64,000 nt of DNA from assembly GCF_002909255.1 (NCBI RefSeq), contig NZ_PIOB01000005.1, forward strand, positions 248,001 to 312,000, in the 5' to 3' direction. The notes under the pieces were generated by a model. It made no database searches. It had not been told where the DNA came from and worked only from the letters and a program-made list of their open reading frames with translations. The position numbers and the translations under genes are program-made. Of this stretch, positions 1 through 64,000 are shown in pieces (positions within the stretch are counted from its first letter, which is position 1; each line of letters begins with the position of its first letter). Source of the DNA: Arenibacter hampyeongensis (GTDB lineage: Bacteria > Bacteroidota > Bacteroidia > Flavobacteriales > Flavobacteriaceae).

Positions 1-1
1 C

Positions 2-337
2 ACCACGGATAAAGTTGCTGTAAACGAACAAGTGTATCACGATTGCCGGGAAAGGCATATCCTGGTGAATGTAGCGGATAATCCTCCTTTTTGCGATTTT
101 TACATGGGCGGAATCGTTACCAAGGGCAATGTAAAAGTAGCTATTTCCACCAATGGTAAGTCGCCCACAACGGCCAAGCGCCTACGTCAATTTTTTGAAG
201 ACGTAATTCCAGAAAATATAGATGATCTGGTGCAGAATTTAAACGAATTCCGAAAAACCATAAAAGGCGACTTCGAGGAAAAGGTAGAAACATTGAACGA
301 GTTTACCAAAGGACTGGTAAGCAAGAAAAAGGAATGA
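2..337 (+). CDS. Precorrin-2 dehydrogenase / sirohydrochlorin ferrochelatase (siroheme synthase N-domain type), 3' part
   Basis: The reading frame is already open at the first bases, so the 5' part of the gene lies outside the window. About 111 residues remain. The visible part matches the Met8/CysG N-terminal family, which oxidises precorrin-2 and inserts iron to make siroheme for sulfite and nitrite reductases. Family signatures seen are HILVNVADNPPFCDF, then GNVKVAISTNGKSPTTAKRLR, the phosphate-rich segment preceding the dimerisation helix. The protein ends soon after, without a uroporphyrinogen methyltransferase domain, as is usual for stand-alone versions in this phylum. The N-terminal NAD-binding motif cannot be checked. 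Confidence 0.85.
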   Translation, partial: TTDKVAVNEQVYHDCRERHILVNVADNPPFCDFYMGGIVTKGNVKVAISTNGKSPTTAKRLRQFFEDVIPENIDDLVQNLNEFRKTIKGDFEEKVETLNEFTKGLVSKKKE

Positions 338-566
338 ATTTACTGGTAGGTTGTGCTATAGTCGGGTTGGATTGGTTTGTGAATATTGACTTTGATTCCC
401 TAATTCTACGAAAGCGTTTTCGGAAAGTTTCGTAATGTTACGAAAAGAATATAATAGATTGATTTTTAGCATATTACAATATAAAATCTCTAAATGTTTT
501 TTTGGTCCCTACTTACGTTTTTTGTCTCCCTATAAGTCAAAATGCTAGCCGTGATATAGATTTTAA

Positions 567-574
567 TATATTTG
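567..574 (+). promoter_or_regulatory. Possible promoter -7 element for xylB-xylA
   Basis: The roughly 290-bp gap between the siroheme gene and xylB is AT-rich and holds no gene. TATATTTG at this position fits the Bacteroidota -7 consensus TAnnTTTG and lies 57 nt before the xylB ATG. No clear TTTG -33 element is visible at the usual spacing, so the call is weak. No operator could be recognised. Confidence 0.3.
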
Positions 575-630
575 ATTATATCTTCTAGGATTTTCATATT
601 GGTAATATATCCTATAAAATTTTGAGACAT

Positions 631-2109
631 ATGTATTATTTGGGTTTGGATATTGGCAGCTCTTCAATTAAGGTGGCCTTGGTGGAGGTGGCCTCAGGAA
701 AAAGTGTTGGGGTGGTTCAGGAGCCGGAAACGGAAATGGAAATGATCGCCCTAAAAAATGGATGGGCAGAACAAGACCCTAAAGATTGGTGGGGATATGT
801 ATGTAGCGGCATAAAAAAAATTAAGCAAAAGTACGGTATAAAGGAGAATCAAATTAAGGGAGTTGGTATTGCCTACCAGATGCACGGTCTGGTATTGGTG
901 GATAAGCAGGGTGAGCCCGTTCGGAAGTCTATTATTTGGTGCGATAGTCGTTCTGTTGAAATAGGTCGGGAAGCTTATGGCAAAATTGGTGAGGAAATAT
1001 GTAAGGCCCATTTATTGAATTCCCCGGCAAACTTTACTGCCTCTAAATTAAAATGGGTAAAGGAAAACGAACCAGAACTCTACCAGTTGGCGGATAAATT
1101 AATGCTGCCAGGAGATTATATAGCCTATCGTTTTTCAAATGTTATCAATACCACTATTTCTGGATTATCAGAGGGTATTCTGTGGGATTTTAAGCAGGAT
1201 TCGGTGGCCGATCTTTTATTGGAGCATTATGGTATTCCCAAGTCTTTTATTCCTGATATTGTAGATACGTTTGGCCTTCAATCCAAAATAGATAAACAAG
1301 GTGCAGAAGAAAGTGGCTTGGCACCGGGAACTCCTATACTTTATAGGGCGGGGGATCAACCCAATAATGCCTTGTCACTTAATGTGTTTAACCCAGGAGA
1401 GGTGGCGGCAACTGGTGGTACCTCAGGGGTGGTATACGCGGTTACTGAAAATCTCTCTGGTAAGGAGAGCACTAGGGTGAACAATTTTGCACACGTCAAC
1501 TATACCCAAAAAAAACCAAGAGTGGGCAAATTATTGAATATCAATGGCGCTGGAATTCAATACCGTTGGCTGTTGAATAACTTGGATGTGGACTCCTATG
1601 AGGAAATGAATACTTTGGCTTCCGAAATTCCGGTAGGCTCGGACGGAGTGTGTCTAATACCTTTTGGCAACGGAGCGGAGCGCATGTTGAATAATAGGGA
1701 GGTAGGAACCAGACTGGTGAACGTCAATCTAAATAATCACAACAAGGCACATATCTGTAGGGCTGCTCTGGAAGGCATTGCCTTTTCCTTTGTCTATGGT
1801 ATGGAGATCTTGAAATCGGACGGTATATCCATAGAGGTGATGCGTGCTGGAAACGACAATTTATTTCGGTCCGAAATTTTCTCCAATACCGTAGCAACCT
1901 TGGTATCACAGGAAATTGAAATTTACAATACTACAGGGGCAATTGGCGCTGCACGTGCCGCTGGAATTCAAGATGGGGGATTTGAAAAATTTGGAACTTA
2001 TATAACCAATAACGACCATGTTAAGACATTTAAACCCTTGAAGGATAAAAGTGCTTTTCAAAAGGCATATGAAAATTGGAAAAAAGAATTGGAACTAATC
2101 ATTAAATAA
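631..2109 (+). CDS. xylB: Xylulokinase
   Basis: FGGY-family carbohydrate kinase of about 492 residues, the usual length for xylulokinase. It phosphorylates D-xylulose to xylulose 5-phosphate in the cytoplasm. The N-terminal phosphate-binding motif [10 protein letters not shown] starts near residue 5, the substrate segment [13 protein letters not shown] follows, the likely catalytic Asp lies in AGDQPNNA near residue 241, and [10 protein letters not shown] and GNGAERML are in the C-terminal domain. I place the start at the ATG at 631 rather than an in-frame TTG nine bases upstream, because family members begin just before YLGLDIG. The gene is followed 13 bp later by xylA, so the two form an operon. 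Specificity rests on this pairing as well as on sequence. Confidence 0.93.
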
Positions 2110-2122
2110 TAAAAGCAAAGAG

Positions 2123-3448
2123 ATGGCAATAATAGGAAACAAGGAATACTTTAAAGGTATAGGAGATATTAAATTTGAAGGAAAGGAATCTGATAATCCT
2201 TTGGCATTTAAATATTACAATCCAGATCAGGTAGTTGCTGGTAAAACGATGCGGGAACATTTTAGGTTCGCCATTGCCTATTGGCATACATTCTGCGGTC
2301 AGGGAGCAGATCCGTTTGGACCAGGTACCCAAAATTTTGCATGGGACCAGGCATCGGATCCAGTACAGGCAGCAAAAGATAAGGCGGATGCTGCATTTGA
2401 ATTTATCAGCAAAATGGGCTTTGATTATTTTTGTTTCCATGATTTTGACCTTATTCAAGAGGGGGCTACTTTTGCTGAATCGGAAAAGCGTTTATCCATA
2501 ATCACGGATTACCTAAAGGAGAAGAAAGCGGCTTCCGGCATTAAATTACTTTGGGGAACGGCCAATTGTTTTTCAAATCCGCGCTATATGAACGGGGCGG
2601 CAACCAACCCGGATTTTAATGTTGTGGCAAGAGCAGGGGGGCAGATAAAATTGGCCTTGGATGCCACCATAGCCCTAGGCGGCGAGAATTATGTTTTCTG
2701 GGGAGGAAGGGAAGGTTATATGTCCCTTCTAAATACTGATATGGGTCGCGAATTGGACCATATGGCCCAATTCTTGGGAATGGCAAGGGATTATGCAAGA
2801 GCCCAAGGTTTTAAAGGGACATTCTTTATAGAGCCCAAGCCTATGGAGCCTTCCAAACACCAATACGATTTTGATACTGCCACTGCCATAGGATTCTTAC
2901 GTGAATATGGCTTGGAAAAGGATTTCAAAATAAATATAGAGGTAAATCACGCTACTTTGGCACAGCACACTTTTCAGCACGAATTGGCGGTTGCAGCCAA
3001 AGCTGGAATGTTGGGCAGTATAGATGCCAACAGAGGGGATTACCAAAATGGTTGGGATACCGACCAATTTCCTAACAATATTCAAGAAACTACCGAAGCC
3101 ATGTTGGTCTTCTTAAAAGCTGGAGGACTGCAAGGTGGTGGAGTAAATTTTGATGCGAAAATAAGAAGAAACTCCACGGATTTGGACGATGTTTTCCATG
3201 CACATATTGGAGGTGCCGATACCTTTGCAAGGGCATTGATTACCGCCGATAAAATTATTTCTTCCTCTGCTTATGAAAAAATGTTGGCGGAAAGATATAG
3301 TTCTTTCGATTCTGGAAAAGGAAAGGACTTCGAGAACGGGAAACTTAATTTGGAGGCACTGTATAAAATGGCCCAAGAAAATGGAGAATTACAATTACAG
3401 AGTGGAAAGCAGGAGTTGTTCGAGAATATTATCAATCAATACATATAA
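2123..3448 (+). CDS. xylA: Xylose isomerase
   Basis: Converts D-xylose to D-xylulose, the step before XylB. The 441-residue length fits the class II (long) isomerases. Signature segments are in order: FFCFHDFD-like YFCFHDFDL near residue 103, VFWGGREGY near 190, [17 protein letters not shown] near 236 with a metal-binding Glu, [17 protein letters not shown] near 275, and [20 protein letters not shown] near 297 with metal-binding Asp residues. All expected catalytic and metal ligands are visible. It is co-transcribed with xylB by position. No sugar transporter gene lies nearby, so uptake must be encoded elsewhere. Confidence 0.96.
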
Positions 3449-3530
3449 CAATATTAGCTAGTTCAACAAATATTATATTTGAAGTAAAAATATTATTTTG
3501 CCGATTTAGTCATTTAGTTAATTTTTGGCT

Positions 3531-3552
3531 CCTCCCTTTATTTAAAGGGAGG
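3531..3552. repeat. Perfect 22-bp palindrome upstream of the DUF559 gene
   Basis: CCTCCCTTTA and TAAAGGGAGG form a perfect 10-bp stem around TT. A second short inverted repeat (ttcgc/gcgaa) follows directly, then a further GGAGGGAT. There is no T-run on either side, so it does not look like a plain terminator for xylA. It belongs with the second palindromic block before the DUF559 gene. Confidence 0.8.
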
Positions 3553-3651
3553 TGGATTCGCTTTGGCGAAGACGGAGGGATCAAGATGTTATATTTTAGT
3601 GGATAAACCTGTATTGAATTTAATGTTTAGGTTTAGTCGCTTTATCTCCCC

Positions 3652-3689
3652 GTCCAACGCGTTGGACACCCCTCTTTAGTAAAGAGGGG
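3652..3689. repeat. Two adjacent perfect inverted repeats just before the DUF559 gene
   Basis: GTCCAACGCGTTGGAC (3652-3667) is a perfect 16-bp palindrome. It is followed at 3669-3689 by CCCCTCTTT-agt-AAAGAGGGG, a 9-bp stem with a 3-nt loop. The sequence then continues GCTTTT, which could let the second hairpin stop transcription weakly. Together with the palindrome at 3531 these make a compact palindromic cassette in the gap between xylA and the nuclease gene. Confidence 0.75.
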
Positions 3690-3709
3690 AGCTTTTATAA
3701 GAGCTAAAT

Positions 3710-4078
3710 ATGAAGAAGATGTGTATCCATAACAGGAAAGATCTAATTGAATCCAGAAAGGAGTTAAGAAAGAACCTTACGCCGGCAGAGGCATTCCTTT
3801 GGAAGCATATTAGGGCAAAACAATTTGATGATAAAAAATTTGTAAAGCAGCATAGTATTGGAAACTATATTGTAGATTTTTATTTGGCATCCGACAAATT
3901 GATCGTAGAGGTTGATGGGGCAGTACATCAAAATCCAACGGCTATGGAATATGATGAAAAAAGAACTTTATTTTTGAACGAATTAGGTTTTTCGGTCATT
4001 AGATTCGAGAATAAAATGGTGTTTGAAAACTTACCATCTGTTTTAACAGTAATAAGAGAGAATTTTAAAGAAAAATAG
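3710..4078 (+). CDS. DUF559 domain protein (small PD-(D/E)XK / Vsr-like endonuclease)
   Basis: A 122-residue single-domain protein. The family signature is plain: RKNLTPAEAFLWKHIRAKQF near residue 20, then QHSIGNYIVDFYLASDKLIVEVDG, which supplies the Asp and the E-x-D of a restriction-endonuclease-like core, then YDEKRTLFLNELGF and VIRFEN near the end. Proteins of this type are predicted nucleases related to very-short-patch repair enzymes, but a biological role is not established. It has no operon partner: the xyl genes are separated from it by palindromes and the LacI gene starts 137 bp later. The palindromic cassette and its position between xylA and a sugar regulator suggest it arrived as a separate unit. 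Confidence 0.85.
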   Translation: MKKMCIHNRKDLIESRKELRKNLTPAEAFLWKHIRAKQFDDKKFVKQHSIGNYIVDFYLASDKLIVEVDGAVHQNPTAMEYDEKRTLFLNELGFSVIRFENKMVFENLPSVLTVIRENFKEK

Positions 4079-4215
4079 ATATTGTAATATTTAAAAGAGA
4101 CGATTTGCTTTGATGAATACACAGTTATTAACGGATCTAATTATTGCTTTAGTTTAAAAGGCATGACCCGATTTCTTTGATAGCATTACCATAATTCTGG
4201 CCATTTTTAAGATTT

Positions 4216-5232
4216 ATGAAAAAAATAACCTTAAAGGAGATTGCCCAATTTTTTGATGTTTCCATTTCAACGGTTTCCAAGGCCATCAATGATAGCCATG
4301 AAATTAGCCAGGAGTTAAAGTTTAAGATTCAAACTTACGCCAAGCAACATAAATATAGGCCCAATAAGGTAGCCTTAAGTTTACTGCAAAAGAAGACAAA
4401 AACCATTGGGGTAGTGGTACCCAATATTCTCAATTATTTTTTTACGCAGGTGTTTTCAGGGATAGAAAAAGTAGCGAACGAACGTGGATATATTTTACTT
4501 AGCTGCATCAGTGATGAGTCCTATGAAAAGGAAGTGGCAACTTTAGAATTTCTAGGAGGGGGTACGGTTGATGGTCTAATAGTTTCCATGGCAGAGGAAA
4601 CCCAGTTTAAGAATCAACTAGGTCATTTTCAGAATATATTGGATGAACATGTTCCCTTGGTTATGTTCGATAGGGTTTCTGATGAAATCTTATGTGATAA
4701 AGTTATAGTCGATGATTTTGAGGCTGGCTATAAAACCACCAAATACTTTTTAAACCTCGGTTGCAAAACGGTTGCATTGGTTACCGCAATTGATCATTCC
4801 AGCGTTGGTGGATTACGGGTAGCTGGATATAAGAAAGCCCTTGAAGAGGCCCATATTCCTTATGATGACAAATTAATACTAAGGCTTGGCAAGAAAGACG
4901 ATCTGGAGGTCCTCTTGACCTTTATGTTGAATTATAAACCTATTGACGGTATAATGGCTTTGGATGAAATAACGGCCGTAGAGGTCCTGAGATTGATCAA
5001 GGCGAGGGGATATAGGGTGCCTGAAGACATTTCCGTTGTGGGATTTACGAATGGCAAATTGTCCCGTTACGTAACCCCTGCACTTACGGCGGTTAGTCAG
5101 CACGGGACCTTTATTGGCGAAACCGCAGCTAAAGTGCTCATTGAAAGGATTGAGAACAACAAAAACACCGATAATATTACAAAGATTATTAAAACCAGTT
5201 TAATAGTTAGGGATTCCACCAAGAGGGTTTAA
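4216..5232 (+). CDS. LacI/GalR-family transcriptional regulator
   Basis: 338 residues with the standard LacI layout. An N-terminal helix-turn-helix reads TLKEIAQFFDVSISTVSKAIN, followed by a hinge helix region RPNKVALSL, then a periplasmic-binding-protein-like effector domain starting at TKTIGVVVPNI. Such proteins bind operator DNA as dimers and respond to a sugar or sugar phosphate. It lies 0.8 kb downstream of xylBA on the same strand with only the DUF559 cassette between, so control of xylose genes is a reasonable inference. The effector cannot be read from the sequence. The ATG at 4216 places the helix-turn-helix at residues 3-23, the normal position. Confidence 0.9.
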   Translation: MKKITLKEIAQFFDVSISTVSKAINDSHEISQELKFKIQTYAKQHKYRPNKVALSLLQKKTKTIGVVVPNILNYFFTQVFSGIEKVANERGYILLSCISDESYEKEVATLEFLGGGTVDGLIVSMAEETQFKNQLGHFQNILDEHVPLVMFDRVSDEILCDKVIVDDFEAGYKTTKYFLNLGCKTVALVTAIDHSSVGGLRVAGYKKALEEAHIPYDDKLILRLGKKDDLEVLLTFMLNYKPIDGIMALDEITAVEVLRLIKARGYRVPEDISVVGFTNGKLSRYVTPALTAVSQHGTFIGETAAKVLIERIENNKNTDNITKIIKTSLIVRDSTKRV

Positions 5233-5255
5233 TTATTTCCTTAACCTAAAAAATA

Positions 5256-6329
5256 TTAAGCTTTAGCTGTTAATCCCTTCTTAACCACTTGGGTCATATA
5301 CCCTATTTCTTGAAGTGCCTTATTGGTAAAATCGAATAAACTAAGGCAGCGGTCCAAATTTTGGTTTTCGTAAGATACCTTGTAATAAATATTGTCGTTC
5401 AAGTAGTCTGTTAGGGCCCTTAATCCATGAATAAAAGGCATGAAAACTGCTCCCCAGGCCAATAGGTTTATTTCTTCCTTGTATAAAAAGGGGCCATTAC
5501 ATTCCAAGCCCTTTACGAAGGCTTCAAACAATGGCTTTTCAAAAGTAATTTTGCTATGATCCTTTTCATCTTCAGCTGCCGTATTGGCAACCGTTCTAAT
5601 GGCATCACCAAAATCAAAATAAAAATACCCTTTCATAATAGTGTCAAGGTCTATTAGACAAAGGGCCTTATTTTCTACCTTGGAGAAAAGGATGTTGTTT
5701 AATTTGGTATCGTTGTGGCAAACTCGTACTGGCAACTTGGAATTGTCCAATACTTTTAGTTTTTCCAATGTTTCCTTGGCAAAAGCTATAGCGGTTTTGG
5801 AAGTTTCCAATTTTTCCTTTTTCGCGGATAATAGGGATTCGTCAAATTGATTTTGCCGCAATCGAAGATCATGGAACTGGGGGATGGTATCCACATAATT
5901 GTCCAATGGAGCGTTTGCCAACAGTTGGTGGAATTTTCCTACCACCTTACCGGCCTGAAATGCAATTTCAGTATCGGTGGCATTGTCATAGGCGGTGGTG
6001 TTGTTTATATAGGTCATCAACCTCCAATACCCTGTTTTTTCATGCTTGTAATAGGAATTTGCCCATTGGGTCTTTAATAGATCAATGGCAGTATAGTCTT
6101 GGTCCTGTAAATATTCGAAAGCGTTGGCAATATTGCCCATTAACCCGTGTACGTCCTTAAAAACATTATGGTTTACCCGCTGCAGAATATACAACGGGTA
6201 ATTGTTGTCCAATACTAAATAGGTGTCGTTAATGTAGCCCTGATTAATTCCTTGGAACTGATAGGTTTTCTTTTCTATGGAGAAATTTTCCAAAAGCTCG
6301 TTGAGCTCAACTGATTTATTTGTAATCAT
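5256..6329 (-). CDS. APH-fold phosphotransferase, probable sugar kinase (NahK-like)
   Basis: 357 residues, close to the length of N-acetylhexosamine 1-kinase. The kinase core shows VCHNDTKLNNILF with the catalytic Asp and the metal-binding Asn, then CLIDLDTIMKG and YFDFGDAIR with further metal ligands. It ends 24 bp past the LacI gene on the opposite strand and begins 12 bp after the nucleotidyltransferase gene, so the two form an operon. That pairing, a kinase with a sugar-1-phosphate nucleotidyltransferase, suggests anomeric phosphorylation of a free sugar followed by NDP-sugar formation. The actual sugar is unknown, and an aminoglycoside resistance role is unlikely. Confidence 0.75.
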   Translation of the reverse strand: MITNKSVELNELLENFSIEKKTYQFQGINQGYINDTYLVLDNNYPLYILQRVNHNVFKDVHGLMGNIANAFEYLQDQDYTAIDLLKTQWANSYYKHEKTGYWRLMTYINNTTAYDNATDTEIAFQAGKVVGKFHQLLANAPLDNYVDTIPQFHDLRLRQNQFDESLLSAKKEKLETSKTAIAFAKETLEKLKVLDNSKLPVRVCHNDTKLNNILFSKVENKALCLIDLDTIMKGYFYFDFGDAIRTVANTAAEDEKDHSKITFEKPLFEAFVKGLECNGPFLYKEEINLLAWGAVFMPFIHGLRALTDYLNDNIYYKVSYENQNLDRCLSLFDFTNKALQEIGYMTQVVKKGLTAKA

Positions 6330-6341
6330 TGATTAGCCATT

Positions 6342-7232
6342 CTAAGCATTCTCCCAAAGAGGTGAGGTATATTCTTTATCATCTGTCATACGCTGTAATT
6401 CGGAAACAGCTATTTCCTTATCGCTGGCGTAAGTAACTCCGAACCATTGACTGGCTGAAGGAATTACATCCACATCAATCAAATTGTGGTTTATCATTTC
6501 TTTTATAGCAAAAGGTAGATAAATTTCCCCTTTGGCAATATTGTCTTTATTGGCAATAAAACCTTTAAGATAATCTGTAATGAATGGAAAAATAGAAGGT
6601 TGGCAAACCCAAAAGTTCATGCTGACCAATTCTTCCCCAGTAAATTTGGTCCCGGAATCAGTATCTATGATCACATTGTCTTGGGCTTCTATTTTAGTAT
6701 GTTCGTTTATGGAGGTTAGTTTGCCACCTTCGGATTTACATACTCCTCTTGAAACAGATCCGTGTTCGGATAAGGTATTTTTAAGGGTATAGGCGATTAG
6801 ACCATAAGTCTCTTTCTTACCATTGTTTTTGATAAATTGTGCAGCACTTTCAAAGGCATTTTTTCCGTAATAATCATCCGCATTAATTATGGCAAAGGGT
6901 TTGTCAATTACATTTCTTGCCGTCCAAACAGCATGTGCCGTACCCCATGGTTTTGCCCTGTCTTCCGTAAAACTTACTCCTTCAGGAAGATCGGAGATTT
7001 CTTGGGCCAATACGTCCAATTTTACATTTTTCGGCAATCTACTGGATAAGTGATCCTTTAAGAAATCTACATTTTCCTTTTTTGTAATGGCAACGATATG
7101 ATCAAAACCATTTTTGAGGGCATCATAGATGCCAAATTCCATTAGAAATTCGTTCTTTGGACCCAAATCATCGAATTGCTTAAGTTTTCCATATCTGCTA
7201 CCGCTGCCGGCCGCCATTAAAAGTAACGTCAT
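6342..7232 (-). CDS. Sugar-1-phosphate nucleotidyltransferase family protein
   Basis: 296 residues. The N-terminus carries the GT-A nucleotide-binding signature LLMAAGSGSRYGKLKQ, followed by the acceptor and activation segments AKPWGTAHAVWTA and IINADDYYG, the metal-binding Asp pair. This fold transfers a nucleotidyl group from NTP to a sugar 1-phosphate. The protein lacks the long left-handed helix domain of GlmU. It is the first gene of a two-gene unit with the APH-type kinase, consistent with salvage of a free hexose or hexosamine. The nucleotide and sugar used cannot be told from the sequence. Confidence 0.8.
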   Translation of the reverse strand: MTLLLMAAGSGSRYGKLKQFDDLGPKNEFLMEFGIYDALKNGFDHIVAITKKENVDFLKDHLSSRLPKNVKLDVLAQEISDLPEGVSFTEDRAKPWGTAHAVWTARNVIDKPFAIINADDYYGKNAFESAAQFIKNNGKKETYGLIAYTLKNTLSEHGSVSRGVCKSEGGKLTSINEHTKIEAQDNVIIDTDSGTKFTGEELVSMNFWVCQPSIFPFITDYLKGFIANKDNIAKGEIYLPFAIKEMINHNLIDVDVIPSASQWFGVTYASDKEIAVSELQRMTDDKEYTSPLWENA

Positions 7233-7438
7233 AATTGGTTGTTTTTAAGTTTACAAAAATATAGTTTTTATCATAAAGGGACTTCTAGAACGCTTTATTT
7301 AAAATATTAGTTTTGAATTGTATGGTTTTTAACGATTTTCCCCTTTCTTGTCTAATCTTTTTAATAATGGAAGCACAGTATTTAGGTTTTTAAATGGATT
7401 GAAAGACACACCGTAGATTTATTCCGGATTGCGAAACC

Positions 7439-7481
7439 TGATAAGTGTCATATTTTAATAGACCACATCATGGTATTTTTG
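7439..7481 (+). promoter_or_regulatory. Fnr-type box and -7 element for hemN
   Basis: TGATAAGTGTCA at 7439-7450 matches TGAYA-N2-TGTCA. Exactly 23 nt later TATTTTTG (7474-7481) fits TAnnTTTG perfectly. The same spacing occurs at four other promoters in the window. Transcription would begin near 7487, which rules out start codons upstream of that point and supports the hemN ATG at 7506. The box centre would then lie near -42, a position where Crp/Fnr proteins activate. Confidence 0.75.
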
Positions 7482-7505
7482 TTGCAATCTCAAACAAAAC
7501 TTCTT

Positions 7506-8867
7506 ATGTCCAATTTGGTTCAAAAATATAATATCCCTGGCCCCCGTTATACCAGTTATCCCACCGTTCCCTATTGGGATTTGGAATCTTTTTCTGGCCA
7601 GCAATGGAAATCTACATTGATCAATAGTTTTAATAAAAGTAATGGGGATGAGGGTATAAGCCTATATATTCATTTACCTTTCTGTGAAAGCCTTTGTACA
7701 TTTTGCGGCTGCCATAAAAGAATTACCAAGAGACATGAAGTTGAGAATCCTTATATAAGTAATGTTTTAAAGGAGTGGAAGCTTTATTGCGATTTGCTTG
7801 ATGCTAAACCAAGAATAAAGGAACTTCATTTGGGAGGGGGAACACCGACATTTTTTTCCCCTGAAAATTTGACACGTCTTATCAATGGTATTTTTAAGTC
7901 TGCAACCCATGCGGAGAATTATGAATTTAGTTTTGAGGGACACCCAAACAATACTACTAAAGAACACTTGCAAGCCCTTTACAATGTAGGTTTTAGGAGA
8001 GTGAGTTATGGAGTTCAGGATTATAATAAAAAAGTTCAGCTCGCCATTCATAGGTTGCAACCTTTTGCCAACGTGAAAAATGTTACCGAATGGGCTCGGG
8101 AAATAGGATATACTTCGGTGGGGCATGATATTATTTTCGGATTACCTTTTCAGTCCATAGATGATGTTGCCGAAACAATTTTAAAGACCAAGGAGTTAAT
8201 GCCCGATCGTTTGGCCTTCTATAGTTATGCACATGTTCCTTGGTTGAAAGGAAATGGACAAAGAGGGTATAAGGATTCTGATCTGCCCACGGCAGAGGTA
8301 AAGCGGGAGCAGTATGAAATGGGCAAGGCTTTGTTGGGAGAGGTTGGTTATTCCGAAATTGGAATGGATCATTTTTCGCTAAAGACAGATTCCCTATATA
8401 AAGCCATGGAAAACGGAACCTTACATAGGAATTTTATGGGGTATACAGCTTCTAAAACTCGTGTCATGATTGGTTTGGGAGTTTCCAGTATTAGTGATAG
8501 TTGGGATAGCTTTGCCCAAAATGTAAAAAACCTGGAAGAGTACAGCCATCTCGTTGAAAATAATATTATCCCCATCTATAGAGGACACATTTTAACAAAG
8601 GAAGACAGTATTATTCGCAAGCATATCTTAAATTTAATGTGCAGATTTAGAACTAGTTGGGAAAATCAGGAAGAAAGGTTCAATGAATTGGATGCTGTAA
8701 GGAACAAGCTAGGGGAAATGGCTTTGGATGGGTTGGTGGAAATAGCATCGGACAGCATTTGTGTTACCGAAAAGGGAAGGCCCTTCGTACGTAATGTGTG
8801 TATGGCATTCGATTTGTTCCTGCATCGTAAAGCACCTGACACTAGATTGTTTTCAATGACCATCTAA
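7506..8867 (+). CDS. hemN: Oxygen-independent coproporphyrinogen III oxidase
   Basis: Radical SAM enzyme that decarboxylates coproporphyrinogen III to protoporphyrinogen IX without oxygen. It starts MSNLVQKYNIPGPRYTSYPT, the normal HemN N-terminus, and is 453 residues long. The iron-sulfur motif CESLCTFCGC near residue 60 has the C-x3-C-x2-C-x-C arrangement typical of true HemN, unlike HemW. LHLGGGTPTF and FGLPFQS are further family segments. An upstream in-frame ATG at 7470 lies before the predicted transcription start and is rejected. The Fnr-type promoter ties heme synthesis to the nearby cbb3 oxidase, as expected under low oxygen. Confidence 0.95.
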   Translation: MSNLVQKYNIPGPRYTSYPTVPYWDLESFSGQQWKSTLINSFNKSNGDEGISLYIHLPFCESLCTFCGCHKRITKRHEVENPYISNVLKEWKLYCDLLDAKPRIKELHLGGGTPTFFSPENLTRLINGIFKSATHAENYEFSFEGHPNNTTKEHLQALYNVGFRRVSYGVQDYNKKVQLAIHRLQPFANVKNVTEWAREIGYTSVGHDIIFGLPFQSIDDVAETILKTKELMPDRLAFYSYAHVPWLKGNGQRGYKDSDLPTAEVKREQYEMGKALLGEVGYSEIGMDHFSLKTDSLYKAMENGTLHRNFMGYTASKTRVMIGLGVSSISDSWDSFAQNVKNLEEYSHLVENNIIPIYRGHILTKEDSIIRKHILNLMCRFRTSWENQEERFNELDAVRNKLGEMALDGLVEIASDSICVTEKGRPFVRNVCMAFDLFLHRKAPDTRLFSMTI

Positions 8868-8950
8868 ATGGGCCAAGGACCTAACTTGATAATCTAAGGA
8901 CCGGGCTCATTATTTTATCCTTAGTTAAGAATATTACTAAATATAATCAT

Positions 8951-9772
8951 ATGAAAAAAATTATTGTACCCGTTGATTTTTCAGAACAATCCGAAAATGC
9001 CCTAAAAACAGCTGCGTCCATTGCAACAAAATACGGCTCCGAGATTTTCGTTCTGCATATGCTGGAATTGTCGGAAGCTCTTGTTTCCTCAAATGAGCAG
9101 GCGCATTACCAACAAGCTGTTTTTTTAATAAAACTGGCAGAAAAAAGGTTTGAAACATTTTTGGATAAACCATACTTAAAGGGCATCAAGACTACGCCAA
9201 TTGTTAAACATCACAAGGTGTATAGTGAGGTGAATGCCATAGCAGAAAAGCACGGTGCCGATCTAATTGTAATGGGTTCTCAGGGGACGGATGGAATCAA
9301 AGAAATTTTTGTAGGTTCAAATGCCGAAAAAATGGTAAGGAATTCCAATATTCCGGTCCTGGTAATCAAGGATCATATCGAGGGTTTCGAGGTAAAGAGA
9401 TTTGTGTTTGCCTGCGATTTTGAGGAAGAAAATCTAGATGCCTTTCACAGGGCAAAAAAATTGGCGGATAAGCTTGCTGCAGAATTGATTTTGGTAAATA
9501 TTAATACTCCGGGGGATAACTTTTTGAGCACAAAAGATGCCTTTAAGAAAATTAATAAGTTTCTACATTTAGCGCAGGCGAGTTTGGAGGTCGAGATATA
9601 TAATGACTATACTGTTGAAAGGGGAATACTTGGTTTTAGTGAAGGTAGGAATGCCGATTTAATTGGATTGCCCACACACGGCAGAAAAGGACTTTCCCAC
9701 TTTCTTATGGGTAGTATAGGGGAGGATGTCACCAACCATTCCAAAATACCTGTTATTACTTTTAAAATTTAA
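8951..9772 (+). CDS. Universal stress protein, two Usp domains
   Basis: 273 residues with two tandem UspA-like domains. The first begins KKIIVPVDFSEQSENALK and ends with the ATP-binding-type motif GSQGTDGIKEIFVGSNAEKM near residues 112-131. The second ends GLPTHGRKGLSHFLMGSIG. Such proteins are cytoplasmic and linked to survival under stress or respiratory limitation. It lies 83 bp after hemN on the same strand but no TGAYA-N2-TGTCA box was found in that gap, so it may be read through from hemN or have its own promoter. Confidence 0.88.
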   Translation: MKKIIVPVDFSEQSENALKTAASIATKYGSEIFVLHMLELSEALVSSNEQAHYQQAVFLIKLAEKRFETFLDKPYLKGIKTTPIVKHHKVYSEVNAIAEKHGADLIVMGSQGTDGIKEIFVGSNAEKMVRNSNIPVLVIKDHIEGFEVKRFVFACDFEEENLDAFHRAKKLADKLAAELILVNINTPGDNFLSTKDAFKKINKFLHLAQASLEVEIYNDYTVERGILGFSEGRNADLIGLPTHGRKGLSHFLMGSIGEDVTNHSKIPVITFKI

Positions 9773-9938
9773 TTGCTTCAGGAAAACCATTAGGGTTGAT
9801 GAAACCTTGAATCCAATTTATTTACCTTGGTTTTTTGATTCTTGTCGTGTTAAAATAGTGGTACGATGTATGGCTTAAATCGTTATATTTGAGGGACATG
9901 GGTTTGTCAACATTAGCTAATTCTGAAAAATCCTCGAT

Positions 9939-11006
9939 ATGAAAGTTTATGCCATCATTTTTTTTTCGGTTGTTTTTATTTCCAATACGGTTAGAGCGCA
10001 GGAAGATATTTTATTGAAGGATTACGATCCAGTATCCATTTACAATCTTCCCAAGACAAAAATTGCCAAAGCTAAATTTCCGGTGGTGGATTTTCATTCA
10101 CATCCCAATCCCAAGTCCGAACAGGAAATAATGGAATGGGTAGAGACAATGGACAAATTTGGGGTTGCTAAATCCATTATACTTACCTATCAAACCGGTA
10201 AGTCCTTTGATAGTATTGTAAACCTTTATTCCAAATATGGAGACCGTTTTGAACTATGGTGCGGTTTCGATTTTACTGGGTACAATGAAAAGGGGTGGAG
10301 CAAACGCGCTGTAAAGGAATTGGAAAGATGCTATAAGATGGGAGCAAGGGGAGTTGGTGAGTTGGGCGATAAGGGACTTGGTTTCTTTTACTCCAAACCC
10401 ACGCCAGCGTATGGAATGCATGCGGATGATGAGAGAATGAAACCACTCTGGGAAAAATGTGGTGAATTGGGTATGCCAGTGAGTATACATGTTGCAGATC
10501 CCATGTGGATGTACGAACCCATGGATGTTCATAATGATGGGCTGATGAACGCGTACAAATGGCGCATAGATACTAAAAAAGAGGGCTTGTTGACCCACGG
10601 AGAATTAATTACAACTTTGGAGAATGCTGTTAGAGAAAATCCAAAGACCACTTTTATAGCCTGTCACTTTGCGAATTGTAGCCATGATTTGGATATTCTT
10701 GGAAGGTTATTGGGTAAATATGATAATATGTATGCCGATATATCGGCCAGATTTGCGGAAACGGCCGCCGTTCCCCGTTATACAAAGCGTTTTTATGAAA
10801 AGTATCAGGATAAATTGGTATACGGTACGGATATGGGCAATGATCCAGAAATGTACGAATTAACATTTCGCATTTTGGAAAGTGAGGATGAGCATTTTTA
10901 TGACAAGAATATTTCCTCCTATCATTGGTCGTTTAATGGTTTGGGACTTAGTGATGAAGTTTTGAAAAAGGTGTATAACGAAAATGCGAAAAAGATATTG
11001 GACTAG
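9939..11006 (+). CDS. Secreted amidohydrolase-family (amidohydrolase 2) protein
   Basis: 355 residues. A signal peptide of about 20 residues (VYAIIFFSVVFISNTVRA) predicts export. The mature part is a TIM-barrel metal hydrolase: metal-binding VDFHSHPNP near residue 50, a His in VSIHVADP, a His in FIACHFANCSHD, and an Asp in VYGTDMGND. The family includes decarboxylases and lactonases, and the substrate is not predictable. It converges with the PIG-L deacetylase gene, leaving only 28 bp between them. No close operon partner is present. Confidence 0.8.
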   Translation: MKVYAIIFFSVVFISNTVRAQEDILLKDYDPVSIYNLPKTKIAKAKFPVVDFHSHPNPKSEQEIMEWVETMDKFGVAKSIILTYQTGKSFDSIVNLYSKYGDRFELWCGFDFTGYNEKGWSKRAVKELERCYKMGARGVGELGDKGLGFFYSKPTPAYGMHADDERMKPLWEKCGELGMPVSIHVADPMWMYEPMDVHNDGLMNAYKWRIDTKKEGLLTHGELITTLENAVRENPKTTFIACHFANCSHDLDILGRLLGKYDNMYADISARFAETAAVPRYTKRFYEKYQDKLVYGTDMGNDPEMYELTFRILESEDEHFYDKNISSYHWSFNGLGLSDEVLKKVYNENAKKILD

Positions 11007-11034
11007 TCAGACATCATTAAGGCTACCTTCTATA

Positions 11035-11904
11035 TTATTTCTTTAGCATGGGGAATAAAATTTTTATTTCCTCATCGGTGGGTTGTTTGCCGTACTCACA
11101 TATTTCAAATCCTTCAATATGTTTGGCGTTGGAAGCTTTATTGCCATACCATTTTACAGCGCATTTCACGAGCACTTCATTGGGGGCATGAGATCTCCAA
11201 TTGGCCAACATTTCCAGTCTGCCTTTATCATCCTCGGGCACTTTTTCCAAATTGCCGGCGGTCCAGGGAAGCCATTCGAAGAACTGTGATTTATGTGCTG
11301 ACATGGCATAAATTTTTTGATCAAAAACATCATCAATTATTACCGCAATATCAGGTTCAAAAGGACTAGGTTTTTGAAAGCCATCTTCGGAGTATAGGAA
11401 GACTGGGTTTTTTTGAAGAGGTGCTACATCCGGGGCTACATTGGGAACAATGACCATATAGGCGGCATCTTGTACCAAAACACCCGTATACCTGTGGTCT
11501 GGATGGTAGTCATTGGGTCGGGGTGCAATGACCACGTTGGCGTTCCATTTTCTAATTTCCCGTATTACCTTTAGACGATTTTCCAATGTAGGCATTAATT
11601 CCCCATCATGGTTGTCCAATACCGTGTATTCCACCCCAAATCTTTTACCTGCTTCTTTAGCCTCTGCAATCCTTATTTTGGCAAGTTCCCCACCGCCCAT
11701 GGCATAATGACCGGCGTCACCATTGGTCAGGGATACAAACTTCACATTATGGCCCATTTGGGCAAGTAAAATGGCCGTACCACCGGTATCAATATCACAA
11801 TCGTCAGGATGGGCTCCAAAAACTATAACGTTTAACTTTTCACCTTGGGAAAATAAAAGGCTGGCATTTAAAATAAGAAAACAGATTAGTATAACATTTT
11901 TCAT
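11035..11904 (-). CDS. Exported PIG-L family deacetylase
   Basis: 289 residues from the chosen ATG, which directly precedes a signal peptide (KNVILICFLILNASLLFS). A longer in-frame start at 11940 would put a polar tail before the signal and is less likely. The zinc site is clear: FGAHPDDCDIDTGG near residue 28 gives the His-Pro-Asp-Asp motif, and NDYHPDHRYTG supplies the third His. Family members remove acetyl groups from N-acetylglucosamine-type substrates. Here the enzyme is predicted to be periplasmic or lipid-exposed, with an unknown substrate. It is transcribed convergently with the amidohydrolase. Confidence 0.85.
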   Translation of the reverse strand: MKNVILICFLILNASLLFSQGEKLNVIVFGAHPDDCDIDTGGTAILLAQMGHNVKFVSLTNGDAGHYAMGGGELAKIRIAEAKEAGKRFGVEYTVLDNHDGELMPTLENRLKVIREIRKWNANVVIAPRPNDYHPDHRYTGVLVQDAAYMVIVPNVAPDVAPLQKNPVFLYSEDGFQKPSPFEPDIAVIIDDVFDQKIYAMSAHKSQFFEWLPWTAGNLEKVPEDDKGRLEMLANWRSHAPNEVLVKCAVKWYGNKASNAKHIEGFEICEYGKQPTDEEIKILFPMLKK

Positions 11905-12051
11905 TGGTTGTTGATTAAAGGTTTGGTTGCAACAGTCCACTGTCCAGATTAACCCTAAGGGTCCAAGAAAAGGGGATTCCAGTACACTAGAAAATTACAT
12001 TATTTTTACAAGTACTACAAATCTGATTTTCGTGTACAGGCAGAGGGGAGT

Positions 12052-12753
12052 TTAATGGCAATCCAAAGTGTTGGTAACTACCTCCATAACCGGTTCAGGA
12101 GAAATATAGGGAATTCCAAGTCCCATACCTCTTAATATAAACAATAGCCCAATTAGGATTACGAAAACCGGAATCAATCGTTGAACCGATTTTTTGGCGC
12201 TGCCTTTCAACATGCTGCCAAAGTAAACAGCAGTGGTCATCAAAGGGATCGTTCCCATTCCAAATAAGACCATGAAAAGTGCTCCAAGCCATGGGCTGGC
12301 CGTGGCAATACTTCCAAACAGGGCTATATAAACCAACCCACAGGGAAGCAGTCCATTAAGGAGGCCAATGGTTAAAAATGTATCGGGACTTTTCTTTTGC
12401 AATTCTTTTCCAAGTCGGTTTTTTAGGTTGGACAAGAGAGAGTATATAGGTTTGGAGAGGTTATATTTACTAAATGTTTTGTAGGGAATAAGAATTATAG
12501 ATATCATTATGACCCCTATTATTATGGAAAGCCTTTGTTGCATTCCAAAGACATAAAGTCCTTTTCCCAAAAATCCAAAAACCAGACCAAGAATACCGTA
12601 GGAAGTAAGCCTGCCCAAATGGTAAAGCAAAACCTGCAGGAGTTTTTTGGTGGGTTTGTTATGGTCTACCGGTAGCATAAAGGCAATAGGGCCGCACATT
12701 CCAACACAGTGGAAGCTTCCTAATAGTCCCATAATTAAGGCAGATAACAACAT
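12052..12753 (-). CDS. TauE/SafE-like membrane protein, cbb3 cluster
   Basis: 233 residues, mostly hydrophobic, with about six predicted membrane segments. The N-terminus contains FHCVGMCGPIAF, a Cys-x3-Cys-Gly-Pro motif characteristic of the COG2836 group often annotated as sulfite exporter. Members of this group commonly occur at the end of cco clusters in Bacteroidota and may handle copper for the oxidase, which is an inference. It starts 24 bp after fixH and is the last gene of the cluster on this strand. No sulfur-metabolism genes are adjacent, so sulfite export is doubtful. Confidence 0.8.
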   Translation of the reverse strand: MLLSALIMGLLGSFHCVGMCGPIAFMLPVDHNKPTKKLLQVLLYHLGRLTSYGILGLVFGFLGKGLYVFGMQQRLSIIIGVIMISIILIPYKTFSKYNLSKPIYSLLSNLKNRLGKELQKKSPDTFLTIGLLNGLLPCGLVYIALFGSIATASPWLGALFMVLFGMGTIPLMTTAVYFGSMLKGSAKKSVQRLIPVFVILIGLLFILRGMGLGIPYISPEPVMEVVTNTLDCH

Positions 12754-12777
12754 AATTTTGTGTGGTTCTTTCGTTTC

Positions 12778-13236
12778 TTATTTATTGTCGCGATAGGTTA
12801 TTTTTTTCTTGAACAAATAGACCTCGCCTTCGTATTCCCAATGTACTTTAATGTCCCAGCGACCATCCAACAAGCGATTGTCAGGTATGAGCAAATAGTC
12901 TTCGGATAAACTTACGGGTAAGTCAAAATCCAAGTGCTTGTTGGAAGGCCTGTACAGGGACACTGTGCCTTTAATATTTTCTAGTTTCAAGTTTTTTGGG
13001 AACACTAATCTTAAACCTTCTTCGGTTGTTTCCAATGTAAGGTCAACTTCTTTGGCATGGGCATTATTTTCGGCATCAATTTCCTTTTGATACCCCAATT
13101 CAGCGCTGTAGTAATTCTCGGTTACCAGATCATGATTGGCCTTATTGTCCATGCTCATACGGACAACAAAAAACAATATAAAACTTATAAATCCGATGAA
13201 GGCTAGTACAATTCCGGTTCCCCAATTAATTTTCAT
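12778..13236 (-). CDS. fixH: FixH/CcoH cbb3 oxidase assembly protein
   Basis: 152 residues. One N-terminal membrane helix (GIVLAFIGFISFILFFVV) is followed by a short helix with VTENYYSAELGYQKEID, the hallmark of FixH, then a periplasmic beta-rich domain with DGRWDIKVHWE near the end. FixH is needed for stable assembly of the cbb3 complex, probably by interacting with the CcoI copper pump and the oxidase. It lies 78 bp downstream of ccoG and 24 bp upstream of the TauE-like gene, in the standard order. Confidence 0.9.
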   Translation of the reverse strand: MKINWGTGIVLAFIGFISFILFFVVRMSMDNKANHDLVTENYYSAELGYQKEIDAENNAHAKEVDLTLETTEEGLRLVFPKNLKLENIKGTVSLYRPSNKHLDFDLPVSLSEDYLLIPDNRLLDGRWDIKVHWEYEGEVYLFKKKITYRDNK

Positions 13237-13314
13237 AGCTTTTAAATTTTGTTACGTTTTCCAATCCAATGGAAATTCAATTTATTTTATTGGTCTGCAA
13301 CCTACTACTTTAAT

Positions 13315-14733
13315 TTACTTATAGCTCCTAGGGGCTAAAAACCTTGCTGTGGCGGTTTCAATTAACGCTTCCCCACTATAGACCCCAATCCTTAATTTGT
13401 TTTTGTCACCTTCCAAGGTTGAATTATTTATTTCAACAAATAGGGTGCCTTCGGCCAACCCCTGTGCTGGTACGATAAAATGTTCATTCCTGACAAGGTT
13501 GATGGTTCCCTTGTGTGATAATAGCTTAAAACTCACGTCGTTAATTTCCTTGGTGGTTTTGTTTACCAATTTATAAGTGTAAACATTGCTAATAATATTG
13601 CCTTCCTTGTGCTCGTATAGTTGTCCGGGAAGTCTTAAGATATTAGCTTCTACTTCATTTCTCAAAAATAACATACCGATCAAGACCCCGGTCAGAATCA
13701 CAAGTACTGCAGTGTACCCTTTTAATCTAGGGGTAAATTTAAACTTGGACTTTTTCTCTATATTGTCCTCACTGGCATAACGGATAAGTCCTTTGGGTAG
13801 GTTTACCTTTTCCATTATGGTATCGCATTCATCAATACATGCTGTACAATTTACGCATTCCAATTGTGTCCCATTTCTAATGTCAATACCAGTAGGGCAG
13901 ACGTTTACACATTGAAAACAATCAATACAATCCCCATTTCCGAGTGCATTTCTATCCTCTCCTTTTCTAAACTTTTTTCGTCCGTTTTCCGCTTCTCCAC
14001 GTTTATGGTCATAAGCCACAACAATGGATTTATTGTCGAGCAGTACGCCCTGCATCCTTCCGTAAGGGCAAGCTATGATACATACTTGTTCCCTGAACCA
14101 TGCAAATACAAAGTAGAATACCGCAGTAAAAATTAAAAGTGATATCAGTGTACTTACATGTTGTAAGGGGCCATCAGTGATGTATTGCATAAGGCGGTCA
14201 CTTCCTATCAAATAGGCTAAAAAAACATTGGCGATCAAAAAGGAAATAATGAAGAAAACAATTAATTTAAGGCCTCGTTTTCTAATTTTTTCGGCATTCC
14301 ATGGCTGTTTGCTGAGACGTATCTGGGCACCTCGGTCTCCATCGATCCAAAATTCGATCCTTCTAAAGACCATTTCCATGAATATGGTTTGGGGGCACAT
14401 CCAACCGCAGAAAATACGGCCAAAAGCAACGGTAAACAGCGCTATAAAAATTACCCCGATGATCATTGAAATTACAAAAAGATGAAAATCCTGGGGCCAA
14501 AAAGGAAATCCAAAAATGTTGAAACGCCTTTCAAGAACATTGAACATTAGGAACTGGTTGCCATTTATTTTTACAAAGGGTGCCAGAATAAGAAAGGCCA
14601 ATAGGACATAACTTACATACTTGCGATATTCATAAAACTTGCCACTGGGTTTTTTTGGAAATATCCATGCCCTTTTCCCATCTTCATTTATAGTTCCTAT
14701 GGAATCCCTAAAATTGTCCTGGTCCTGTACCAT
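13315..14733 (-). CDS. ccoG: Cytochrome c oxidase accessory protein CcoG (polyferredoxin)
   Basis: 472 residues, membrane protein with two 4Fe-4S clusters. FCGWMCPQTIFMEMVFR near residue 110 is the conserved N-terminal motif. CIDCFQCVNVCPTGIDIR and CVNCTACIDECDTIMEK give the classical ferredoxin cluster pair. About five membrane helices flank these, and a C-terminal immunoglobulin-like periplasmic domain follows. In other bacteria CcoG reduces copper for insertion into the cbb3 oxidase. The gene lies 68 bp after ccoP, within the transcribed cluster. Confidence 0.95.
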   Translation of the reverse strand: MVQDQDNFRDSIGTINEDGKRAWIFPKKPSGKFYEYRKYVSYVLLAFLILAPFVKINGNQFLMFNVLERRFNIFGFPFWPQDFHLFVISMIIGVIFIALFTVAFGRIFCGWMCPQTIFMEMVFRRIEFWIDGDRGAQIRLSKQPWNAEKIRKRGLKLIVFFIISFLIANVFLAYLIGSDRLMQYITDGPLQHVSTLISLLIFTAVFYFVFAWFREQVCIIACPYGRMQGVLLDNKSIVVAYDHKRGEAENGRKKFRKGEDRNALGNGDCIDCFQCVNVCPTGIDIRNGTQLECVNCTACIDECDTIMEKVNLPKGLIRYASEDNIEKKSKFKFTPRLKGYTAVLVILTGVLIGMLFLRNEVEANILRLPGQLYEHKEGNIISNVYTYKLVNKTTKEINDVSFKLLSHKGTINLVRNEHFIVPAQGLAEGTLFVEINNSTLEGDKNKLRIGVYSGEALIETATARFLAPRSYK

Positions 14734-14801
14734 TTATATGTAATGCTTTATTGGAATTTTGGGTATGCGTTAAAATGTGCTCAATAATGTGTTTTAATAA
14801 T

Positions 14802-15680
14802 TTACTCCCCGGTCCAGATTTCGCCTTCTGCCGCCTTTGGATTGGCAGGGACCTTGCCATTTATTTCACTGAGTATAAAGCTGGCCACCTGCGCTATTTC
14901 GACTGGTTTAAGGGTCTGTTTCCAAGCTATCATTCCCTTGCCGTCCCTACCGCCTTCAGAAATGGTATGGAAAACGTTTTTGATTCCACCTCCCAAGATC
15001 CAGTGTTCGTCCGTAAGATTCGGGCCTATGCCTCCACCGCCGTCCGGCATATGGCAGGCTACACAACTGGAACTATAGATAGTGGCCCCGGCCTTAATAT
15101 CAGAGGCCTCGGTCAAAAGTTCCACGGTGTTGGCATCAACCAAGCCTTTGGCTGTTTTTTTATACTCTTCAATGGCAATCATGGCTTCTGCCACTTCCTG
15201 TTCATATTCCTCGTTCTGGGTGTAGTCATTGAATACGTGGAAACGAGCGAGGTAAACCACACCGAAAATTATGGTGGCATAGAACATGTACACCCACCAA
15301 GGTGGAAGATTGTTGTCCAGTTCACGGATACCGTCGTAATTGTGGTCAAGGATGATTTCCTTTTCTTCCTCTATAGGTTTGTTTCCGGTCATTTTTTCCC
15401 AGAATTCCTTACCCCATTTCCATTCCCATTGTTTCGATTTAGTTTCTAAATAGCGCTTTTGGGCTTCAGGGGATAATGTTTGGAACATTACGTTTTCCAC
15501 TGATTTTAGAATCAATTCAATTCCAATCAATATGAACAGCACCATCAACATGAAAAGAAGGGTGATAGGGTATTCAATAAATGCTGGTTTGTCCCCGGAG
15601 TCAATAAAATACTCCATCAATCCGAAGATTAGGAAAAAGATTACGGGGACTCTTATCCACCAAGGTGACATATTTCTCAT
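14802..15680 (-). CDS. ccoP: cbb3-type cytochrome c oxidase subunit III (CcoP)
   Basis: 292 residues. Two N-terminal membrane segments are followed by PWWVYMFYATIIFGVVY, the conserved CcoP membrane helix, then a single cytochrome c domain with heme motif CVACH near residue 207 and a methionine-type axial ligand region GKGMIAWKQTL. Proteobacterial CcoP has two hemes, while single-heme forms are usual in this phylum, so nothing appears missing. Its ATG overlaps the ccoQ stop by four bases (ATGA), which indicates translational coupling. Confidence 0.93.
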   Translation of the reverse strand: MRNMSPWWIRVPVIFFLIFGLMEYFIDSGDKPAFIEYPITLLFMLMVLFILIGIELILKSVENVMFQTLSPEAQKRYLETKSKQWEWKWGKEFWEKMTGNKPIEEEKEIILDHNYDGIRELDNNLPPWWVYMFYATIIFGVVYLARFHVFNDYTQNEEYEQEVAEAMIAIEEYKKTAKGLVDANTVELLTEASDIKAGATIYSSSCVACHMPDGGGGIGPNLTDEHWILGGGIKNVFHTISEGGRDGKGMIAWKQTLKPVEIAQVASFILSEINGKVPANPKAAEGEIWTGE

Positions 15681-15871
15681 AATAATTCTTCTTTAGTTTG
15701 GTTTTCTATTTCTAATGGTATTTCGCTTACTTCCTTGATATGTTCTTTAGAGGCAGTAAATACCCACCAAAAAAGAATGGTAAAAAACAAAAAGAAGATA
15801 AGCAGTGATATCATGGGATAGGTGGCAACGCCCTCTATACTTTCCATATAACCTTTTACAAATTTTAGCAT
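15677..15871 (-). CDS. ccoQ: cbb3 oxidase small subunit CcoQ
   Basis: A 64-residue protein with one membrane helix (MISLLIFFLFFTILFWWVF) and a charged C-terminal tail, matching CcoQ in size, topology and position. It sits between ccoNO and ccoP, 3 bp after the former and overlapping the latter by four bases. CcoQ is thought to stabilise the assembled oxidase. Sequence conservation in the family is low, so the call leans on gene order. Confidence 0.88.
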   Translation of the reverse strand: MLKFVKGYMESIEGVATYPMISLLIFFLFFTILFWWVFTASKEHIKEVSEIPLEIENQTKEELL

Positions 15872-15874
15872 GAC

Positions 15875-18076
15875 TTATTTGTTTTGTGAAATTATTTCGT
15901 CCGTTTCCTTTATTTTTATGTCCGTACCCAAACGTTGCAGATAGGCGATCATAGCTACAATTTCCCTATCCCTCATATCTATAAATTCTTCCCCGTTTTC
16001 GGCGGCATATTTTTTGTCCTCTTCATACCCTTTGGCAAAATCGGGGTCGGAATATAAATTCTTTTCTATTTTGGTAGCTTGGTCATCCATGGATTGTTGC
16101 GCATTTGCGATCTCCTCTTCGGAATATGGTACTCCCAAGGTAACCATGGTCTCCATTTTTGTCTGAATATTTCCTCTATCGTGTCTATTGTGCACCAACC
16201 ATGAATAGGATGGCATAATAGAGCCGGAAGAGGTACTTTGTGGGTCGTACATGTGGTTCAAATGCCAGTTGTCCGAATATTTACCACCTATCCTCATAAG
16301 ATCTGGACCTGTGCGTTTGCTTCCCCAAAGGAAAGGATGGTCATATACATATTCTCCAGCTTTGGAGTACTCGCCATAACGCTCTACCTCACTTCGGAAA
16401 GGCCTAATCATTTGGGAATGACAGCCAACACAGCCCTCCCGTATATAAAGATCTCTCCCCTCCAATTCTAGAGGTGTATAGGGTTTAACGCTTGTTATTG
16501 TCGGGATATTCGATTTTACCAGAATGGTGGGTACTATTTGTATAATTCCACCGATCAAAATGGCTATGGTAGCCAATATGGTCAATTGAATGGGTTTGCG
16601 CTCCAACCAAGTGTGGAAAGTTTCTCCGACCGTTCTTTTTTTGGATACAGTGGTCAAGGCAGCTGCCTCGGCCAATTCATCCTCTACTTCAGTTCCGTTC
16701 TTAATGGTAATTACCACATTGTAAATCATGACTATTGCACCAATAATGAACATGGTACCTCCAATGGCCCGCATCCAGTACATGGGGATAATTTCATTTA
16801 CTGTCTCCAGAAAGTTGCCATAAGCCAGGGTACCATCCGGGTTAAACTCTTTCCACATTAAGGCCTGGGTAAAGCCGGCAACATACATTGGAAGGGCATA
16901 AAGTATTATTCCCAAGGTGCCGATCCAGAAATGAAAATTGGCCATGGGTATTGAGTGTAATCTTGTCTTGAACATTTTTGGAACCATCCAGTAGATCATC
17001 CCGAAAGTCAAGAATCCGTTCCAGGCCAAGGCGCCCACGTGCACGTGTGCAATGATCCAATCACTAAAATGCGCTATGGCATTTACATTTTTAAGGGAAA
17101 GCATTGGTCCTTCAAAAGTAGCCATACCGTAGCCCGTAATGGCAACTACCATGAATTTTAAAACCGGGTCTGTCCTTACCTTATCCCAAGCTCCACGCAA
17201 AGTCAATAATCCATTGATCATACCGCCCCAGGACGGTGCGATCAGCATTATAGAAAAGGCTACCCCCAAATTTTGGGCCCACTCAGGTAAAGTGGAATAC
17301 AACAAGTGGTGCGGTCCGGCCCAGATGTAAATAAATATCAGGGACCAAAAATGTACAATGGATAATCTATAGGAGTATACAGGCCTATTGGCCGCTTTGG
17401 GCACAAAGTAATACATTAATCCCAAGAAAGGTGTGGTGAGGAAGAAGGCCACCGCATTGTGTCCATACCACCATTGCACCAAGGCATCCTGCACTCCTGC
17501 ATATACCGAATAACTTTTTAAGGCACTAACGGGAAGGGCAAGACTATTAAAGATATGTAGTACTGCAACTGTTACAAATGTTGCCAGATAAAACCAAATG
17601 GCCACATATAAATGGCGCTGCCTTCTTTTTAACATTGTCCCGATTAGGTTCCAGCCAAAGGCTACCCAGACTACTGCAATGGCTAAATCTATTGGCCATT
17701 CCAGTTCCGCATATTCTTTGGATGAAGAGTATCCCAATGGCAGGGTAATAGCTGCTGCTACTATGATGGCTTGCCACCCCCAGAAATTAAAATTACTTAA
17801 GGCATCGCTGAACATTCTCGCCTTTAACAAACGCTGGGTAGAATAATAAACGCCGGCAAAAATGGCATTTCCCACAAAGGCAAAAATAACCGCGTTGGTG
17901 TGTAATGGCCTTAAACGGCCAAAACTCAACCAAGATATACCATCGGTTAAATTTGGAAAAAGAAACATAAAGGCAAGCAATAAACCTACCGACATACCCA
18001 CAATTCCCCAAAACATAGTTGCATAAAGGAATTTTTTTACGATTTTGTTATCGTAATAAAACTGTTGTACTTCCAT
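15875..18076 (-). CDS. ccoNO: Fused cbb3 oxidase subunits I and II (CcoN-CcoO)
   Basis: 733 residues joining the catalytic subunit CcoN to the monoheme cytochrome CcoO. The CcoN part has about 12 membrane helices, with heme and copper ligands in RPLHTNAVIFAF, WWYGHNAVAFFL, AGPHHLLYS and AHVHVGALAWNG. From about residue 535 the CcoO part has heme motif CVGCHSQMIRPF, then PSYSWLV with the likely Met ligand region, and ends with a cytosolic-length tail. Fusion of N and O is common in Bacteroidota and not a local error, since there is no stop or frameshift at the junction. It starts 2 bp after ccoS. Confidence 0.95.
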   Translation of the reverse strand: MEVQQFYYDNKIVKKFLYATMFWGIVGMSVGLLLAFMFLFPNLTDGISWLSFGRLRPLHTNAVIFAFVGNAIFAGVYYSTQRLLKARMFSDALSNFNFWGWQAIIVAAAITLPLGYSSSKEYAELEWPIDLAIAVVWVAFGWNLIGTMLKRRQRHLYVAIWFYLATFVTVAVLHIFNSLALPVSALKSYSVYAGVQDALVQWWYGHNAVAFFLTTPFLGLMYYFVPKAANRPVYSYRLSIVHFWSLIFIYIWAGPHHLLYSTLPEWAQNLGVAFSIMLIAPSWGGMINGLLTLRGAWDKVRTDPVLKFMVVAITGYGMATFEGPMLSLKNVNAIAHFSDWIIAHVHVGALAWNGFLTFGMIYWMVPKMFKTRLHSIPMANFHFWIGTLGIILYALPMYVAGFTQALMWKEFNPDGTLAYGNFLETVNEIIPMYWMRAIGGTMFIIGAIVMIYNVVITIKNGTEVEDELAEAAALTTVSKKRTVGETFHTWLERKPIQLTILATIAILIGGIIQIVPTILVKSNIPTITSVKPYTPLELEGRDLYIREGCVGCHSQMIRPFRSEVERYGEYSKAGEYVYDHPFLWGSKRTGPDLMRIGGKYSDNWHLNHMYDPQSTSSGSIMPSYSWLVHNRHDRGNIQTKMETMVTLGVPYSEEEIANAQQSMDDQATKIEKNLYSDPDFAKGYEEDKKYAAENGEEFIDMRDREIVAMIAYLQRLGTDIKIKETDEIISQNK

Positions 18077-18078
18077 AA

Positions 18079-18285
18079 TTACAATTTTTGACTTTCACTT
18101 TTTTGGTTAGATATTTTTTTGGTGTCCGCAGTAGTATCTTTTACGAGTTCATCCTCAAAAAGCATGCGAACGGATGGGGTATAGGAATCATCATATTGAC
18201 CATTCTTTGTAGCAATAATAAAAGCCGCAAAAAATATGACGGCTACAACAATACTCAATGACAACAATAAATAAATTACACTCAT
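18079..18285 (-). CDS. ccoS: cbb3 oxidase maturation protein CcoS
   Basis: 68 residues. A single N-terminal membrane helix (VIYLLLSLSIVVAVIFFAAFI) is followed by KNGQYDDSYTPSVRMLFED, in which the Gly-Gln-Tyr-Asp-Asp segment is typical of CcoS. The protein is needed for cofactor insertion into cbb3 oxidase. It is the first gene of the long cluster ccoS-ccoNO-ccoQ-ccoP-ccoG-fixH-TauE, and its promoter carries the Fnr-type box 51 bp upstream. Confidence 0.92.
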   Translation of the reverse strand: MSVIYLLLSLSIVVAVIFFAAFIIATKNGQYDDSYTPSVRMLFEDELVKDTTADTKKISNQKSESQKL

Positions 18286-18304
18286 ACCTACCTGAATTTG
18301 GGTG

Positions 18305-18347
18305 TAAAACTAAACATGGGGATTATGGAATAATATGACATTTGTCA
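18305..18347 (-). promoter_or_regulatory. Fnr-type box and -7 element for the ccoS-ccoNO-ccoQ-ccoP cluster
   Basis: TGACATTTGTCA at 18336-18347 is a perfect 12-bp palindrome of the TGAYA-N2-TGTCA type. On the minus strand exactly 23 nt follow before TAGTTTTA (18312-18305), which fits TAnnTTTG except for the last base. The site lies directly upstream of ccoS and predicts Fnr-dependent expression of the whole oxidase cluster. Confidence 0.75.
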
Positions 18348-18577
18348 GCTTTTGATAAAATATTGTAAGTTCTGCTCCCAAGATTATGTTTATCCAGCCC
18401 CTCTTTTCAAATATCCAATTATTTATTGTGATTCGGGTTTGAAATCTTTAAAAATATAAAGGCTATATCTGTTCTATTCAAGAGTATGTTAGATGGCGAA
18501 GAATAGGGGTTAGTCAAAATTATTGTGTTTTATGCCCGAATTTTTCAATTTAAACAAGGATTTATGTGAAAGATTTT

Positions 18578-18585
18578 TAGTTTTG
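18578..18585 (+). promoter_or_regulatory. Possible -7 element for the PVC-type cytochrome gene
   Basis: In the 381-bp gap between ccoS and the downstream plus-strand gene, TAGTTTTG fits TAnnTTTG and lies 82 nt before the ATG. No Fnr-type box precedes it at the spacing seen elsewhere. Apart from the ccoS promoter, the rest of the gap shows nothing recognisable. Confidence 0.3.
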
Positions 18586-18666
18586 CCCAACTCTGTTGAG
18601 AATTCGGAAATCCTTACCCTATATTTTCAATCTAGAGTGAAATTATAAATTTTAACTTCATAGAAT

Positions 18667-21315
18667 ATGTTTAAAAAGGCAGGCTTTATTTTATTTTCGA
18701 GTTTGATTGTTTTAAGTTGTAAACATGAGGAGGCCCCATGTACTACAAGTACAGAGGCGATAAATTATCCATCATCGGATTCTTTGGCTCAGGTTTTAAA
18801 TTGGCCAAAGGATTTAAAAATTACTGGATTTTCCGGTCCTGACTTAACTCCAAGTCCTGCCTGTATGGCTGTTGCTGCTACCGGAGAGGTCTTTGTGGGG
18901 GTAGATATGATGGGTTCCCTAGGCAAGGAAATAAACAAGGGGTTTATAAAGCGTTTGGTAGATTGTGATCACGATGGCATTATGGATTCGCACACTGTAT
19001 TTGCGCAGGTAGATAATCCTCGTGGTATTTTGGCCATAGGTGACCAGGTTTTTGTGTTGCACACCACCTTTTCTCCTGACACAGGAAAGGCTTTTAATAT
19101 GGATTTGGTGGTATTTGAAGATTTGGACAAAGATGGGGTGGCCGATGGTCCCTCCAAAGTTTTGATAAAGAACTTAAGCAATTCCAAATATCTACAAGAG
19201 AGAGGAACCGATCATGCCACCAATGGCATTCAGATGGGAATAGACGGATGGATATATATTGCCGTAGGTGATTTTGGTTTCCACAATGCTACCGATCGCG
19301 ATGGAACACAATTGACCATGTTGGGCGGTGGAGTTGTTAGGGTACGTCCGGATGGAACCGAAATGGAAGTGTATACCCATGGGCTGCGGAATATTTACGA
19401 CGTTGCCATTGACCCTTTCATGAATATCTACACTAGGGGCAACACCAACGATGGTGGTGGATGGAACATAAGATTCATCCATCAGATTCAATCCGGGGAA
19501 TATGGATACCCAGTTCTCTTTAAACATTTTACCGAAGAGATTCTTCCTGCCTTGGTAGACGTAGGTGGAGGTTCGGGAACCGGATCACTCTATATGAACG
19601 ACAACCGTTGGCCAGCAAAATACAATAATGTTCCATTGATGGCAGATTGGGGTAGAAACTACTTGTACTTTCATAGGCTTACTGAAAATAAAGCCAGTTT
19701 TATTCAGGATGAAGAGGAGTTTATACAACTGCCTCAAATAACCGATGTGGATGTGGATGGTGCTGGTGCCATGTATCTTTCAGCCTGGGATGGTGCCGGA
19801 TATTCCGGAAGTCCCGATAAGGGTTATGTGGTCAGGGTTACACCTGAAAACTATAATTACGAGCCATTCCCCAATTTAGAGGATTTTTTCTGGACCGGTA
19901 GTTTGGTAGATTTGTTAAAGGCAGATAATGCCAAGACACGTCTAAGTGCCCAATACGAATTGATAAAAAGAGGAAAAGGGACAGATAAAGTATGGCAATT
20001 GGTGGAAGATAGTACTTTACCATTGGAAGTCCGCGCCGCTAGTATATTCACCTTTGCCCAATTGGCAGGTGCCGGTGGAATAGACCGCTTGGTGTCCTTG
20101 ACAGAAGATCCACAAGTACAGGAATTTGCACTAAGAGCCCTAACGGACCGCTTGAATACTATTGAAAAAGTGCCTACAGAGCCTTTCTTAAATGCGTTGA
20201 AATCTAACTCTGACCGGGTAAAGGCAGCGGCAATTGTTGGTTTGGGAAGATTGGGCAAAAAGGAAGTAGCCAATGTTTTATTGGAAATACCGGTTCCAAA
20301 TTCCTTTCAAGCCCCTGGAATGGGTACAGAAGGACCTCATGCAAAACCTAATGCGGAAATTATTGTTCCACATTTGGCTGTGAAAGCCTTGGTTAATTTA
20401 AATGCTGTGGATGCATGTGTAAGTGCCTTAAATACCGATAAAAAAGATTTGGCGTTGTGGGCATTGAGATATATGCATAGTCCTGGAGCTGTGGATGGAT
20501 TGATAAAGGCTTATGAAAAAACAGATGATTCCGTTTACAAGAGTAAGATCATAAATACCTTGGCTCGCATTTATCACAAAGAGGCACCTTACGATACTTC
20601 GTGGTGGTGGAGTACGCGTCCGGATACCCATGGCCCGTACTATAAAACGGTAGAATGGGATTATACGCCTGTAATCCGTTCCTTTTTAAAAGGTGAATGG
20701 GAAAAAACATCAGAGGAAGAAAAGGAATTATATGCAGAACTGAACAGCAAGTACCGATTGGCAATTGATGATTTTGGTACTGTGGAAATAACCGCTCCCA
20801 AGGAAGATATGCCGGCAGTAGATCTTGAAAAGATCAAAAATAAAAAAGGACAGATTGGTGAGGCTTCCATTGAGGATATTATGATTGCACTTAAAAATAT
20901 TAAGGGTGATCCAGAAAAAGGCAAGGAAATATTTAAAACACAGGCATGTTTTACCTGTCATAGCGTATCTTCAGGTGAAGTAATGAAAGGTCCGTTTATG
21001 GGGCAAATAGGTTCTATAATGAACAGGGAGCAGATCGCCGAATCTATTCTGAAACCAAATGCTTCCATTTCCCAAGGGTTTTCAACGGTACAGTTACAGA
21101 CTAAAGGTGGGGATAATTATGTTGGGTTTGTAACTCAGGAATCCGCTACCGATCTTACCATAAGAAATATTGTTGGAACGGCAACCCAACTTAAGAAATC
21201 CGATATTGCTGAAAGAAAAGAACTCGAAACATCTATGATGCCATCTGGGCTGGTAAATGCCCTTAGCTATGAGGAAATGGCTTCGTTGGTAGCATACTTG
21301 GAGCAACAGAAATAA
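18667..21315 (+). CDS. Lipoprotein with PVC-type dehydrogenase propeller, HEAT-like region and C-terminal cytochrome c
   Basis: 882 residues. The N-terminus (KKAGFILFSSLIVLSCKHE) has a lipobox, LSC, so the protein is a lipoprotein. Residues about 40-400 form a beta-propeller of the membrane-bound-dehydrogenase type, with repeated Asp-rich turns such as DCDHDGIMDS and EDLDKDGVADG and the motif RGTDHATNGIQMG. Residues about 410-650 are helical HEAT-like repeats. The end is a cytochrome c domain with ACFTCHS near residue 760 and MMPSGLVNALSYEEMASLVAYL. The electron donor is unknown. It is oriented against the cco genes and separates ccoI from ccoS, which is unusual. A terminator follows. Confidence 0.85.
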   Translation: MFKKAGFILFSSLIVLSCKHEEAPCTTSTEAINYPSSDSLAQVLNWPKDLKITGFSGPDLTPSPACMAVAATGEVFVGVDMMGSLGKEINKGFIKRLVDCDHDGIMDSHTVFAQVDNPRGILAIGDQVFVLHTTFSPDTGKAFNMDLVVFEDLDKDGVADGPSKVLIKNLSNSKYLQERGTDHATNGIQMGIDGWIYIAVGDFGFHNATDRDGTQLTMLGGGVVRVRPDGTEMEVYTHGLRNIYDVAIDPFMNIYTRGNTNDGGGWNIRFIHQIQSGEYGYPVLFKHFTEEILPALVDVGGGSGTGSLYMNDNRWPAKYNNVPLMADWGRNYLYFHRLTENKASFIQDEEEFIQLPQITDVDVDGAGAMYLSAWDGAGYSGSPDKGYVVRVTPENYNYEPFPNLEDFFWTGSLVDLLKADNAKTRLSAQYELIKRGKGTDKVWQLVEDSTLPLEVRAASIFTFAQLAGAGGIDRLVSLTEDPQVQEFALRALTDRLNTIEKVPTEPFLNALKSNSDRVKAAAIVGLGRLGKKEVANVLLEIPVPNSFQAPGMGTEGPHAKPNAEIIVPHLAVKALVNLNAVDACVSALNTDKKDLALWALRYMHSPGAVDGLIKAYEKTDDSVYKSKIINTLARIYHKEAPYDTSWWWSTRPDTHGPYYKTVEWDYTPVIRSFLKGEWEKTSEEEKELYAELNSKYRLAIDDFGTVEITAPKEDMPAVDLEKIKNKKGQIGEASIEDIMIALKNIKGDPEKGKEIFKTQACFTCHSVSSGEVMKGPFMGQIGSIMNREQIAESILKPNASISQGFSTVQLQTKGGDNYVGFVTQESATDLTIRNIVGTATQLKKSDIAERKELETSMMPSGLVNALSYEEMASLVAYLEQQK

Positions 21316-21356
21316 GTAAGGCGGCGTTCCTAGACCAATTGGCTTATTAAATAAGT

Positions 21357-21391
21357 AAAAGGCAACCCTTTAAAATCGGTTGCCTTTTTAT
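21357..21391 (+). terminator. Rho-independent terminator after the PVC-type cytochrome gene
   Basis: An 11-bp perfect stem, AAAAGGCAACC with GGTTGCCTTTT, encloses a 10-nt loop and runs into TTTTTATTT. It lies 42 bp past the stop codon. The A-run on the 5' side could also let it act for ccoI on the other strand. Confidence 0.88.
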
Positions 21392-21444
21392 TTGTTGAAG
21401 ATTGTTCATAAACTATGTTCAGCCGACCACCGTTCAACTGTATG

Positions 21445-23826
21445 TTATTCTTTTCCTAGCTTACGTCCCAGTCTGTTGGTGGCAAGTGTAGTGAAAAGCA
21501 CAATGCTGATTGAACTCAATGGCATCAGAATGGCTGCAATAACGGGCTCCAATTGTCCGGTTACCGCAAAATATAACCCCACTACATTGTATAATAAAGA
21601 AAGGACAAAACTTAGTTTTATGATCTTGATGGCTTTTCTTGAGGCTAGAATATACTGGTATAGGAATTTGAAATTTTTAGCATCCAGAATACCATCACAG
21701 GCGGGGGAAAAAACATTTACGTTTTCGGATATGGCTATACCTACATTGCTTTGCGCCAAAGCTCCTGCATCGTTTAGGCCATCACCTACCATCATTACTT
21801 TTTTATTTTGATCTTGGAGCGACTTTATGAAATGGAGCTTGCTGTCCGGTTTTTGATTAAAATATAAAGGAGTTCCTTCTGGCAATATTTTGGTAAGATT
21901 GGATTTTTCGCCAGCGTTGTCCCCTGATAGGATTGCCAATTCCAGATCTAAGGACATGGTTTGGAAGGTTTCCTCGACCCCATCCCGATAATGGTTCTGA
22001 AAAATAAAACATCCCTTGTATTGATCGTTGGAGCTAAGGTGTACCGAGGTGTTTTCGGTATTGTCTGTTTGCGTATTGCCGACAAAGGCGGCCGAACCAA
22101 TTTTAACGCTATCCGTAATGGTTGAACCTTTGATTCCCTGTCCCAAATATTCTTCGTATTCTTCCAGAGGCACAATGTTTTGTTCCGCCAAAATATCATA
22201 AAGCTTTCTACTCAAAGGGTGATTGGATGAACGTAAGGTGTTTTTTAACAAAGACTCTTCTTCACTGGTCAGTTCCAGTCCTTCATAGTATACATGTCCC
22301 TTTTCGGCAGTAGTAATAGTGCCCGTTTTGTCGAAAATAGCGGTATCGATCTGCGCCAATTGTTCAATGGTCTGTGTATCCCTTAAATAAAATCTATTCC
22401 GCCCAAAAATCCGCAGCATATTGCCCAAGGTAAAAGGGGCGGCCAAAGCAATGGCGCAAGGGCATGCAATAATAAGTACTGCGGTAAAGACATTTACGGT
22501 TTTGCCGGGGTCTATCATTAACCATGTTAATGCCGAGACAAAGGCTATAGTCAAGACAGCAATCGTAAATCTTTTGCCTATACTATCGGTCAGGGTTTGA
22601 AAACTTCCCGATTTATCCTGTTGAAAAACGGCATTGCTCCAAAGCTGGGTGAGATAGCTTTGGGAAACAGATTTTAAGGTCTCAATTTCAATAGCACTGC
22701 TCAGCTGTCGTCCTCCTGCATAGACTTTATCACCTGATTTTTTGTCCACAGGTTCCGATTCGCCAGTAACAAAACTATAATCTATTCTTGCATTTCCATT
22801 GATCAAAATAGCATCCACAGGAATTAGTTCCCCACTTCTTATTAGGAGTCTATCTCCACTTTTTATGTCATAAACCTGAGTGTTCTCCTCGGTGTTTTTA
22901 CTTGTAATTCTAGTCACCGCAATGGGGAAATAGGATTTATAATCACGTTCAAAAGAAAGGTAGGAATATGTTTTTTGCTGAAAGAATTTGCCTAAAAGTA
23001 AAAAGAATACCAATCCCGTTAGACTATCAAAAAAGCCAGATCCCCAATCGAAGATAATTTCGACGGTACTTCTTAGGAATAAAACCAAAATGCCCAGCGC
23101 AATGGGGATATCAATATTTAAAAATTTTGATCTTAAGCCCTTATAGGCTGAAATGAAATAATCCTGTGCGGCATAGAATACCACAGGTAGGGAAAAGGCG
23201 AACATTAGCCATCTAAAAACTCCCTTAAATTGTTCCAGCCAAAATTCCCCTACCTCAAAATATTCAGGAAAGGAAAGAAACATGACATTGCCAAAGGCAA
23301 ATCCGGCAATACCCAATTTATAGGATAAACTACGGTCTATGCCTTTTTTCTTTTTGTCGTAGTCGTCTAAGGAAATGTAGGGTTCATATCCAATTCTGGA
23401 CATTAAGAGCACCAATTCCTTAAGGGTAATCTTGTCGGAATTATAGGTTACCCTAACCGTCTTTTTAGGAAAGTCTACCTGGGAACTGTTGATGCCTGTA
23501 TTTAATTTATTTAAATTTTCCAATATCCAAATACAGGAACTACAATGTATATGAGGTATATATAGATTTATAATTTGGGTGCCATTATCGTTGAACTCTA
23601 TAAGTTTTTCTATAATGCTTTTGGATTCCAGAAAGTTGTACTTACCTTCAATTTCCTTTGGAGAGGCCCCCGCTGCGGATTGTAGGTCATAATAGTAGGA
23701 TAAGTCGTTATTGGCAAAAATCTCATAGACTGTTTTGCAGCCAACACAACAGAAGTTTTTATCATTATGAATTATGGGAGTTCTCCCGCAATCGTCACCA
23801 CAATGATAGCAAGTTGCTTTATCCAT
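21445..23826 (-). CDS. ccoI: Copper-translocating P-type ATPase of the cbb3 assembly type (CcoI/FixI)
   Basis: 793 residues. The N-terminus has a Cys-rich segment (ATCYHCGDDCGRT and FCCVGCKTVYEIF) typical of CcoI in this phylum, then a heavy-metal-associated domain with IHCSSCIWILENL. The P1B ATPase core follows: IIACPCAIALAAPF for the metal site, IFDKTGTITT with the phosphorylated Asp, SNHPLSRK with the nucleotide-binding His-Pro, and MVGDGLNDAGAL. CcoI exports copper for insertion into the oxidase. It is transcribed toward the PVC-type gene and shares a divergent promoter region with fnr. Its separation from ccoS by an opposing gene is a local peculiarity. Confidence 0.93.
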   Translation of the reverse strand: MDKATCYHCGDDCGRTPIIHNDKNFCCVGCKTVYEIFANNDLSYYYDLQSAAGASPKEIEGKYNFLESKSIIEKLIEFNDNGTQIINLYIPHIHCSSCIWILENLNKLNTGINSSQVDFPKKTVRVTYNSDKITLKELVLLMSRIGYEPYISLDDYDKKKKGIDRSLSYKLGIAGFAFGNVMFLSFPEYFEVGEFWLEQFKGVFRWLMFAFSLPVVFYAAQDYFISAYKGLRSKFLNIDIPIALGILVLFLRSTVEIIFDWGSGFFDSLTGLVFFLLLGKFFQQKTYSYLSFERDYKSYFPIAVTRITSKNTEENTQVYDIKSGDRLLIRSGELIPVDAILINGNARIDYSFVTGESEPVDKKSGDKVYAGGRQLSSAIEIETLKSVSQSYLTQLWSNAVFQQDKSGSFQTLTDSIGKRFTIAVLTIAFVSALTWLMIDPGKTVNVFTAVLIIACPCAIALAAPFTLGNMLRIFGRNRFYLRDTQTIEQLAQIDTAIFDKTGTITTAEKGHVYYEGLELTSEEESLLKNTLRSSNHPLSRKLYDILAEQNIVPLEEYEEYLGQGIKGSTITDSVKIGSAAFVGNTQTDNTENTSVHLSSNDQYKGCFIFQNHYRDGVEETFQTMSLDLELAILSGDNAGEKSNLTKILPEGTPLYFNQKPDSKLHFIKSLQDQNKKVMMVGDGLNDAGALAQSNVGIAISENVNVFSPACDGILDAKNFKFLYQYILASRKAIKIIKLSFVLSLLYNVVGLYFAVTGQLEPVIAAILMPLSSISIVLFTTLATNRLGRKLGKE

Positions 23827-23851
23827 AGATTATTTGCTTAATACCTGGTTG

Positions 23852-23894
23852 CAAAGATGGCCAGGTTTGCCATTCCAAAACATGACAAATGTCA
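23852..23894 (-). promoter_or_regulatory. Fnr-type box and -7 element for ccoI
   Basis: The palindrome TGACAAATGTCA (23883-23894) lies in the 122-bp divergent region. Reading toward ccoI, exactly 23 nt follow before CATCTTTG (23859-23852), which matches TAnnTTTG in all but the first base. The same palindrome serves the fnr promoter in the other direction. Confidence 0.65.
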
Positions 23895-23925
23895 GTTTTT
23901 TCCCAAGATATAACCTTTAAATTTG
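23883..23925 (+). promoter_or_regulatory. Fnr-type box and -7 element for fnr (autoregulation)
   Basis: From the shared palindrome at 23883-23894, 23 nt lead to TAAATTTG (23918-23925), a perfect TAnnTTTG. The regulator would thus control its own gene and ccoI from a single symmetric site. Because the box is equidistant from both -7 elements, simultaneous activation by one bound dimer is geometrically possible only in one direction at a time. Confidence 0.7.
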
Positions 23926-23948
23926 TCACATCAGGTAATTATAATTAT

Positions 23949-24635
23949 ATGGGCAGATGTGAAAATTGTATAATTCGCCAATTCAACTCCTTACGTGCGA
24001 TGAACAAGGAGGAGTTAAAGAGGGTTTCAGATACTAAAACTACCAAATTTTTAAAAAAAGGGGAAATCATCTTTGGGGAAGGAGATAAGCTCAATGGTGT
24101 ATATTGTGTAAGGGACGGGGTTTCCAAGTTATCCAAATTAAGCCCCAATGGTAAAGATCAAATAGTAAAATTGGCAACTAAAGGTGCCGTTTTGGGTCAG
24201 CGTTCCGTAATTACCGAAGAAGTGGCCAATTTAAGTGCAATTGCAGTAAATGATATGGAGGTTTGTTTTGTTCCGAAGGACGCTATTTTGGATACCTTAA
24301 ACAGCAATCCCAATTTTGCGGTAGAAGTTCTAAGACATATAGCCCACGATTTAAAGGAGGCAGATGATGTTATAGTCAATATGTCCCAAAAAACCGTGAA
24401 GCAACGGATAGCGGAAGCTTTTATTTATTTGGAGGAAAATTTTGGTGAGGATCAAAATGGCTATTTGGCCCTAACATTATCCAGGGAAGATATAGCCAAT
24501 GTAGTTGGGACGGCCACAGAATCTGCAATCCGTATTATTTCTGAATTCAAAAAATTAGGATTGATAAAAGCATCTGGAAAAAAAGTGGCCATAGCCAATA
24601 GACAGGGACTTAATGATGTTGCAAAAGGGTCCTGA
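23949..24635 (+). CDS. Crp/Fnr-family regulator, likely Fe-S oxygen sensor
   Basis: 228 residues from the ATG at 23949. An upstream in-frame start overlaps the operator and is rejected. The N-terminus reads MGRCENCIIRQF, with Cys4 and Cys7, then a cyclic-nucleotide-binding-like beta-roll (GEIIFGEGD, GVYCVRDG with Cys53), Cys106 in MEVCFVP, a dimer helix, and a winged helix with LSREDIANVVGTATESAIR. Cys7 and Cys106 are 99 residues apart, the same distance I recall between Cys23 and Cys122 of E. coli FNR. This supports an iron-sulfur sensor, but the third N-terminal Cys position differs. The recognition helix keeps Glu and Arg of E-x3-R. Target sites appear at five local promoters. Confidence 0.88.
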   Translation: MGRCENCIIRQFNSLRAMNKEELKRVSDTKTTKFLKKGEIIFGEGDKLNGVYCVRDGVSKLSKLSPNGKDQIVKLATKGAVLGQRSVITEEVANLSAIAVNDMEVCFVPKDAILDTLNSNPNFAVEVLRHIAHDLKEADDVIVNMSQKTVKQRIAEAFIYLEENFGEDQNGYLALTLSREDIANVVGTATESAIRIISEFKKLGLIKASGKKVAIANRQGLNDVAKGS

Positions 24636-24810
24636 TCCAATTAAACATATTTCTCAATGTTGTCATGATCGTCTTCTGCTTAACTAGAACCATCAAATAT
24701 TCCAAGAAGAAACAATTGGATCAATCCCAAAAGTTGTGTGTAAATTAGAAATGATAGGATGAACTATCCTGGAGTTTGTGTTTTGTTCATTTTTTACATC
24801 GCCAAAAAAA

Positions 24811-25020
24811 CGACCAGGGCCGAATAGCCAAGGTACGGTGTACCCTGGTTAGGAGGAGCCAGCTGTAGCCATGGCTAGGCTGATTTTAAATTTCTATAAA
24901 TCCACGCACTTTCCACGGCCGCACCGTCTAGGCCGCTTTCACTTGGGTGAACATGGGCTAATGGACGCCTGCCTGCCTGAAGGTAGGGCTTCCATCTCCC
25001 AATGTGGAAACCACTTGAGT
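24811..25020. other. GC-richer palindromic block in a 798-bp gap
   Basis: The gap from 24636 to 25433 holds no convincing gene. Its middle part is clearly richer in G and C than the flanks and is full of short inverted repeats: ACCAGGG (24813) with CCCTGGT (24843), GGTAC with GTACC inside that, the perfect palindrome TAGCCATGGCTA (24866-24877), TTCAC/GTGAA near 24940, and GTGG-aaa-CCAC near 25005. The minus strand is open for about 45 codons from about 25020 down to a stop at 24875-24877 but has no start codon. It could be a structured RNA, a dispersed repeat, or a decayed gene. The flanks are plain AT-rich sequence. Confidence 0.45.
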
Positions 25021-25342
25021 AAAATGAAAGAATAATTTAATAATTGGTCTTACTGCATTATTCCCACCAATTAAAGCTATTGATCAAAAACACGACCAAT
25101 CAAATTAATCTTAATTTTCTATTAACCCAACTATAAACAATGATCTCAGTTCAGAGGTGTGAAAAAGGTTGAGTTCTTCCTTTATAGATTAAACACAATA
25201 TTTGCATAAACACAACAATTGTTCTTGACCCGAACAATTTTCATTTTTATTATTTCTTTTTTATGCAGTAATTCCGCAGTAAGCCACTATTTAGCTCGGT
25301 TATATCTGCTTATTTTAACTATTCACTTTCATCATCAAAAGC

Positions 25343-25385
25343 TGATAAATGTCATAGTACAGGTTTTTAACTTCCTATAATTTTA
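25343..25385 (+). promoter_or_regulatory. Fnr-type box and -7 element for the second universal stress gene
   Basis: TGATAAATGTCA (25343-25354) is followed after exactly 23 nt by TAATTTTA (25378-25385), one mismatch from TAnnTTTG. Transcription would start near 25391, about 43 nt before the TTG start codon. This links the stress protein to the same low-oxygen control as the oxidase genes. Confidence 0.72.
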
Positions 25386-25433
25386 CGCTGTAGTTTTTGC
25401 CTCCTAATAGGCATTTATAAAATTTAGACCAGT

Positions 25434-26336
25434 TTGAAAAAGATATTATTACCTACAGATTTTTCCCCGAATGCTTGGAATGCAACCAAATATGCCATTT
25501 CACTTTATAAGCATCAGGAGTGCGAGTTCTATATTTTAAATACTTATACGCCCACCATTGCCCATAGTAGGTTTATGGCGACAGGGGCCGTTGGGAAAGC
25601 TTGTGAGGACGTGGTAAAGTCCAATTCGGAAAAAGGGTTGGAGCAGTTAATGGAGCAGATCCAGAAAAAGTATCACAATCCCAAACATAGATTTGTAACT
25701 ATTTCCTCCTTTAGTCTCTTGGTAGATGAAATAAAGAATATCATAGAAACCCATCAAATAGATTTAGTGGTTACTGGAACCAAGGGCGCATCCGGATTGG
25801 AGGAGGTATTCATGGGAAGCAATACGGTAAGAATAATAAAATCGATAAAGAACTGCCCAGTTTTAGCCATTCCACAACATTTTAAATTTAGAACTCCTTC
25901 GGAAATCGCTTTCGCAACGGATTTTAACCGTTTTTATACTACTTCCGAACTTAGGCCTTTGTTGGAAATGGCAAAGTCCTTTAAGGCGGCCATTAGGATT
26001 GTACATGTACAATACGAGATTAAATCCCTTACAGAAGTACAGCAATTTAATTTAAATATGTTAAGGAAGTATTTAGGTGATGTAGAACATTATGTTCATA
26101 CGATTTCAGAATTGAATTCCATTTCCCAGACTTTGGAAGTTTTTGCAAATGAATTGGACATTCATTTATTGGCAATGCTCAATTATCAGCACAGCTATAT
26201 GGAGAAAATGACCCGAGAACCTGTAATTAAACGTTTGGCCTTTCACACCCAAATACCATTATTGGTAATACCGGAATTGGGGATGGGAACGCCCCCTAAC
26301 AGTAAAAAAGGTAGGGAAGTGTCAACCTCTAACTAA
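25434..26336 (+). CDS. Universal stress protein, TTG start
   Basis: 300 residues. It begins KKILLPTDFSPNAWNATKYA directly after a TTG codon, and no ATG gives this conserved N-terminus, so TTG is accepted as the start. The first Usp domain ends with the nucleotide-binding motif GTKGASGLEEVFMGSNTVR near residues 110-130. The second domain starts near PSEIAFATDFN and is diverged, since its glycine-rich motif is missing (MLNYQHSYMEKMTREP). The Fnr-type promoter predicts induction at low oxygen, as known for several Usp proteins elsewhere. It overlaps a convergent small membrane gene by eight bases. Confidence 0.87.
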   Translation: MKKILLPTDFSPNAWNATKYAISLYKHQECEFYILNTYTPTIAHSRFMATGAVGKACEDVVKSNSEKGLEQLMEQIQKKYHNPKHRFVTISSFSLLVDEIKNIIETHQIDLVVTGTKGASGLEEVFMGSNTVRIIKSIKNCPVLAIPQHFKFRTPSEIAFATDFNRFYTTSELRPLLEMAKSFKAAIRIVHVQYEIKSLTEVQQFNLNMLRKYLGDVEHYVHTISELNSISQTLEVFANELDIHLLAMLNYQHSYMEKMTREPVIKRLAFHTQIPLLVIPELGMGTPPNSKKGREVSTSN

Positions 26337-26556
26337 TTTCATGCTTTATCGGATGATCCCCATAAAAGTCCTCAAATGTCCTGTCCGTGGTATAGTTGTC
26401 CGTAAGCACCTTAAAAACCATGTATACAAGCATTATCTGCCCTAAAACAGTAATGTAAAAAATCCAATTAAAGGGAAAGTTCATTGCGGCCATGATGGTC
26501 AGGGAAATTAAAACCATCGTTGTGGCGGCCACCCAGAACATAGCTGTATTTCTCAT
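26329..26556 (-). CDS. Small two-helix membrane protein, unknown function
   Basis: 75 residues with two predicted membrane helices (AMFWVAATTMVLISLTIMAA and FNWIFYITVLGQIMLVYMVF) and a charged C-terminal tail TDRTFEDFYGDHPIKHE. Amino-acid composition and the length of the tail look like a real protein rather than a chance frame. It converges with the universal stress gene and shares its last eight bases. I do not recognise a named family. No regulatory site was found in the 211 bp upstream. Confidence 0.6.
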   Translation of the reverse strand: MRNTAMFWVAATTMVLISLTIMAAMNFPFNWIFYITVLGQIMLVYMVFKVLTDNYTTDRTFEDFYGDHPIKHEIS

Positions 26557-26767
26557 CTTTTTATTACAAGTTATTTATAATCAAGAAGATTTGATGTTAA
26601 ATGACTGCTAAATGTGGTGGGTAATTACTGATATTTTACGGATGAAAAAAGGTGTTCTTGGTTATGGCCGCGCATCATTGTTTTTGTAATTTGGATAATG
26701 AGGTATAAAATATAAGCTTTTGTTGATATGAAATATATTTTTGATATTTTAGTGAATTATAGATGAA

Positions 26768-27472
26768 ATGAAGGTTTTGGAGAACAGACGGACTTATATT
26801 GGGCAGCCTAAAATACTTGTGGCAACAGATTGTATTGTTTTTGGTTTTGACGAGGGCATATTGAAGCTTTTGGTTTTTAGGAGAAGAATTGACCCTTTTA
26901 AGGGGGAATGGTCCTTGATAGGCAGTTTTGTGGATGAGGAGGAGAGTGTTTCCGAGGCTGCGAGGCGTGTGCTACTTCAGTTTACAGGCTTGGAAAATAT
27001 TTTTTTGGAGGAGCTAAGGGTGTACAGTGATGTTGACAGGGATTCAGGTGCAAGATGTATTTCCATTGCCCAATACGCCCTCATAAGAATTAACGATTAT
27101 GATAGGGAGCAGGTAGAATTGCATGGCGCCAAATGGTTTGCTTTGGAAGATATTCCGGATTTGGTCCTTGACCACAATATCATGATAACCGATGCCTTGG
27201 AGCGCCTAAAGCAGAAAACCACACGCAAACCTATTGGATTTGAACTCCTGCCGGAAAAATTCACCATTCCGCAGCTTCAGTCATTGTATGAGGCCATTTA
27301 TCAGACCAAATTGGATGATCGCAATTTTAGGAAGAAATTATTGTCCTTCAATTTGCTGATAAAATTGGATGAAAAGGATAAATCCACCTCAAAAAAGGGA
27401 GCTTTTTTATATAGGTTCAATTATGAAAAATACCAGAAGTTGGAAGAATCAGGATTTAATTTTGTACTCTGA
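26768..27472 (+). CDS. Nudix-domain transcriptional regulator (NrtR/AraR-like)
   Basis: 234 residues. Residues about 12-150 form a Nudix fold, and about 160-234 a winged-helix domain (FELLPEKFTIPQLQSLYEAI and FRKKLLSFNLL), which is the layout of NrtR and of the arabinose regulator AraR of Bacteroides. The Nudix box reads GSFVDEEESVSEAARRVLLQF, lacking the REUxEE catalytic glutamates, so hydrolysis is unlikely and the domain probably senses a ligand. No sugar or NAD genes are next to it, so its targets are unknown. The nearest sugar genes are xylBA, 23 kb away. Confidence 0.82.
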   Translation: MKVLENRRTYIGQPKILVATDCIVFGFDEGILKLLVFRRRIDPFKGEWSLIGSFVDEEESVSEAARRVLLQFTGLENIFLEELRVYSDVDRDSGARCISIAQYALIRINDYDREQVELHGAKWFALEDIPDLVLDHNIMITDALERLKQKTTRKPIGFELLPEKFTIPQLQSLYEAIYQTKLDDRNFRKKLLSFNLLIKLDEKDKSTSKKGAFLYRFNYEKYQKLEESGFNFVL

Positions 27473-27545
27473 CCAATTAAAATTAGGGCATGAACTGATT
27501 GTCCAAATAAGATCTTCCAAACAGTGAAAATCTAAAAACCTTTAT

Positions 27546-27553
27546 TATCTTTG
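27546..27553 (+). promoter_or_regulatory. -7 element of a candidate small RNA
   Basis: TATCTTTG fits TAnnTTTG exactly. It stands 74 bp after the Nudix regulator and about 90 bp before a terminator-like hairpin, with no coding frame between. No -33 TTTG is visible. Confidence 0.4.
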
Positions 27554-27558
27554 TGGAG

Positions 27559-27672
27559 TTGTGTTGTGTCTCAATGTAAATTGAGGCAAGGTTGTATTTG
27601 TCGAACCGTCCGGATGCAAATTTGGACCGGCAAGAACCGATGAAAGGCTTTCCATATTGGGAGGCTTTTTTT
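27559..27672 (+). ncRNA. Candidate small RNA with three hairpins
   Basis: The region from the predicted start near 27559 to a T-run at 27672 can fold into three stems: CTCAAT with ATTGAG (27570-27585), CCGTCC with GGACCGG (27606-27630, one bulge), and a terminator hairpin. The length of about 114 nt and the promoter-terminator framing suit an independent small RNA, although a leader of hmgA cannot be excluded because that gene starts 200 bp later. No known RNA family was recognised. The remaining 200 bp before hmgA show nothing clear beyond AT-rich sequence. Confidence 0.42.
27643..27672 (+). terminator. Terminator hairpin of the candidate small RNA
   Basis: AAAGGCTTTCC pairs with GGGAGGCTTTT across the loop ATATT. 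Of 11 pairs several are G-U, but all are allowed in RNA, and the stem runs into TTTTTTT. It would also end transcription from the Nudix gene. Confidence 0.6.
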
Positions 27673-27872
27673 GTTTGCACCACCTTGGAGATGGCGCTTT
27701 TTTTTTGGTTCATTTTTCCCCATGGATTCCCTGGGGCAACAATATTTTTGGAACCATTTATATTTCACTTCTTTTGCCCATCGTTCATCTGCTCCTTAAT
27801 TAAAACGGATAATTTTAGATACTCCTTATTTTATCGTATTTTTAGTAAGGTATCATTAATAAAGATAGAGTT

Positions 27873-29030
27873 ATGCCCTTGTATCATAAATTAGGTAAAA
27901 TTCCACCCAAAAGACATACCATTTTTAAGAAAAAGGACGGCAGTCTACATTATGAACAATTGTTCGGAACCATTGGCTTTGACGGTATGTCATCTCTTAT
28001 GTACCATCTGCAAAGGCCTACCATGGTAAAGGAAGTGGTGAAGTCCTTTGACGTTTCCCCAAAAGCTATGGTATCCCATAATATAAAGTCTAGATTGTTA
28101 AAAGGTTTTGAAGTGAAGCCTGTTAACGATTATTTGGAAAGTAGAACAGTGATGCTGTTCAATTCCGATGTTCATGTCTCGCTTGCAGCACCCAAAAGAT
28201 CCATGACGGATTATTTTTATAAAAATGCGGATGCAGATGAATTGTTGTTTATTCACAAGGGCAATGGAGTTTTGAAAACCATGTTGGGGGAAATTAAGTT
28301 CGAGTACGGGGATTATCTTATTATTCCCCGGGGAATGATATACCAGATTAGCTTTGATAGTGAGGAGAATAGGTTGTTGATTGCCGAATCATATCATCCT
28401 ATTTACACGCCAAAAAGATACAGGAACTGGTTTGGACAGCATCTGGAACATTCTCCATTTTGTGAGCGGGATTTTAAACTGCCTCAGAATTTACAAACCC
28501 ATGATGAGTTGGGCGATTTTGTGATCAAAGTAAAAAAACAGGGACAATTGCACCATTTGGTATATGCCTCCCACCCTTTTGACGTGATTGGTTGGGATGG
28601 GTACAATTATCCTTATGGCTTTTCCATACATAATTTTGAGCCCATCACAGGACGCGTGCACCAACCACCGCCAGTGCATCAGACTTTTGAAACCTCTGCC
28701 TTTGTGGTCTGTTCCTTCGTGCCGCGCTTGTACGACTATCACCCCCATTCCATACCGGCTCCATATAATCATTCCAATATAGATTCCGACGAGGTATTGT
28801 ATTATGTGGATGGCGATTTCATGAGCCGTAAGAATATAGATAAGGGATATATTTCATTACATCCGGCTGGCATTCCCCACGGGCCACATCCAGGGACCTA
28901 TGAAGCCAGTATTGGGAAATCCAAAACGGAGGAGTTGGCGGTAATGATAGATACGTTTAGGCCTTTGCAATTAACCAAGGCAGCTATGGATATTGACGAT
29001 GGCAAATACTACCAATCATGGCTGGAATAA
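27873..29030 (+). CDS. hmgA: Homogentisate 1,2-dioxygenase
   Basis: 385 residues, the compact bacterial form. It opens the ring of homogentisate to maleylacetoacetate in tyrosine and phenylalanine breakdown. Iron ligands are visible in APYNHSNIDSDEVLYYVDG (His and Glu) and HPAGIPHGPHPG (His) near residues 300-345, preceded by the family segment FVPRLYDYHPHSIPAPYNH. No other genes of the pathway are adjacent. It converges with hutG with 46 bp between, and both are amino-acid degradation genes, but they are not co-transcribed. Confidence 0.94.
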   Translation: MPLYHKLGKIPPKRHTIFKKKDGSLHYEQLFGTIGFDGMSSLMYHLQRPTMVKEVVKSFDVSPKAMVSHNIKSRLLKGFEVKPVNDYLESRTVMLFNSDVHVSLAAPKRSMTDYFYKNADADELLFIHKGNGVLKTMLGEIKFEYGDYLIIPRGMIYQISFDSEENRLLIAESYHPIYTPKRYRNWFGQHLEHSPFCERDFKLPQNLQTHDELGDFVIKVKKQGQLHHLVYASHPFDVIGWDGYNYPYGFSIHNFEPITGRVHQPPPVHQTFETSAFVVCSFVPRLYDYHPHSIPAPYNHSNIDSDEVLYYVDGDFMSRKNIDKGYISLHPAGIPHGPHPGTYEASIGKSKTEELAVMIDTFRPLQLTKAAMDIDDGKYYQSWLE

Positions 29031-29076
29031 TACCTATTAATCATTGAAATTAAATAAATTTTTAAAAATTCGGATG

Positions 29077-30048
29077 TTATTGGTAGTTGTGGATTACAAA
29101 ATGAATTAAGGAAGCAGCCAATTTTGCCGTTTGTTGGTCAATGTCATAATTAGGATTCATTTCGGCAATATCCAGACTTATCAACTTTTTTGAATCAATT
29201 ATTATTTTCAAGCATTCCAAAACCAATTCTGGGGAGAAACCCATTGGAGAAGCTGCACTTACACCTGGTGCGAAGGCCGAAGAAAACCCATCCATATCAA
29301 TAGTTGTATAGATGTGGTCTACATCTGCCATAAAATCCTCTATTTCCTTCTTTATTTTATCGAAATATAAAAGATTGAACTGCTTTTTTTCTAAATAGGA
29401 GACCCCCAATTTCTTTGCTGTTTCAAATAAAATTTTGCTATTGGCATCCTCACGAATCCCCAGACACATATATTTGAATTCGGAATTGTCCAACTTACAT
29501 TCTTGGGCAATTTGATAAAAGGGAGTTCCTGAATTGCCATTGGTTTCGTTTTGACGAAGATCAAAATGGGCATCAAAATTGATGATGCCAATGGTTTTTC
29601 CCTCGCCTTCCGTTGCAAGATATTTTTTTATTCCGTTGTAATGGCCAAAGGCAATATCATGTCCTCCTCCAATAAGAATTGGAAAAGTATTTTGCATCAA
29701 TAATTGTGTCACGGTACGGGCCAAAACCGTTTGTGTTTTTTTTAAATCCCCGTCTTTGCAGTCAACGGTTCCTATATCAATTAATAAAGTGCCTTCAGAC
29801 AGGTGATTGGGCAGCTTGGCAAGTTGCTTTCTGATCGAGTCTGGGCCCAACGCGGCACCAATTCGCCCTTCGTTCCTTTTAACCCCCTCATCGCAGGCGT
29901 ATCCCAAAATTGCCCATGGCGGTGTATTATAAGTGGGAAATTTATCCGAATTAAGATCTACGAATACCACTTTTTCATGCAGGTATAGTTGGTGTCCGGT
30001 CTTGCGGCCTGTCCAGAGCAAAGGGTCGGTTTTGGAATAGGTGTGCAT
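29077..30048 (-). CDS. hutG: Formimidoylglutamase
   Basis: 323 residues, arginase/agmatinase-fold manganese enzyme. The binuclear metal motifs are GGGHDIAFG, INFDAHFDLR and TIDMDGFSSAFAPG. It hydrolyses N-formimidoyl-glutamate to glutamate and formamide, the last step of histidine degradation. Agmatinase or arginase is the main alternative, but the long N-terminal region (LLWTGRKTG) and the hut genes 5 kb away favour HutG. It is separated from hutHIU by three genes of a possible glycosylation locus. Confidence 0.88.
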   Translation of the reverse strand: MHTYSKTDPLLWTGRKTGHQLYLHEKVVFVDLNSDKFPTYNTPPWAILGYACDEGVKRNEGRIGAALGPDSIRKQLAKLPNHLSEGTLLIDIGTVDCKDGDLKKTQTVLARTVTQLLMQNTFPILIGGGHDIAFGHYNGIKKYLATEGEGKTIGIINFDAHFDLRQNETNGNSGTPFYQIAQECKLDNSEFKYMCLGIREDANSKILFETAKKLGVSYLEKKQFNLLYFDKIKKEIEDFMADVDHIYTTIDMDGFSSAFAPGVSAASPMGFSPELVLECLKIIIDSKKLISLDIAEMNPNYDIDQQTAKLAASLIHFVIHNYQ

Positions 30049-30224
30049 TCTAGTTCAATTTTATAGGTTGATGGCCCAATTAACCGATATATCTATCATA
30101 GGTCGATATCGCAAAAAAAAATAAAGCAATTGAATGGTGTGAAAACTCCTATATCAATATTAATGTTTTTCCAATTGATGCGAGCAAGTGTTGTCAAGTA
30201 TTTTTTATGATACTTGGCACTTTT

Positions 30225-31187
30225 TTACTTCGCTTTTGGCGCATTTATAATGTCATATTGGATAGCTTGAAGTATAAGTTGGAATCCTAATATAATGGAT
30301 AGGGTAACGATCATAATGGTACCTGTTGGGGCAAAAGTATTTATGTTGGCGTAATATATCCATTCTGAAATACCAAAAATAAGACCGAACATAAAAAGTG
30401 GGAATCCAAATAACAGATATACGGATCCAATATTAAAATCGTACAAAAAGTATTCTTTTACAATACGTTTTGTAAAAGTGCTGGTAAGCCTTGCTCCGAA
30501 GACAAAAGGCATTTTCCAAATTTTCATATTGGATTTTTCCTCCCCGTAAATGGCCGGCATCGGGATATCCTTTATGGCTGCTTTTTCAAAGTAGAATTGA
30601 GATAAAAGAGAGGTTTCAAAATAATATCGGTTGGCAAGTTTGCTGAAATCCAACTTTTTCAAAACATCGGTTTTGATGGCCAAAAATCCGTTGGTGGGAT
30701 CAAAGTTGTGCCAATAACCCGTGGCTGATTTAATAAGGAATGATAGGCCTAAATTGCCAATTCTGCGTACAATGGGCATGGCTCTTAAGGCTTTTAGGTC
30801 CCTAAATCTATTGCCTTTGGAAACATCGCACTTATTGGCAATTAAAGGGTCCAGTAAATTGGGTATATAGCTAAGGTCCATCTGATCATCTGCATCTACC
30901 TTGATTATTATTTCTGCGCCAATTTCTATGGCCTCTTCAAAACCTCTTTTGGTAGCACCGCCTACCCCTAAGTTTATGGTATTTTCCAAAAAATATATGG
31001 TTGCCTTGGAAGGTACAAGTTTCTCCAAATCTTCCTTGGGTAATGGGGTAGGACTTTTATCGTCCACAATTATGACGTCCTGTATGTATTCCGGTAATTT
31101 TGATGTAACTAGTAAAATTTCATTGGAGGCATTGTAATAAGGAATTACAACTGCGATTCTATTTGAGCTATATTTCTGCATTTCCAT
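30225..31187 (-). CDS. GT2 glycosyltransferase, dolichol-phosphate-mannose-synthase-like
   Basis: 320 residues. The N-terminal GT-A domain has VVIPYYNASNEI, VIIVDDKSPTP, LGVGGATKRGFEEA, and the metal motif KVDADDQMD near residue 99. Two C-terminal membrane helices (VYLLFGFPLFMFGLIFGI and MIVTLSIILGFQLILQA) are typical of polyprenyl-phosphate glycosyltransferases of the DPM1/GtrB type, which load a sugar on a lipid carrier. It follows the membrane TPR gene by 54 bp and the same strand, which suggests that it supplies the donor for that protein. The sugar is unknown. Confidence 0.85.
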   Translation of the reverse strand: MEMQKYSSNRIAVVIPYYNASNEILLVTSKLPEYIQDVIIVDDKSPTPLPKEDLEKLVPSKATIYFLENTINLGVGGATKRGFEEAIEIGAEIIIKVDADDQMDLSYIPNLLDPLIANKCDVSKGNRFRDLKALRAMPIVRRIGNLGLSFLIKSATGYWHNFDPTNGFLAIKTDVLKKLDFSKLANRYYFETSLLSQFYFEKAAIKDIPMPAIYGEEKSNMKIWKMPFVFGARLTSTFTKRIVKEYFLYDFNIGSVYLLFGFPLFMFGLIFGISEWIYYANINTFAPTGTIMIVTLSIILGFQLILQAIQYDIINAPKAK

Positions 31188-31241
31188 GGCTGCCGTGTTA
31201 ATTAGGATTCCCTGTTCGTAATAATTTTCCCTTTTATTATT

Positions 31242-33644
31242 TTATTTCCCTGCCTGTTTTTTGGCGAAACTTAAATTTCCCTTCGCCAACTTAGAGTCCG
31301 CATCTAATTTTAGTGCTTCATTGCATGCGTCTATTGCTTTTTGGTACTGGTATAGTTCGTTGTAGGCGGAACAAATGTTGTTATAGGCAATGGCGTTGGC
31401 TGCTATTGCGATTGATTTCCGCGCAGCCGCTATGCAGGTCTGATATTTTTCTTTCTTGTAGTATTCAAGACTAAGATTGATATAATAATTTGATACTTCC
31501 TTATCAGATAAATTGGCGGTGGCATTGGCGGTACTCTTCTTATTATCCATGGCATTTTTCAAATTGTTTTTCGCCAATTGATAGGAGGGATTTAACTCCA
31601 ATGCCTTTTGGTAAGCCTCAATGGCCTGGTCATAATTCAGTAAATAATAATGGCCTATGCCTATATTGTTGTAGGCATCAGGGTATTCCGGTTTTAACTC
31701 CAATGCTTTACCGGCTGCTCTTATACAATCTTCGTAGTTGCTTTCGTTGAAATATTGCAAACTCAAATTTAAATATTTCTCTGGGCTTGGAGCATTGGCC
31801 ACCTCTTCTTCCAGGGCCGTAAGAATGGATTTTGTGTTTAAGCCAATGTCCAAGTATTTTTTGGCTGTGTTATCCTCTGGCCATTTTGCCAAAACTTCAT
31901 TGCTAAAGTTTTTCATTTTTTCCCAATCCATAAGCTTATGAAAAGATTTTAGGATATAGTCATGTGTGTCAAGATAATTGGGAGTAATGTTATTTACCTC
32001 AGAAAAATAATCTATTGCCTTTTTAAATTGGTCATTTTGAAATAAATACCGCCCATAGAAGTATTTGGTTTTATGATTTGAATCACTTAATGATAAGGCC
32101 TTATTAAAGTTTTTGTCTGCATTTTCCTTTTCGCCTATGGCATTTTTTAATATTCCCAGATTGGTATAAATGCTGGAATAATTAGGGGCATATTCCAAGG
32201 CTTTGTTGAAAGATATTTCGGCATTGGCATAATCTGCATCTGCCATGAGGGCAAGTCCGTAATTCATATGGCCACGGCCATTTTCAGGGCTTTTTATGGT
32301 AACATCTTTCCAAAGACTACGCTCGTCTTTCCATACTTTATTTCGCTGGTGAATACCATAGGCATTGGCGGCCAAGAAAAGGATGATGAACAGGGCCACT
32401 GAATACTGGCCAATAGGTGTGCCCAATATTTTCGGAAAATGGGTTTCAAGTATATATTTACTCCCGAAAACAAAGGCTATTGTTAGGCCCATATAGGGTA
32501 TAAAACTTCGGTGGTCGTTTAATACTTCCGCAAAAGGAAGAACGGAAGAAGATGGTAGTAACGAGATGAAAAACCACAATATGCCAAATGAAAATAATTT
32601 GGTTTCCTTTTTATTGGATGCCCATAGGGCCAAGTAAGCCAAAAGAGCTATACATACTATCCCTATAATGGGCCTATAGTCCAAAATGGACTCAAAGGCC
32701 TTCCAATCACTGTCGGCGGAAAGGTTATATGGAATAAAATAGGTCAAAATATAGTGGCACATGACCAATGGTTGGGTAATCAAATAATTGTACCTATCAG
32801 GTCCACCAGTGGCAAAGGTGTCCGGTAACATACTGAAATAGAACAGTAAAAATGCCACGGTAAGTATAAAGGAAGGAAATACCTTGACAAAGGAGCGGAT
32901 ACATTTTTTAAACTCGGTTGCCCTATAGAAGTGCAAGAGGTCTACATCTTCCTCAAAAACCAAAAAATAAAGAAATAATAACGGCGAAAAAACCAAAGCC
33001 ATTTCCTTGGAAAAGAAGCCAATAAATGGAAAAATGAGATAGAGATGCCATTTTCTCCATATTCCACCGCTTAAAAATGCCACAAATCCTAACAAAACAT
33101 AAAATCCGGCAATAATTTCCGATCGCTGGATGATATAGTTTACCGTTTCCGCATTGGCACATAGCAAACCAAAGGCTGAGGCGACCAGTAGTCCCCAAAA
33201 CTGGTTGAAATTGGAAAATTCCAGCCGATCCAATAGTTTTTTTATAAAAAGACAGAGCGCGGCACAGGTGAGTATGAAGAATATAAAAATATGTATATGG
33301 AATGCCAAAGGGTCCAAACCATTTCCCAGTTTAAAATCTATGGCGTTTTCAAGGGTGGTGTATGGCCGGTAGGTCTGATTGCTAGGGAGTGAACTAAAGG
33401 TGGTGGTATCCGTGAAAAATGCTTTTACGTCTACCTCTTTAATAGCATTGTTGTCTTCTATGGTATGGCTGTCGTCAAAATGAAAGCCATTTAAGAAATG
33501 ATTGGAGTATGCCAGTACCAGCGCAAACAATAAAAGTGTACTTAACAAAATAAAGACCGGATCCTTAAAAGAGTTGAAGTTGTTGCTGTTAAAACCGGTA
33601 ATCTTGTTTATAGCCTTAGTAAACTTTGGTATTGCTGCCATCAT
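31242..33644 (-). CDS. Membrane TPR protein, TMTC-like putative glycosyltransferase
   Basis: 800 residues. About 12 hydrophobic helices cover residues 30-430. The first exposed loop contains GFHFDDSHTI with Asp57-Asp58, and YRPYTTLENA follows, a pattern of GT-C enzymes similar to the eukaryotic TMTC mannosyltransferases. From about residue 440 at least eight TPR units follow, for example NYSSIYTNLGILKNAIGE and YPDAYNNIGIGHYYLLNY. GT-C enzymes move a sugar from a lipid carrier to an outside acceptor, and TPRs would bind protein. It is co-linear with the GT2 gene. Protein O-glycosylation is inferred, not shown. Confidence 0.75.
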   Translation of the reverse strand: MMAAIPKFTKAINKITGFNSNNFNSFKDPVFILLSTLLLFALVLAYSNHFLNGFHFDDSHTIEDNNAIKEVDVKAFFTDTTTFSSLPSNQTYRPYTTLENAIDFKLGNGLDPLAFHIHIFIFFILTCAALCLFIKKLLDRLEFSNFNQFWGLLVASAFGLLCANAETVNYIIQRSEIIAGFYVLLGFVAFLSGGIWRKWHLYLIFPFIGFFSKEMALVFSPLLFLYFLVFEEDVDLLHFYRATEFKKCIRSFVKVFPSFILTVAFLLFYFSMLPDTFATGGPDRYNYLITQPLVMCHYILTYFIPYNLSADSDWKAFESILDYRPIIGIVCIALLAYLALWASNKKETKLFSFGILWFFISLLPSSSVLPFAEVLNDHRSFIPYMGLTIAFVFGSKYILETHFPKILGTPIGQYSVALFIILFLAANAYGIHQRNKVWKDERSLWKDVTIKSPENGRGHMNYGLALMADADYANAEISFNKALEYAPNYSSIYTNLGILKNAIGEKENADKNFNKALSLSDSNHKTKYFYGRYLFQNDQFKKAIDYFSEVNNITPNYLDTHDYILKSFHKLMDWEKMKNFSNEVLAKWPEDNTAKKYLDIGLNTKSILTALEEEVANAPSPEKYLNLSLQYFNESNYEDCIRAAGKALELKPEYPDAYNNIGIGHYYLLNYDQAIEAYQKALELNPSYQLAKNNLKNAMDNKKSTANATANLSDKEVSNYYINLSLEYYKKEKYQTCIAAARKSIAIAANAIAYNNICSAYNELYQYQKAIDACNEALKLDADSKLAKGNLSFAKKQAGK

Positions 33645-33793
33645 CTAGTTTGGTAATTTTTTTCTTGGTTCCGGCGGTGAAAGATCACAAACTTCCTAGC
33701 CGCTCCCTAATATTTAATAACAACCTAAATTAACCTCGGACCAATTCATATTTACTTTGTTTCCGTGGCGGAATTCTATTCCATTAATTTTCT

Positions 33794-34651
33794 TTACGAT
33801 ACTTTTTTAAAAACAAAACATCGGGTATCAGGGAATATTTGTAAAAATGGAAATAGAAAAAATATGCCAATTTTAGTTGCCAATCCCATTAGATACCCTT
33901 GCTTATTATCCTGTTCTATTCTATCTGATATTTCTGATAAATTGATTGTTTTCAATGGAAAGGACTCTAACTGTTCAAAATTGTTGTCCTTGGCCAGCGA
34001 AAACAAGGTACTTTTTGTAAAATAGCTCAAGTGAGGACTGTGAAAATTAAATTGCCACATTCTCTCCAAAATAGATTTTATGCCAAATCGATAGGCTATT
34101 TTTGAAATGAAATAAATTATTCCGTTTTGTTGAGGTAAATTAATGATCAACAGCCCATCGGATTTGAGCAAGTCATAATTAGCTTTCATTATTCCCTGTA
34201 AATCGGGTAAATGTTCCAAAACATCATTATAGGCGATAAAATCGTACCGTGGCTGTTCCGAAAGATCTTGGGGGAAAAAACCATTCTTCACTTGTAGATT
34301 TTCCTTTTGGTAGTGATCATTAAATCGGGTTTCAGGTTCAATTCCCTCACAGCTAATATCATGATCCCTACATACTTCCAGAAACCATCCATAACCCGGA
34401 CCTACCTCCAAACCATGGACTTTGGTTTTGCCTTGCTTTTTGATGGAATTGATGATATGCTGAAAATTTTCCTTACGTAAGTTGATAAGTGCCTTCTCCC
34501 TAGTTTCCTCGTTTAAATCGGAAATTAAAGTTTCATTGAAGGTTGCATCGGGACAAAATTGAAAACCACAATTTGAACATTGATGTACATTAAATTTTAG
34601 TCGGTATTGTAATTTGGTTTTGGGACTGTTACAAATTGGACAGGGAATCAT
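33794..34651 (-). CDS. Class I SAM-dependent methyltransferase with zinc-ribbon-like N-terminus
   Basis: 285 residues from the ATG that directly precedes PCPICNSPKTKL. A longer start at 34705 adds a hydrophobic tail not typical of the family. The N-terminus has two CxxC pairs (CPICN and CSNCGFQFC). The methyltransferase core has GLEVGPGYGWFLE for SAM binding, then YDFIAYNDVLEHLPD and LLIINLPQQ. This is the layout of methyltransferases found in surface-polysaccharide loci. It lies upstream of the TPR gene on the same strand with 149 bp between. Confidence 0.8.
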   Translation of the reverse strand: MIPCPICNSPKTKLQYRLKFNVHQCSNCGFQFCPDATFNETLISDLNEETREKALINLRKENFQHIINSIKKQGKTKVHGLEVGPGYGWFLEVCRDHDISCEGIEPETRFNDHYQKENLQVKNGFFPQDLSEQPRYDFIAYNDVLEHLPDLQGIMKANYDLLKSDGLLIINLPQQNGIIYFISKIAYRFGIKSILERMWQFNFHSPHLSYFTKSTLFSLAKDNNFEQLESFPLKTINLSEISDRIEQDNKQGYLMGLATKIGIFFLFPFLQIFPDTRCFVFKKVS

Positions 34652-34881
34652 TACTCTTGTTATGGTTTTATTATTGATTATTTGTTCCAACAAAAGGAGA
34701 AACAATCTCTAATGAAATACAGCATAAGGACTGTTTCGTCCATAAAAATATATTTTTCCAAGTAAAATATAAAATTTCGGAAAGATTTTTGCTTTAATTG
34801 TTGTGACCAGATTCGTTGCCACGCTGGTGTAGCATGCACAATCCAAATATGCCATGGTCAAATGCCCTAAAGTGTAATTGA

Positions 34882-36906
34882 TCAAGAGAACAAATTTTCC
34901 AACAATTCATCTTTCACCAAATTGGGCAAGGTTACCTTTAATTCGGGAGTACGTGCCATTTCCCGTTTTATGGCAAAAAGTGCTTCTCTGTTTCTTGCCC
35001 AACCTCTTCTGGATATACCGTTGTTAACATCGTAAAAGAGCATACTTTTTAAACGCCTGTAGGCATCTTCGGAACCGTCCAAAACTAATCCAAAACCTCC
35101 ATTGATGACCTCGCCCCAACCTACTCCACCACCGTTGTGGATAGATACCCAAGTGGCACCTCTAAAACTATCCCCAATTACATTTTGGATTGCCATATCT
35201 GCCGTAAATCTGCTTCCGTCATAGATATTGCTGGTCTCCCTAAAGGGGGAATCTGTACCGCCCACGTCATGGTGATCCCTTCCCAAAACAATAGGTGAGG
35301 TTATTTCGCCCGACTTGATGGCTTTGTTGAAGGCTTCGGCAATTTTGGTCCGTCCTTCTGCATCCGCGTATAGTATACGGGCTTGTGAGCCAACCACCAA
35401 ATTATTGGATCCCGCTTCACGTATCCATTTTATGTTGTCCTGCATTTGCTGTCGAATCTCTGGAGGAGCCGAAATCAGCATTTTTTCCATTGTACGCAAC
35501 GCAATATGATCTGATTTTTGTAAGTCTATGGGGTCCCCGGAGGTACAAACCCATCTAAAGGGTCCGAATCCATAATCAAAACACATGGGGCCTAGGATGT
35601 CTTGGACATAGGAGGAATATCTAAAATCCTTGCCATTACTTGCCATAATATCCGCACCCGCTCTGGATGCCTCCAATAAAAAAGCATTGCCATAATCAAA
35701 AAAATAAGTGCCTTTGGCCGTGTGTTTGTTAATTGCCGCCACTTGTCTTTTTAATGAGCCTTGTACCTTTTTTTTAAATTCTTCGGGTTTTACCCGCATA
35801 AGAAGATTGGATTCTTCAAAAGTAAGTCCTACAGGATAATAGCCCCCGGACCACGGATTATGAAGGGAGGTCTGGTCTGATCCAAGATGGATAAATATGT
35901 TTTCCTGATCAAACTTTTCCCATACTTCTACAATGTTGCCGATATAGGCCAAGGAAACCGTTTCATTCCGTTCTATGGCCTGTTTTGCTCTTTTTGTTAA
36001 TTGGTCCAGACCTTCCAAGAGTTCGTTTACCCAACCTTGTTGGTATCTTTTTTCTGCGGCCGCTTTATTTATTTCGGCGCAAATGGTAATACAACCGGCA
36101 ATATTTCCGGCTTTGGGTTGGGCCCCGCTCATACCGCCCAATCCAGAAGTGAGGAATACTTTGCCTTTGGCAGATTCGTCATTTTTCAGGACTTTCCTAA
36201 AGGCGTTCAAAACGGTTATAGCAGTACCATGGACTATTCCTTGGGGACCAATATACATGTAAGAACCTGCGGTCATTTGCCCGTATTGGGTAACGCCTAG
36301 GGCATTATATTTCTCCAAGTCTTCTTGTTTGGAGTAGTTGGGAACCATCATTCCATTGGTGACCACTACTCGTGGTGCATCTTTGGATGAAGGGAAAAGA
36401 CCCATGGGATGCCCAGAGTAAATATGCAAGGTTTGTTCGGCAGTCATTGTTGCCAAATACTGCATCGTAATTAGATACTGCGCCCAATTCTGAAAAACTG
36501 CCCCATTGCCACCATAGGTTATGAGCTCATCGGGATGTTGTGCTACTTTGGGATCCAAATTGTTTTGGATCATTAGCATAATACTGGCCGCCTGTGCGGT
36601 ATTTGCCGGATATGCGTCTATGGGTCGCGCGTGCAGTGGGTAATTTGGTTTAAAGCGGTACATGTATATTCTTCCCAGTGTATTCAATTCCTCTGCAAAT
36701 TCCTTACCTAAGGTTTCGTGCCAATCTGCAGGGAAATATCGCAAAGCATTCCTGATGGCCAGTTTTTTTTCTTCCATGGAAAGGATGTCCCTTCGTTTGG
36801 GAGCCCTATTTGTATTCTCTGTGTAGGTTTTTTTTACTGGTAATTCTTTTGGAATACCTTGTAATATATGAGCTTTGAAATTCTCGGTCGTCATCGTTCC
36901 ATTCAT
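34882..36906 (-). CDS. hutU: Urocanate hydratase
   Basis: 674 residues, or 670 if the second Met (at 36894) is used. This is longer than the about 555 residues of proteobacterial HutU, but the long form is usual in Bacteroidota. It hydrates urocanate to imidazolonepropionate. Conserved segments are LTSGLGGMSGAQPKAG with the NAD-binding glycines, GSDQTSLHNPWSGGYYPVG, FGPFRWVCTSGD with the catalytic Cys near residue 457, and GRDHHDVGGTDSPFRETS. It is the third gene of hutH-hutI-hutU, 11 bp after hutI. Confidence 0.94.
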   Translation of the reverse strand: MNGTMTTENFKAHILQGIPKELPVKKTYTENTNRAPKRRDILSMEEKKLAIRNALRYFPADWHETLGKEFAEELNTLGRIYMYRFKPNYPLHARPIDAYPANTAQAASIMLMIQNNLDPKVAQHPDELITYGGNGAVFQNWAQYLITMQYLATMTAEQTLHIYSGHPMGLFPSSKDAPRVVVTNGMMVPNYSKQEDLEKYNALGVTQYGQMTAGSYMYIGPQGIVHGTAITVLNAFRKVLKNDESAKGKVFLTSGLGGMSGAQPKAGNIAGCITICAEINKAAAEKRYQQGWVNELLEGLDQLTKRAKQAIERNETVSLAYIGNIVEVWEKFDQENIFIHLGSDQTSLHNPWSGGYYPVGLTFEESNLLMRVKPEEFKKKVQGSLKRQVAAINKHTAKGTYFFDYGNAFLLEASRAGADIMASNGKDFRYSSYVQDILGPMCFDYGFGPFRWVCTSGDPIDLQKSDHIALRTMEKMLISAPPEIRQQMQDNIKWIREAGSNNLVVGSQARILYADAEGRTKIAEAFNKAIKSGEITSPIVLGRDHHDVGGTDSPFRETSNIYDGSRFTADMAIQNVIGDSFRGATWVSIHNGGGVGWGEVINGGFGLVLDGSEDAYRRLKSMLFYDVNNGISRRGWARNREALFAIKREMARTPELKVTLPNLVKDELLENLFS

Positions 36907-36917
36907 TTGTTAAGAGT

Positions 36918-38165
36918 TTATACATCTACAGCCAATCGTCCTTTCTTCCAAACCAAGGAAGGCATTAACATACCTTGTTGGTACAGTATTTCTTTATAAT
37001 CGCCGGTTGGAAATGCGATTAGGTCGGCCATAAGTCCGGTTTCAATTTTGCCGCGATCTTTTAAATCCAAAGCGGCCGCAGCTCTAAACGTAATCCCTGC
37101 CAGCACTTCTGCATTGGTCAATTTTTCAAAGGTGCCCAGAATGGCAGCCTGGACCAACAGATTACCCATGGGTGCCGATCCTGGGTTCCAGTCACTGGCA
37201 ATTGCCACTGCAGCACCTGCATCCAAGAGTTTGCGAGCAGGGGTAAAGTTACATCCTAAGCCGATCGAAGCTCCTGGCAAGGCCGTGGCAACGGTATTGC
37301 TTTTTGCCAACATTTGAATTTCTTTTTCCCCGCTGGCTTCCAGGTGGTCTGCACTGAGCGCATTATATTGTACCGCTACGGCACTACCCCCGGTAGAAAA
37401 TTGATCCGCATGAACGGTGATATCGAATCCCATTTCTTTGGCCCTATCAAAATAAAGGCTTATTGAGGACGGGGAAAAGGCGCCTTCCTCTATAAAGGCA
37501 TCTATCCTATGTGTTAACTTTTCTTTTTTTAAAATCGGAAATAGTGTTGTGCTTATCTCCAGTAGATAGTCGTCTGCTGTGCCATTATAATCTTTTGGAA
37601 CCATATGGGCTGCCAAACAGGTAGATATCAGGTCCGATTGACATTCTTCCCTTGCCGAGGCCATGGCTCTGAGCATTTTTAATTCCTCCTGTACCGAAAG
37701 TCCGTAGCCACTTTTCACTTCTATGGTAGTCACCCCATTGTTCATATGTCTTTCTGCTCTTTCCTTAATTGCGTTGACAAGTTCAAGTGTGCTGCCTTTT
37801 CTGGTTTGGGTAACCGTGTCCCAGATTCCGCCTCCGGACTTGGCAATTTCGAGATATGTTTTACCCGAATTGCGAAGGGCATAGTCATTGGCCCGGCTGC
37901 CACTGAAGCAAATGTGGGTATGGGCATCAATTAATCCAGGAATGCATACCATATCTGAAAGGATAAGTAAATTCTCAACATTTAAGTTATTCGCTTCTTC
38001 TGATATTTGCGCATAGGGTCCTACGGCATGTACTATTTCATCGACCATTATAATGCCCCCATTTTCAACAATAGTTAATTGTTGATCCAATAATGCACCT
38101 TTAATGGGCAATCCGCCCATTGTCAAGATTTGCTTAAAAGGTCCTATGAGGGTGTATTTTTTCAT
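36918..38165 (-). CDS. hutI: Imidazolonepropionase
   Basis: 415 residues, metal-dependent amidohydrolase that opens imidazolonepropionate to N-formimidoyl-glutamate. Metal-binding GLIDAHTHICFSGSRA lies near residue 80, HADQFSTGGSA near 245 gives a further His, ADHLEAS another, and ASDWNPGSAPMGN the Asp. The ALPGASIGLG segment is typical of HutI. The gene lies 47 bp after hutH and 11 bp before hutU, so all three are co-transcribed. Confidence 0.95.
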   Translation of the reverse strand: MKKYTLIGPFKQILTMGGLPIKGALLDQQLTIVENGGIIMVDEIVHAVGPYAQISEEANNLNVENLLILSDMVCIPGLIDAHTHICFSGSRANDYALRNSGKTYLEIAKSGGGIWDTVTQTRKGSTLELVNAIKERAERHMNNGVTTIEVKSGYGLSVQEELKMLRAMASAREECQSDLISTCLAAHMVPKDYNGTADDYLLEISTTLFPILKKEKLTHRIDAFIEEGAFSPSSISLYFDRAKEMGFDITVHADQFSTGGSAVAVQYNALSADHLEASGEKEIQMLAKSNTVATALPGASIGLGCNFTPARKLLDAGAAVAIASDWNPGSAPMGNLLVQAAILGTFEKLTNAEVLAGITFRAAAALDLKDRGKIETGLMADLIAFPTGDYKEILYQQGMLMPSLVWKKGRLAVDV

Positions 38166-38212
38166 TTTGTCTTAATTATAAAGTCCAATGGCCAAGGTCT
38201 CCTACCTGCAAT

Positions 38213-39793
38213 CTAATATTCTTCAAATTGCATTTCAAACGGACTGTTCATTTTCAGTTTGTACCGTTTCATGGTTTTTTCCACGGTCCTGATAATGCTA
38301 CGGTCCTTGATCATATCTATTCCTTTTTCAATATCCTCTGAAAAAACCCTGTCCTTATGGGCAAAGGCCACTTTTTTACGAATCTCCTTATGGACTTCGT
38401 CCAATAGTACTCCGGATTTCATAGGTTTTCTAAATTCAAAGGCCTGTGCTGCAGTAAGGAGTTCTATAGCCAATATTTTTTCGACGTTTTCAAGTACCTG
38501 CAGGGCTTTTCTGCCACTGATAGACCCCATACTTACATGGTCTTCCTGTCCTAAGGAAGTGGGGATGCTATCGGCACTGGCGGGGAAACACAAACCTTTA
38601 TTTTCACTGGCCAAAGCCGCCGTGGTATATTGTAGGATCATATATCCCGAATTAATTCCGGTATCCTTCATCAATAGTTTGGGCACTCCCGGACTGTTGC
38701 CTTCCAAAGCTAAATAAATGCGGCGGTCAGAGATATTTCCCAACTCAGAGGCGGCCAGGCAGGCATAATCCAAAGCCATGGCCAAAGGCTGTCCGTGAAA
38801 ATTACCTCCACTTATCGTTAATTCCTCATTTATGATTATTGGGTTGTCCGTAACTGAATTTAACTCAATCTCCAATAGTTCCCTTAAATGTAACCAAGCA
38901 TTTCTGGAAGCACCGTGTACTTGAGGGATGCACCTAAGCGAATAAGGGTCTTGTACCCGTTCACAATCAATATGGTCTTGCATTATTTCAGAGTCTTCCA
39001 ATAAGAAGCGGATTCTTGTCGCCACATGACTATTTCCTTTAAATGGTCGTAGTTCATGCAGTTCCTTAAAAAAGGGTTTTACACTTCCTTGAAGCCCTTC
39101 GATCATCATGGCCCCAATTATATCGGCATGGGTAAGGCAAGCCTGCATTTTGTCCACAACCTTTACGGCATGGGCAGCAATAAACTGGGTGCCGTTTATT
39201 AAGGCCAGACCCTCTTTAGGCCCCAAATCAAGAGCCTCAAGGCCCAATTCTTCTAAGAGTTGTGCCGTGTGGATCACTTTTTCCTTATAGGTCACTTTCC
39301 CTAAACCGATCAGCGGTAAAAATAAATGGGATAAGGGGGCAAGGTCACCTGATGCGCCCACCGAACCTTGTGAGGGCACTATGGGAATAGCGTCATTATC
39401 TATATGCCATAGTATTCGGTCCAAGGTAGTTTCCGCTATGCCAGAATAACCTTGGGCCAAGGAATGGACCTTTAAAATGAGCATTAATTTGGCTATTTCG
39501 GTCTCAATAGGAGTGCCTACACCTACGCTGTGACTTTGAAGGATATTGGTCTGAAGAATTTTGGTTTCTGCTTTGGAAATTTTTATGGTACATAAAGGGC
39601 CAAAGCCTGTGTTGATGCCGTAAACAGGTTGGCCTTGTTCAACTATATGTGCCACGGCTTTATAACTGGCTATAATTTTTTTCCTCGCATTTTTTGCAAT
39701 TCTTCCCTTGATCACTCCCTTGGCAATATCCAAGGCCTTACCTGCAGTTAGATGATCTTCACCGAAAAAAAATATTTTTTTTGAAGTAGGCAT
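38213..39793 (-). CDS. hutH: Histidine ammonia-lyase
   Basis: 526 residues. It removes ammonia from histidine to give urocanate, the first step of the pathway. The motif SVGASGDLAPLSHL near residue 144 contains the Ala-Ser-Gly that forms the MIO cofactor. YGINTGFG near residue 58 has the conserved Tyr, and GSISGRKALQ and FRKPMKSG are family segments near the end. It is the first gene of the hut operon and is divergent from the LysR regulator, with a dyad in the 78-bp spacer. Confidence 0.95.
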   Translation of the reverse strand: MPTSKKIFFFGEDHLTAGKALDIAKGVIKGRIAKNARKKIIASYKAVAHIVEQGQPVYGINTGFGPLCTIKISKAETKILQTNILQSHSVGVGTPIETEIAKLMLILKVHSLAQGYSGIAETTLDRILWHIDNDAIPIVPSQGSVGASGDLAPLSHLFLPLIGLGKVTYKEKVIHTAQLLEELGLEALDLGPKEGLALINGTQFIAAHAVKVVDKMQACLTHADIIGAMMIEGLQGSVKPFFKELHELRPFKGNSHVATRIRFLLEDSEIMQDHIDCERVQDPYSLRCIPQVHGASRNAWLHLRELLEIELNSVTDNPIIINEELTISGGNFHGQPLAMALDYACLAASELGNISDRRIYLALEGNSPGVPKLLMKDTGINSGYMILQYTTAALASENKGLCFPASADSIPTSLGQEDHVSMGSISGRKALQVLENVEKILAIELLTAAQAFEFRKPMKSGVLLDEVHKEIRKKVAFAHKDRVFSEDIEKGIDMIKDRSIIRTVEKTMKRYKLKMNSPFEMQFEEY

Positions 39794-39821
39794 GGGATTA
39801 TTTTTATTAATATAAATTTAT

Positions 39822-39840
39822 TGATTAAGTTTGATAATCA
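39822..39840. promoter_or_regulatory. Dyad between hutH and the LysR gene, probable operator
   Basis: TGATTA and TAATCA are exact inverted repeats separated by 7 nt, giving a 19-bp dyad. It contains a T-N11-A pattern, the core signature of LysR-type binding sites. The dyad lies 32 bp before the LysR ATG and 29 bp before the hutH start, fitting joint control of both. Confidence 0.6.
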
Positions 39841-39871
39841 CCAATACCATTAATTTACATACTTAATAACC

Positions 39872-40762
39872 ATGGGTTATCAATTAGAACTCCGACATTT
39901 CAAATATTTCTTAGCTGTTGCCGAAGAGTTGCATTACAGAAAGGCAGCTGAAAAATTATGTATTTCCCAACCAGGCTTAAGTAGACAGATAAAGCAAATG
40001 GAAGAGATATTGAACGTAAAGCTATTTATTCGGAGTAAAAAAAAAGTGGCCCTTACCGCTGCGGGAGAATATCTGAAAAGTGAAATTGAGTTCATCTTAA
40101 ATCATTTGGAAGTTACCAAAAAGCAGTTGAGGCACATTCGGGATGGCAATTTTGGGGAAGTCCGAATTGGCTTTTTGGGTTCGGCCATGCAAGAGGTAAT
40201 TCCTAATTTGTTGGTTAAGCTAAAGGAAAAATTCCCTGGAATAAAGACCAATTTGGAAGAATTGTCCAACAATGCCCAGGTCAATGCCATTTTGAAGGAT
40301 AAGTTGGATATGGGATTTGTGCGGTTGTCCCGGGTACCGGAAGGACTTAATATACAACCAGTCTTTAACGATACGTTTTCTGTAGTGTTGCCGGAATTAT
40401 ATCCACTATTGACAAGAGAATTTAGGGATGTAGGTCAATTGGCGGAAGAGAATTTTATTTTGTTTGCCCAAGATTATAGTCCCTTGTATTTTGATACGGT
40501 AATGAGCATATGCGAAGACGCTGGTTTTACACCTAATGTATCCCATAAATCTGTACATGCCCATACTATTTTTAAATTGGTGGAGAATAATTTAGGTATT
40601 GCCATTGTGCCCACTTCCTTGCAATACGGCTTTCAAATGAAGGTTAAATTTATAGAATTAAAGAACATTCCACAAAAAGCTATACTTTCTGTTTGCTGGA
40701 AGGAGGACAATAGGAACCCTGCCTTGAGACATTGTATTAATTTGTTGTTAAACGAGTCATAG
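39872..40762 (+). CDS. LysR-family transcriptional regulator, probable hut regulator
   Basis: 296 residues. The N-terminal winged helix-turn-helix is complete (LRHFKYFLAVAEELHYRKAA followed by CISQPGLSRQIKQMEE), and the effector domain begins near EVRIGFLGSAM. The gene is divergent from hutHIU, the usual arrangement for a LysR protein and its target, so histidine or urocanate control is likely. Effector identity is inferred only from context. The ATG at 39872 places the helix-turn-helix at the normal distance from the N-terminus. Confidence 0.88.
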   Translation: MGYQLELRHFKYFLAVAEELHYRKAAEKLCISQPGLSRQIKQMEEILNVKLFIRSKKKVALTAAGEYLKSEIEFILNHLEVTKKQLRHIRDGNFGEVRIGFLGSAMQEVIPNLLVKLKEKFPGIKTNLEELSNNAQVNAILKDKLDMGFVRLSRVPEGLNIQPVFNDTFSVVLPELYPLLTREFRDVGQLAEENFILFAQDYSPLYFDTVMSICEDAGFTPNVSHKSVHAHTIFKLVENNLGIAIVPTSLQYGFQMKVKFIELKNIPQKAILSVCWKEDNRNPALRHCINLLLNES

Positions 40763-40809
40763 AGGAGCCTTTAATAACTTTAGTTTGTAATAAAATAATT
40801 TAAAAGAAT

Positions 40810-41361
40810 ATGATTTTTGATATTATAAAGTCGCGCCGCTCAGTTTTCCCGGCACAATATAATGACAAGCCCATTGGTAAGGAATCAATTGAGAAGGTCT
40901 TGGAGGCTGCCAACTTTGCGCCTACCCATAAAAAAACGGAACCTTGGCGTTTCCGGGTGCTACAAGGGGAGACTAAAGAAAAATTGGGGTTGTTCCTTTC
41001 TTTAAAATACATGGAAACCGATCCCAGACCAAAGCAATTCAAGGTAGAAAAGTTGATACAAAATCCAAAAAAGGCTGCGGTCGTAATTGCCATTTGTATG
41101 CAACGTGATCCCCAAGAGAGTTTGCCCGAGTGGGAAGAGGTGGCAGCAACGGCCATGGCAGTACAGAATATGTGGCTCTGTTGTACCGAGATGGGCATAG
41201 GGAGCTATTGGAGCTCTCCCGGCCTTATTAAATATATGGACGATTTTTTTGAGTTGAACCAGGGCGAAGTATGTCTGGGCTTTTTCTATATGGGCTATTA
41301 TGATGAAGATATACCTGAGGTTACCAAAGGCCCGTGGCAAGAGAAGGTTACCTGGATGTAG
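40810..41361 (+). CDS. Nitroreductase family protein (YdjA-like)
   Basis: 183 residues, about the size of the small single-domain nitroreductases. SRRSVFPAQYNDKPI near residue 8 has the flavin-binding Arg-Arg-Ser, and AANFAPTHKKTEPWRF near residue 33 is a typical FMN segment. EVAATAMAVQNMWLCCTEMGIG and GFFYMGYYDED complete the fold. Such enzymes are FMN-dependent oxidoreductases and the substrate is unknown. It starts 47 bp after the LysR gene and may be co-transcribed with it. Confidence 0.88.
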   Translation: MIFDIIKSRRSVFPAQYNDKPIGKESIEKVLEAANFAPTHKKTEPWRFRVLQGETKEKLGLFLSLKYMETDPRPKQFKVEKLIQNPKKAAVVIAICMQRDPQESLPEWEEVAATAMAVQNMWLCCTEMGIGSYWSSPGLIKYMDDFFELNQGEVCLGFFYMGYYDEDIPEVTKGPWQEKVTWM

Positions 41362-41370
41362 AAATGCCGG

Positions 41371-41886
41371 TCAATTAAAAAAGGGAAATAAGTCCGATTT
41401 ATATTCCCAGGCTTTATGTATAAATAGGCCTAAATAGATTATAGTGACCATAAATTTTAGGAAGGTCCCGGTTAAAAAGCCTAAAAAAGAACCAAAGGCG
41501 GCCTTTAAGGCCGTTTTTTGGTCTGCTTTATTCATAAGCTCGCCCACCAATGCCCCTAAAAAGGGCCAAACGATGATGCCTAAAAAACCTAGAACAGGAA
41601 ATATTAAGGAAATCACTAGTCCAATGGTAGTGCCTATCATGCCCCATTTGCTTCCCCCAAATTTTTTGGTTCCCCAAACCGGAATAATATAATCCAAAGT
41701 AAATACTATGGCGGCAATGGCCAGGGTAATCCCCAAAAAGACCCAATCATCAGGAATGGCTTTGGTAAGATAGAGTAGGAGTAGGCCTGCCCAGCTTATT
41801 GGGGTTCCCGGAAGTACGGGAAGAAAACTACCCAATACGCCAACAAACATTAAAAGTAGTCCAACAATCAACAATGCAATATCCAT
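41371..41886 (-). CDS. DUF456 family membrane protein
   Basis: 171 residues, almost entirely hydrophobic, with about five membrane helices and glycine-rich turns such as LPVLPGTPISWAG and VWPFLGALVGELM that characterise DUF456. Function is unknown. It is convergent with the nitroreductase, leaving 9 bp between the stops. The glycine-zipper-like repeats suggest tight helix packing. Confidence 0.87.
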   Translation of the reverse strand: MDIALLIVGLLLMFVGVLGSFLPVLPGTPISWAGLLLLYLTKAIPDDWVFLGITLAIAAIVFTLDYIIPVWGTKKFGGSKWGMIGTTIGLVISLIFPVLGFLGIIVWPFLGALVGELMNKADQKTALKAAFGSFLGFLTGTFLKFMVTIIYLGLFIHKAWEYKSDLFPFFN

Positions 41887-41959
41887 ACTATTCTTTTCAA
41901 TTCCCTGTTTGACGAAGATAGGGAGGATTTGTTACATGGTTGGGGATAGGATCGGGTTA

Positions 41960-42160
41960 ATCACTTCGACATGAGTTGCTTTTTCGGGATGACGAGAAGT
42001 CGCACGGGTTTTAATTTCGGTATCCTATATTTCATGTTCTTAGTTGTAGTTACATCGCGGATAACTTTCAAAACTTCGTTGAGCTACCTGTGTGATTTCT
42101 CCTTAGCAGTCGAAATGACCGTAGTGGTCACTTCAACAGAGTCCCTGTTATGGATTTAAA
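41960..42160. repeat. Long-hairpin repeat units left of the GIY-YIG gene
   Basis: The gap from 41887 to 42201 consists largely of this repeat. A unit starts TCACTTCGAC (41961), has GACGAGAAGTCGCAC (41991), then about 90 nt, then TGTGATTTCT (42091) and GTCGAAATGAC (near 42109). The outer ends GTCACTTCGAC and GTCGAAATGAC are inverted copies with one mismatch, and so are GAGAAGTCGCAC and GTGCGATTTCTC further in, so the unit can fold into one long hairpin. The next unit begins at 42128, about 167 nt later, and is interrupted shortly before the GIY-YIG gene. More units lie to its right. Confidence 0.72.
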
Positions 42161-42201
42161 AATAAAAACTAAATTTGGGTAACACCAATCCGAGCTTTTA
42201 A

Positions 42202-42501
42202 TTGTTCTACAAGCATTTTGTATATATAACCACTAATGAACATCGAACAACGCTATATGTAGGGATGACAAACGATATTCAGCGTAGGTTGTCCCAGCAT
42301 TATTTTGATAGTCAAAATTCCAAGAAATCATTTGCGGGTAAATATAGCTGTATTTATTTGGTGTATTATGAAGGTTTTGAAAACCCAAAAGATGCCATTG
42401 CGAGGGAAAAGGAAATTAAAAAGTGGCGAAGGGAAAAGAAGAATTCTCTTATTTCAGCTTTTAATCCTAAATGGGAAACCTTGAGTAATCACATTATTTA
42501 A
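42202..42501 (+). CDS. GIY-YIG nuclease family protein
   Basis: 99 residues, consisting of a single GIY-YIG domain. The N-terminal strand reads KHFVYITTNEHRTTLYVGMTN, with the Tyr-Ile-Thr and Tyr-Val-Gly parts of the motif. QRRLSQHYFD contains the catalytic Arg, and the C-terminal REKEIKKWRREKKNSLI with the metal-binding Glu and family Asn follows. The likely start is TTG at 42202, since no ATG fits. Small proteins of this type are common in Bacteroidota but of unproven role. It is embedded in an array of long-hairpin repeats on both sides, which is the notable feature. Confidence 0.85.
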   Translation: MFYKHFVYITTNEHRTTLYVGMTNDIQRRLSQHYFDSQNSKKSFAGKYSCIYLVYYEGFENPKDAIAREKEIKKWRREKKNSLISAFNPKWETLSNHII

Positions 42502-42563
42502 TTGAATACCAATAATGCATCTTGAGTTTGTCATTACAATCAAATATTCTAAATGAGCTGATA

Positions 42564-43095
42564 GTCACTTCGACATGAGTTGTTTTTCGGCAACGATTGA
42601 GAAGTCGCACAAGCTTGGTTTTGGTTAGGTATATTTCAAATTTTGCTTGTATTTGAGAAGTTGAGTGCATAATTGATGTTCAGGTTGCGCCACTAGTGAG
42701 ATTTCTCCTTAACGGTCGAAATGACTGGGGTTGTCACTTCGAGAGAGTCCCATTTTGGGGACGACGAGAAGTCGCACATACAATGGTTTTAATCAATGCA
42801 CATTTTTTATAGTTCAATGCTGAAAATTTATGCACACAATTGATGTTTTGGTTTAGCTACTTGTGTGATTTCTCACATACGTTCGAAATGACTTCAAGCT
42901 TCACTTCGACAGAGTCCCATTTTGGGGACGACGAGAAGTCTCACAGGCTGGGTTTTGGTTAGGTTATATTTCAAATTTTGTTTGTATTTGAGAAGTTGAG
43001 TACAAAATTGAGGTTTAGGTTGCGCCGCTAGTGCGATTTCTCCTCCCAAGCGGTCGTTCGAAATGACTGCAGGCTTCGCTTGGACGGATTCCCCT
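42564..43095. repeat. Long-hairpin repeat array right of the GIY-YIG gene
   Basis: Three units with starts GTCACTTCGA at 42564, 42733 and about 42900 are spaced by about 168 bp. Each has GACGAGAAGTCGCAC or a variant (near 42770 and 42930) and ends with GTGNGATTTCTC then CGAAATGAC (near 42716, 42887 and 43060). Within a unit, GAGTCCC-atttt-GGGGAC makes a small extra hairpin. Units match those at 41960-42160. The array fills nearly the whole 715-bp gap between the nuclease gene and blaI, leaving only the blaI promoter. The units do not look coding. Confidence 0.75.
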
Positions 43096-43146
43096 TGTTG
43101 GTACTCACACAAGCTTAAGGGTACTAGAGCTTCAAATCATTTTTTT

Positions 43147-43214
43147 AACTAAAAAATTAGTTCAAACTAAATATTTAGTTATATTTGTTATAGTGTTCAA
43201 CTAAAAAGTTAGTT
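43147..43214. promoter_or_regulatory. Three operators and promoter of the first BlaI-BlaR1-like pair
   Basis: Three 16-bp palindromes AACTAA-N4-TTAGTT lie at 43147-43162, 43165-43180 and 43199-43214. The middle one, AACTAAATATTTAGTT, is perfect. TATATTTG at 43180-43187 fits the -7 element and lies between the second and third operator. The third ends 2 bp before the blaI ATG. Such a layout allows BlaI dimers to block both promoter and leader, as in autorepression. This operator differs from the classical TACA-N2-TGTA type. Confidence 0.7.
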
Positions 43215-43216
43215 AA

Positions 43217-43579
43217 ATGAAACAATTAACCAAAGCAGAGGAAGAGGTAATGCAGGTTCTATGGCAGTTGCAGAAATGCAATGTAGCCGCAATCATAGAC
43301 GAATTGCCGGCACCCAAACCGGCGTATAACACAGTTTCTACCATTGTCCGTATTTTGGAAAGTAAGGGTTTTGTAAACCATGAGCAGGAGGGCAGGGGCT
43401 ATCTATATTTTCCATTGATAAAAAAATCGGATTACGGCAATCAGTCCATCAACAAGTTGGTAGATGGTTATTTTCAGGGCTCTTTTAAAAGTATGGTCTC
43501 CTTCTTTATGAAAAAGAACGATATGAGCCTCTCGGAATTGGAATCCATACTCAAGGACATTAAAAAGGAGAAGGAATGA
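43217..43579 (+). CDS. BlaI/MecI/CopY-family repressor (first copy)
   Basis: 120 residues. The winged helix reads QLTKAEEEVMQVLWQLQ near the N-terminus, followed by KPAYNTVSTIVRILESKGFV, the DNA-binding segment, and a C-terminal dimerisation helix (SLSELESILKDIKKEKE). BlaI proteins repress genes until cleaved by their BlaR1 partner. The four-base ATGA overlap with the following M56 gene shows coupling. Since no beta-lactamase or penicillin-binding protein is nearby, the pair probably controls itself and the genes after it. Confidence 0.88.
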   Translation: MKQLTKAEEEVMQVLWQLQKCNVAAIIDELPAPKPAYNTVSTIVRILESKGFVNHEQEGRGYLYFPLIKKSDYGNQSINKLVDGYFQGSFKSMVSFFMKKNDMSLSELESILKDIKKEKE

Positions 43580-46101
43580 TACAGTATATATTAGAATGCA
43601 TGGCATTCCAGCTATTGTTTTTGATCGTTTATGATCTGTTCCTAAAACGGGAGACCTTTTTTCAATGGAACAGGGTATACCTGATAGGGACTTTTTTACT
43701 TTCCTTGTTCTTGCCCTGGATCAAGATCGAGGCTTTTAGGACTACAGTATCCTCTGAATATTATATATATCCCGAGTATTTATGGGGAACGGATATGTCC
43801 GAAGGGGTGGTTGTTACTCCTGAAAATTCTCCTTATTTTGATCTTTCTGCAACCGAAATAATATTTTATGGAGGAATGTTAATTGCAGCCTTGCTGTTTG
43901 CTTACAAATTGTTCCAAATAAACCGACTAAAACGTCAAGGTGAAATCCGTTATTTTAAGGACTTTACTAGGGTAGTGGTAAGAAACAGCAATATCGCCTT
44001 TTCTTTTTTTAGATCTATTTTCTTAGGGGACCAGGTGTTGGAAAAGGAACATCAAAGCATTATTCAGCACGAGCTGGTGCATATAGAGCAAAGGCATAGT
44101 TGGGATCTGTTGTTCTTTGAGCTGATGCGTATTCTAGGCTGGTTCAACCCCTTGGTCTACGTATATCAAAATAGGGTTTCCGAATTGCACGAGTTCATCG
44201 CCGATGCAAAAGTGGCCAAGACCCATAAGGCGGAGCAGTATCAATTATTGTTGTCGCAGGTCTTTCAGACCCAACATATTTCTTTCATCAATCAATTTTT
44301 TAAATCATCATTAATCAAAAAACGAATCGTCATGTTACAAAAATCAAGATCTAAGAAAGTTTGGCAGTTAAAGTATTTATTGTTGGTGCCCTTGGTCGTG
44401 GGGATGCTGGTCTATACTTCCTTGGAAGCGCAGGAGTCAAGCCCCGTGGAATCTGAACAAACAGCGAATGATAAGGCCCTGATTCAGAAAATGGAGTTAA
44501 AAATCCAAAATGAAATTGAGGTTAAGGGTTCAGCAGAGGTAGTGTTTAAGGCTTTTATAAAAGGAGGAAGAACTTACGCTGATAGTCTGATTCCTAACAA
44601 GGAAGATTTTTTTGAAAGACAGTTGATTATGAAAAAATATTATGCCGAAATGTATAAAATGATGGATGGCAACATTAGGGATATAGCAAGCACAATGCCA
44701 CCTCCTTCTACGGAATTATATGAGTCATTTGTAGGCAAGAGAAAAGCCTTTCATTTGTTGGATAAAAATTTGAATGCCTCCATAGCTGCCTATGACACGA
44801 ATGTAATGCTGATAGATAATAGAGACAGAATTACCGATGATTATTATGTTTTTGAAGTAAAGAACACTAATGATTTAACTTGGGTTGAGCTAAGGGCATT
44901 AAACGGCAAATTGGAAGAAGTTTTTGAAAGTGGTACTAGCAATTACGAGAGTCTAATTATAACAGATGGTTTATATGATTTTCTTGTTTTTAATACCGCC
45001 AAAAATGATAAAATCAGCGGATTAAACATTCCAGCCCCTAAACAAGATGATGTTGATGTTCCTTTTTCTCAAGCAGAAAAGGTTCCAATTTTTCCCGGTT
45101 GTGAAGACACGGATAATAAAAGGGCCTGTTTTCAACAACAAATGCAGAAACATATAAGTAAGAATTTTAGATACCCCCAGGAAGCTCAGGAAAAAGGGAT
45201 ACAAGGTAAGGTGAATATTATGTTTGTTATTCTAAAAGATGGAAGTATTGGCAACCTTCGCATGCGCTCTCCGGATAAGATTTTGGAAGGCGAGGCGGCC
45301 CGTATTATTTCCTTACTGCCAAAAATGGCCCCTGGGGAGCACGGAGGAAAAAAGGTTAGAGTAGCTTATTCCACCTCTATCACATTTAAACTACAAGGAA
45401 CAGGCGAAGGGGAAGTAACGTGGAAAGAAAATCAAGACGGATCGCTAGATGTGCCCTTTGCGGTAATAGAGGTAGTACCTGTTTTTCCAGGTTGTGAGGA
45501 TGCAAAGGATAAAAGGGATTGTTTTAATGCCATGTTGCAAAAACATATTGGAAAGAATTTTAGATATCCAGAAGAAGCCCAGGAAAAGGGTCTTCAAGGG
45601 CGAGTAAATTTGATGTTTATTATTCAGGAAGATGGAAGCATAGGCAACGTTCGAATGCGTGGACCCGATAAAATTTTAGAAGATGAAGCGGCCCGTATTA
45701 TCTCTTTGTTACCTCAAATGACCCCAGGGGAACAAAATGGGAAAAAAGCACGAGTACCTTTTTCCATCCCAATTACCTTCAAACTTCAAGGGCCTGAAGA
45801 AAATGATTTATCACAATCGTCAGAATTAACGTCAGTTTCGAATACGATGTCCGTTATGGCATATGTTAAAAAGGTTGGTGGTAAAGAGTATCTTCGATGT
45901 ATGGTCACGGATGGGACCAAAGGGTTGCCAGGGGTAAATGTTTCCGTACAAGGAAAAAATGAGGTTCTGGTTACAGACTTTGATGGGATAATTGAGATTG
46001 AAGCCCAGAAAGGAGATGTCTTAACTTTTCAATTCAAAGGATTGCCCACAACTATGCTTGTCGTTACGGATCAACAGAAATACCAAATTACCAATGAATA
46101 G
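43576..46101 (+). CDS. BlaR1-like M56 membrane protease with tandem TonB-type domains and C-terminal CarboxypepD-like domain
   Basis: 841 residues. Residues 1-280 form the M56 metalloprotease part with four membrane helices and the zinc motif HELVH near residue 165 (QHELVHIEQRHSW), and HEFIADAKVAK later. A single helix near residue 275 leads to the periplasm. Two TonB C-terminal-type domains follow at about 493-608 and 625-738. They are near-duplicates, sharing FPGCED, then KNFRYP-EAQEKG. The last 70 residues resemble a CarboxypepD-regulatory plug region (GLPGVNVSVQGKNEVLVTDF). BlaR1 normally senses ligand and cleaves BlaI. Fusion to TonB-like domains is a Bacteroidota trait. Confidence 0.82.
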   Translation: MIQYILECMAFQLLFLIVYDLFLKRETFFQWNRVYLIGTFLLSLFLPWIKIEAFRTTVSSEYYIYPEYLWGTDMSEGVVVTPENSPYFDLSATEIIFYGGMLIAALLFAYKLFQINRLKRQGEIRYFKDFTRVVVRNSNIAFSFFRSIFLGDQVLEKEHQSIIQHELVHIEQRHSWDLLFFELMRILGWFNPLVYVYQNRVSELHEFIADAKVAKTHKAEQYQLLLSQVFQTQHISFINQFFKSSLIKKRIVMLQKSRSKKVWQLKYLLLVPLVVGMLVYTSLEAQESSPVESEQTANDKALIQKMELKIQNEIEVKGSAEVVFKAFIKGGRTYADSLIPNKEDFFERQLIMKKYYAEMYKMMDGNIRDIASTMPPPSTELYESFVGKRKAFHLLDKNLNASIAAYDTNVMLIDNRDRITDDYYVFEVKNTNDLTWVELRALNGKLEEVFESGTSNYESLIITDGLYDFLVFNTAKNDKISGLNIPAPKQDDVDVPFSQAEKVPIFPGCEDTDNKRACFQQQMQKHISKNFRYPQEAQEKGIQGKVNIMFVILKDGSIGNLRMRSPDKILEGEAARIISLLPKMAPGEHGGKKVRVAYSTSITFKLQGTGEGEVTWKENQDGSLDVPFAVIEVVPVFPGCEDAKDKRDCFNAMLQKHIGKNFRYPEEAQEKGLQGRVNLMFIIQEDGSIGNVRMRGPDKILEDEAARIISLLPQMTPGEQNGKKARVPFSIPITFKLQGPEENDLSQSSELTSVSNTMSVMAYVKKVGGKEYLRCMVTDGTKGLPGVNVSVQGKNEVLVTDFDGIIEIEAQKGDVLTFQFKGLPTTMLVVTDQQKYQITNE

Positions 46102-46231
46102 CAACTATGGTTCGTCTAATGAGTAAAATCCCCATGTTTGCACAAAGATATTTTCGGGAAACTATAACCAAGATGTTAAATTATCTCAGCGGACAATATT
46201 AAAATTGGAATCACAAATAATTTATCATTTT

Positions 46232-47371
46232 TTGAATAAAATATATCTAATTTTTCTAGCACTTTTTATGGGAATGAGCAATGCCCAATCTACTCATATG
46301 GCAGTTGCAGACAGTATTTATGCTATCGGTAACTACACCTTGGCCATAAATGAATATGCCAAGGAAAGCTCTTACAACGCCCAATTGCAAATTGCCAGGG
46401 CCTACAATGCCATTGGGAATTACGACAAGGCACTGGCCCAGTATGAGAACATAGTTCAGAAAAATAAATCCCAAGAATTGGCCAAGTATGAGCTTGGAAG
46501 GCTTTATATAAAACTCAAGAAACATGATCTTGCAAAGGAAGTTTTTACTCAATTGACCGCAAGAAATACTATAAATCCTGAATACTTCTACTATCTGGGG
46601 GAGTCCTTAAAGGAGCTAAATCTTCTTTCCGGGAGTATTGCTGCCTACAAGCATTCGGTAGAGATCGATAGCACCCATTTGCGCAGTTTGTTTCAATTGG
46701 GGAAATATTACGTTTTACAAAGGGAGCGGGACTCGGTATTGAAATATGTTGACAAAGGGTTGTATTTTTATGAAAATGATGTAAGCCTAATCAATCTAAA
46801 GGCCCTTGCGAACTACAATGACAATTTATTGTGGCTTGCTTTACCTTTATTTGAAAGGTTGGTTGAATTGGGAGAGCATAAGGAATATATTTATGAGAAA
46901 ATGGGGACTTCTTATTTTGCTATGGGAAAGTACGGGAAGGCAAAGGAGGCCTATGAAAATCTTTTAACTTTTGATGAGGAGAATCCTGTTGCACTTTTTG
47001 GTCTTGGAAATGCCTATGCCAAATTGCAGGAACTGGATAGTGCCAAAATCTACATTAAAAAATCCATAGAAGTACAGAAGGTGGTTTTGGACAAGGAATA
47101 CAATGCCTTGGCCAGATTGGCAATGGAACAAAATGACTTAAAATTGGCAATCGAATATTATAAAAAGGCTTTTAGGGAGGACCCAGCCGGATATTTATAT
47201 AAATATGAAGTTTGCATATTAACAGATGAGTACTACAAAAACCCAAAAATGTCCCTAAAATGCTATGTGGAATATCAAGAGAAATTTGGTCGAAAAAAAG
47301 ATTATTTCTCAGAATTTACTTCCAAAAGGATATTGAAATTAAAGGAGGAAATTCATATGGATACCCCTTAA
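46232..47371 (+). CDS. Exported TPR protein downstream of the BlaR1-like sensor
   Basis: About 379 residues. The start is uncertain: no ATG gives a signal peptide, and two in-frame TTG codons (46205 and 46232) do. The one at 46232 puts NKIYLIFLALFMGMSNAQ right at the N-terminus and is preferred. The mature protein is built of about eight TPR repeats, for instance ARAYNAIGNYDKALAQYENI and GTSYFAMGKYGKAKEAYENL. TPR proteins act as scaffolds. It starts 130 bp after the sensor gene on the same strand, which suggests a link to its function, but no role is established. Confidence 0.78.
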   Translation: MNKIYLIFLALFMGMSNAQSTHMAVADSIYAIGNYTLAINEYAKESSYNAQLQIARAYNAIGNYDKALAQYENIVQKNKSQELAKYELGRLYIKLKKHDLAKEVFTQLTARNTINPEYFYYLGESLKELNLLSGSIAAYKHSVEIDSTHLRSLFQLGKYYVLQRERDSVLKYVDKGLYFYENDVSLINLKALANYNDNLLWLALPLFERLVELGEHKEYIYEKMGTSYFAMGKYGKAKEAYENLLTFDEENPVALFGLGNAYAKLQELDSAKIYIKKSIEVQKVVLDKEYNALARLAMEQNDLKLAIEYYKKAFREDPAGYLYKYEVCILTDEYYKNPKMSLKCYVEYQEKFGRKKDYFSEFTSKRILKLKEEIHMDTP

Positions 47372-47413
47372 ATTGATCAAAAAATTGTAATTTCCGCCCA
47401 GAATCTGGCATAC

Positions 47414-47890
47414 ATGAGGAAAGTTGCGGTTTTGGCTTGTTTTTGTCTTTTTACCTCTTGCGACTGGTTTACTTCCAATGAAGAAAAAACCCAAGAATTG
47501 GTAAATGAGGAAATGCGCAATATAAATTTTAATGAGGTTGATCGCTACCCATTATTTGACAATTGCGATGAAATGTTGGGCAAGGAAGAGCAATTGGACT
47601 GTTTTCAGAATACCCTTTTGTCTCAATATACCGAGACCTTGGAGGATTTTGAGTTTCAATTTGTTTCCGATATCAACACCTCTATATACGTGGACTTTTT
47701 GGTGGACTACAAAGGGGAAATATCCGTCTTGGAAGTGCAGCGCAACGAGGATATTGAAAATCAGATACCAGAATTTCGCAGTATCATCACCCAAAGCCTA
47801 AAAGGACTGCCCCCATTATCGCCCGCCTTAAAACGAGGGGTGCCCGTTTCCTCAAAATTTAGGATCCCCATTATTGTGAATTCTAAATAA
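47414..47890 (+). CDS. Lipoprotein with degenerate TonB-type domain
   Basis: 158 residues. The N-terminus (KVAVLACFCLFTSCDWF) ends with a lipobox, TSC, so it is a lipoprotein. The mature part contains YPLFDNCDEMLGKEEQLDCFQ, which resembles the FPGCED-x7-CFQ segment of the TonB-type domains in the BlaR1-like gene, and a beta-rich remainder with VDFLVDYKGEISVLEV. It lies 43 bp after the TPR gene. It may thus be a separate paralogue of the sensor's output domain. Its function is unknown. Confidence 0.7.
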   Translation: MRKVAVLACFCLFTSCDWFTSNEEKTQELVNEEMRNINFNEVDRYPLFDNCDEMLGKEEQLDCFQNTLLSQYTETLEDFEFQFVSDINTSIYVDFLVDYKGEISVLEVQRNEDIENQIPEFRSIITQSLKGLPPLSPALKRGVPVSSKFRIPIIVNSK

Positions 47891-47921
47891 TCAACGGTAT
47901 AAACCTAAAATAATTCCTGCA

Positions 47922-48479
47922 TTGACAAATGAAAAGATAATATTGGGTATTGATCCTGGAACCACCATTATGGGCTTCGGCCTAATTAAGGTGGTGAATA
48001 AAAAGATGGAGTTTCTGCAAATGAATGAGCTTCTACTTAAAAAATATGATGACCCCTATACCAAGCTAAAACTCATTTTTGAACGCACCATAGAGCTCAT
48101 CGACACCTACCACCCGGACGAAATTGCCATTGAGGCACCTTTTTTTGGAAAGAACGTTCAATCCATGCTCAAATTGGGAAGGGCCCAAGGGGTTGCCATG
48201 GCCGCAGGCTTATCCCGCCAAATTCCTATTACGGAATACCTTCCAAAAAAGATTAAAATGGCCATTACAGGGAATGGTAACGCCAGTAAGGAACAGGTGG
48301 CCAAAATGCTTCAAAGCGTATTGGGCTTAAAATCGCTCCCCAAAAACCTTGACAGTACGGATGGCTTGGCGGCTGCCGTATGTCATTTTTATAACGAGGG
48401 CCGAATAGAAGTCGGTAAAGGCTATAGCGGCTGGGACGCTTTTGTGAAACAGAACGGTGACAAAATCAATAAGCAATAA
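47922..48479 (+). CDS. ruvC: Holliday junction resolvase RuvC
   Basis: 185 residues. It cleaves Holliday junctions in recombinational repair. The RNase H-like core has acidic catalytic residues in LGIDPGTTIMGFG (Asp11), IAIEAPFFGKNVQSMLKLG (Glu near 70) and LDSTDGLAAAVCHF (Asp near 143-147). The start is TTG at 47922, as no ATG precedes the conserved N-terminus. It is followed immediately by the flank of the four-helix-bundle gene, so no ruvA or ruvB is adjacent. Confidence 0.95.
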   Translation: MTNEKIILGIDPGTTIMGFGLIKVVNKKMEFLQMNELLLKKYDDPYTKLKLIFERTIELIDTYHPDEIAIEAPFFGKNVQSMLKLGRAQGVAMAAGLSRQIPITEYLPKKIKMAITGNGNASKEQVAKMLQSVLGLKSLPKNLDSTDGLAAAVCHFYNEGRIEVGKGYSGWDAFVKQNGDKINKQ

Positions 48480-48491
48480 TCAATTAGCAAT
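48475..48491. repeat. Left inverted repeat around the four-helix-bundle gene
   Basis: ATCAATTAGCAAT (48479-48491) is an exact inverted copy of ATTGCTAATTGAT at 48892-48904. Several further bases outside match with few mismatches (CAATAATC against the reverse of GATAATTG). The left copy begins inside the last codons of ruvC, including its stop. Confidence 0.6.
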
Positions 48492-48507
48492 TACCAATAA
48501 TTTATTT

Positions 48508-48872
48508 ATGGGTACTGATAGTAATCCTTTAGCAGAGAAGTCCTATACTTTTGCATTGAAAGTAGTAATGTTATATAAGGAAATCATTAGAAATGAAAAG
48601 GAGTTTGTATTATCCAAACAATTGTTAAGGGCAGGAACATCAATTGGGGCAAATGTATCCGAAGCGAATGGTGCAATTTCAAAAGCGGATTTTCCGCTAA
48701 AATTTCTGTTGCGTATAAGGAGAGCCTAGAAACAAAATATTGGTTGCACCTTTTAAAAGATTCAGATTATATTTCTTCAATTGAAGCAAATAAGTTAATA
48801 GCGGAGGCAGATGAACTATCTAAAATTATGTTTTCCATTCTAAAGACTACAAGGATAAACAAGGCAAAATGA
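48508..48872 (+). pseudogene. Four-helix-bundle protein (S23/IVP-like), frameshifted
   Basis: Starting at the ATG at 48508, the frame reads SYTFALKVVMLYKEIIRNEK, then SKQLLRAGTSIGANVSEANG, typical of the small four-helix-bundle family found in rRNA intervening sequences and elsewhere. At the T-run 48690-48693 the frame shifts by one base. A fifth T would restore DFSAKISVAYKESLETKYWLH and extend to the stop at 48870-48872, for a full protein of about 121 residues. As it stands, the frame ends at 48729. It is either a real mutation or a sequencing error in a homopolymer. The gene is flanked by a pair of inverted repeats and sits alone between ruvC and hemW. Confidence 0.78.
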
Positions 48873-48891
48873 TTCTTAATTCACAATGTTT

Positions 48892-48908
48892 ATTGCTAAT
48901 TGATAATT
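48892..48908. repeat. Right inverted repeat around the four-helix-bundle gene
   Basis: ATTGCTAATTGAT (48892-48904) mirrors the left copy across the gene, 400 bp apart. The repeat lies 14-30 bp before the hemW start. No duplicated target site is obvious at the outer edges. Confidence 0.6.
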
Positions 48909-48921
48909 GTTCACTGATAAA

Positions 48922-50055
48922 ATGAGCGGCATCTACATACATATTCCTTTTTGCAAGCAGGCTTGCCATTATTGCGATTTTCATTTTTCCACCAATATGG
49001 GGAAGAAGGAGGCTATGATATTGGCACTGATAAAGGAATTGGAGCTTAGAAAAGAAGATTTTAAGGATGAGGTGGTGCAGACCATTTACTTTGGGGGCGG
49101 AACTCCATCGGTTTTGGATACTTCCGAAATCGACCGGATAATTGGCACAATCTATTGTAATTATACCGTGGTAAGTGCACCCGAAATAACTTTGGAGGCC
49201 AATCCAGATGATCTGTCCAAGGAAAAGATAGAAGAATTGGGGAGATCTCCGATCAACAGGCTAAGTATAGGCATTCAATCTTTTTATGGGGAAGACCTGA
49301 AAATGATGAACAGGGCACACAATGCCCAAGAGGCTGCAGCATGTATTGCTCTGGCAAAGCTGTATTTTGATAATATTTCCATCGATCTTATTTATGGCAT
49401 TCCCGGACTGACCAATGAAAGGTGGATTTCCAATATAGAAAAGGCCTTGGCTTTTGGAGTACCGCACATTTCTAGCTATGCCCTTACCGTAGAGCCTAAA
49501 ACAGCCTTGAAATCATTCATAGATAAAGGGCTCATCCCCCCCGTGGACGATGAATTGGCAGAAGCCCATTTCCATATTTTGGTTCGGAAATTGACTGAAG
49601 CCGGATTTGTAAATTATGAGATTTCCAATTTTGGGAAACCCGGATATTTTTCACACAATAACACCGCCTATTGGCAAGGAAAAAAATATTTGGGCATAGG
49701 TCCGTCTGCACATTCCTATGATGGAATTCGTAGAGGATGGAATATAAACAACAATGCCAAATACATAAAAGCGATTACTGAAAATCAACTGCCCATAGAA
49801 ACTGAGGTGTTGTCCAAAACAGATCGATACAACGAATATGTCATGACCGGTTTGCGAACCATTTGGGGTGTGTCCTTGGAGCGAATAAAAACCGAGTTTG
49901 GACAGAAGTTTTATACCTATTTGACACAACAGGCTCAAAAAAAAATGGAGGAAGGACTTCTTTACATTGAGAAGGATCATTTATTGGTCTCGAAAAAAGG
50001 GAAATTTTTGAGTGATGGGATTGCCGCCGATTTATTTTTGGTTAACTTGTCCTGA
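48922..50055 (+). CDS. hemW: HemW-type radical SAM heme chaperone
   Basis: 377 residues from the ATG at 48922, which starts MSGIYIHIPFCKQACHYC. An upstream TTG is less plausible. The cluster motif is C-x3-C-x2-C (Cys11, Cys15, Cys18) without the fourth Cys of HemN, which marks HemW. TIYFGGGTPSVL, LEANPDDL, RLSIGIQSF and LIYGIPGLT are the family's radical SAM segments, and ISNFGKPGYFSHNN is typical of HemW. HemW inserts heme into proteins, and is not a coproporphyrinogen oxidase. It starts a co-directional series of short genes. Confidence 0.92.
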   Translation: MSGIYIHIPFCKQACHYCDFHFSTNMGKKEAMILALIKELELRKEDFKDEVVQTIYFGGGTPSVLDTSEIDRIIGTIYCNYTVVSAPEITLEANPDDLSKEKIEELGRSPINRLSIGIQSFYGEDLKMMNRAHNAQEAAACIALAKLYFDNISIDLIYGIPGLTNERWISNIEKALAFGVPHISSYALTVEPKTALKSFIDKGLIPPVDDELAEAHFHILVRKLTEAGFVNYEISNFGKPGYFSHNNTAYWQGKKYLGIGPSAHSYDGIRRGWNINNNAKYIKAITENQLPIETEVLSKTDRYNEYVMTGLRTIWGVSLERIKTEFGQKFYTYLTQQAQKKMEEGLLYIEKDHLLVSKKGKFLSDGIAADLFLVNLS

Positions 50056-50079
50056 GCATGATTAACAAGTTCAGCGTAC

Positions 50080-50829
50080 ATGAAAACCATTATAAAACAC
50101 AACACCAAAAATTACACTATAGATCTTTCCAAGCCCTTGGACATCTCTATTCCCATTACGGGTAAAAGTTCCAATGTAAATGCATGGTATGTAGATCCTC
50201 CAAAAATTGAGCCCCATAGCGAGGGAGAATTTATTGGCAAGGTCACTGAAGGTGCCTCGACCAATTTCAACGATATTAGTTTTAATCCGCATGCACATGG
50301 TACCCACACCGAATGTATTGGCCATATTACAGATGAGTTTTATTCCGTGAACAATAGTTTGTCCAAATTCTTCTTTATGGCTGAGGTAGTAACCATAGCC
50401 CCGGAAAAAATAAAAGGAGATTTTGTAATCTCCAAAAAGCAATTGCAATATGCCTTGGGTAATAAAAATAGGGAGGCTGTAATCATTAGGACCATTCCCA
50501 ACCTAAAGGACAAAATGACCCGACAGTATGCCAATACCAATCCCCCATACCTGTTGGAATCCGCCGCCCAATTGTTGGTAGAAAAAGGAGTGGAGCATTT
50601 GTTGGTGGACCTGCCTTCAGTGGATAAGGAAAAGGATGACGGAGCGCTTTTAGCACATAAAACTTTTTGGAATTACGACGGAAAACGGCGTTTGCAGGCA
50701 ACGATAACCGAGTTTGTTTTTGTAGCCAATTCCATTACGGACGGGAAATATTTTTTGAATCTTCAGATGGCTGCATTTGAAAATGATGCCAGTCCCAGTA
50801 GACCTGTTCTATATTTAATAGAGGAATGA
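50080..50829 (+). CDS. Cyclase family / kynurenine-formamidase-like protein
   Basis: 249 residues, metal-dependent hydrolase of the cyclase fold. DISFNPHAHGTHTECIGH near residues 65-82 is the metal-binding His-x3-His-like motif (HAHGTHTE), and a late segment LLVDLPSVDKEKDDG and AHKTFW fits the family. KynB and other hydrolases share the fold, and the substrate here is not known. It starts 24 bp after hemW and overlaps the next gene by four bases. Confidence 0.8.
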   Translation: MKTIIKHNTKNYTIDLSKPLDISIPITGKSSNVNAWYVDPPKIEPHSEGEFIGKVTEGASTNFNDISFNPHAHGTHTECIGHITDEFYSVNNSLSKFFFMAEVVTIAPEKIKGDFVISKKQLQYALGNKNREAVIIRTIPNLKDKMTRQYANTNPPYLLESAAQLLVEKGVEHLLVDLPSVDKEKDDGALLAHKTFWNYDGKRRLQATITEFVFVANSITDGKYFLNLQMAAFENDASPSRPVLYLIEE

Positions 50830-51200
50830 TGCACAGTAGGATGCAATTGCTTTTAAAAGGGGAAGAATTACTAATGTTTCTTCTGGGAATTTATCTTTTT
50901 AGTTTGTTGGATTATAGCTGGTGGTGGTTTGCTGGTCTAATTTTGGTGCCCGATATTGGGATGCTTGGCTATCTTATAGGAAATAAGATTGGTGCCATTG
51001 GGTATAATATATTCCATCATAAGGGTTTGGCCATCGCTATTTATTTTCTCGGGATTTATCTTTCATTACCTTTGTGTCAGTTAATAGGGATTATCCTGTT
51101 TTCCCATGCTTCCATGGATAGGATATTTGGTTATGGACTTAAATATAACAAGGGTTTTAAATACACCCATTTAGGACAAATAGGTAAGGAGGATGAGTGA
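50826..51200 (+). CDS. DUF4260 family membrane protein
   Basis: 124 residues with about three or four membrane helices. VPDIGMLGYLIGN, GAIGYNIFHHKGLA and HASMDRIFGYGLKY are the conserved parts of DUF4260. The function is unknown. It is translationally coupled to the previous gene through an ATGA overlap and shares eight bases with the next gene. Confidence 0.87.
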   Translation: MMHSRMQLLLKGEELLMFLLGIYLFSLLDYSWWWFAGLILVPDIGMLGYLIGNKIGAIGYNIFHHKGLAIAIYFLGIYLSLPLCQLIGIILFSHASMDRIFGYGLKYNKGFKYTHLGQIGKEDE

Positions 51201-51816
51201 TATATTGGAACTTTTTTTGGGCCTTATTCTAGGGGCTATTGCTATGTACTGGGTGTTTTCTTTTTTTCGAAAAAAACGAAGCAAGGAACTCACCGAACAT
51301 CAGTCCACTATTCTGTTGGACAAGATAAAGAGCGTTTGTAAATTAATAACGGTAGAGGGCGACTTTGCTGAAATCTATAGGTATGAAAACACCAAGGAAC
51401 GCTTTCTGAGTTTGGTAAGCAGTAAGAAGAAGGCCTTGATTATCATAAACGCCAAGGCGCATATTGGTTTTGACCTAAAGAAGTTGCAAATGCATGCCGA
51501 TAACGATAAGAAGAAAATTATCCTTACCAATTTTCCACAGGCTGAAATTTTATCCATTGCCCCTGAACTACAATTTTACGATATACAGAACGGACTTTTC
51601 AATTCTTTTACACCAACTGATCTTACTTCCTTGAATATGGAGGCAAAGCAACATATAAGGGATAAAATTCCCCAAAGTGGTCTAATGGATACGGCTAATA
51701 AAGAGGCCTTGGAAGCTGTACTGTTAATAGAGAAAATTGTGGAAACCATTGGCTGGAAACTGGACTATTCTGCCTTGGAAATGGGCAGTCGAAAAAAGCC
51801 GTTTTTAGATCAATAA
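51193..51816 (+). CDS. DUF4230 family protein, single membrane anchor
   Basis: 207 residues. One N-terminal membrane helix (ELFLGLILGAIAMYWVFSFF) is followed by a soluble domain with VCKLITVEGDFAEIYRY and KKALIIINAKAHIGFDLKK, the signature of DUF4230. Function is unknown. It overlaps the DUF4260 gene by eight bases and is the last gene of this tight group. Confidence 0.87.
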   Translation: MSDILELFLGLILGAIAMYWVFSFFRKKRSKELTEHQSTILLDKIKSVCKLITVEGDFAEIYRYENTKERFLSLVSSKKKALIIINAKAHIGFDLKKLQMHADNDKKKIILTNFPQAEILSIAPELQFYDIQNGLFNSFTPTDLTSLNMEAKQHIRDKIPQSGLMDTANKEALEAVLLIEKIVETIGWKLDYSALEMGSRKKPFLDQ

Positions 51817-51925
51817 TTTCCTTTTGTCCAAAGGTCCCGAATTGGATAATTGTTTTTTATTTTAGCGGATTAAGTGCCAATCTTATAGGTGGAGGCTTGG
51901 GGCAGATTTAAAGAATAACCTAATT

Positions 51926-52321
51926 ATGAGAACTATAATTTATACTGTAATATTTTTAACGATGACCTTATACAGCTATGGTCAAAACAACGAAAACATG
52001 AAGAACTTTGATTCCAACTATGTGCATACCGTTTATTTTTGGTTAAAGAACCCGGATAGTGTTGAAGATAGAAAAGCATTTGAGACATCGATCCTAAAAT
52101 TTATGCGAGATTCCAAATACGCCAAGACCAACTTTGTGGGTGTTCCCCCCACGGCAACGCGTGATGTTGTGGACGGATCCTTTACCTATTCCTTGGTGGT
52201 GTCTTTTGAATCCGCAGATGCTCAGCAGAAGTACCAAACAGAAGAGGCCCACAACTTGTTTGTTGCTGAATCCAGTAATTTATGGACCAAGGTTATTGTG
52301 TACGATTCCTTGGGTATTTAA
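51926..52321 (+). CDS. Exported Dabb (stress-responsive alpha-beta barrel) domain protein
   Basis: 131 residues. A signal peptide (IIYTVIFLTMTLYSYG) precedes a ferredoxin-like Dabb domain with VHTVYFWLKNPDSVEDRKAF and FVGVPPTATRDVVDGSFTY. Dabb proteins form dimers, and some act as small enzymes, but exported members are uncharacterised. It is followed 8 bp later by the acetyltransferase gene, so they share a transcript. Confidence 0.83.
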   Translation: MRTIIYTVIFLTMTLYSYGQNNENMKNFDSNYVHTVYFWLKNPDSVEDRKAFETSILKFMRDSKYAKTNFVGVPPTATRDVVDGSFTYSLVVSFESADAQQKYQTEEAHNLFVAESSNLWTKVIVYDSLGI

Positions 52322-52329
52322 GGTAGTTT

Positions 52330-52875
52330 ATGGTTACCTATAGGGAGGCGAGTCCCCTGGATTATAAAAAAATCGCTGAATTGCATGTTAAAAGTTGGCA
52401 ACAGCATTACAGGGGCGATTTTAGCGATCATTTTTTGGACGTGGAAGCAGCTTCGGAGAGAGAAGGTGTATGGAAACATAGACTAACCAGTCCATCTCCC
52501 GATCAATATGTTTTGGTCGCCCAACAGGAAGGGGAAATCTGTGGATTTGCCTGTGCCTTCAAGGAAGAAGATGTTTTATACGGAACCCTCTTGGATAATT
52601 TGCATGTTTCTGGCTTGGTAAAAGGCCATGGAATAGGTAAACAACTAATGAAATTAGTGGCTCGCGAAGTTTTAAGAAATGATCCCAATGCCAAAATGTA
52701 TCTGTGGGTGCTGGAGAACAATGTAGGTGCTATAGGCTTCTATGAGCGTTTAGGGGGAGTAAATTTGGAAACGGTGGTGGGAAATGATATAGGCGACAAA
52801 GAAGTGCAGAAATGCCGGATGGTGTGGGACTCCCTTGAGCGGTTGGCAAAGGATGATGGACATATAATAATATAG
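52330..52875 (+). CDS. GNAT family N-acetyltransferase
   Basis: 181 residues. The acetyl-CoA-binding segment VSGLVKGHGIGKQLMKLV, with the Gly-x-Gly-x-Gly pattern, lies near residue 96, followed by YLWVLENNVGAIGFYERLGG, which contains the conserved Asn and Phe-Tyr of the fold's last strands. The acceptor is unknown. It lies between the Dabb gene and the MmcQ-like gene with gaps of only 8 and 2 bp. Confidence 0.87.
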   Translation: MVTYREASPLDYKKIAELHVKSWQQHYRGDFSDHFLDVEAASEREGVWKHRLTSPSPDQYVLVAQQEGEICGFACAFKEEDVLYGTLLDNLHVSGLVKGHGIGKQLMKLVAREVLRNDPNAKMYLWVLENNVGAIGFYERLGGVNLETVVGNDIGDKEVQKCRMVWDSLERLAKDDGHIII

Positions 52876-52877
52876 CT

Positions 52878-53237
52878 ATGAACATTGAGGAATTTAGAGA
52901 GTATTGTATCAATAAAAAAGGTGTTACCGAAGAATTTCCTTTTGATGCCTCAACCTTGGTATTCAAACTGATGGGGAAAATGTTTGCCCTTGTTCCCTTG
53001 GAAAGGATACCGTCCCAGGCCAATTTAAAATGCGATCCTGAAAGAGCCATTGATCTGCGTGAAACCTATGACGGTAAAATCATTCCAGGATACCACATGA
53101 GCAAAGTACATTGGAACACTTTTTATTTGGAAGGGCTGGCTCCAGCTTTGGTCCGGGAATTAATAGACCATTCCTATGAATTGGTTGTGGCCGGATTGAC
53201 CAAGAAAGTGCAAGCCGAACTTAAGGCCTTAAATTAA
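52878..53237 (+). CDS. MmcQ/YjbR family protein
   Basis: 119 residues. The family is recognised from IEEFREYCINKKGVTEEFPF, KMFALVPLE, and HMSKVHWNTFYLEG near the end, which form a CyaY-like fold that may bind DNA. Function is not established. Two bases separate it from the GNAT gene and 34 from the MutS-like gene. Confidence 0.87.
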   Translation: MNIEEFREYCINKKGVTEEFPFDASTLVFKLMGKMFALVPLERIPSQANLKCDPERAIDLRETYDGKIIPGYHMSKVHWNTFYLEGLAPALVRELIDHSYELVVAGLTKKVQAELKALN

Positions 53238-53271
53238 TAATATTCGAATTATTTATATTTCAAATTCCTAA

Positions 53272-55044
53272 ATGGAACACTTAAAAGTATCTTACAAAAA
53301 AAGAGTTGAAGCTCACAAAGAGTTATTGGGCACGGTAAAGCAGCGACTTTCCCTTTCAAGTGCTGTTCGATTGATTCTTTTCGTTATTGCCTTTACCTTG
53401 GCCTACCTTGTTTTTAGTGACACAAAATTGGTCCTTGGGATAGTTATCGTTACTATTGGCATATTCTTATATTTGGTTTCCAGGCATACGGACTTACAGT
53501 ATGAAAGGGATAAGTTGTTGGCGTTGATCAAAATAAACGAAACTGAAATTAAGGTGCTGGAACGCAATTTTCACCATCTTCCCGATGGTTCTCAATACAA
53601 GAATCCTACACATTATTTTGCCCAGGATATCGACCTGTTTGGGAAAGGTTCGTTTTATCAGTATAGCAATCGCACAGCATTGAACCAAGGCAGTGATATT
53701 TTGGTTGAAATGCTCTTGTCCAATAATATCGATGGTATTGAATCCAAGCAAAAAGCGATTGAGGAGCTTGCTCAAATGCCCGATTGGAGACAGCAGTTTT
53801 CGGCTACGGCGATCTTGGTAAAAACGGATACCACCACCAAGACCATAGTTAAATGGCTCAAAGGATATAAGGCATATGTGCCCAAGGCAATGCGTTTTCT
53901 GCCCAATCTATTTTCCCTGGTTTCCGTGATTTTAATTGGGGGCTACTTGCTGGGGATTTTACCAGGTTTCCCCATTTTTATTATTCTTTTGCTCGGTTTG
54001 TTGATCAGTGGCTTTTTCCTGAAAAAGACTTCAATTTTGGCCTCAGATGCCAATAAGGTACAAAGCACCTTTCAACAATATCAAAAGTTGATTTTAAAAA
54101 TAGAAGAGGAAGAATTTACTTCTGACCTTTTAAAAGAGAAAAGGAATAGCGTTGTTTCCAAAGAACAGCTGGCGTCAAAGGTGTTAAAGGAGTTCTCGGA
54201 AATACTTAGTGCTTTGGATCAACGGAACAATATGTTTTTTGCCTTGCTTGGAAATGGGTTTTTTCTTTGGGATTTGCGTCAAGCATACAGGATAGAGAAA
54301 TGGATAGGCAAACATGGCTTTAAAGTTGAAAATTGGTTCCATACCATTGCTATTTTTGATGCCTATAATAGTTTGGGAAATTTTGCACATAACCACCCAT
54401 CCTATACTTATCCTAAGTTGGTGGAAAACAAAATAGTACTGAGCTCGGTAAGGGCATCACATCCTTTGTTGGATCCTAAAAAGGCGGTGCCGAATGACAT
54501 AAACATTCTTAAGGAACAGTTCTTTATTGTTACAGGGGCCAATATGGCGGGGAAAAGTACCTTTTTAAGAACAGTTTCCCTTCAGATTGTCATGGCCAAT
54601 ATTGGCCTTCCTGTATGTGCATCTGCAGCCGAGTACTCACCGATCAAACTAATTACCAGCATGCGCACTACCGATTCCCTTACAGATGATGAATCGTATT
54701 TCTTTTCGGAACTAAAGCGGTTAAAGTTTATTGTGGATGAAATTCAGAACGACAAATATTTTATTGTTTTGGATGAAATCTTAAAAGGGACCAATAGTTT
54801 GGACAAGGCTATAGGATCCAGGAAGTTTGTTGAAAGATTAGTGGCTTCAAAGTCCACCGGAATTATAGCTACCCATGACCTTAGTTTGTGTGAAGCTTCA
54901 GAAGAGCTGCCACAGATTAAAAACTACTATTTTGATGCTGAAATTATAGACAACGAACTTCATTTTGATTATACCTTCAAAACAGGAATCTGTAAAAATA
55001 TGAATGCTTCCTTCTTGTTGAAAAAGATGGAAATAGTGGAATAG
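53272..55044 (+). CDS. Membrane-anchored MutS-family ATPase
   Basis: 590 residues. Two membrane helix pairs (AVRLILFVIAFTLAYLVF and LVLGIVIVTIGIFLYLV; later VSVILIGGYLLGILPGF with IFIILLLGLLISGFFL) precede a MutS-type ATPase. The latter has Walker A TGANMAGKSTF near residue 421, TTDSLTDDESYFFSEL and Walker B FIVLDEILKGTNS, and the HDLSLC segment. The mismatch-recognition domain of MutS is absent. Such proteins are a Bacteroidota variant of unknown role, so repair is not assumed. Membrane anchoring of a MutS ATPase is unusual. Confidence 0.83.
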   Translation: MEHLKVSYKKRVEAHKELLGTVKQRLSLSSAVRLILFVIAFTLAYLVFSDTKLVLGIVIVTIGIFLYLVSRHTDLQYERDKLLALIKINETEIKVLERNFHHLPDGSQYKNPTHYFAQDIDLFGKGSFYQYSNRTALNQGSDILVEMLLSNNIDGIESKQKAIEELAQMPDWRQQFSATAILVKTDTTTKTIVKWLKGYKAYVPKAMRFLPNLFSLVSVILIGGYLLGILPGFPIFIILLLGLLISGFFLKKTSILASDANKVQSTFQQYQKLILKIEEEEFTSDLLKEKRNSVVSKEQLASKVLKEFSEILSALDQRNNMFFALLGNGFFLWDLRQAYRIEKWIGKHGFKVENWFHTIAIFDAYNSLGNFAHNHPSYTYPKLVENKIVLSSVRASHPLLDPKKAVPNDINILKEQFFIVTGANMAGKSTFLRTVSLQIVMANIGLPVCASAAEYSPIKLITSMRTTDSLTDDESYFFSELKRLKFIVDEIQNDKYFIVLDEILKGTNSLDKAIGSRKFVERLVASKSTGIIATHDLSLCEASEELPQIKNYYFDAEIIDNELHFDYTFKTGICKNMNASFLLKKMEIVE

Positions 55045-55130
55045 TCCATTTCGGAGGATGATGGGGGCGAGGATATTTACATAGCTCTCGTAGTTAATAT
55101 TGGCTAAGGCCTTTTGAATAAAGAACAATA

Positions 55131-56135
55131 ATGGATTCTCTAACACAGATAGTACTGGGTGCCGCGGTAGGAGAAGCGGTTTTAGGCAAAAAAGTCGGTA
55201 ATAAGGCTATGTTGTATGGAGCCATTGCGGGCACCATTCCAGACCTCGACGTTTTGGCCAATTATGTTACGGATAGTGTAACGGCCATAGAATGGCACAG
55301 AGGTGTTAGTCACTCTATTTTCTTTTCGGTAGTATTTGCCCCAATTTTCGGGTGGCTGATCTTTAAATTGGAGAAAAATGGCCCGGCCACATGGAAAGAC
55401 TGGTCCTGGTTAATGTTTTGGGGGCTCTTTACACATCCCATATTGGATGCTTTTACCACTTGGGGAACCCAACTATTTTGGCCATTTGACTTGAGGTTGG
55501 CTTTTCAGAATATATTTGTCATTGATCCTTTATACACCCTGCCCTTTTTGGCATTTCTCATAATGGCTCTGAGACAAAAGCGCGACTCGCCTATTCGTGG
55601 TCGTTATAATACTATAGGGTTGATAGTTAGCAGTGCCTATTTAGGACTGACAATAATACTCAAGGGAATTGCCTTTAAAAAGATTACGGAAAGTCTGGAC
55701 AAGCAAGGAATAGCTTATCAGGAAATGGATGTTAGGCCGTCTCCCTTTAATACTATTCTATGGTCCGCCAATGTGGATGCAGGTGACGCTTACCTAATTG
55801 GGAACTACTCTTTTTTTGATGATAAGCCCGTACAATTCAGTAGATACCCTAAAAACCATGAATTGTTGGGTGACCTGGCAGGGAAAGATAAGGTGGTACG
55901 GCTCAAGAAAATTACGGAAGGATGGTTTACCGTTAATGAGGTAAACGGACAATTATTTTTTAATGACCTGCGATTTGGATTGATGAGTTTGGACCCCAAT
56001 GAGCAGCAATTTGCCTTTAATTATAAGTTGGTGCCCAAGGATGGTGGTGATCTGTTGGTAGAGGAGACCCCTAAATTAAAACGGGATGCCAAAAAACTCA
56101 TGACAGCCCTTTGGGGAAGGATGTGGGGGAATTAA
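55131..56135 (+). CDS. YdjM/YbcI-like membrane-bound metal-dependent hydrolase
   Basis: 334 residues. The N-terminus MDSLTQIVLGAAVGEAVLG and IPDLDVLANYV, then WHRGVSHSIFFSV and THPILDAFTTWGTQLFWPF carry the His and Asp residues of the family. About four membrane helices follow, and a soluble C-terminal part of about 130 residues ends the protein. The family is annotated as hydrolase, with no proven substrate. It starts 86 bp after the MutS-like gene. Confidence 0.85.
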   Translation: MDSLTQIVLGAAVGEAVLGKKVGNKAMLYGAIAGTIPDLDVLANYVTDSVTAIEWHRGVSHSIFFSVVFAPIFGWLIFKLEKNGPATWKDWSWLMFWGLFTHPILDAFTTWGTQLFWPFDLRLAFQNIFVIDPLYTLPFLAFLIMALRQKRDSPIRGRYNTIGLIVSSAYLGLTIILKGIAFKKITESLDKQGIAYQEMDVRPSPFNTILWSANVDAGDAYLIGNYSFFDDKPVQFSRYPKNHELLGDLAGKDKVVRLKKITEGWFTVNEVNGQLFFNDLRFGLMSLDPNEQQFAFNYKLVPKDGGDLLVEETPKLKRDAKKLMTALWGRMWGN

Positions 56136-56360
56136 TCGGGTAATGCTTCGGACACCTAGAGCGCTGTCGAAAGGTTGTCGAGTTGCCGTTCTATTATTGT
56201 TGTATTGAGAAGTTAAGGTATTGCTGTCATAGAGGTTTCGACTGCGCTCAACCAGACAGCCAAGGTGATTGTTCCCCATTGATTGGCACCAAGCGGCAGG
56301 TGAATTCCCATTTTTTTATTTTTTGAAAGCTAAGCCTAGTGAGTTAAAGGCATGATCACA
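56136..56360. other. Convergent gap with a short repeat fragment
   Basis: This 225-bp gap separates convergent genes. Around 56220-56260 it contains TTTCGACTGCGCTCAACC, which resembles the tcga-rich ends of the long-hairpin repeats but is not a full copy. No clear terminator hairpin with a T-run was found. Confidence 0.35.
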
Positions 56361-57461
56361 TTACAAACTCTTTACTTGTACCTCATGAAAAGCATTGGCC
56401 TGTAACTTCAACAATTCTTCGGCCTTCTGTTTTTTGTATTTGTAAATTTCTTCTTCCTCGGCTATTTCACCGTAAATTTTATAGTTTAACAGCGTATCTG
56501 TTTCCAATACCTTTTCCCGTTGACTTACTTTTTGAGTGACCCAGGTCCGAACGGCACTTTCTTCATCTTCCAATTTGTAATCATAAGATCCTTTTGGGGA
56601 TAATAACTTTGCGATTATAGGTGAAGTTTCTATAGCCAAGAACAAAAGAAATATAAAAAATGAGGGCAGCCAGGGTAGTTTGTCCAAGGCATTAATGCGT
56701 GCCATAAGTCCATCGAAACCATCAATGATTGGTTGTGTATATGTTATTTGATCAGCATATTCCAAATCCAAGGCCGCTATCTGTGTTTCTAGAGCTGTTA
56801 TTTTATCAGCGTTGGTTTGTTTTAAGGACTGTAGTTCTGTCAGTGCAGCGTCGTGTTTATCCCGTTTTTCCTTGTACACCGGGCCTTTGCCCAATAATTT
56901 GGTGCCTGCCGTACCTTCTGCTTCGGAAATATAGGTGTCGTAAAGGGCATTGGTTTCGGCTTCTTTAGTTGCTATTTCATTTTTTAGGCCTAAAATATCG
57001 ACATTCAATTTTTCAATTTTTGGGGTGTATTGGGTAGCGATTTGCTCTTTATTGGCAAGCGTCATCGTATTTTTTTCCTCCAAGAGTACTTGATTGATTT
57101 CCTTTTCAAAAATTTTCATTTCCAGTGGTTTGGAAATAACAATGGCGATGATGACGGCCAAAATTATTCTAGGGGTGGCCTGTAAAAATTCACTTTTAAA
57201 GCTATTGGTCTTCTTTATGGTAGAGACAATAAATCGGTCCAGATTAAAAATGAGTAGTCCCCAAATAAGTCCAAAAAAAATAGAGGTGTAGACATTATCG
57301 AAAACAGTGAAAAGGGCATAGGCACTGGCTATAAAGGCCATTACCGCGGTAAAGAAGACAGTAGCTCCAACCCCGGCATATTTGTTTTGCTCACCCTTAG
57401 AGCAGGTTTTTAGAATATCGGCATCTGCTCCGGAGCAGAGAATAAAAAATTGCTGTAACAT
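56361..57461 (-). CDS. DUF4407 family membrane protein
   Basis: 366 residues. Membrane helices near residues 30-50, 60-75, 95-112 and 265-285 frame a coiled-coil region (about 120-240, rich in Glu, Lys and Gln, e.g. IEKLNVDILGLKNEIATKEA). The N-terminal GADADILKTCSKGEQNKYAG and LDRFIVSTIKK are the family signature. Function is unknown. It stands alone, convergent with the hydrolase gene and divergent from the CBS gene. Confidence 0.86.
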   Translation of the reverse strand: MLQQFFILCSGADADILKTCSKGEQNKYAGVGATVFFTAVMAFIASAYALFTVFDNVYTSIFFGLIWGLLIFNLDRFIVSTIKKTNSFKSEFLQATPRIILAVIIAIVISKPLEMKIFEKEINQVLLEEKNTMTLANKEQIATQYTPKIEKLNVDILGLKNEIATKEAETNALYDTYISEAEGTAGTKLLGKGPVYKEKRDKHDAALTELQSLKQTNADKITALETQIAALDLEYADQITYTQPIIDGFDGLMARINALDKLPWLPSFFIFLLFLAIETSPIIAKLLSPKGSYDYKLEDEESAVRTWVTQKVSQREKVLETDTLLNYKIYGEIAEEEEIYKYKKQKAEELLKLQANAFHEVQVKSL

Positions 57462-57853
57462 AGTGTTCTGATTTTTGATTGATGTTCCATATCAAATGGC
57501 AACAAAAAATAGGCTAATCGTTGGGTTTATAAAAAGCTTTTTTTTGGAAACATTCGATACCAGTTAGAACGTAGCGGGGCGTGAATTGTTACATAATAAA
57601 TCATAAAAAATATAATAATTGCTTTTAATTTCTGACGAACCACTTAATTGTGTTAAACAGAGGGGATAACTGATAGTCTTTGTTTAGGCTGACTTATATC
57701 ATGTTTTTTGTAAGGAAAGATGGCGATATTTATAGTGTTGGTTGTTTAAATTAATGGCACCATTGAATTTGATTTCAAATACTGTTTATTAAACATGTGA
57801 ACTCCATTTTTTAGCCAACGGACTATTAATTAATAAAAAAAATATATTATAGT
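57462..57853. other. 392-bp divergent gap between DUF4407 and CBS genes
   Basis: AT-rich sequence that must hold the promoters of both flanking genes. No TGAYA-N2-TGTCA box, palindrome or TAnnTTTG element at a convincing position could be recognised. Nothing coding is visible. Confidence 0.5.
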
Positions 57854-58273
57854 ATGAAAAGAAGAGAGCCGGTATCAAAAATTATGACAACAGATTTGAT
57901 TACAATTAATCACACCAATAGTTTATTGGATGCGGAAAAATTGTTTGAAAAGCACAAGATTCGCCATATCCCTGTTGTAAGCAATAAAAAGATTATTGGA
58001 ATATTAAGTTTAACGGATTTATTGCGGATCAGTTTTGTAGATACTTATGGAGAGGATGATTCACATGTAGACACCGCAGTCTATAATATGTTGAACATTG
58101 AACAAGTGATGGTAAAAAATCCAGTGCATATTTCCCCGACATTGAGTATCAAGGAGGTAACGGAAATATTAGCCAAAAAGGAATTTCACGCTTTACCAGT
58201 TGTTGAAAATGGAGACTTGGTAGGGATTGTAACCACCACCGATTTATTGAATTACTTATTGGAACAATATTAG
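57854..58273 (+). CDS. Two-CBS-domain protein
   Basis: 139 residues made of two CBS motifs and nothing else. The first has VSKIMTTDLITINHTNSLLD and RHIPVVSNKKIIGILSLTDL, the second VMVKNPVHISPTLSIKEVTE and HALPVVENGDLVGIVTTTDL. CBS pairs bind adenine nucleotides and sense energy state. The partner is unknown. It stands alone, with a long repeat region behind it. Confidence 0.88.
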   Translation: MKRREPVSKIMTTDLITINHTNSLLDAEKLFEKHKIRHIPVVSNKKIIGILSLTDLLRISFVDTYGEDDSHVDTAVYNMLNIEQVMVKNPVHISPTLSIKEVTEILAKKEFHALPVVENGDLVGIVTTTDLLNYLLEQY

Positions 58274-58330
58274 AATAACTTAAAGACATGAGGTCTGGAA
58301 TCTTTATTTAGGATTTTTGGGCCTCTTGGC

Positions 58331-59811
58331 TTTTTTGTGTCCTGTTCTCAATCCTGCAAGGTTTTCAAAACCTTGTAGGTATTCTTGTATGTCGGCTCTG
58401 CCGGATTTTGTTTCTAATCCTGCAAGGTTTTTAAAACCTTGTAGGTATGGTGTTAGGTCATGATAGTTTGTCTGGTTTTTTCTGTTGGGCCTGCTTCTAA
58501 TCCTGCAAGGATTGTCCAACCTTGTAGGGATCTCGGTTGTGTGATGGTTTTAGTCCTACAAGGTTTTTAAAACCATGCAGGACTGCTTTATGATTGATAG
58601 GCCATGGGAGCTCCTTCTCCATGTAGGGGAAGGTGGCATCCCGATCTTTTTGTCGGGATGGCGGAAGGGGAAGTGAGAATCCTGGCGCTATTGTGCTGTG
58701 GCTATTAGTGCAATATCTATTTTAAGCGCTTTCTACCCGCCCCGCCTCCTTTCCCGACTCGCTGTCGGTAAAGAATCCACCCCTCCCTGTCCAGGGTGGG
58801 GAGCTACTTTCGGCAGGTAAACCAAACAGAATAGATACCCTTCATATTCGAGAAAGAAACTATTCTATTTGAGTATTTCAAAAACCGAGTGTCATCATTA
58901 ATTGATTTTTGCGTTAGTTGCGGCAGCCTCATTTTTTTGCTTTTTATCGGCCTGTCCCTAATCCTGCAAGGTTTTCAAAACCTTGTAGGTATTCTTGTAT
59001 GTCGGCTCTGCCGGATTTTGTTTCTAATCCTGCAAGGGTTTTAAAACCTTGTAGGTATGGTGTTAGGTCATGATAGTTTGTCTGGTTTTTTCTGATGGGC
59101 TTGCTTCTAATCCTGCAAGGTTTGTCCAGCCTTGTAGGGATCTCAGTTGTGTGATGGTTTTAGTCCTATAAGGTTTTTATAACCTTGTAGGACTGCTTTA
59201 TGATTGATAGGACAAGGGAGCTCTTTCCCCATGTAGGGGAAGGTGGCATCCCGACCTTTTTGTCGGGATGGCGGAAGGGGTAGTGAGTATCCTGGCGCTA
59301 TTGTGCTGTGGCTATTAGTGCAATATCTATTTTAAGCGCTTTCTACCCGCCCCGTCTCCTTTCCCGACTCGCTGTCGGTAAAGTATCCACCCCTCCCTGT
59401 CCAGGGTGGGGAGCTACTTTCGGCAGGTAAACCAAACAGAATAGATGCCCCCAATATTCGAGAAAGAAACTATACTATTTGAGTATTGCAAAAACCCAGT
59501 GTCATCATTAATTGATTTTTGCGTTAGTTGCGGCAGCCTCATTTTTTTTGCTTTTTATCGGCCTGTCCCTAATCCTGCAAGGTTTTCAAAACCTTGTAGG
59601 TATTCTTGTATGTCGGCTCTGCCGGATTTTGTTTCTAATCCTGCAAGGTTTTTATAACCTTTTAGGTATGTTGTTAGTTCATGATAGTTTGTCTGGTTTT
59701 TTCTTTTGGGCCTGCTTCTAATCCTGAAAGGATTGTCCAACCTTGTAAGTAACTCGGTTGAGTGATGGTTTTAGTCCTACAAGGTTTTTAAAACCTTGCA
59801 GGACTGCCATA
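58331..59811. repeat. 610-bp tandem repeat, two full copies and a partial third, palindrome-rich
   Basis: The 1549-bp gap between the CBS gene and the second BlaR1-like gene is noncoding and repetitive. A marker (CCTGCAAGGTTTTCAAAACC) starts at 58353, 58963 and 59574, so the period is 610-611 bp. Copies 1 and 2 appear well over 90% identical by eye, and the third stops after about 230 bp. Each unit holds four hairpins of about 27 bp, CCTGCAAGG...CCTTGTAGG (at 58353, 58419, 58502 and 58555 in copy 1), plus CATCCCGA/TCGGGATG and CCACCC-type inverted repeats. Short reading frames here are products of repeats, not genes. Unit order gives the region the character of a dispersed or duplicating repeat. 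Confidence 0.88.
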
Positions 59812-59822
59812 AGTCTGATCAA

Positions 59823-62255
59823 TTAACAACCACCTAGTCTTACGATAGGGTAATCGCTTACATCAATGCTAGGATCTTTACTCTTTCTCACTAATTCGAT
59901 TGCTTCATCCGTCTTGTATTGATGGGGGCCAATATAAAAGGTGGCTCCTTTTTCGGCCAATTCCTTTATATATTCCACTGGATCTGTATTTTTCTGAGGC
60001 GGTGGTTGAGGTACAGTGTACAAATGTCCATAATATACAGAAGGCTCTTTTGCAGTCTTTATTTTTTGATGGGTGCTACCTTTTAAGGTTGGTGATGGCA
60101 TATTATCTTCTTCCACTTTTTCATCTTGTTCACTCGTGTTATTTTCAATCTCCTTTAAGTTGGCTTTTTTGGGTTCAATTTTTCGCTCTTCTTTTTTAGT
60201 GGTTGATTTAGTACGTGTGGGTTTCATAAGGTCTTCTTTTATGGCTAGTTCGACATAACCGTTATATAAGACCATAGTTTCTTCGTACAATGTTTGAAGA
60301 TTAACGAGGGTTCCTTCCCCTTTTTTTGTAAAGGCTACAGTTGCTTTGCTATAGGCATTGGCTTTTTTGTCGAATTTTTTAAATGCCTCCAGTAATACCT
60401 TTGAATGCTTTTCTTCATTGGGAAGGGCATAAGGTGGGGGTGGAGGAGGAATAGCTTGACTTGGCTCAATTGAGCGTTCAGGGGCTGAGGGTATTGGTGG
60501 TGGTGGTGGTGGACATTCAGGAAAGGGCTGTGCCTCCTTTTTTTGCGAATCCGTCATTCGCCCGTATATACCTTCCAAGGTTTTTAAATCTTTTAGAGGA
60601 ACAACCCTTTTTTCTTGGGGTTGGGCGTTATATTTTTTTGCCAACTTATTATACTCTTCCACATCCTCTGGAGAAGCTCCCTGTTGATTTTTACCTGATT
60701 GTAAGCTATGGGTCTTCTTTACAGGTAGAGACTTAAGTGGCAGAATGTTGTATTTATTCATTTCTTCCGAGGAAAACCTACTATGTAATTGGTCTAGTCT
60801 AACCTTTAAAATCCTTAATTCAGAATTGTCCAATGCACCTTGCTTTTGGAACAACTTTAGTTCTTCGGTATATCGATTTAAGAGACTATTGTATTCCTTA
60901 ATATTATGTTTGGAATACGTTTCCTCAAATCCATTTTTTGTATATAAATGATTCTGATAAGGTTGAGGAAATTTAGTGCTTCTTGCATTATTATATACAA
61001 AACTAGAGGTGAAATGGATGATATCATCTAACTTGTATTGGTTTAAAACAGTGTTTGATACATGTAGCCCATCAATCCAAATGGCAAATTTATTATTGTC
61101 CTTCCATGATTCGAATTGAGATATACTAGGTTTAATTGATTTTGTTTTGGAAATATTGAGGTTGGGTATCCTAACAATATCGCGATAGTCATTGACTAAA
61201 CCCCGTTGTTCATCCGTCATTAATTCATAGATTGCCTCTATGCGTTGATGTTCTTTTAATTTAACAATTACGTTATCAGTTGTTGGTAGGTTGTCAATGT
61301 AACTGCGATATTCGCGCATCATTGATTCCGAAGCCCCAATTATACTATCTTCTTGAATCGGAGATTTTATTGTTTCTGTAGGCACTATTTTTTCAAGGAT
61401 TTCTTTAGTGCTAAAACTGTAAAGCAACAGTGCAACTAATGGAATTAGCAATAAACCTTTGAGCCAAATGGCTTTTTGTGATGTTTTTGTTTTCATGATG
61501 ACGATTCGTTTTTTGATTGATGAATAATGAATTGCATTTGCCAATGGTGGTACTACGGCATTTGATGAGAATGCCAATACCAAGTTTTGATAGTTGGGAA
61601 CACTTGCCCCGTTTTTTAGTACGGCCTGGTCCGCTAAAAATTCGTGGTTGAGTTTTACCAAATGTTTTGCCCAGTAAACCAAAGGATGAAACCAGAATAC
61701 AATTTGAAGCAGTTCCAACAGTAGGATATCAAAACTATGTTTTTGTATGGCATGGGTTTCCTCATGCCAAAAAACTTCTTGAGGAATGTTTTGTTCTTTA
61801 TAATTCTTTTTGTTGAAGAAAATATAGCTAAAAAATGTGTGCGGGGCAATAAGTTCTTGGAGCAACACATGATGGATACGTCCCAATTTTTGTTTTGGAT
61901 TATTTTTAATACTCTTAAGCAAAGATCTTAGGTTACCAAAAAACTTGAGACCAAAAAGAATTACACCCAAACTATATAGGCCCCACAACAAAATGGGGAG
62001 GATATTGGTTTCAGCCCGTGGAAGTGACTCAAGATAGATACCGCTGGGTTCAGGGTGTTGATTAAATAATATGGGTTCCATGGCAACCGTAACGTATTGC
62101 GTGAATGTTACTAGGGGGATACCAATCGAAATTATAAATGCAGATAAGAGGTAAAATCTTTTAAAATGGTGAATGTGGACCTGTTCCAGTACCAATTTGT
62201 AAAACAGAAGGAGGATGGCCAGGCAAGCACTAAATTTTAAAAGATAGATCAACAT
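59823..62255 (-). CDS. Second BlaR1-like M56 membrane protease with proline-rich periplasmic tail
   Basis: 810 residues. The N-terminal 280 residues carry M56 helices and the zinc motif HEETH near residue 165 (VFWHEETHAIQKHS), with HEFLADQAV later. After a helix near residue 280 there is a long hydrophilic tail with proline-rich stretches (CPPPPPPIPS and IPPPPPPYALP) and coiled segments. Unlike the first sensor it has no TonB-type domains. The last residues, VSDYPIVRLGGC, are not known. The start is 2 bp from the blaI-like stop, so the genes are coupled. The ligand is unknown. Confidence 0.8.
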   Translation of the reverse strand: MLIYLLKFSACLAILLLFYKLVLEQVHIHHFKRFYLLSAFIISIGIPLVTFTQYVTVAMEPILFNQHPEPSGIYLESLPRAETNILPILLWGLYSLGVILFGLKFFGNLRSLLKSIKNNPKQKLGRIHHVLLQELIAPHTFFSYIFFNKKNYKEQNIPQEVFWHEETHAIQKHSFDILLLELLQIVFWFHPLVYWAKHLVKLNHEFLADQAVLKNGASVPNYQNLVLAFSSNAVVPPLANAIHYSSIKKRIVIMKTKTSQKAIWLKGLLLIPLVALLLYSFSTKEILEKIVPTETIKSPIQEDSIIGASESMMREYRSYIDNLPTTDNVIVKLKEHQRIEAIYELMTDEQRGLVNDYRDIVRIPNLNISKTKSIKPSISQFESWKDNNKFAIWIDGLHVSNTVLNQYKLDDIIHFTSSFVYNNARSTKFPQPYQNHLYTKNGFEETYSKHNIKEYNSLLNRYTEELKLFQKQGALDNSELRILKVRLDQLHSRFSSEEMNKYNILPLKSLPVKKTHSLQSGKNQQGASPEDVEEYNKLAKKYNAQPQEKRVVPLKDLKTLEGIYGRMTDSQKKEAQPFPECPPPPPPIPSAPERSIEPSQAIPPPPPPYALPNEEKHSKVLLEAFKKFDKKANAYSKATVAFTKKGEGTLVNLQTLYEETMVLYNGYVELAIKEDLMKPTRTKSTTKKEERKIEPKKANLKEIENNTSEQDEKVEEDNMPSPTLKGSTHQKIKTAKEPSVYYGHLYTVPQPPPQKNTDPVEYIKELAEKGATFYIGPHQYKTDEAIELVRKSKDPSIDVSDYPIVRLGGC

Positions 62256-62257
62256 GG

Positions 62258-62623
62258 CTATTTATTTTTAATTTCTGTATCGATCAAGTTTCTTAATTCT
62301 TCCAATTCTTCCTTGCTAAGATCGGTTTCTTGGGCAAAAAAGGAGGCAAATTGTGCGGTGCTATCATTAAAAAAGGTTTTAATGAGTCCGTTCAAATGTT
62401 TGGAGAAATAGTCCTTTTTCTTTACCAGAGGAAAATATTCCCTGGCATTATTCAATAGGGTATAACCCACGAAGCCTTTGTCCGTCATTCGCTTTAACAA
62501 GGTAGCTACCGTTGTAGTGGCGGGTTTGGGTTCTGGGTAGGCATCCAATAGGTCCTTCATAAAAGCTTTGTTCAGCTTCCAGAGGTGATTCATTAATTCT
62601 TCTTCGGTTTTTGAGAGTTTCAT
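62258..62623 (-). CDS. BlaI/MecI/CopY-family repressor (second copy)
   Basis: 121 residues from the ATG at 62623. An in-frame TTG six bases upstream is not needed. The winged helix reads KLSKTEEELMNHLWKLNKAF, followed by KPATTTVATLLKRMTDKGFV and a C-terminal dimerisation helix. It forms a pair with the M56 gene that follows after 2 bp. The upstream region has two palindromes of the classical BlaI type, so it probably represses its own operon. Confidence 0.88.
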   Translation of the reverse strand: MKLSKTEEELMNHLWKLNKAFMKDLLDAYPEPKPATTTVATLLKRMTDKGFVGYTLLNNAREYFPLVKKKDYFSKHLNGLIKTFFNDSTAQFASFFAQETDLSKEELEELRNLIDTEIKNK

Positions 62624-62641
62624 ATTCAATTAATCCATGTG

Positions 62642-62684
62642 TTCTACAAACATAGAACAAAAAATATTATTCTACAAATGTAGA
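62642..62684 (-). promoter_or_regulatory. Two BlaI-type operators overlapping the second blaI promoter
   Basis: TCTACAAATGTAGA (62671-62684) is a perfect palindrome with the classical TACA-N2-TGTA core. TTCTACAAACATAGAA (62642-62657) is a near-perfect second copy. Read on the minus strand, TTTG of the first operator and TATGTTTG in the second are 20 nt apart, which fits the -33 and -7 elements of Bacteroidota promoters. Repressor binding would therefore cover both promoter parts. Confidence 0.72.
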
Positions 62685-62861
62685 GGTGTTAATTTTTGAG
62701 GTCTACTAAGGTGTAAAAGTGGTGAGTATTAAAAAAGATGGCTTGGGTCATCAAGTGGTTTTGTGGTTATGAGTTAAAGACCGTTTATTGGCCACCAATT
62801 AATGTCCATACAATAATATACTGTGGTTGTGCTGGCATTGTTTATTGCCAATTGAATTTGC

Positions 62862-62968
62862 GTTAGCTATTGCAGCGACATCCTTTTTTGACTTATGTCA
62901 GGCCCCAAAAAGCAGTCCTGCAAGGCCTCCAAAACCTTGCAGGATTAGAACCAAAACCTTGCAGGACA
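62862..62968. repeat. Diverged copy of the 610-bp repeat's edge with a CCTGCAAGG hairpin
   Basis: In the 421-bp gap before the M20 gene, the sequence from 62862 (TTGCGTTAGCTATTGCAGCG) follows the same order as the stretch preceding each 610-bp unit (TTGCGTTAGTTGCGGCAGCC) and leads to CCTGCAAGG...CCTTGCAGG at 62917-62943, then a further half, CCTTGCAGG. It is a single diverged copy. The rest of the gap shows the blaI promoter and nothing else. Confidence 0.65.
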
Positions 62969-63050
62969 ATGGACAGGCCAGGGTGTAGCCAAAAAAGATA
63001 CAGCGGAAAGAGCGACCCGTTAGGGGAACGCCCAAAAACATGATTCTTGC

Positions 63051-64000
63051 TTATTCTGATAATTTCGTAAAGTATTGATAAAAATAGGGAATGGTCTCTA
63101 TGCCCTTTAGGTAATTCCAAACACCAAAATGCTCGTTGGGCGAATGTATGGCATCACTGTCCAGGCCGAATCCCATGAGGATGGTCTTGCTTTTCAATTC
63201 TTTCTCGAAAAGGGAAACAATGGGGATACTGCCCCCACTTCTTTGCGGTATTGGGGTCTTGCCAAAGGTAGTTTCGTAGGCTTTGGAAGCGGCTTTATAG
63301 GCGTTATTGTCGATTGGTGTTACATATCCTTGTCCGCCGTGATGTGGGGTAACCTTAACAGTGACACCGTCTGTGGCCAGACTTTCGAAATGGGTCTTGA
63401 ACAATTCAGTTATTTCTTTCCAATCCTGATGTGGTACCAAGCGCATAGAAATTTTGGCAAAGGCCTTACTGGCAATAACGGTTTTTGCTCCCGCTCCGGT
63501 ATAGCCTCCCCAAATTCCGTTTACGTCCAAGGTAGGTCTAATGGAGTTGCGTTCGTTGGTGGTATAACCCTTTTCACCATATACTGCATTTATATCCAAG
63601 GCTTTTTTGTAGTTCTCCAAGCTAAAAGGGGCCTTGGCCATTTCGGCACGTTCTTCTTTGGAAATGTCTTCCACCTTGTCATAGAATCCAGGGATGGTGA
63701 TATGGTTGTTTTCATTGTGAAGTGCAGCAATCATTTTGGTCAAAACATTGATTGGATTGGCCACCGCGCCACCATACAGACCAGAATGCAAATCCCTGTT
63801 GGGTCCGGTTACTTCAACTTCCACATAGCTAAGTCCCCGTAAACCTGTGGTAATAGAGGGAACATTATTGGCAATCATGCCTGTATCCGAAATTAAAATG
63901 ATATCATTGGCCAACTTTTCTTTGTTTTCGGCTACAAAAGTGCCCAAATTCTCGCTTCCGACTTCCTCTTCCCCTTCGATCATAAATTTTACGTTGCAGG
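63051..64000 (-). CDS. M20-family dipeptidase / peptidase, 3' part
   Basis: The gene runs off the right end, so its N-terminal part with the first metal ligands is missing and about 316 residues remain. CNVKFMIEGEEEVGSEN at the visible start has the catalytic Glu and a metal-binding Glu. ILISDTGMIANN supplies a metal-binding Asp, the dimerisation domain has RDLHSGLYGGAVANP, and the last His is in AIHSPNEHFGVWNY. The family includes cytosolic dipeptidases of broad specificity. The stop at 63051 is clear. Confidence 0.9.
   Translation of the reverse strand, partial: CNVKFMIEGEEEVGSENLGTFVAENKEKLANDIILISDTGMIANNVPSITTGLRGLSYVEVEVTGPNRDLHSGLYGGAVANPINVLTKMIAALHNENNHITIPGFYDKVEDISKEERAEMAKAPFSLENYKKALDINAVYGEKGYTTNERNSIRPTLDVNGIWGGYTGAGAKTVIASKAFAKISMRLVPHQDWKEITELFKTHFESLATDGVTVKVTPHHGGQGYVTPIDNNAYKAASKAYETTFGKTPIPQRSGGSIPIVSLFEKELKSKTILMGFGLDSDAIHSPNEHFGVWNYLKGIETIPYFYQYFTKLSE

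Follow-up and report, generated by a model that had tools for sequence, protein, structure and literature searches.

Analysis of a 64,000-nt stretch of the Arenibacter hampyeongensis genome (hereafter the window), followed into the whole genome and its relatives, identifies a set of promoters in which a box lies exactly 23 nt ahead of the -7 element. We consider it quite probable, judging from sequence, that these promoters make up a low-oxygen regulon of the marine genus Arenibacter, in which an Fnr-like protein would act by class II activation with receiver-Crp proteins as a co-input.

Boxes, promoters and genes of the window

The window contains four boxes, all exact matches to TGAYANNTGTCA (7439-7450, 18336-18347, 23883-23894 and 25343-25354), and these serve five promoter directions. 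Five separate boxes were considered and rejected, as the box at 23883 is common to two promoters. By direct reading and by a composite search, the spacer between box and -7 element is exactly 23 nt in all five directions. Thus, the claim of the earlier note that in five directions a box is followed by exactly 23 nt and a TAnnTTTG-like element holds on the sequence.

The first box, TGATAAGTGTCA (7439..7450, + strand), precedes hemN, with the -7 element TATTTTTG 23 nt past it (7474..7481, +). In the hemN frame, the ATG at 7470 comes first but was rejected as the start; because it precedes the -7 element, the likely start is ATG 7506. The gene (7506..8867, +) encodes an oxygen-independent coproporphyrinogen III oxidase (TIGR00538, 435 bits, cut-off 325), and a universal stress gene (PF00582; 8951..9772, +), 83 nt past hemN, is perhaps on the same transcript. 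The second box, TGACAAATGTCA (18336..18347, - strand), and its -7 element TAGTTTTA (18305..18312, -) precede ccoS (18079..18285; TIGR00847, 32.3 bits, cut-off 28.35). Also on the - strand lie genes for a CcoN-CcoO fusion (15875..18076; NF011053, 1350 bits, cut-off 1080), CcoP (14802..15680; FixP_N above cut-off, TIGR00782 below cut-off) and, from family profile matches, FixG/CcoG (13315..14733), FixH/CcoH (12778..13236) and a DsbD_2-domain protein of the cco cluster (12052..12753). The third box, again TGACAAATGTCA (23883..23894, no strand assigned), serves ccoI on the - strand through CATCTTTG (23852..23859) and fnr on the + strand through TAAATTTG (23918..23925); the first base of the ccoI element is other than T here and in all 60 related boxes. 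The product of ccoI (21445..23826, -) is a heavy-metal P-type ATPase that matches general P-type ATPase families only, and its name is taken from the context. The fourth box, TGATAAATGTCA (25343..25354, +), and its -7 element TAATTTTA (25378..25385, +) stand before a universal stress gene with a TTG start (PF00582; 25434..26336, +).

The transcriptome map of Flavobacterium psychrophilum places TAnnTTTG at -12 to -5 and describes cbb3 oxidase and heme genes as being up under oxygen limitation (PMC9723704). Since a 23-nt spacer separates the box from this element, the box centre would lie at -41.5 if anchored on this map, i.e. the class II activator layout near -42 that the earlier note had proposed, and hemN transcription would start near 7486. 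The predicted leaders (15-44 nt) are close to the median of 24 nt given there for F. psychrophilum, and the -7 element is the one found in Bacteroidota sigma-A promoters. By contrast, the promoters described here have a fixed activator box, and among the box-bearing promoters of this genome, to which the count is confined, only 3 of 41 have a TTG 18-21 nt ahead of the -7 element. Ordinary Bacteroidota promoters possess such a TTG at -33; because it seems rare at these promoters, they may depend on an activator.

Spacing and conservation in the genome and in relatives

Genome-wide, there are 44 exact TGAYANNTRTCA sites compared to 23 for the reversed pattern, so that the box alone is enriched about twofold. 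Spacing is far more discriminating: 21 of the 88 directions from these boxes have a -7 element with at least 5 of 6 letters at spacing 23, whereas the other 59 spacings have a mean of 1.02 directions and a largest value of 4 (P about 1e-21 for the peak). With only four boxes in the window, and with palindromic boxes counted twice, once per direction, the fixed spacing might be put down to chance or to the copying of a single inherited promoter. Outside the window, however, 16 of 80 directions have the element at spacing 23 (P about 1e-15), and we reject chance on the genome-wide peak, in agreement with the earlier note's view that identical spacing is hard to get by chance. Copying of a promoter is countered by the spacers, which vary between sites within the genome and diverge between species while the box and the -7 element at either end stay. 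Together, these explanations are exceedingly improbable.

The arrangement is also a feature of intergenic DNA. For exact boxes, a -7 element at spacing 23 is present in 20 of 54 intergenic and 1 of 34 intragenic directions; equal frequency inside genes, which the earlier note had named as speaking against its proposal, was not found. No -7 element lies at 23 for 9 of the 27 intergenic exact boxes. When at most 2 mismatches are allowed, the composite of box, 23 nt and TAnnTTTG occurs 46 times in the genome, and its reversed form 6 times. With ORF placement based on longest ORFs rather than a gene finder, 41 of these 46 sites are outside ORFs, and 39 of the 41 have an ORF start at most 700 nt downstream. 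Genes directly behind sites include hemN, ccoS-ccoNO, the ccoI-like gene, fnr, a copper nitrite reductase gene, nadA and several Usp-like genes. For sites selected with the TGAYANNTGTCA pattern, the consensus is ATGAYAwwTRTCAT.

A search in related genomes, as the earlier note had advised, revealed enrichment in the genus (371 matches to box-23-TAnnTTTG in 18 Arenibacter genomes, 2 for the reversed control) as well as in the class (666 matches in 295 genomes, 51 for the control). A smaller excess at spacing 24 (3 sites in the A. hampyeongensis genome; at least 184 matches in about 112-113 genomes of the class sample) indicates that a minority of sites may use this spacing. In 80 related Fnr loci, an exact box precedes fnr in 60, with the fnr-facing -7 element below 5 of 6 letters in 14 of them, while the remaining 20 have no exact box within 250 nt before fnr. 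Spacing 23 accounts for 233 of 396 directions at such loci, followed by spacing 0 (35) and spacing 45 (33); this count drops loci with identical context and so holds 59 box-before-fnr rows compared to 60 loci in the full count. The spacing peak, the intergenic bias and the comparative enrichment all favor the suggestion in the earlier note that a genome scan can define a regulon, putatively of the low-oxygen type.

The Fnr-like protein and the receiver-Crp hybrids

The product of fnr (23949..24635, +; 228 aa) has, from domain profiles and alignments, a cNMP-binding fold and a Crp-type HTH (PF00027, PF13545 and PF00325 above cut-off), while its score with the NCBIfam Fnr model NF008365 is 105 bits, below the cut-off of 228. 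Alignment with E. coli / Aliivibrio fischeri FNR (PDB 5cvr and 5e44) reveals a shared Crp fold with a CxxC and a later cysteine. The cluster cysteines of E. coli FNR are C20, C23, C29 and C122, and Cys4, Cys7 and Cys106 are the equivalents of C20, C23 and C122. The earlier note had recognized these three, which proved invariant, but overlooked Cys53, which is equally invariant and stands where FNR has Ala: all four cysteines are present in 81 of 81 homologues and in 30 of 30 class-wide alignment rows. At the third N-terminal position, that of E. coli Cys29, the protein has Asn13 (81 of 81 homologues; Asn, Ser or Gly in the 30 class-wide rows). In the Crp fold, the strands bearing the positions of Cys53 and Cys106 would neighbour each other. 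The four invariant cysteines suggest a four-ligand, oxygen-labile [4Fe-4S] cluster. Many class-wide rows outside the family of the window (e.g. L175-L180) have an extra Cys nine residues past the second one, which could replace Cys53 as a ligand in those proteins. The recognition helix, GTATESAIR, has Ile where that of FNR has Ser. Thus, the protein does not appear, by its sequence, to be a standard FNR.

A metatranscriptome study gave a carbon-sensing, MalR-like role to Crp/Fnr homologues of a Flavobacteriales bin (PMC8510549). The Fnr-like protein, if orthologous to these, might be such a sensor, or it might be a repressor, with boxes unrelated to oxygen. We consider this very unlikely, given that genes for cbb3 oxidase, oxygen-independent heme synthesis and nitrite reductase lie behind sites, that the four cysteines are invariant, and that the predicted -41.5 position is that of an activator.

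The Fnr-like protein is likely the main regulator of the boxes. The earlier note called it the obvious one, and the rise in site numbers with the presence of Fnr agrees with this, as does the exact box that 60 of the 80 loci have ahead of fnr; the wording was nevertheless too simple, as the genome also encodes two receiver-Crp proteins with nearly the same helix, and site numbers follow these too. Each of the two, P0002 and P0003, is a single chain composed of a receiver, a cNMP and an HTH_Crp domain, and the recognition helices are GTATETAIR and GIATESLIR, respectively. Such hybrids occur in 143 of the 295 sampled genomes, i.e. about half. In this class sample, genomes with both Fnr and receiver-Crp proteins average 4.68 matches (n=85), those with Fnr only 2.13 (n=79), with receiver-Crp only 1.29 (n=58) and with neither 0.34 (n=73), against control-pattern means of 0.12-0.28; these are plain genome counts that ignore relatedness. 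Families f10 and f13 of the sample have receiver-Crp matches, often weak Fnr matches and almost no sites.

One receiver-Crp gene forms an operon with a LOV-type kinase, in which a LOV domain with an NCRFLQ cysteine motif is joined to HisKA and HATPase domains. This is the domain make-up of a LOV photoreceptor kinase, with putative flavin chemistry. The operon carries a box in all 11 Arenibacter genomes that have the kinase. Inspection by eye gave no box at spacing 23 before the kinase of the other kinase/receiver-Crp pair (P0003). Nine further class-wide receiver-Crp loci (L199-L207) showed no LOV motif, but these contain a partial kinase or none. A BLUF gene also has a box, with 2 mismatches.

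The receiver-Crp two-component regulators might themselves be the chief readers of the boxes, leaving the Fnr-like protein a small part. In addition to the helix likeness and the excess of sites in receiver-Crp-only genomes over genomes with neither regulator, this would fit the 19 of 46 composite sites in the second island (C27), which encodes both receiver-Crp proteins, and the higher mean number of sites in Arenibacter genomes with the LOV kinase (25.8, n=11) than in those without (12.4, n=7). However, one genome without the kinase (G300) has 25 sites, Fnr-only genomes average 2.13 matches, five sampled genomes from the family to which the window belongs (G065, G134, G194, G221 and G247) have Fnr and 4-9 sites with no receiver-Crp match at 1e-50, and the retention of the exact box before fnr argues against a small role for Fnr. 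We therefore regard a leading role of the receiver-Crp proteins as unlikely and favor the Fnr-like protein with receiver-Crp co-input.

A model for the regulon and its relation to known systems

In the model that we favor, a dimer of the Crp/Fnr type would bind (A)TGAYAwwTRTCAT, with the centre of the box at -41.5 and beside the TAnnTTTG recognized by the main sigma factor, and would act from there as a class II activator. The Fnr-like protein would also control its own gene together with ccoI, and would probably sense oxygen through a labile Fe-S cluster with Cys4, Cys7 and Cys106 as ligands and with Cys53 taking the part that Cys29 has in E. coli. Because their recognition helix is nearly the same, the receiver-Crp hybrids of this genome probably bind the same boxes and would add a kinase-borne signal.

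FNR sites have a TGA-N6-TCA core and a class II position of -41.5, and the FNR operator is TTGAT-N4-ATCAA. The box described here, TGAYA-N2-TRTCA, has only the core in common with that operator, and its partner promoter element is TAnnTTTG. In the FixL-FixJ-FixK microaerobic cascade of Alphaproteobacteria, two-component input is coupled to control of cbb3 oxidase by a Crp/Fnr regulator. The design suggested here is similar in this respect; it differs in that receiver and Crp domain form one fusion protein and that a LOV domain is present in one of the partner kinases. Among the papers listed in an open-licence library, none dealt with an Fnr motif or regulon of Flavobacteriaceae, and low-oxygen gene control in Bacteroidota seems to be little described.

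More tentatively, and as a reading that we consider less likely than not, we speculate that a single Bacteroidota operator class is common to an FNR variant, whose fourth cluster ligand would have shifted out of the N-terminal loop and into the beta-roll as Cys53, and to receiver-Crp hybrids driven by PAS or LOV kinases. Because the LOV kinase-receiver-Crp operon carries the box, as does the BLUF gene, this class might in Arenibacter bring together the inputs of oxygen and of blue light, or of flavin redox state, at shared promoters.

The box provides a ready genome-wide definition of a low-oxygen regulon. If our reading is correct, the variant cysteine set would represent an alternative construction of an FNR-type oxygen switch. 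The receiver-Crp proteins suggest that a single DNA site can be the meeting point of a phosphorelay and an oxygen signal.

Spacing between the box and the -7 element

The earlier note had placed 12-nt Fnr-type palindromes (TGAYA-N2-TGTCA, the box) before hemN (7439), ccoS (18336), ccoI and fnr (shared, 23883) and a universal stress protein (Usp) gene (25343), with five TAnnTTTG-type -7 elements 23 nt beyond them, and a search of the window located all of these boxes and elements as described. With the hemN start likely at 7506, the five putative leaders span 15-44 nt, close to the median leader of 24 bp given for F. psychrophilum in PMC9723704. No ORF of at least 80 aa lies at 24640-25340, downstream of fnr and ahead of the usp box.

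Genome-wide, the box alone is about twofold enriched (44 exact TGAYANNTRTCA sites vs 23 for the reversed pattern used as control). These 44 sites, which were picked without regard to spacing, give 88 directions, i.e. reading senses of the palindrome, and a -7 element with at least five of its six letters lies at spacing 23 in 21 of them (P about 1e-21), while the 59 other spacings have a mean of 1.02 and a maximum of 4. Among directions beyond the window, 16 of 80 have the element at spacing 23 (P about 1e-15). Thus, the signal is the spacing rather than the box by itself. Nor is motif plus spacer equally common within genes, a check proposed in the earlier note: it is present in 20/54 intergenic vs 1/34 intragenic directions and, counted per box, at 18/27 intergenic vs 1/17 intragenic boxes. 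The composite (box, 23 nt, TAnnTTTG) has 46 matches in the genome with up to two mismatches and six in the reversed control; five of the 46 sites are within ORFs, roughly equal to the control count.

The 41 non-ORF sites have the consensus ATGAYAwwTRTCAT w T followed by TAnnTTTG, in which letters belonging to the search pattern are present by construction; A at -48 and T at -35 and -33, which flank these letters, are independent of the search. Among the box promoters of this genome, a TTG 18-21 nt upstream of the -7 element is present at 3/41 sites. A box centred at -41.5 corresponds to the class II layout. In PMC9723704, TAnnTTTG of F. psychrophilum sits at -12 to -5, and this anchor together with the 23-nt spacer would place the box at -47 to -36 with its centre at -41.5, in agreement with the class II activator position near -42 claimed previously. 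The promoters described here appear to have a class II layout adapted to the Bacteroidota -7 element.

Conservation across Fnr loci, genus and class

The 80 Fnr loci taken from GTDB genomes have 198 boxes of distinct context (396 directions); spacing 23 is found in 233 directions, followed by spacings 0 (35) and 45 (33). An exact box lies within 250 nt upstream of fnr in 60 of the 80 loci, and a ccoI homologue starts on its far side in 57 of these 60. The -7 element matches in at least five of six letters for 58 of these boxes pointing away from fnr and for 46 pointing toward it. In the ccoI-facing -7 element (window 23852-23859), the first base is never T in the 60 related loci (C in 48, G in nine, A in three) and the remainder is mostly kept, as would be the case for a conserved off-consensus promoter. 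With up to one mismatch, the composite has 371 matches in 18 Arenibacter genomes (control, two) and 666 matches in 185 of 295 class genomes (control, 51 in 45 genomes); spacing 24 has matches in 113 genomes of the class sample, at least 184 overall.

The Fnr-like protein and its putative receiver-Crp partners

The nearest named relative of the Fnr-like protein at 23949 is an Arenibacter catalasegens protein (97% identity), and the genome is accordingly assigned to Arenibacter or its immediate vicinity. Cys4, Cys7 and Cys106, the cysteines named in the earlier note, are present and, together with Cys53, invariant in 81/81 close sequences and in 30/30 rows of a wider alignment. This wider set consists of the reference, L168 (the locus of the window itself) and 28 further loci; L186 was left out for want of a usable ORF. 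In an alignment to solved FNR, Cys4 and Cys7 fall on the CxxC and Cys106 on the later cysteine; however, the third N-terminal cysteine of FNR is Asn13 here, and Cys53 is Ala in FNR. Because this third cysteine, a defining feature of FNR, is absent and the NCBIfam Fnr cut-off is missed (105 vs 228 bits), we refer to the protein as FNR-like. We infer a four-cysteine cluster with Cys53 as the replaced ligand. Many rows of the wider set have an extra cysteine nine residues past the second, which speaks against a simple reading of the cysteine set; no conserved residue of this kind is present in the 81 close relatives. In PMC8510549, four cysteines are taken as the FNR hallmark and Crp/Fnr homologues of Flavobacteriales are given a carbon-sensing role.

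Seven proteins of the genome match HTH_Crp_2, and five exceed the cut-off. Three of these five share a helix core, i.e. the Fnr-like protein (GTATESAIRIISEFK), P0002 (GTATETAIRTLSDFK) and P0003 (GIATESLIRTLSGFK), while the other two have a different helix. P0002 and P0003 are receiver-cNMP-HTH_Crp (receiver-Crp) proteins, each adjoined by a PAS-type kinase. At E up to 1e-30, a threshold that also picks up paralogues, 164/295 genomes of the class sample have an Fnr match; P0002 is matched at E up to 1e-50 in 143/295. Mean composite matches per genome, with kinship ignored, are 4.68 with both, 2.13 with Fnr only, 1.29 with receiver-Crp only and 0.34 with neither; counter to this trend, families f10 and f13 have receiver-Crp matches yet almost no sites.

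P0002 is encoded in an operon with a multi-PAS/LOV histidine kinase behind a composite promoter (L208:502-4300; G000:C27:122302-126100). One domain of this upstream 917-aa kinase has 'Sensory box' proteins as best solved matches and LOV entries of phototropin and blue-light photoreceptors at lower rank, and its NCRFLQ motif is intact. The LOV kinase was detected in 11 of 18 Arenibacter genomes, all 11 of which keep NCRFLQ, the composite element (one mismatch in ten genomes, two in one) and the downstream receiver-Crp gene with the same helix, while spacer letters vary. Genomes with the LOV kinase have on average 25.8 sites (n=11) vs 12.4 in those without (n=7), although G300 has 25 sites despite lacking the kinase.

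Genes behind the sites

By family searches, the predicted regulon comprises, within the window, hemN with a Usp gene behind it, the cco cluster, a ccoI-like ATPase gene, fnr and a second Usp gene. Elsewhere, the box before a gene for a copper nitrite reductase that includes a cytochrome c domain (L076:11613-13070) is followed after 23 nt by an exact -7 element, suggesting that nitrite respiration is part of the regulon, and a BLUF blue-light protein gene (L049:1040-1471; G000:C2 near 95.6 kb) has a composite site with two mismatches. Also directly behind sites outside the window are genes for an Alginate_exp protein, a SulP transporter, nadA, DeoC aldolase, MlaE, a pyridine nucleotide-disulphide oxidoreductase, cytochrome c, YceI, patatin and Usp-like proteins. 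Of the 46 composite sites, 19 lie in a second island on contig C27 (about 90-142 kb), which has about eleven Usp-like genes, assigned by their N-termini; it also contains acetate kinase, phosphate acetyltransferase, Hsp20, P-type ATPase, Beta-CASP and glucokinase genes, with no listed site immediately upstream of these six.

Among the matches listed from the open-licence literature, none dealt with an Fnr regulon of Flavobacteriaceae or with receiver-Crp regulators, and the main text of PMC9723704 names neither Fnr nor Crp. Judged from sequence, a low-oxygen-type regulon with class II geometry appears to be real and conserved. It is ordinary in principle and, within the open-licence literature searched, undescribed for this group; its unusual parts are two, the cysteine set and the receiver-Crp partners.
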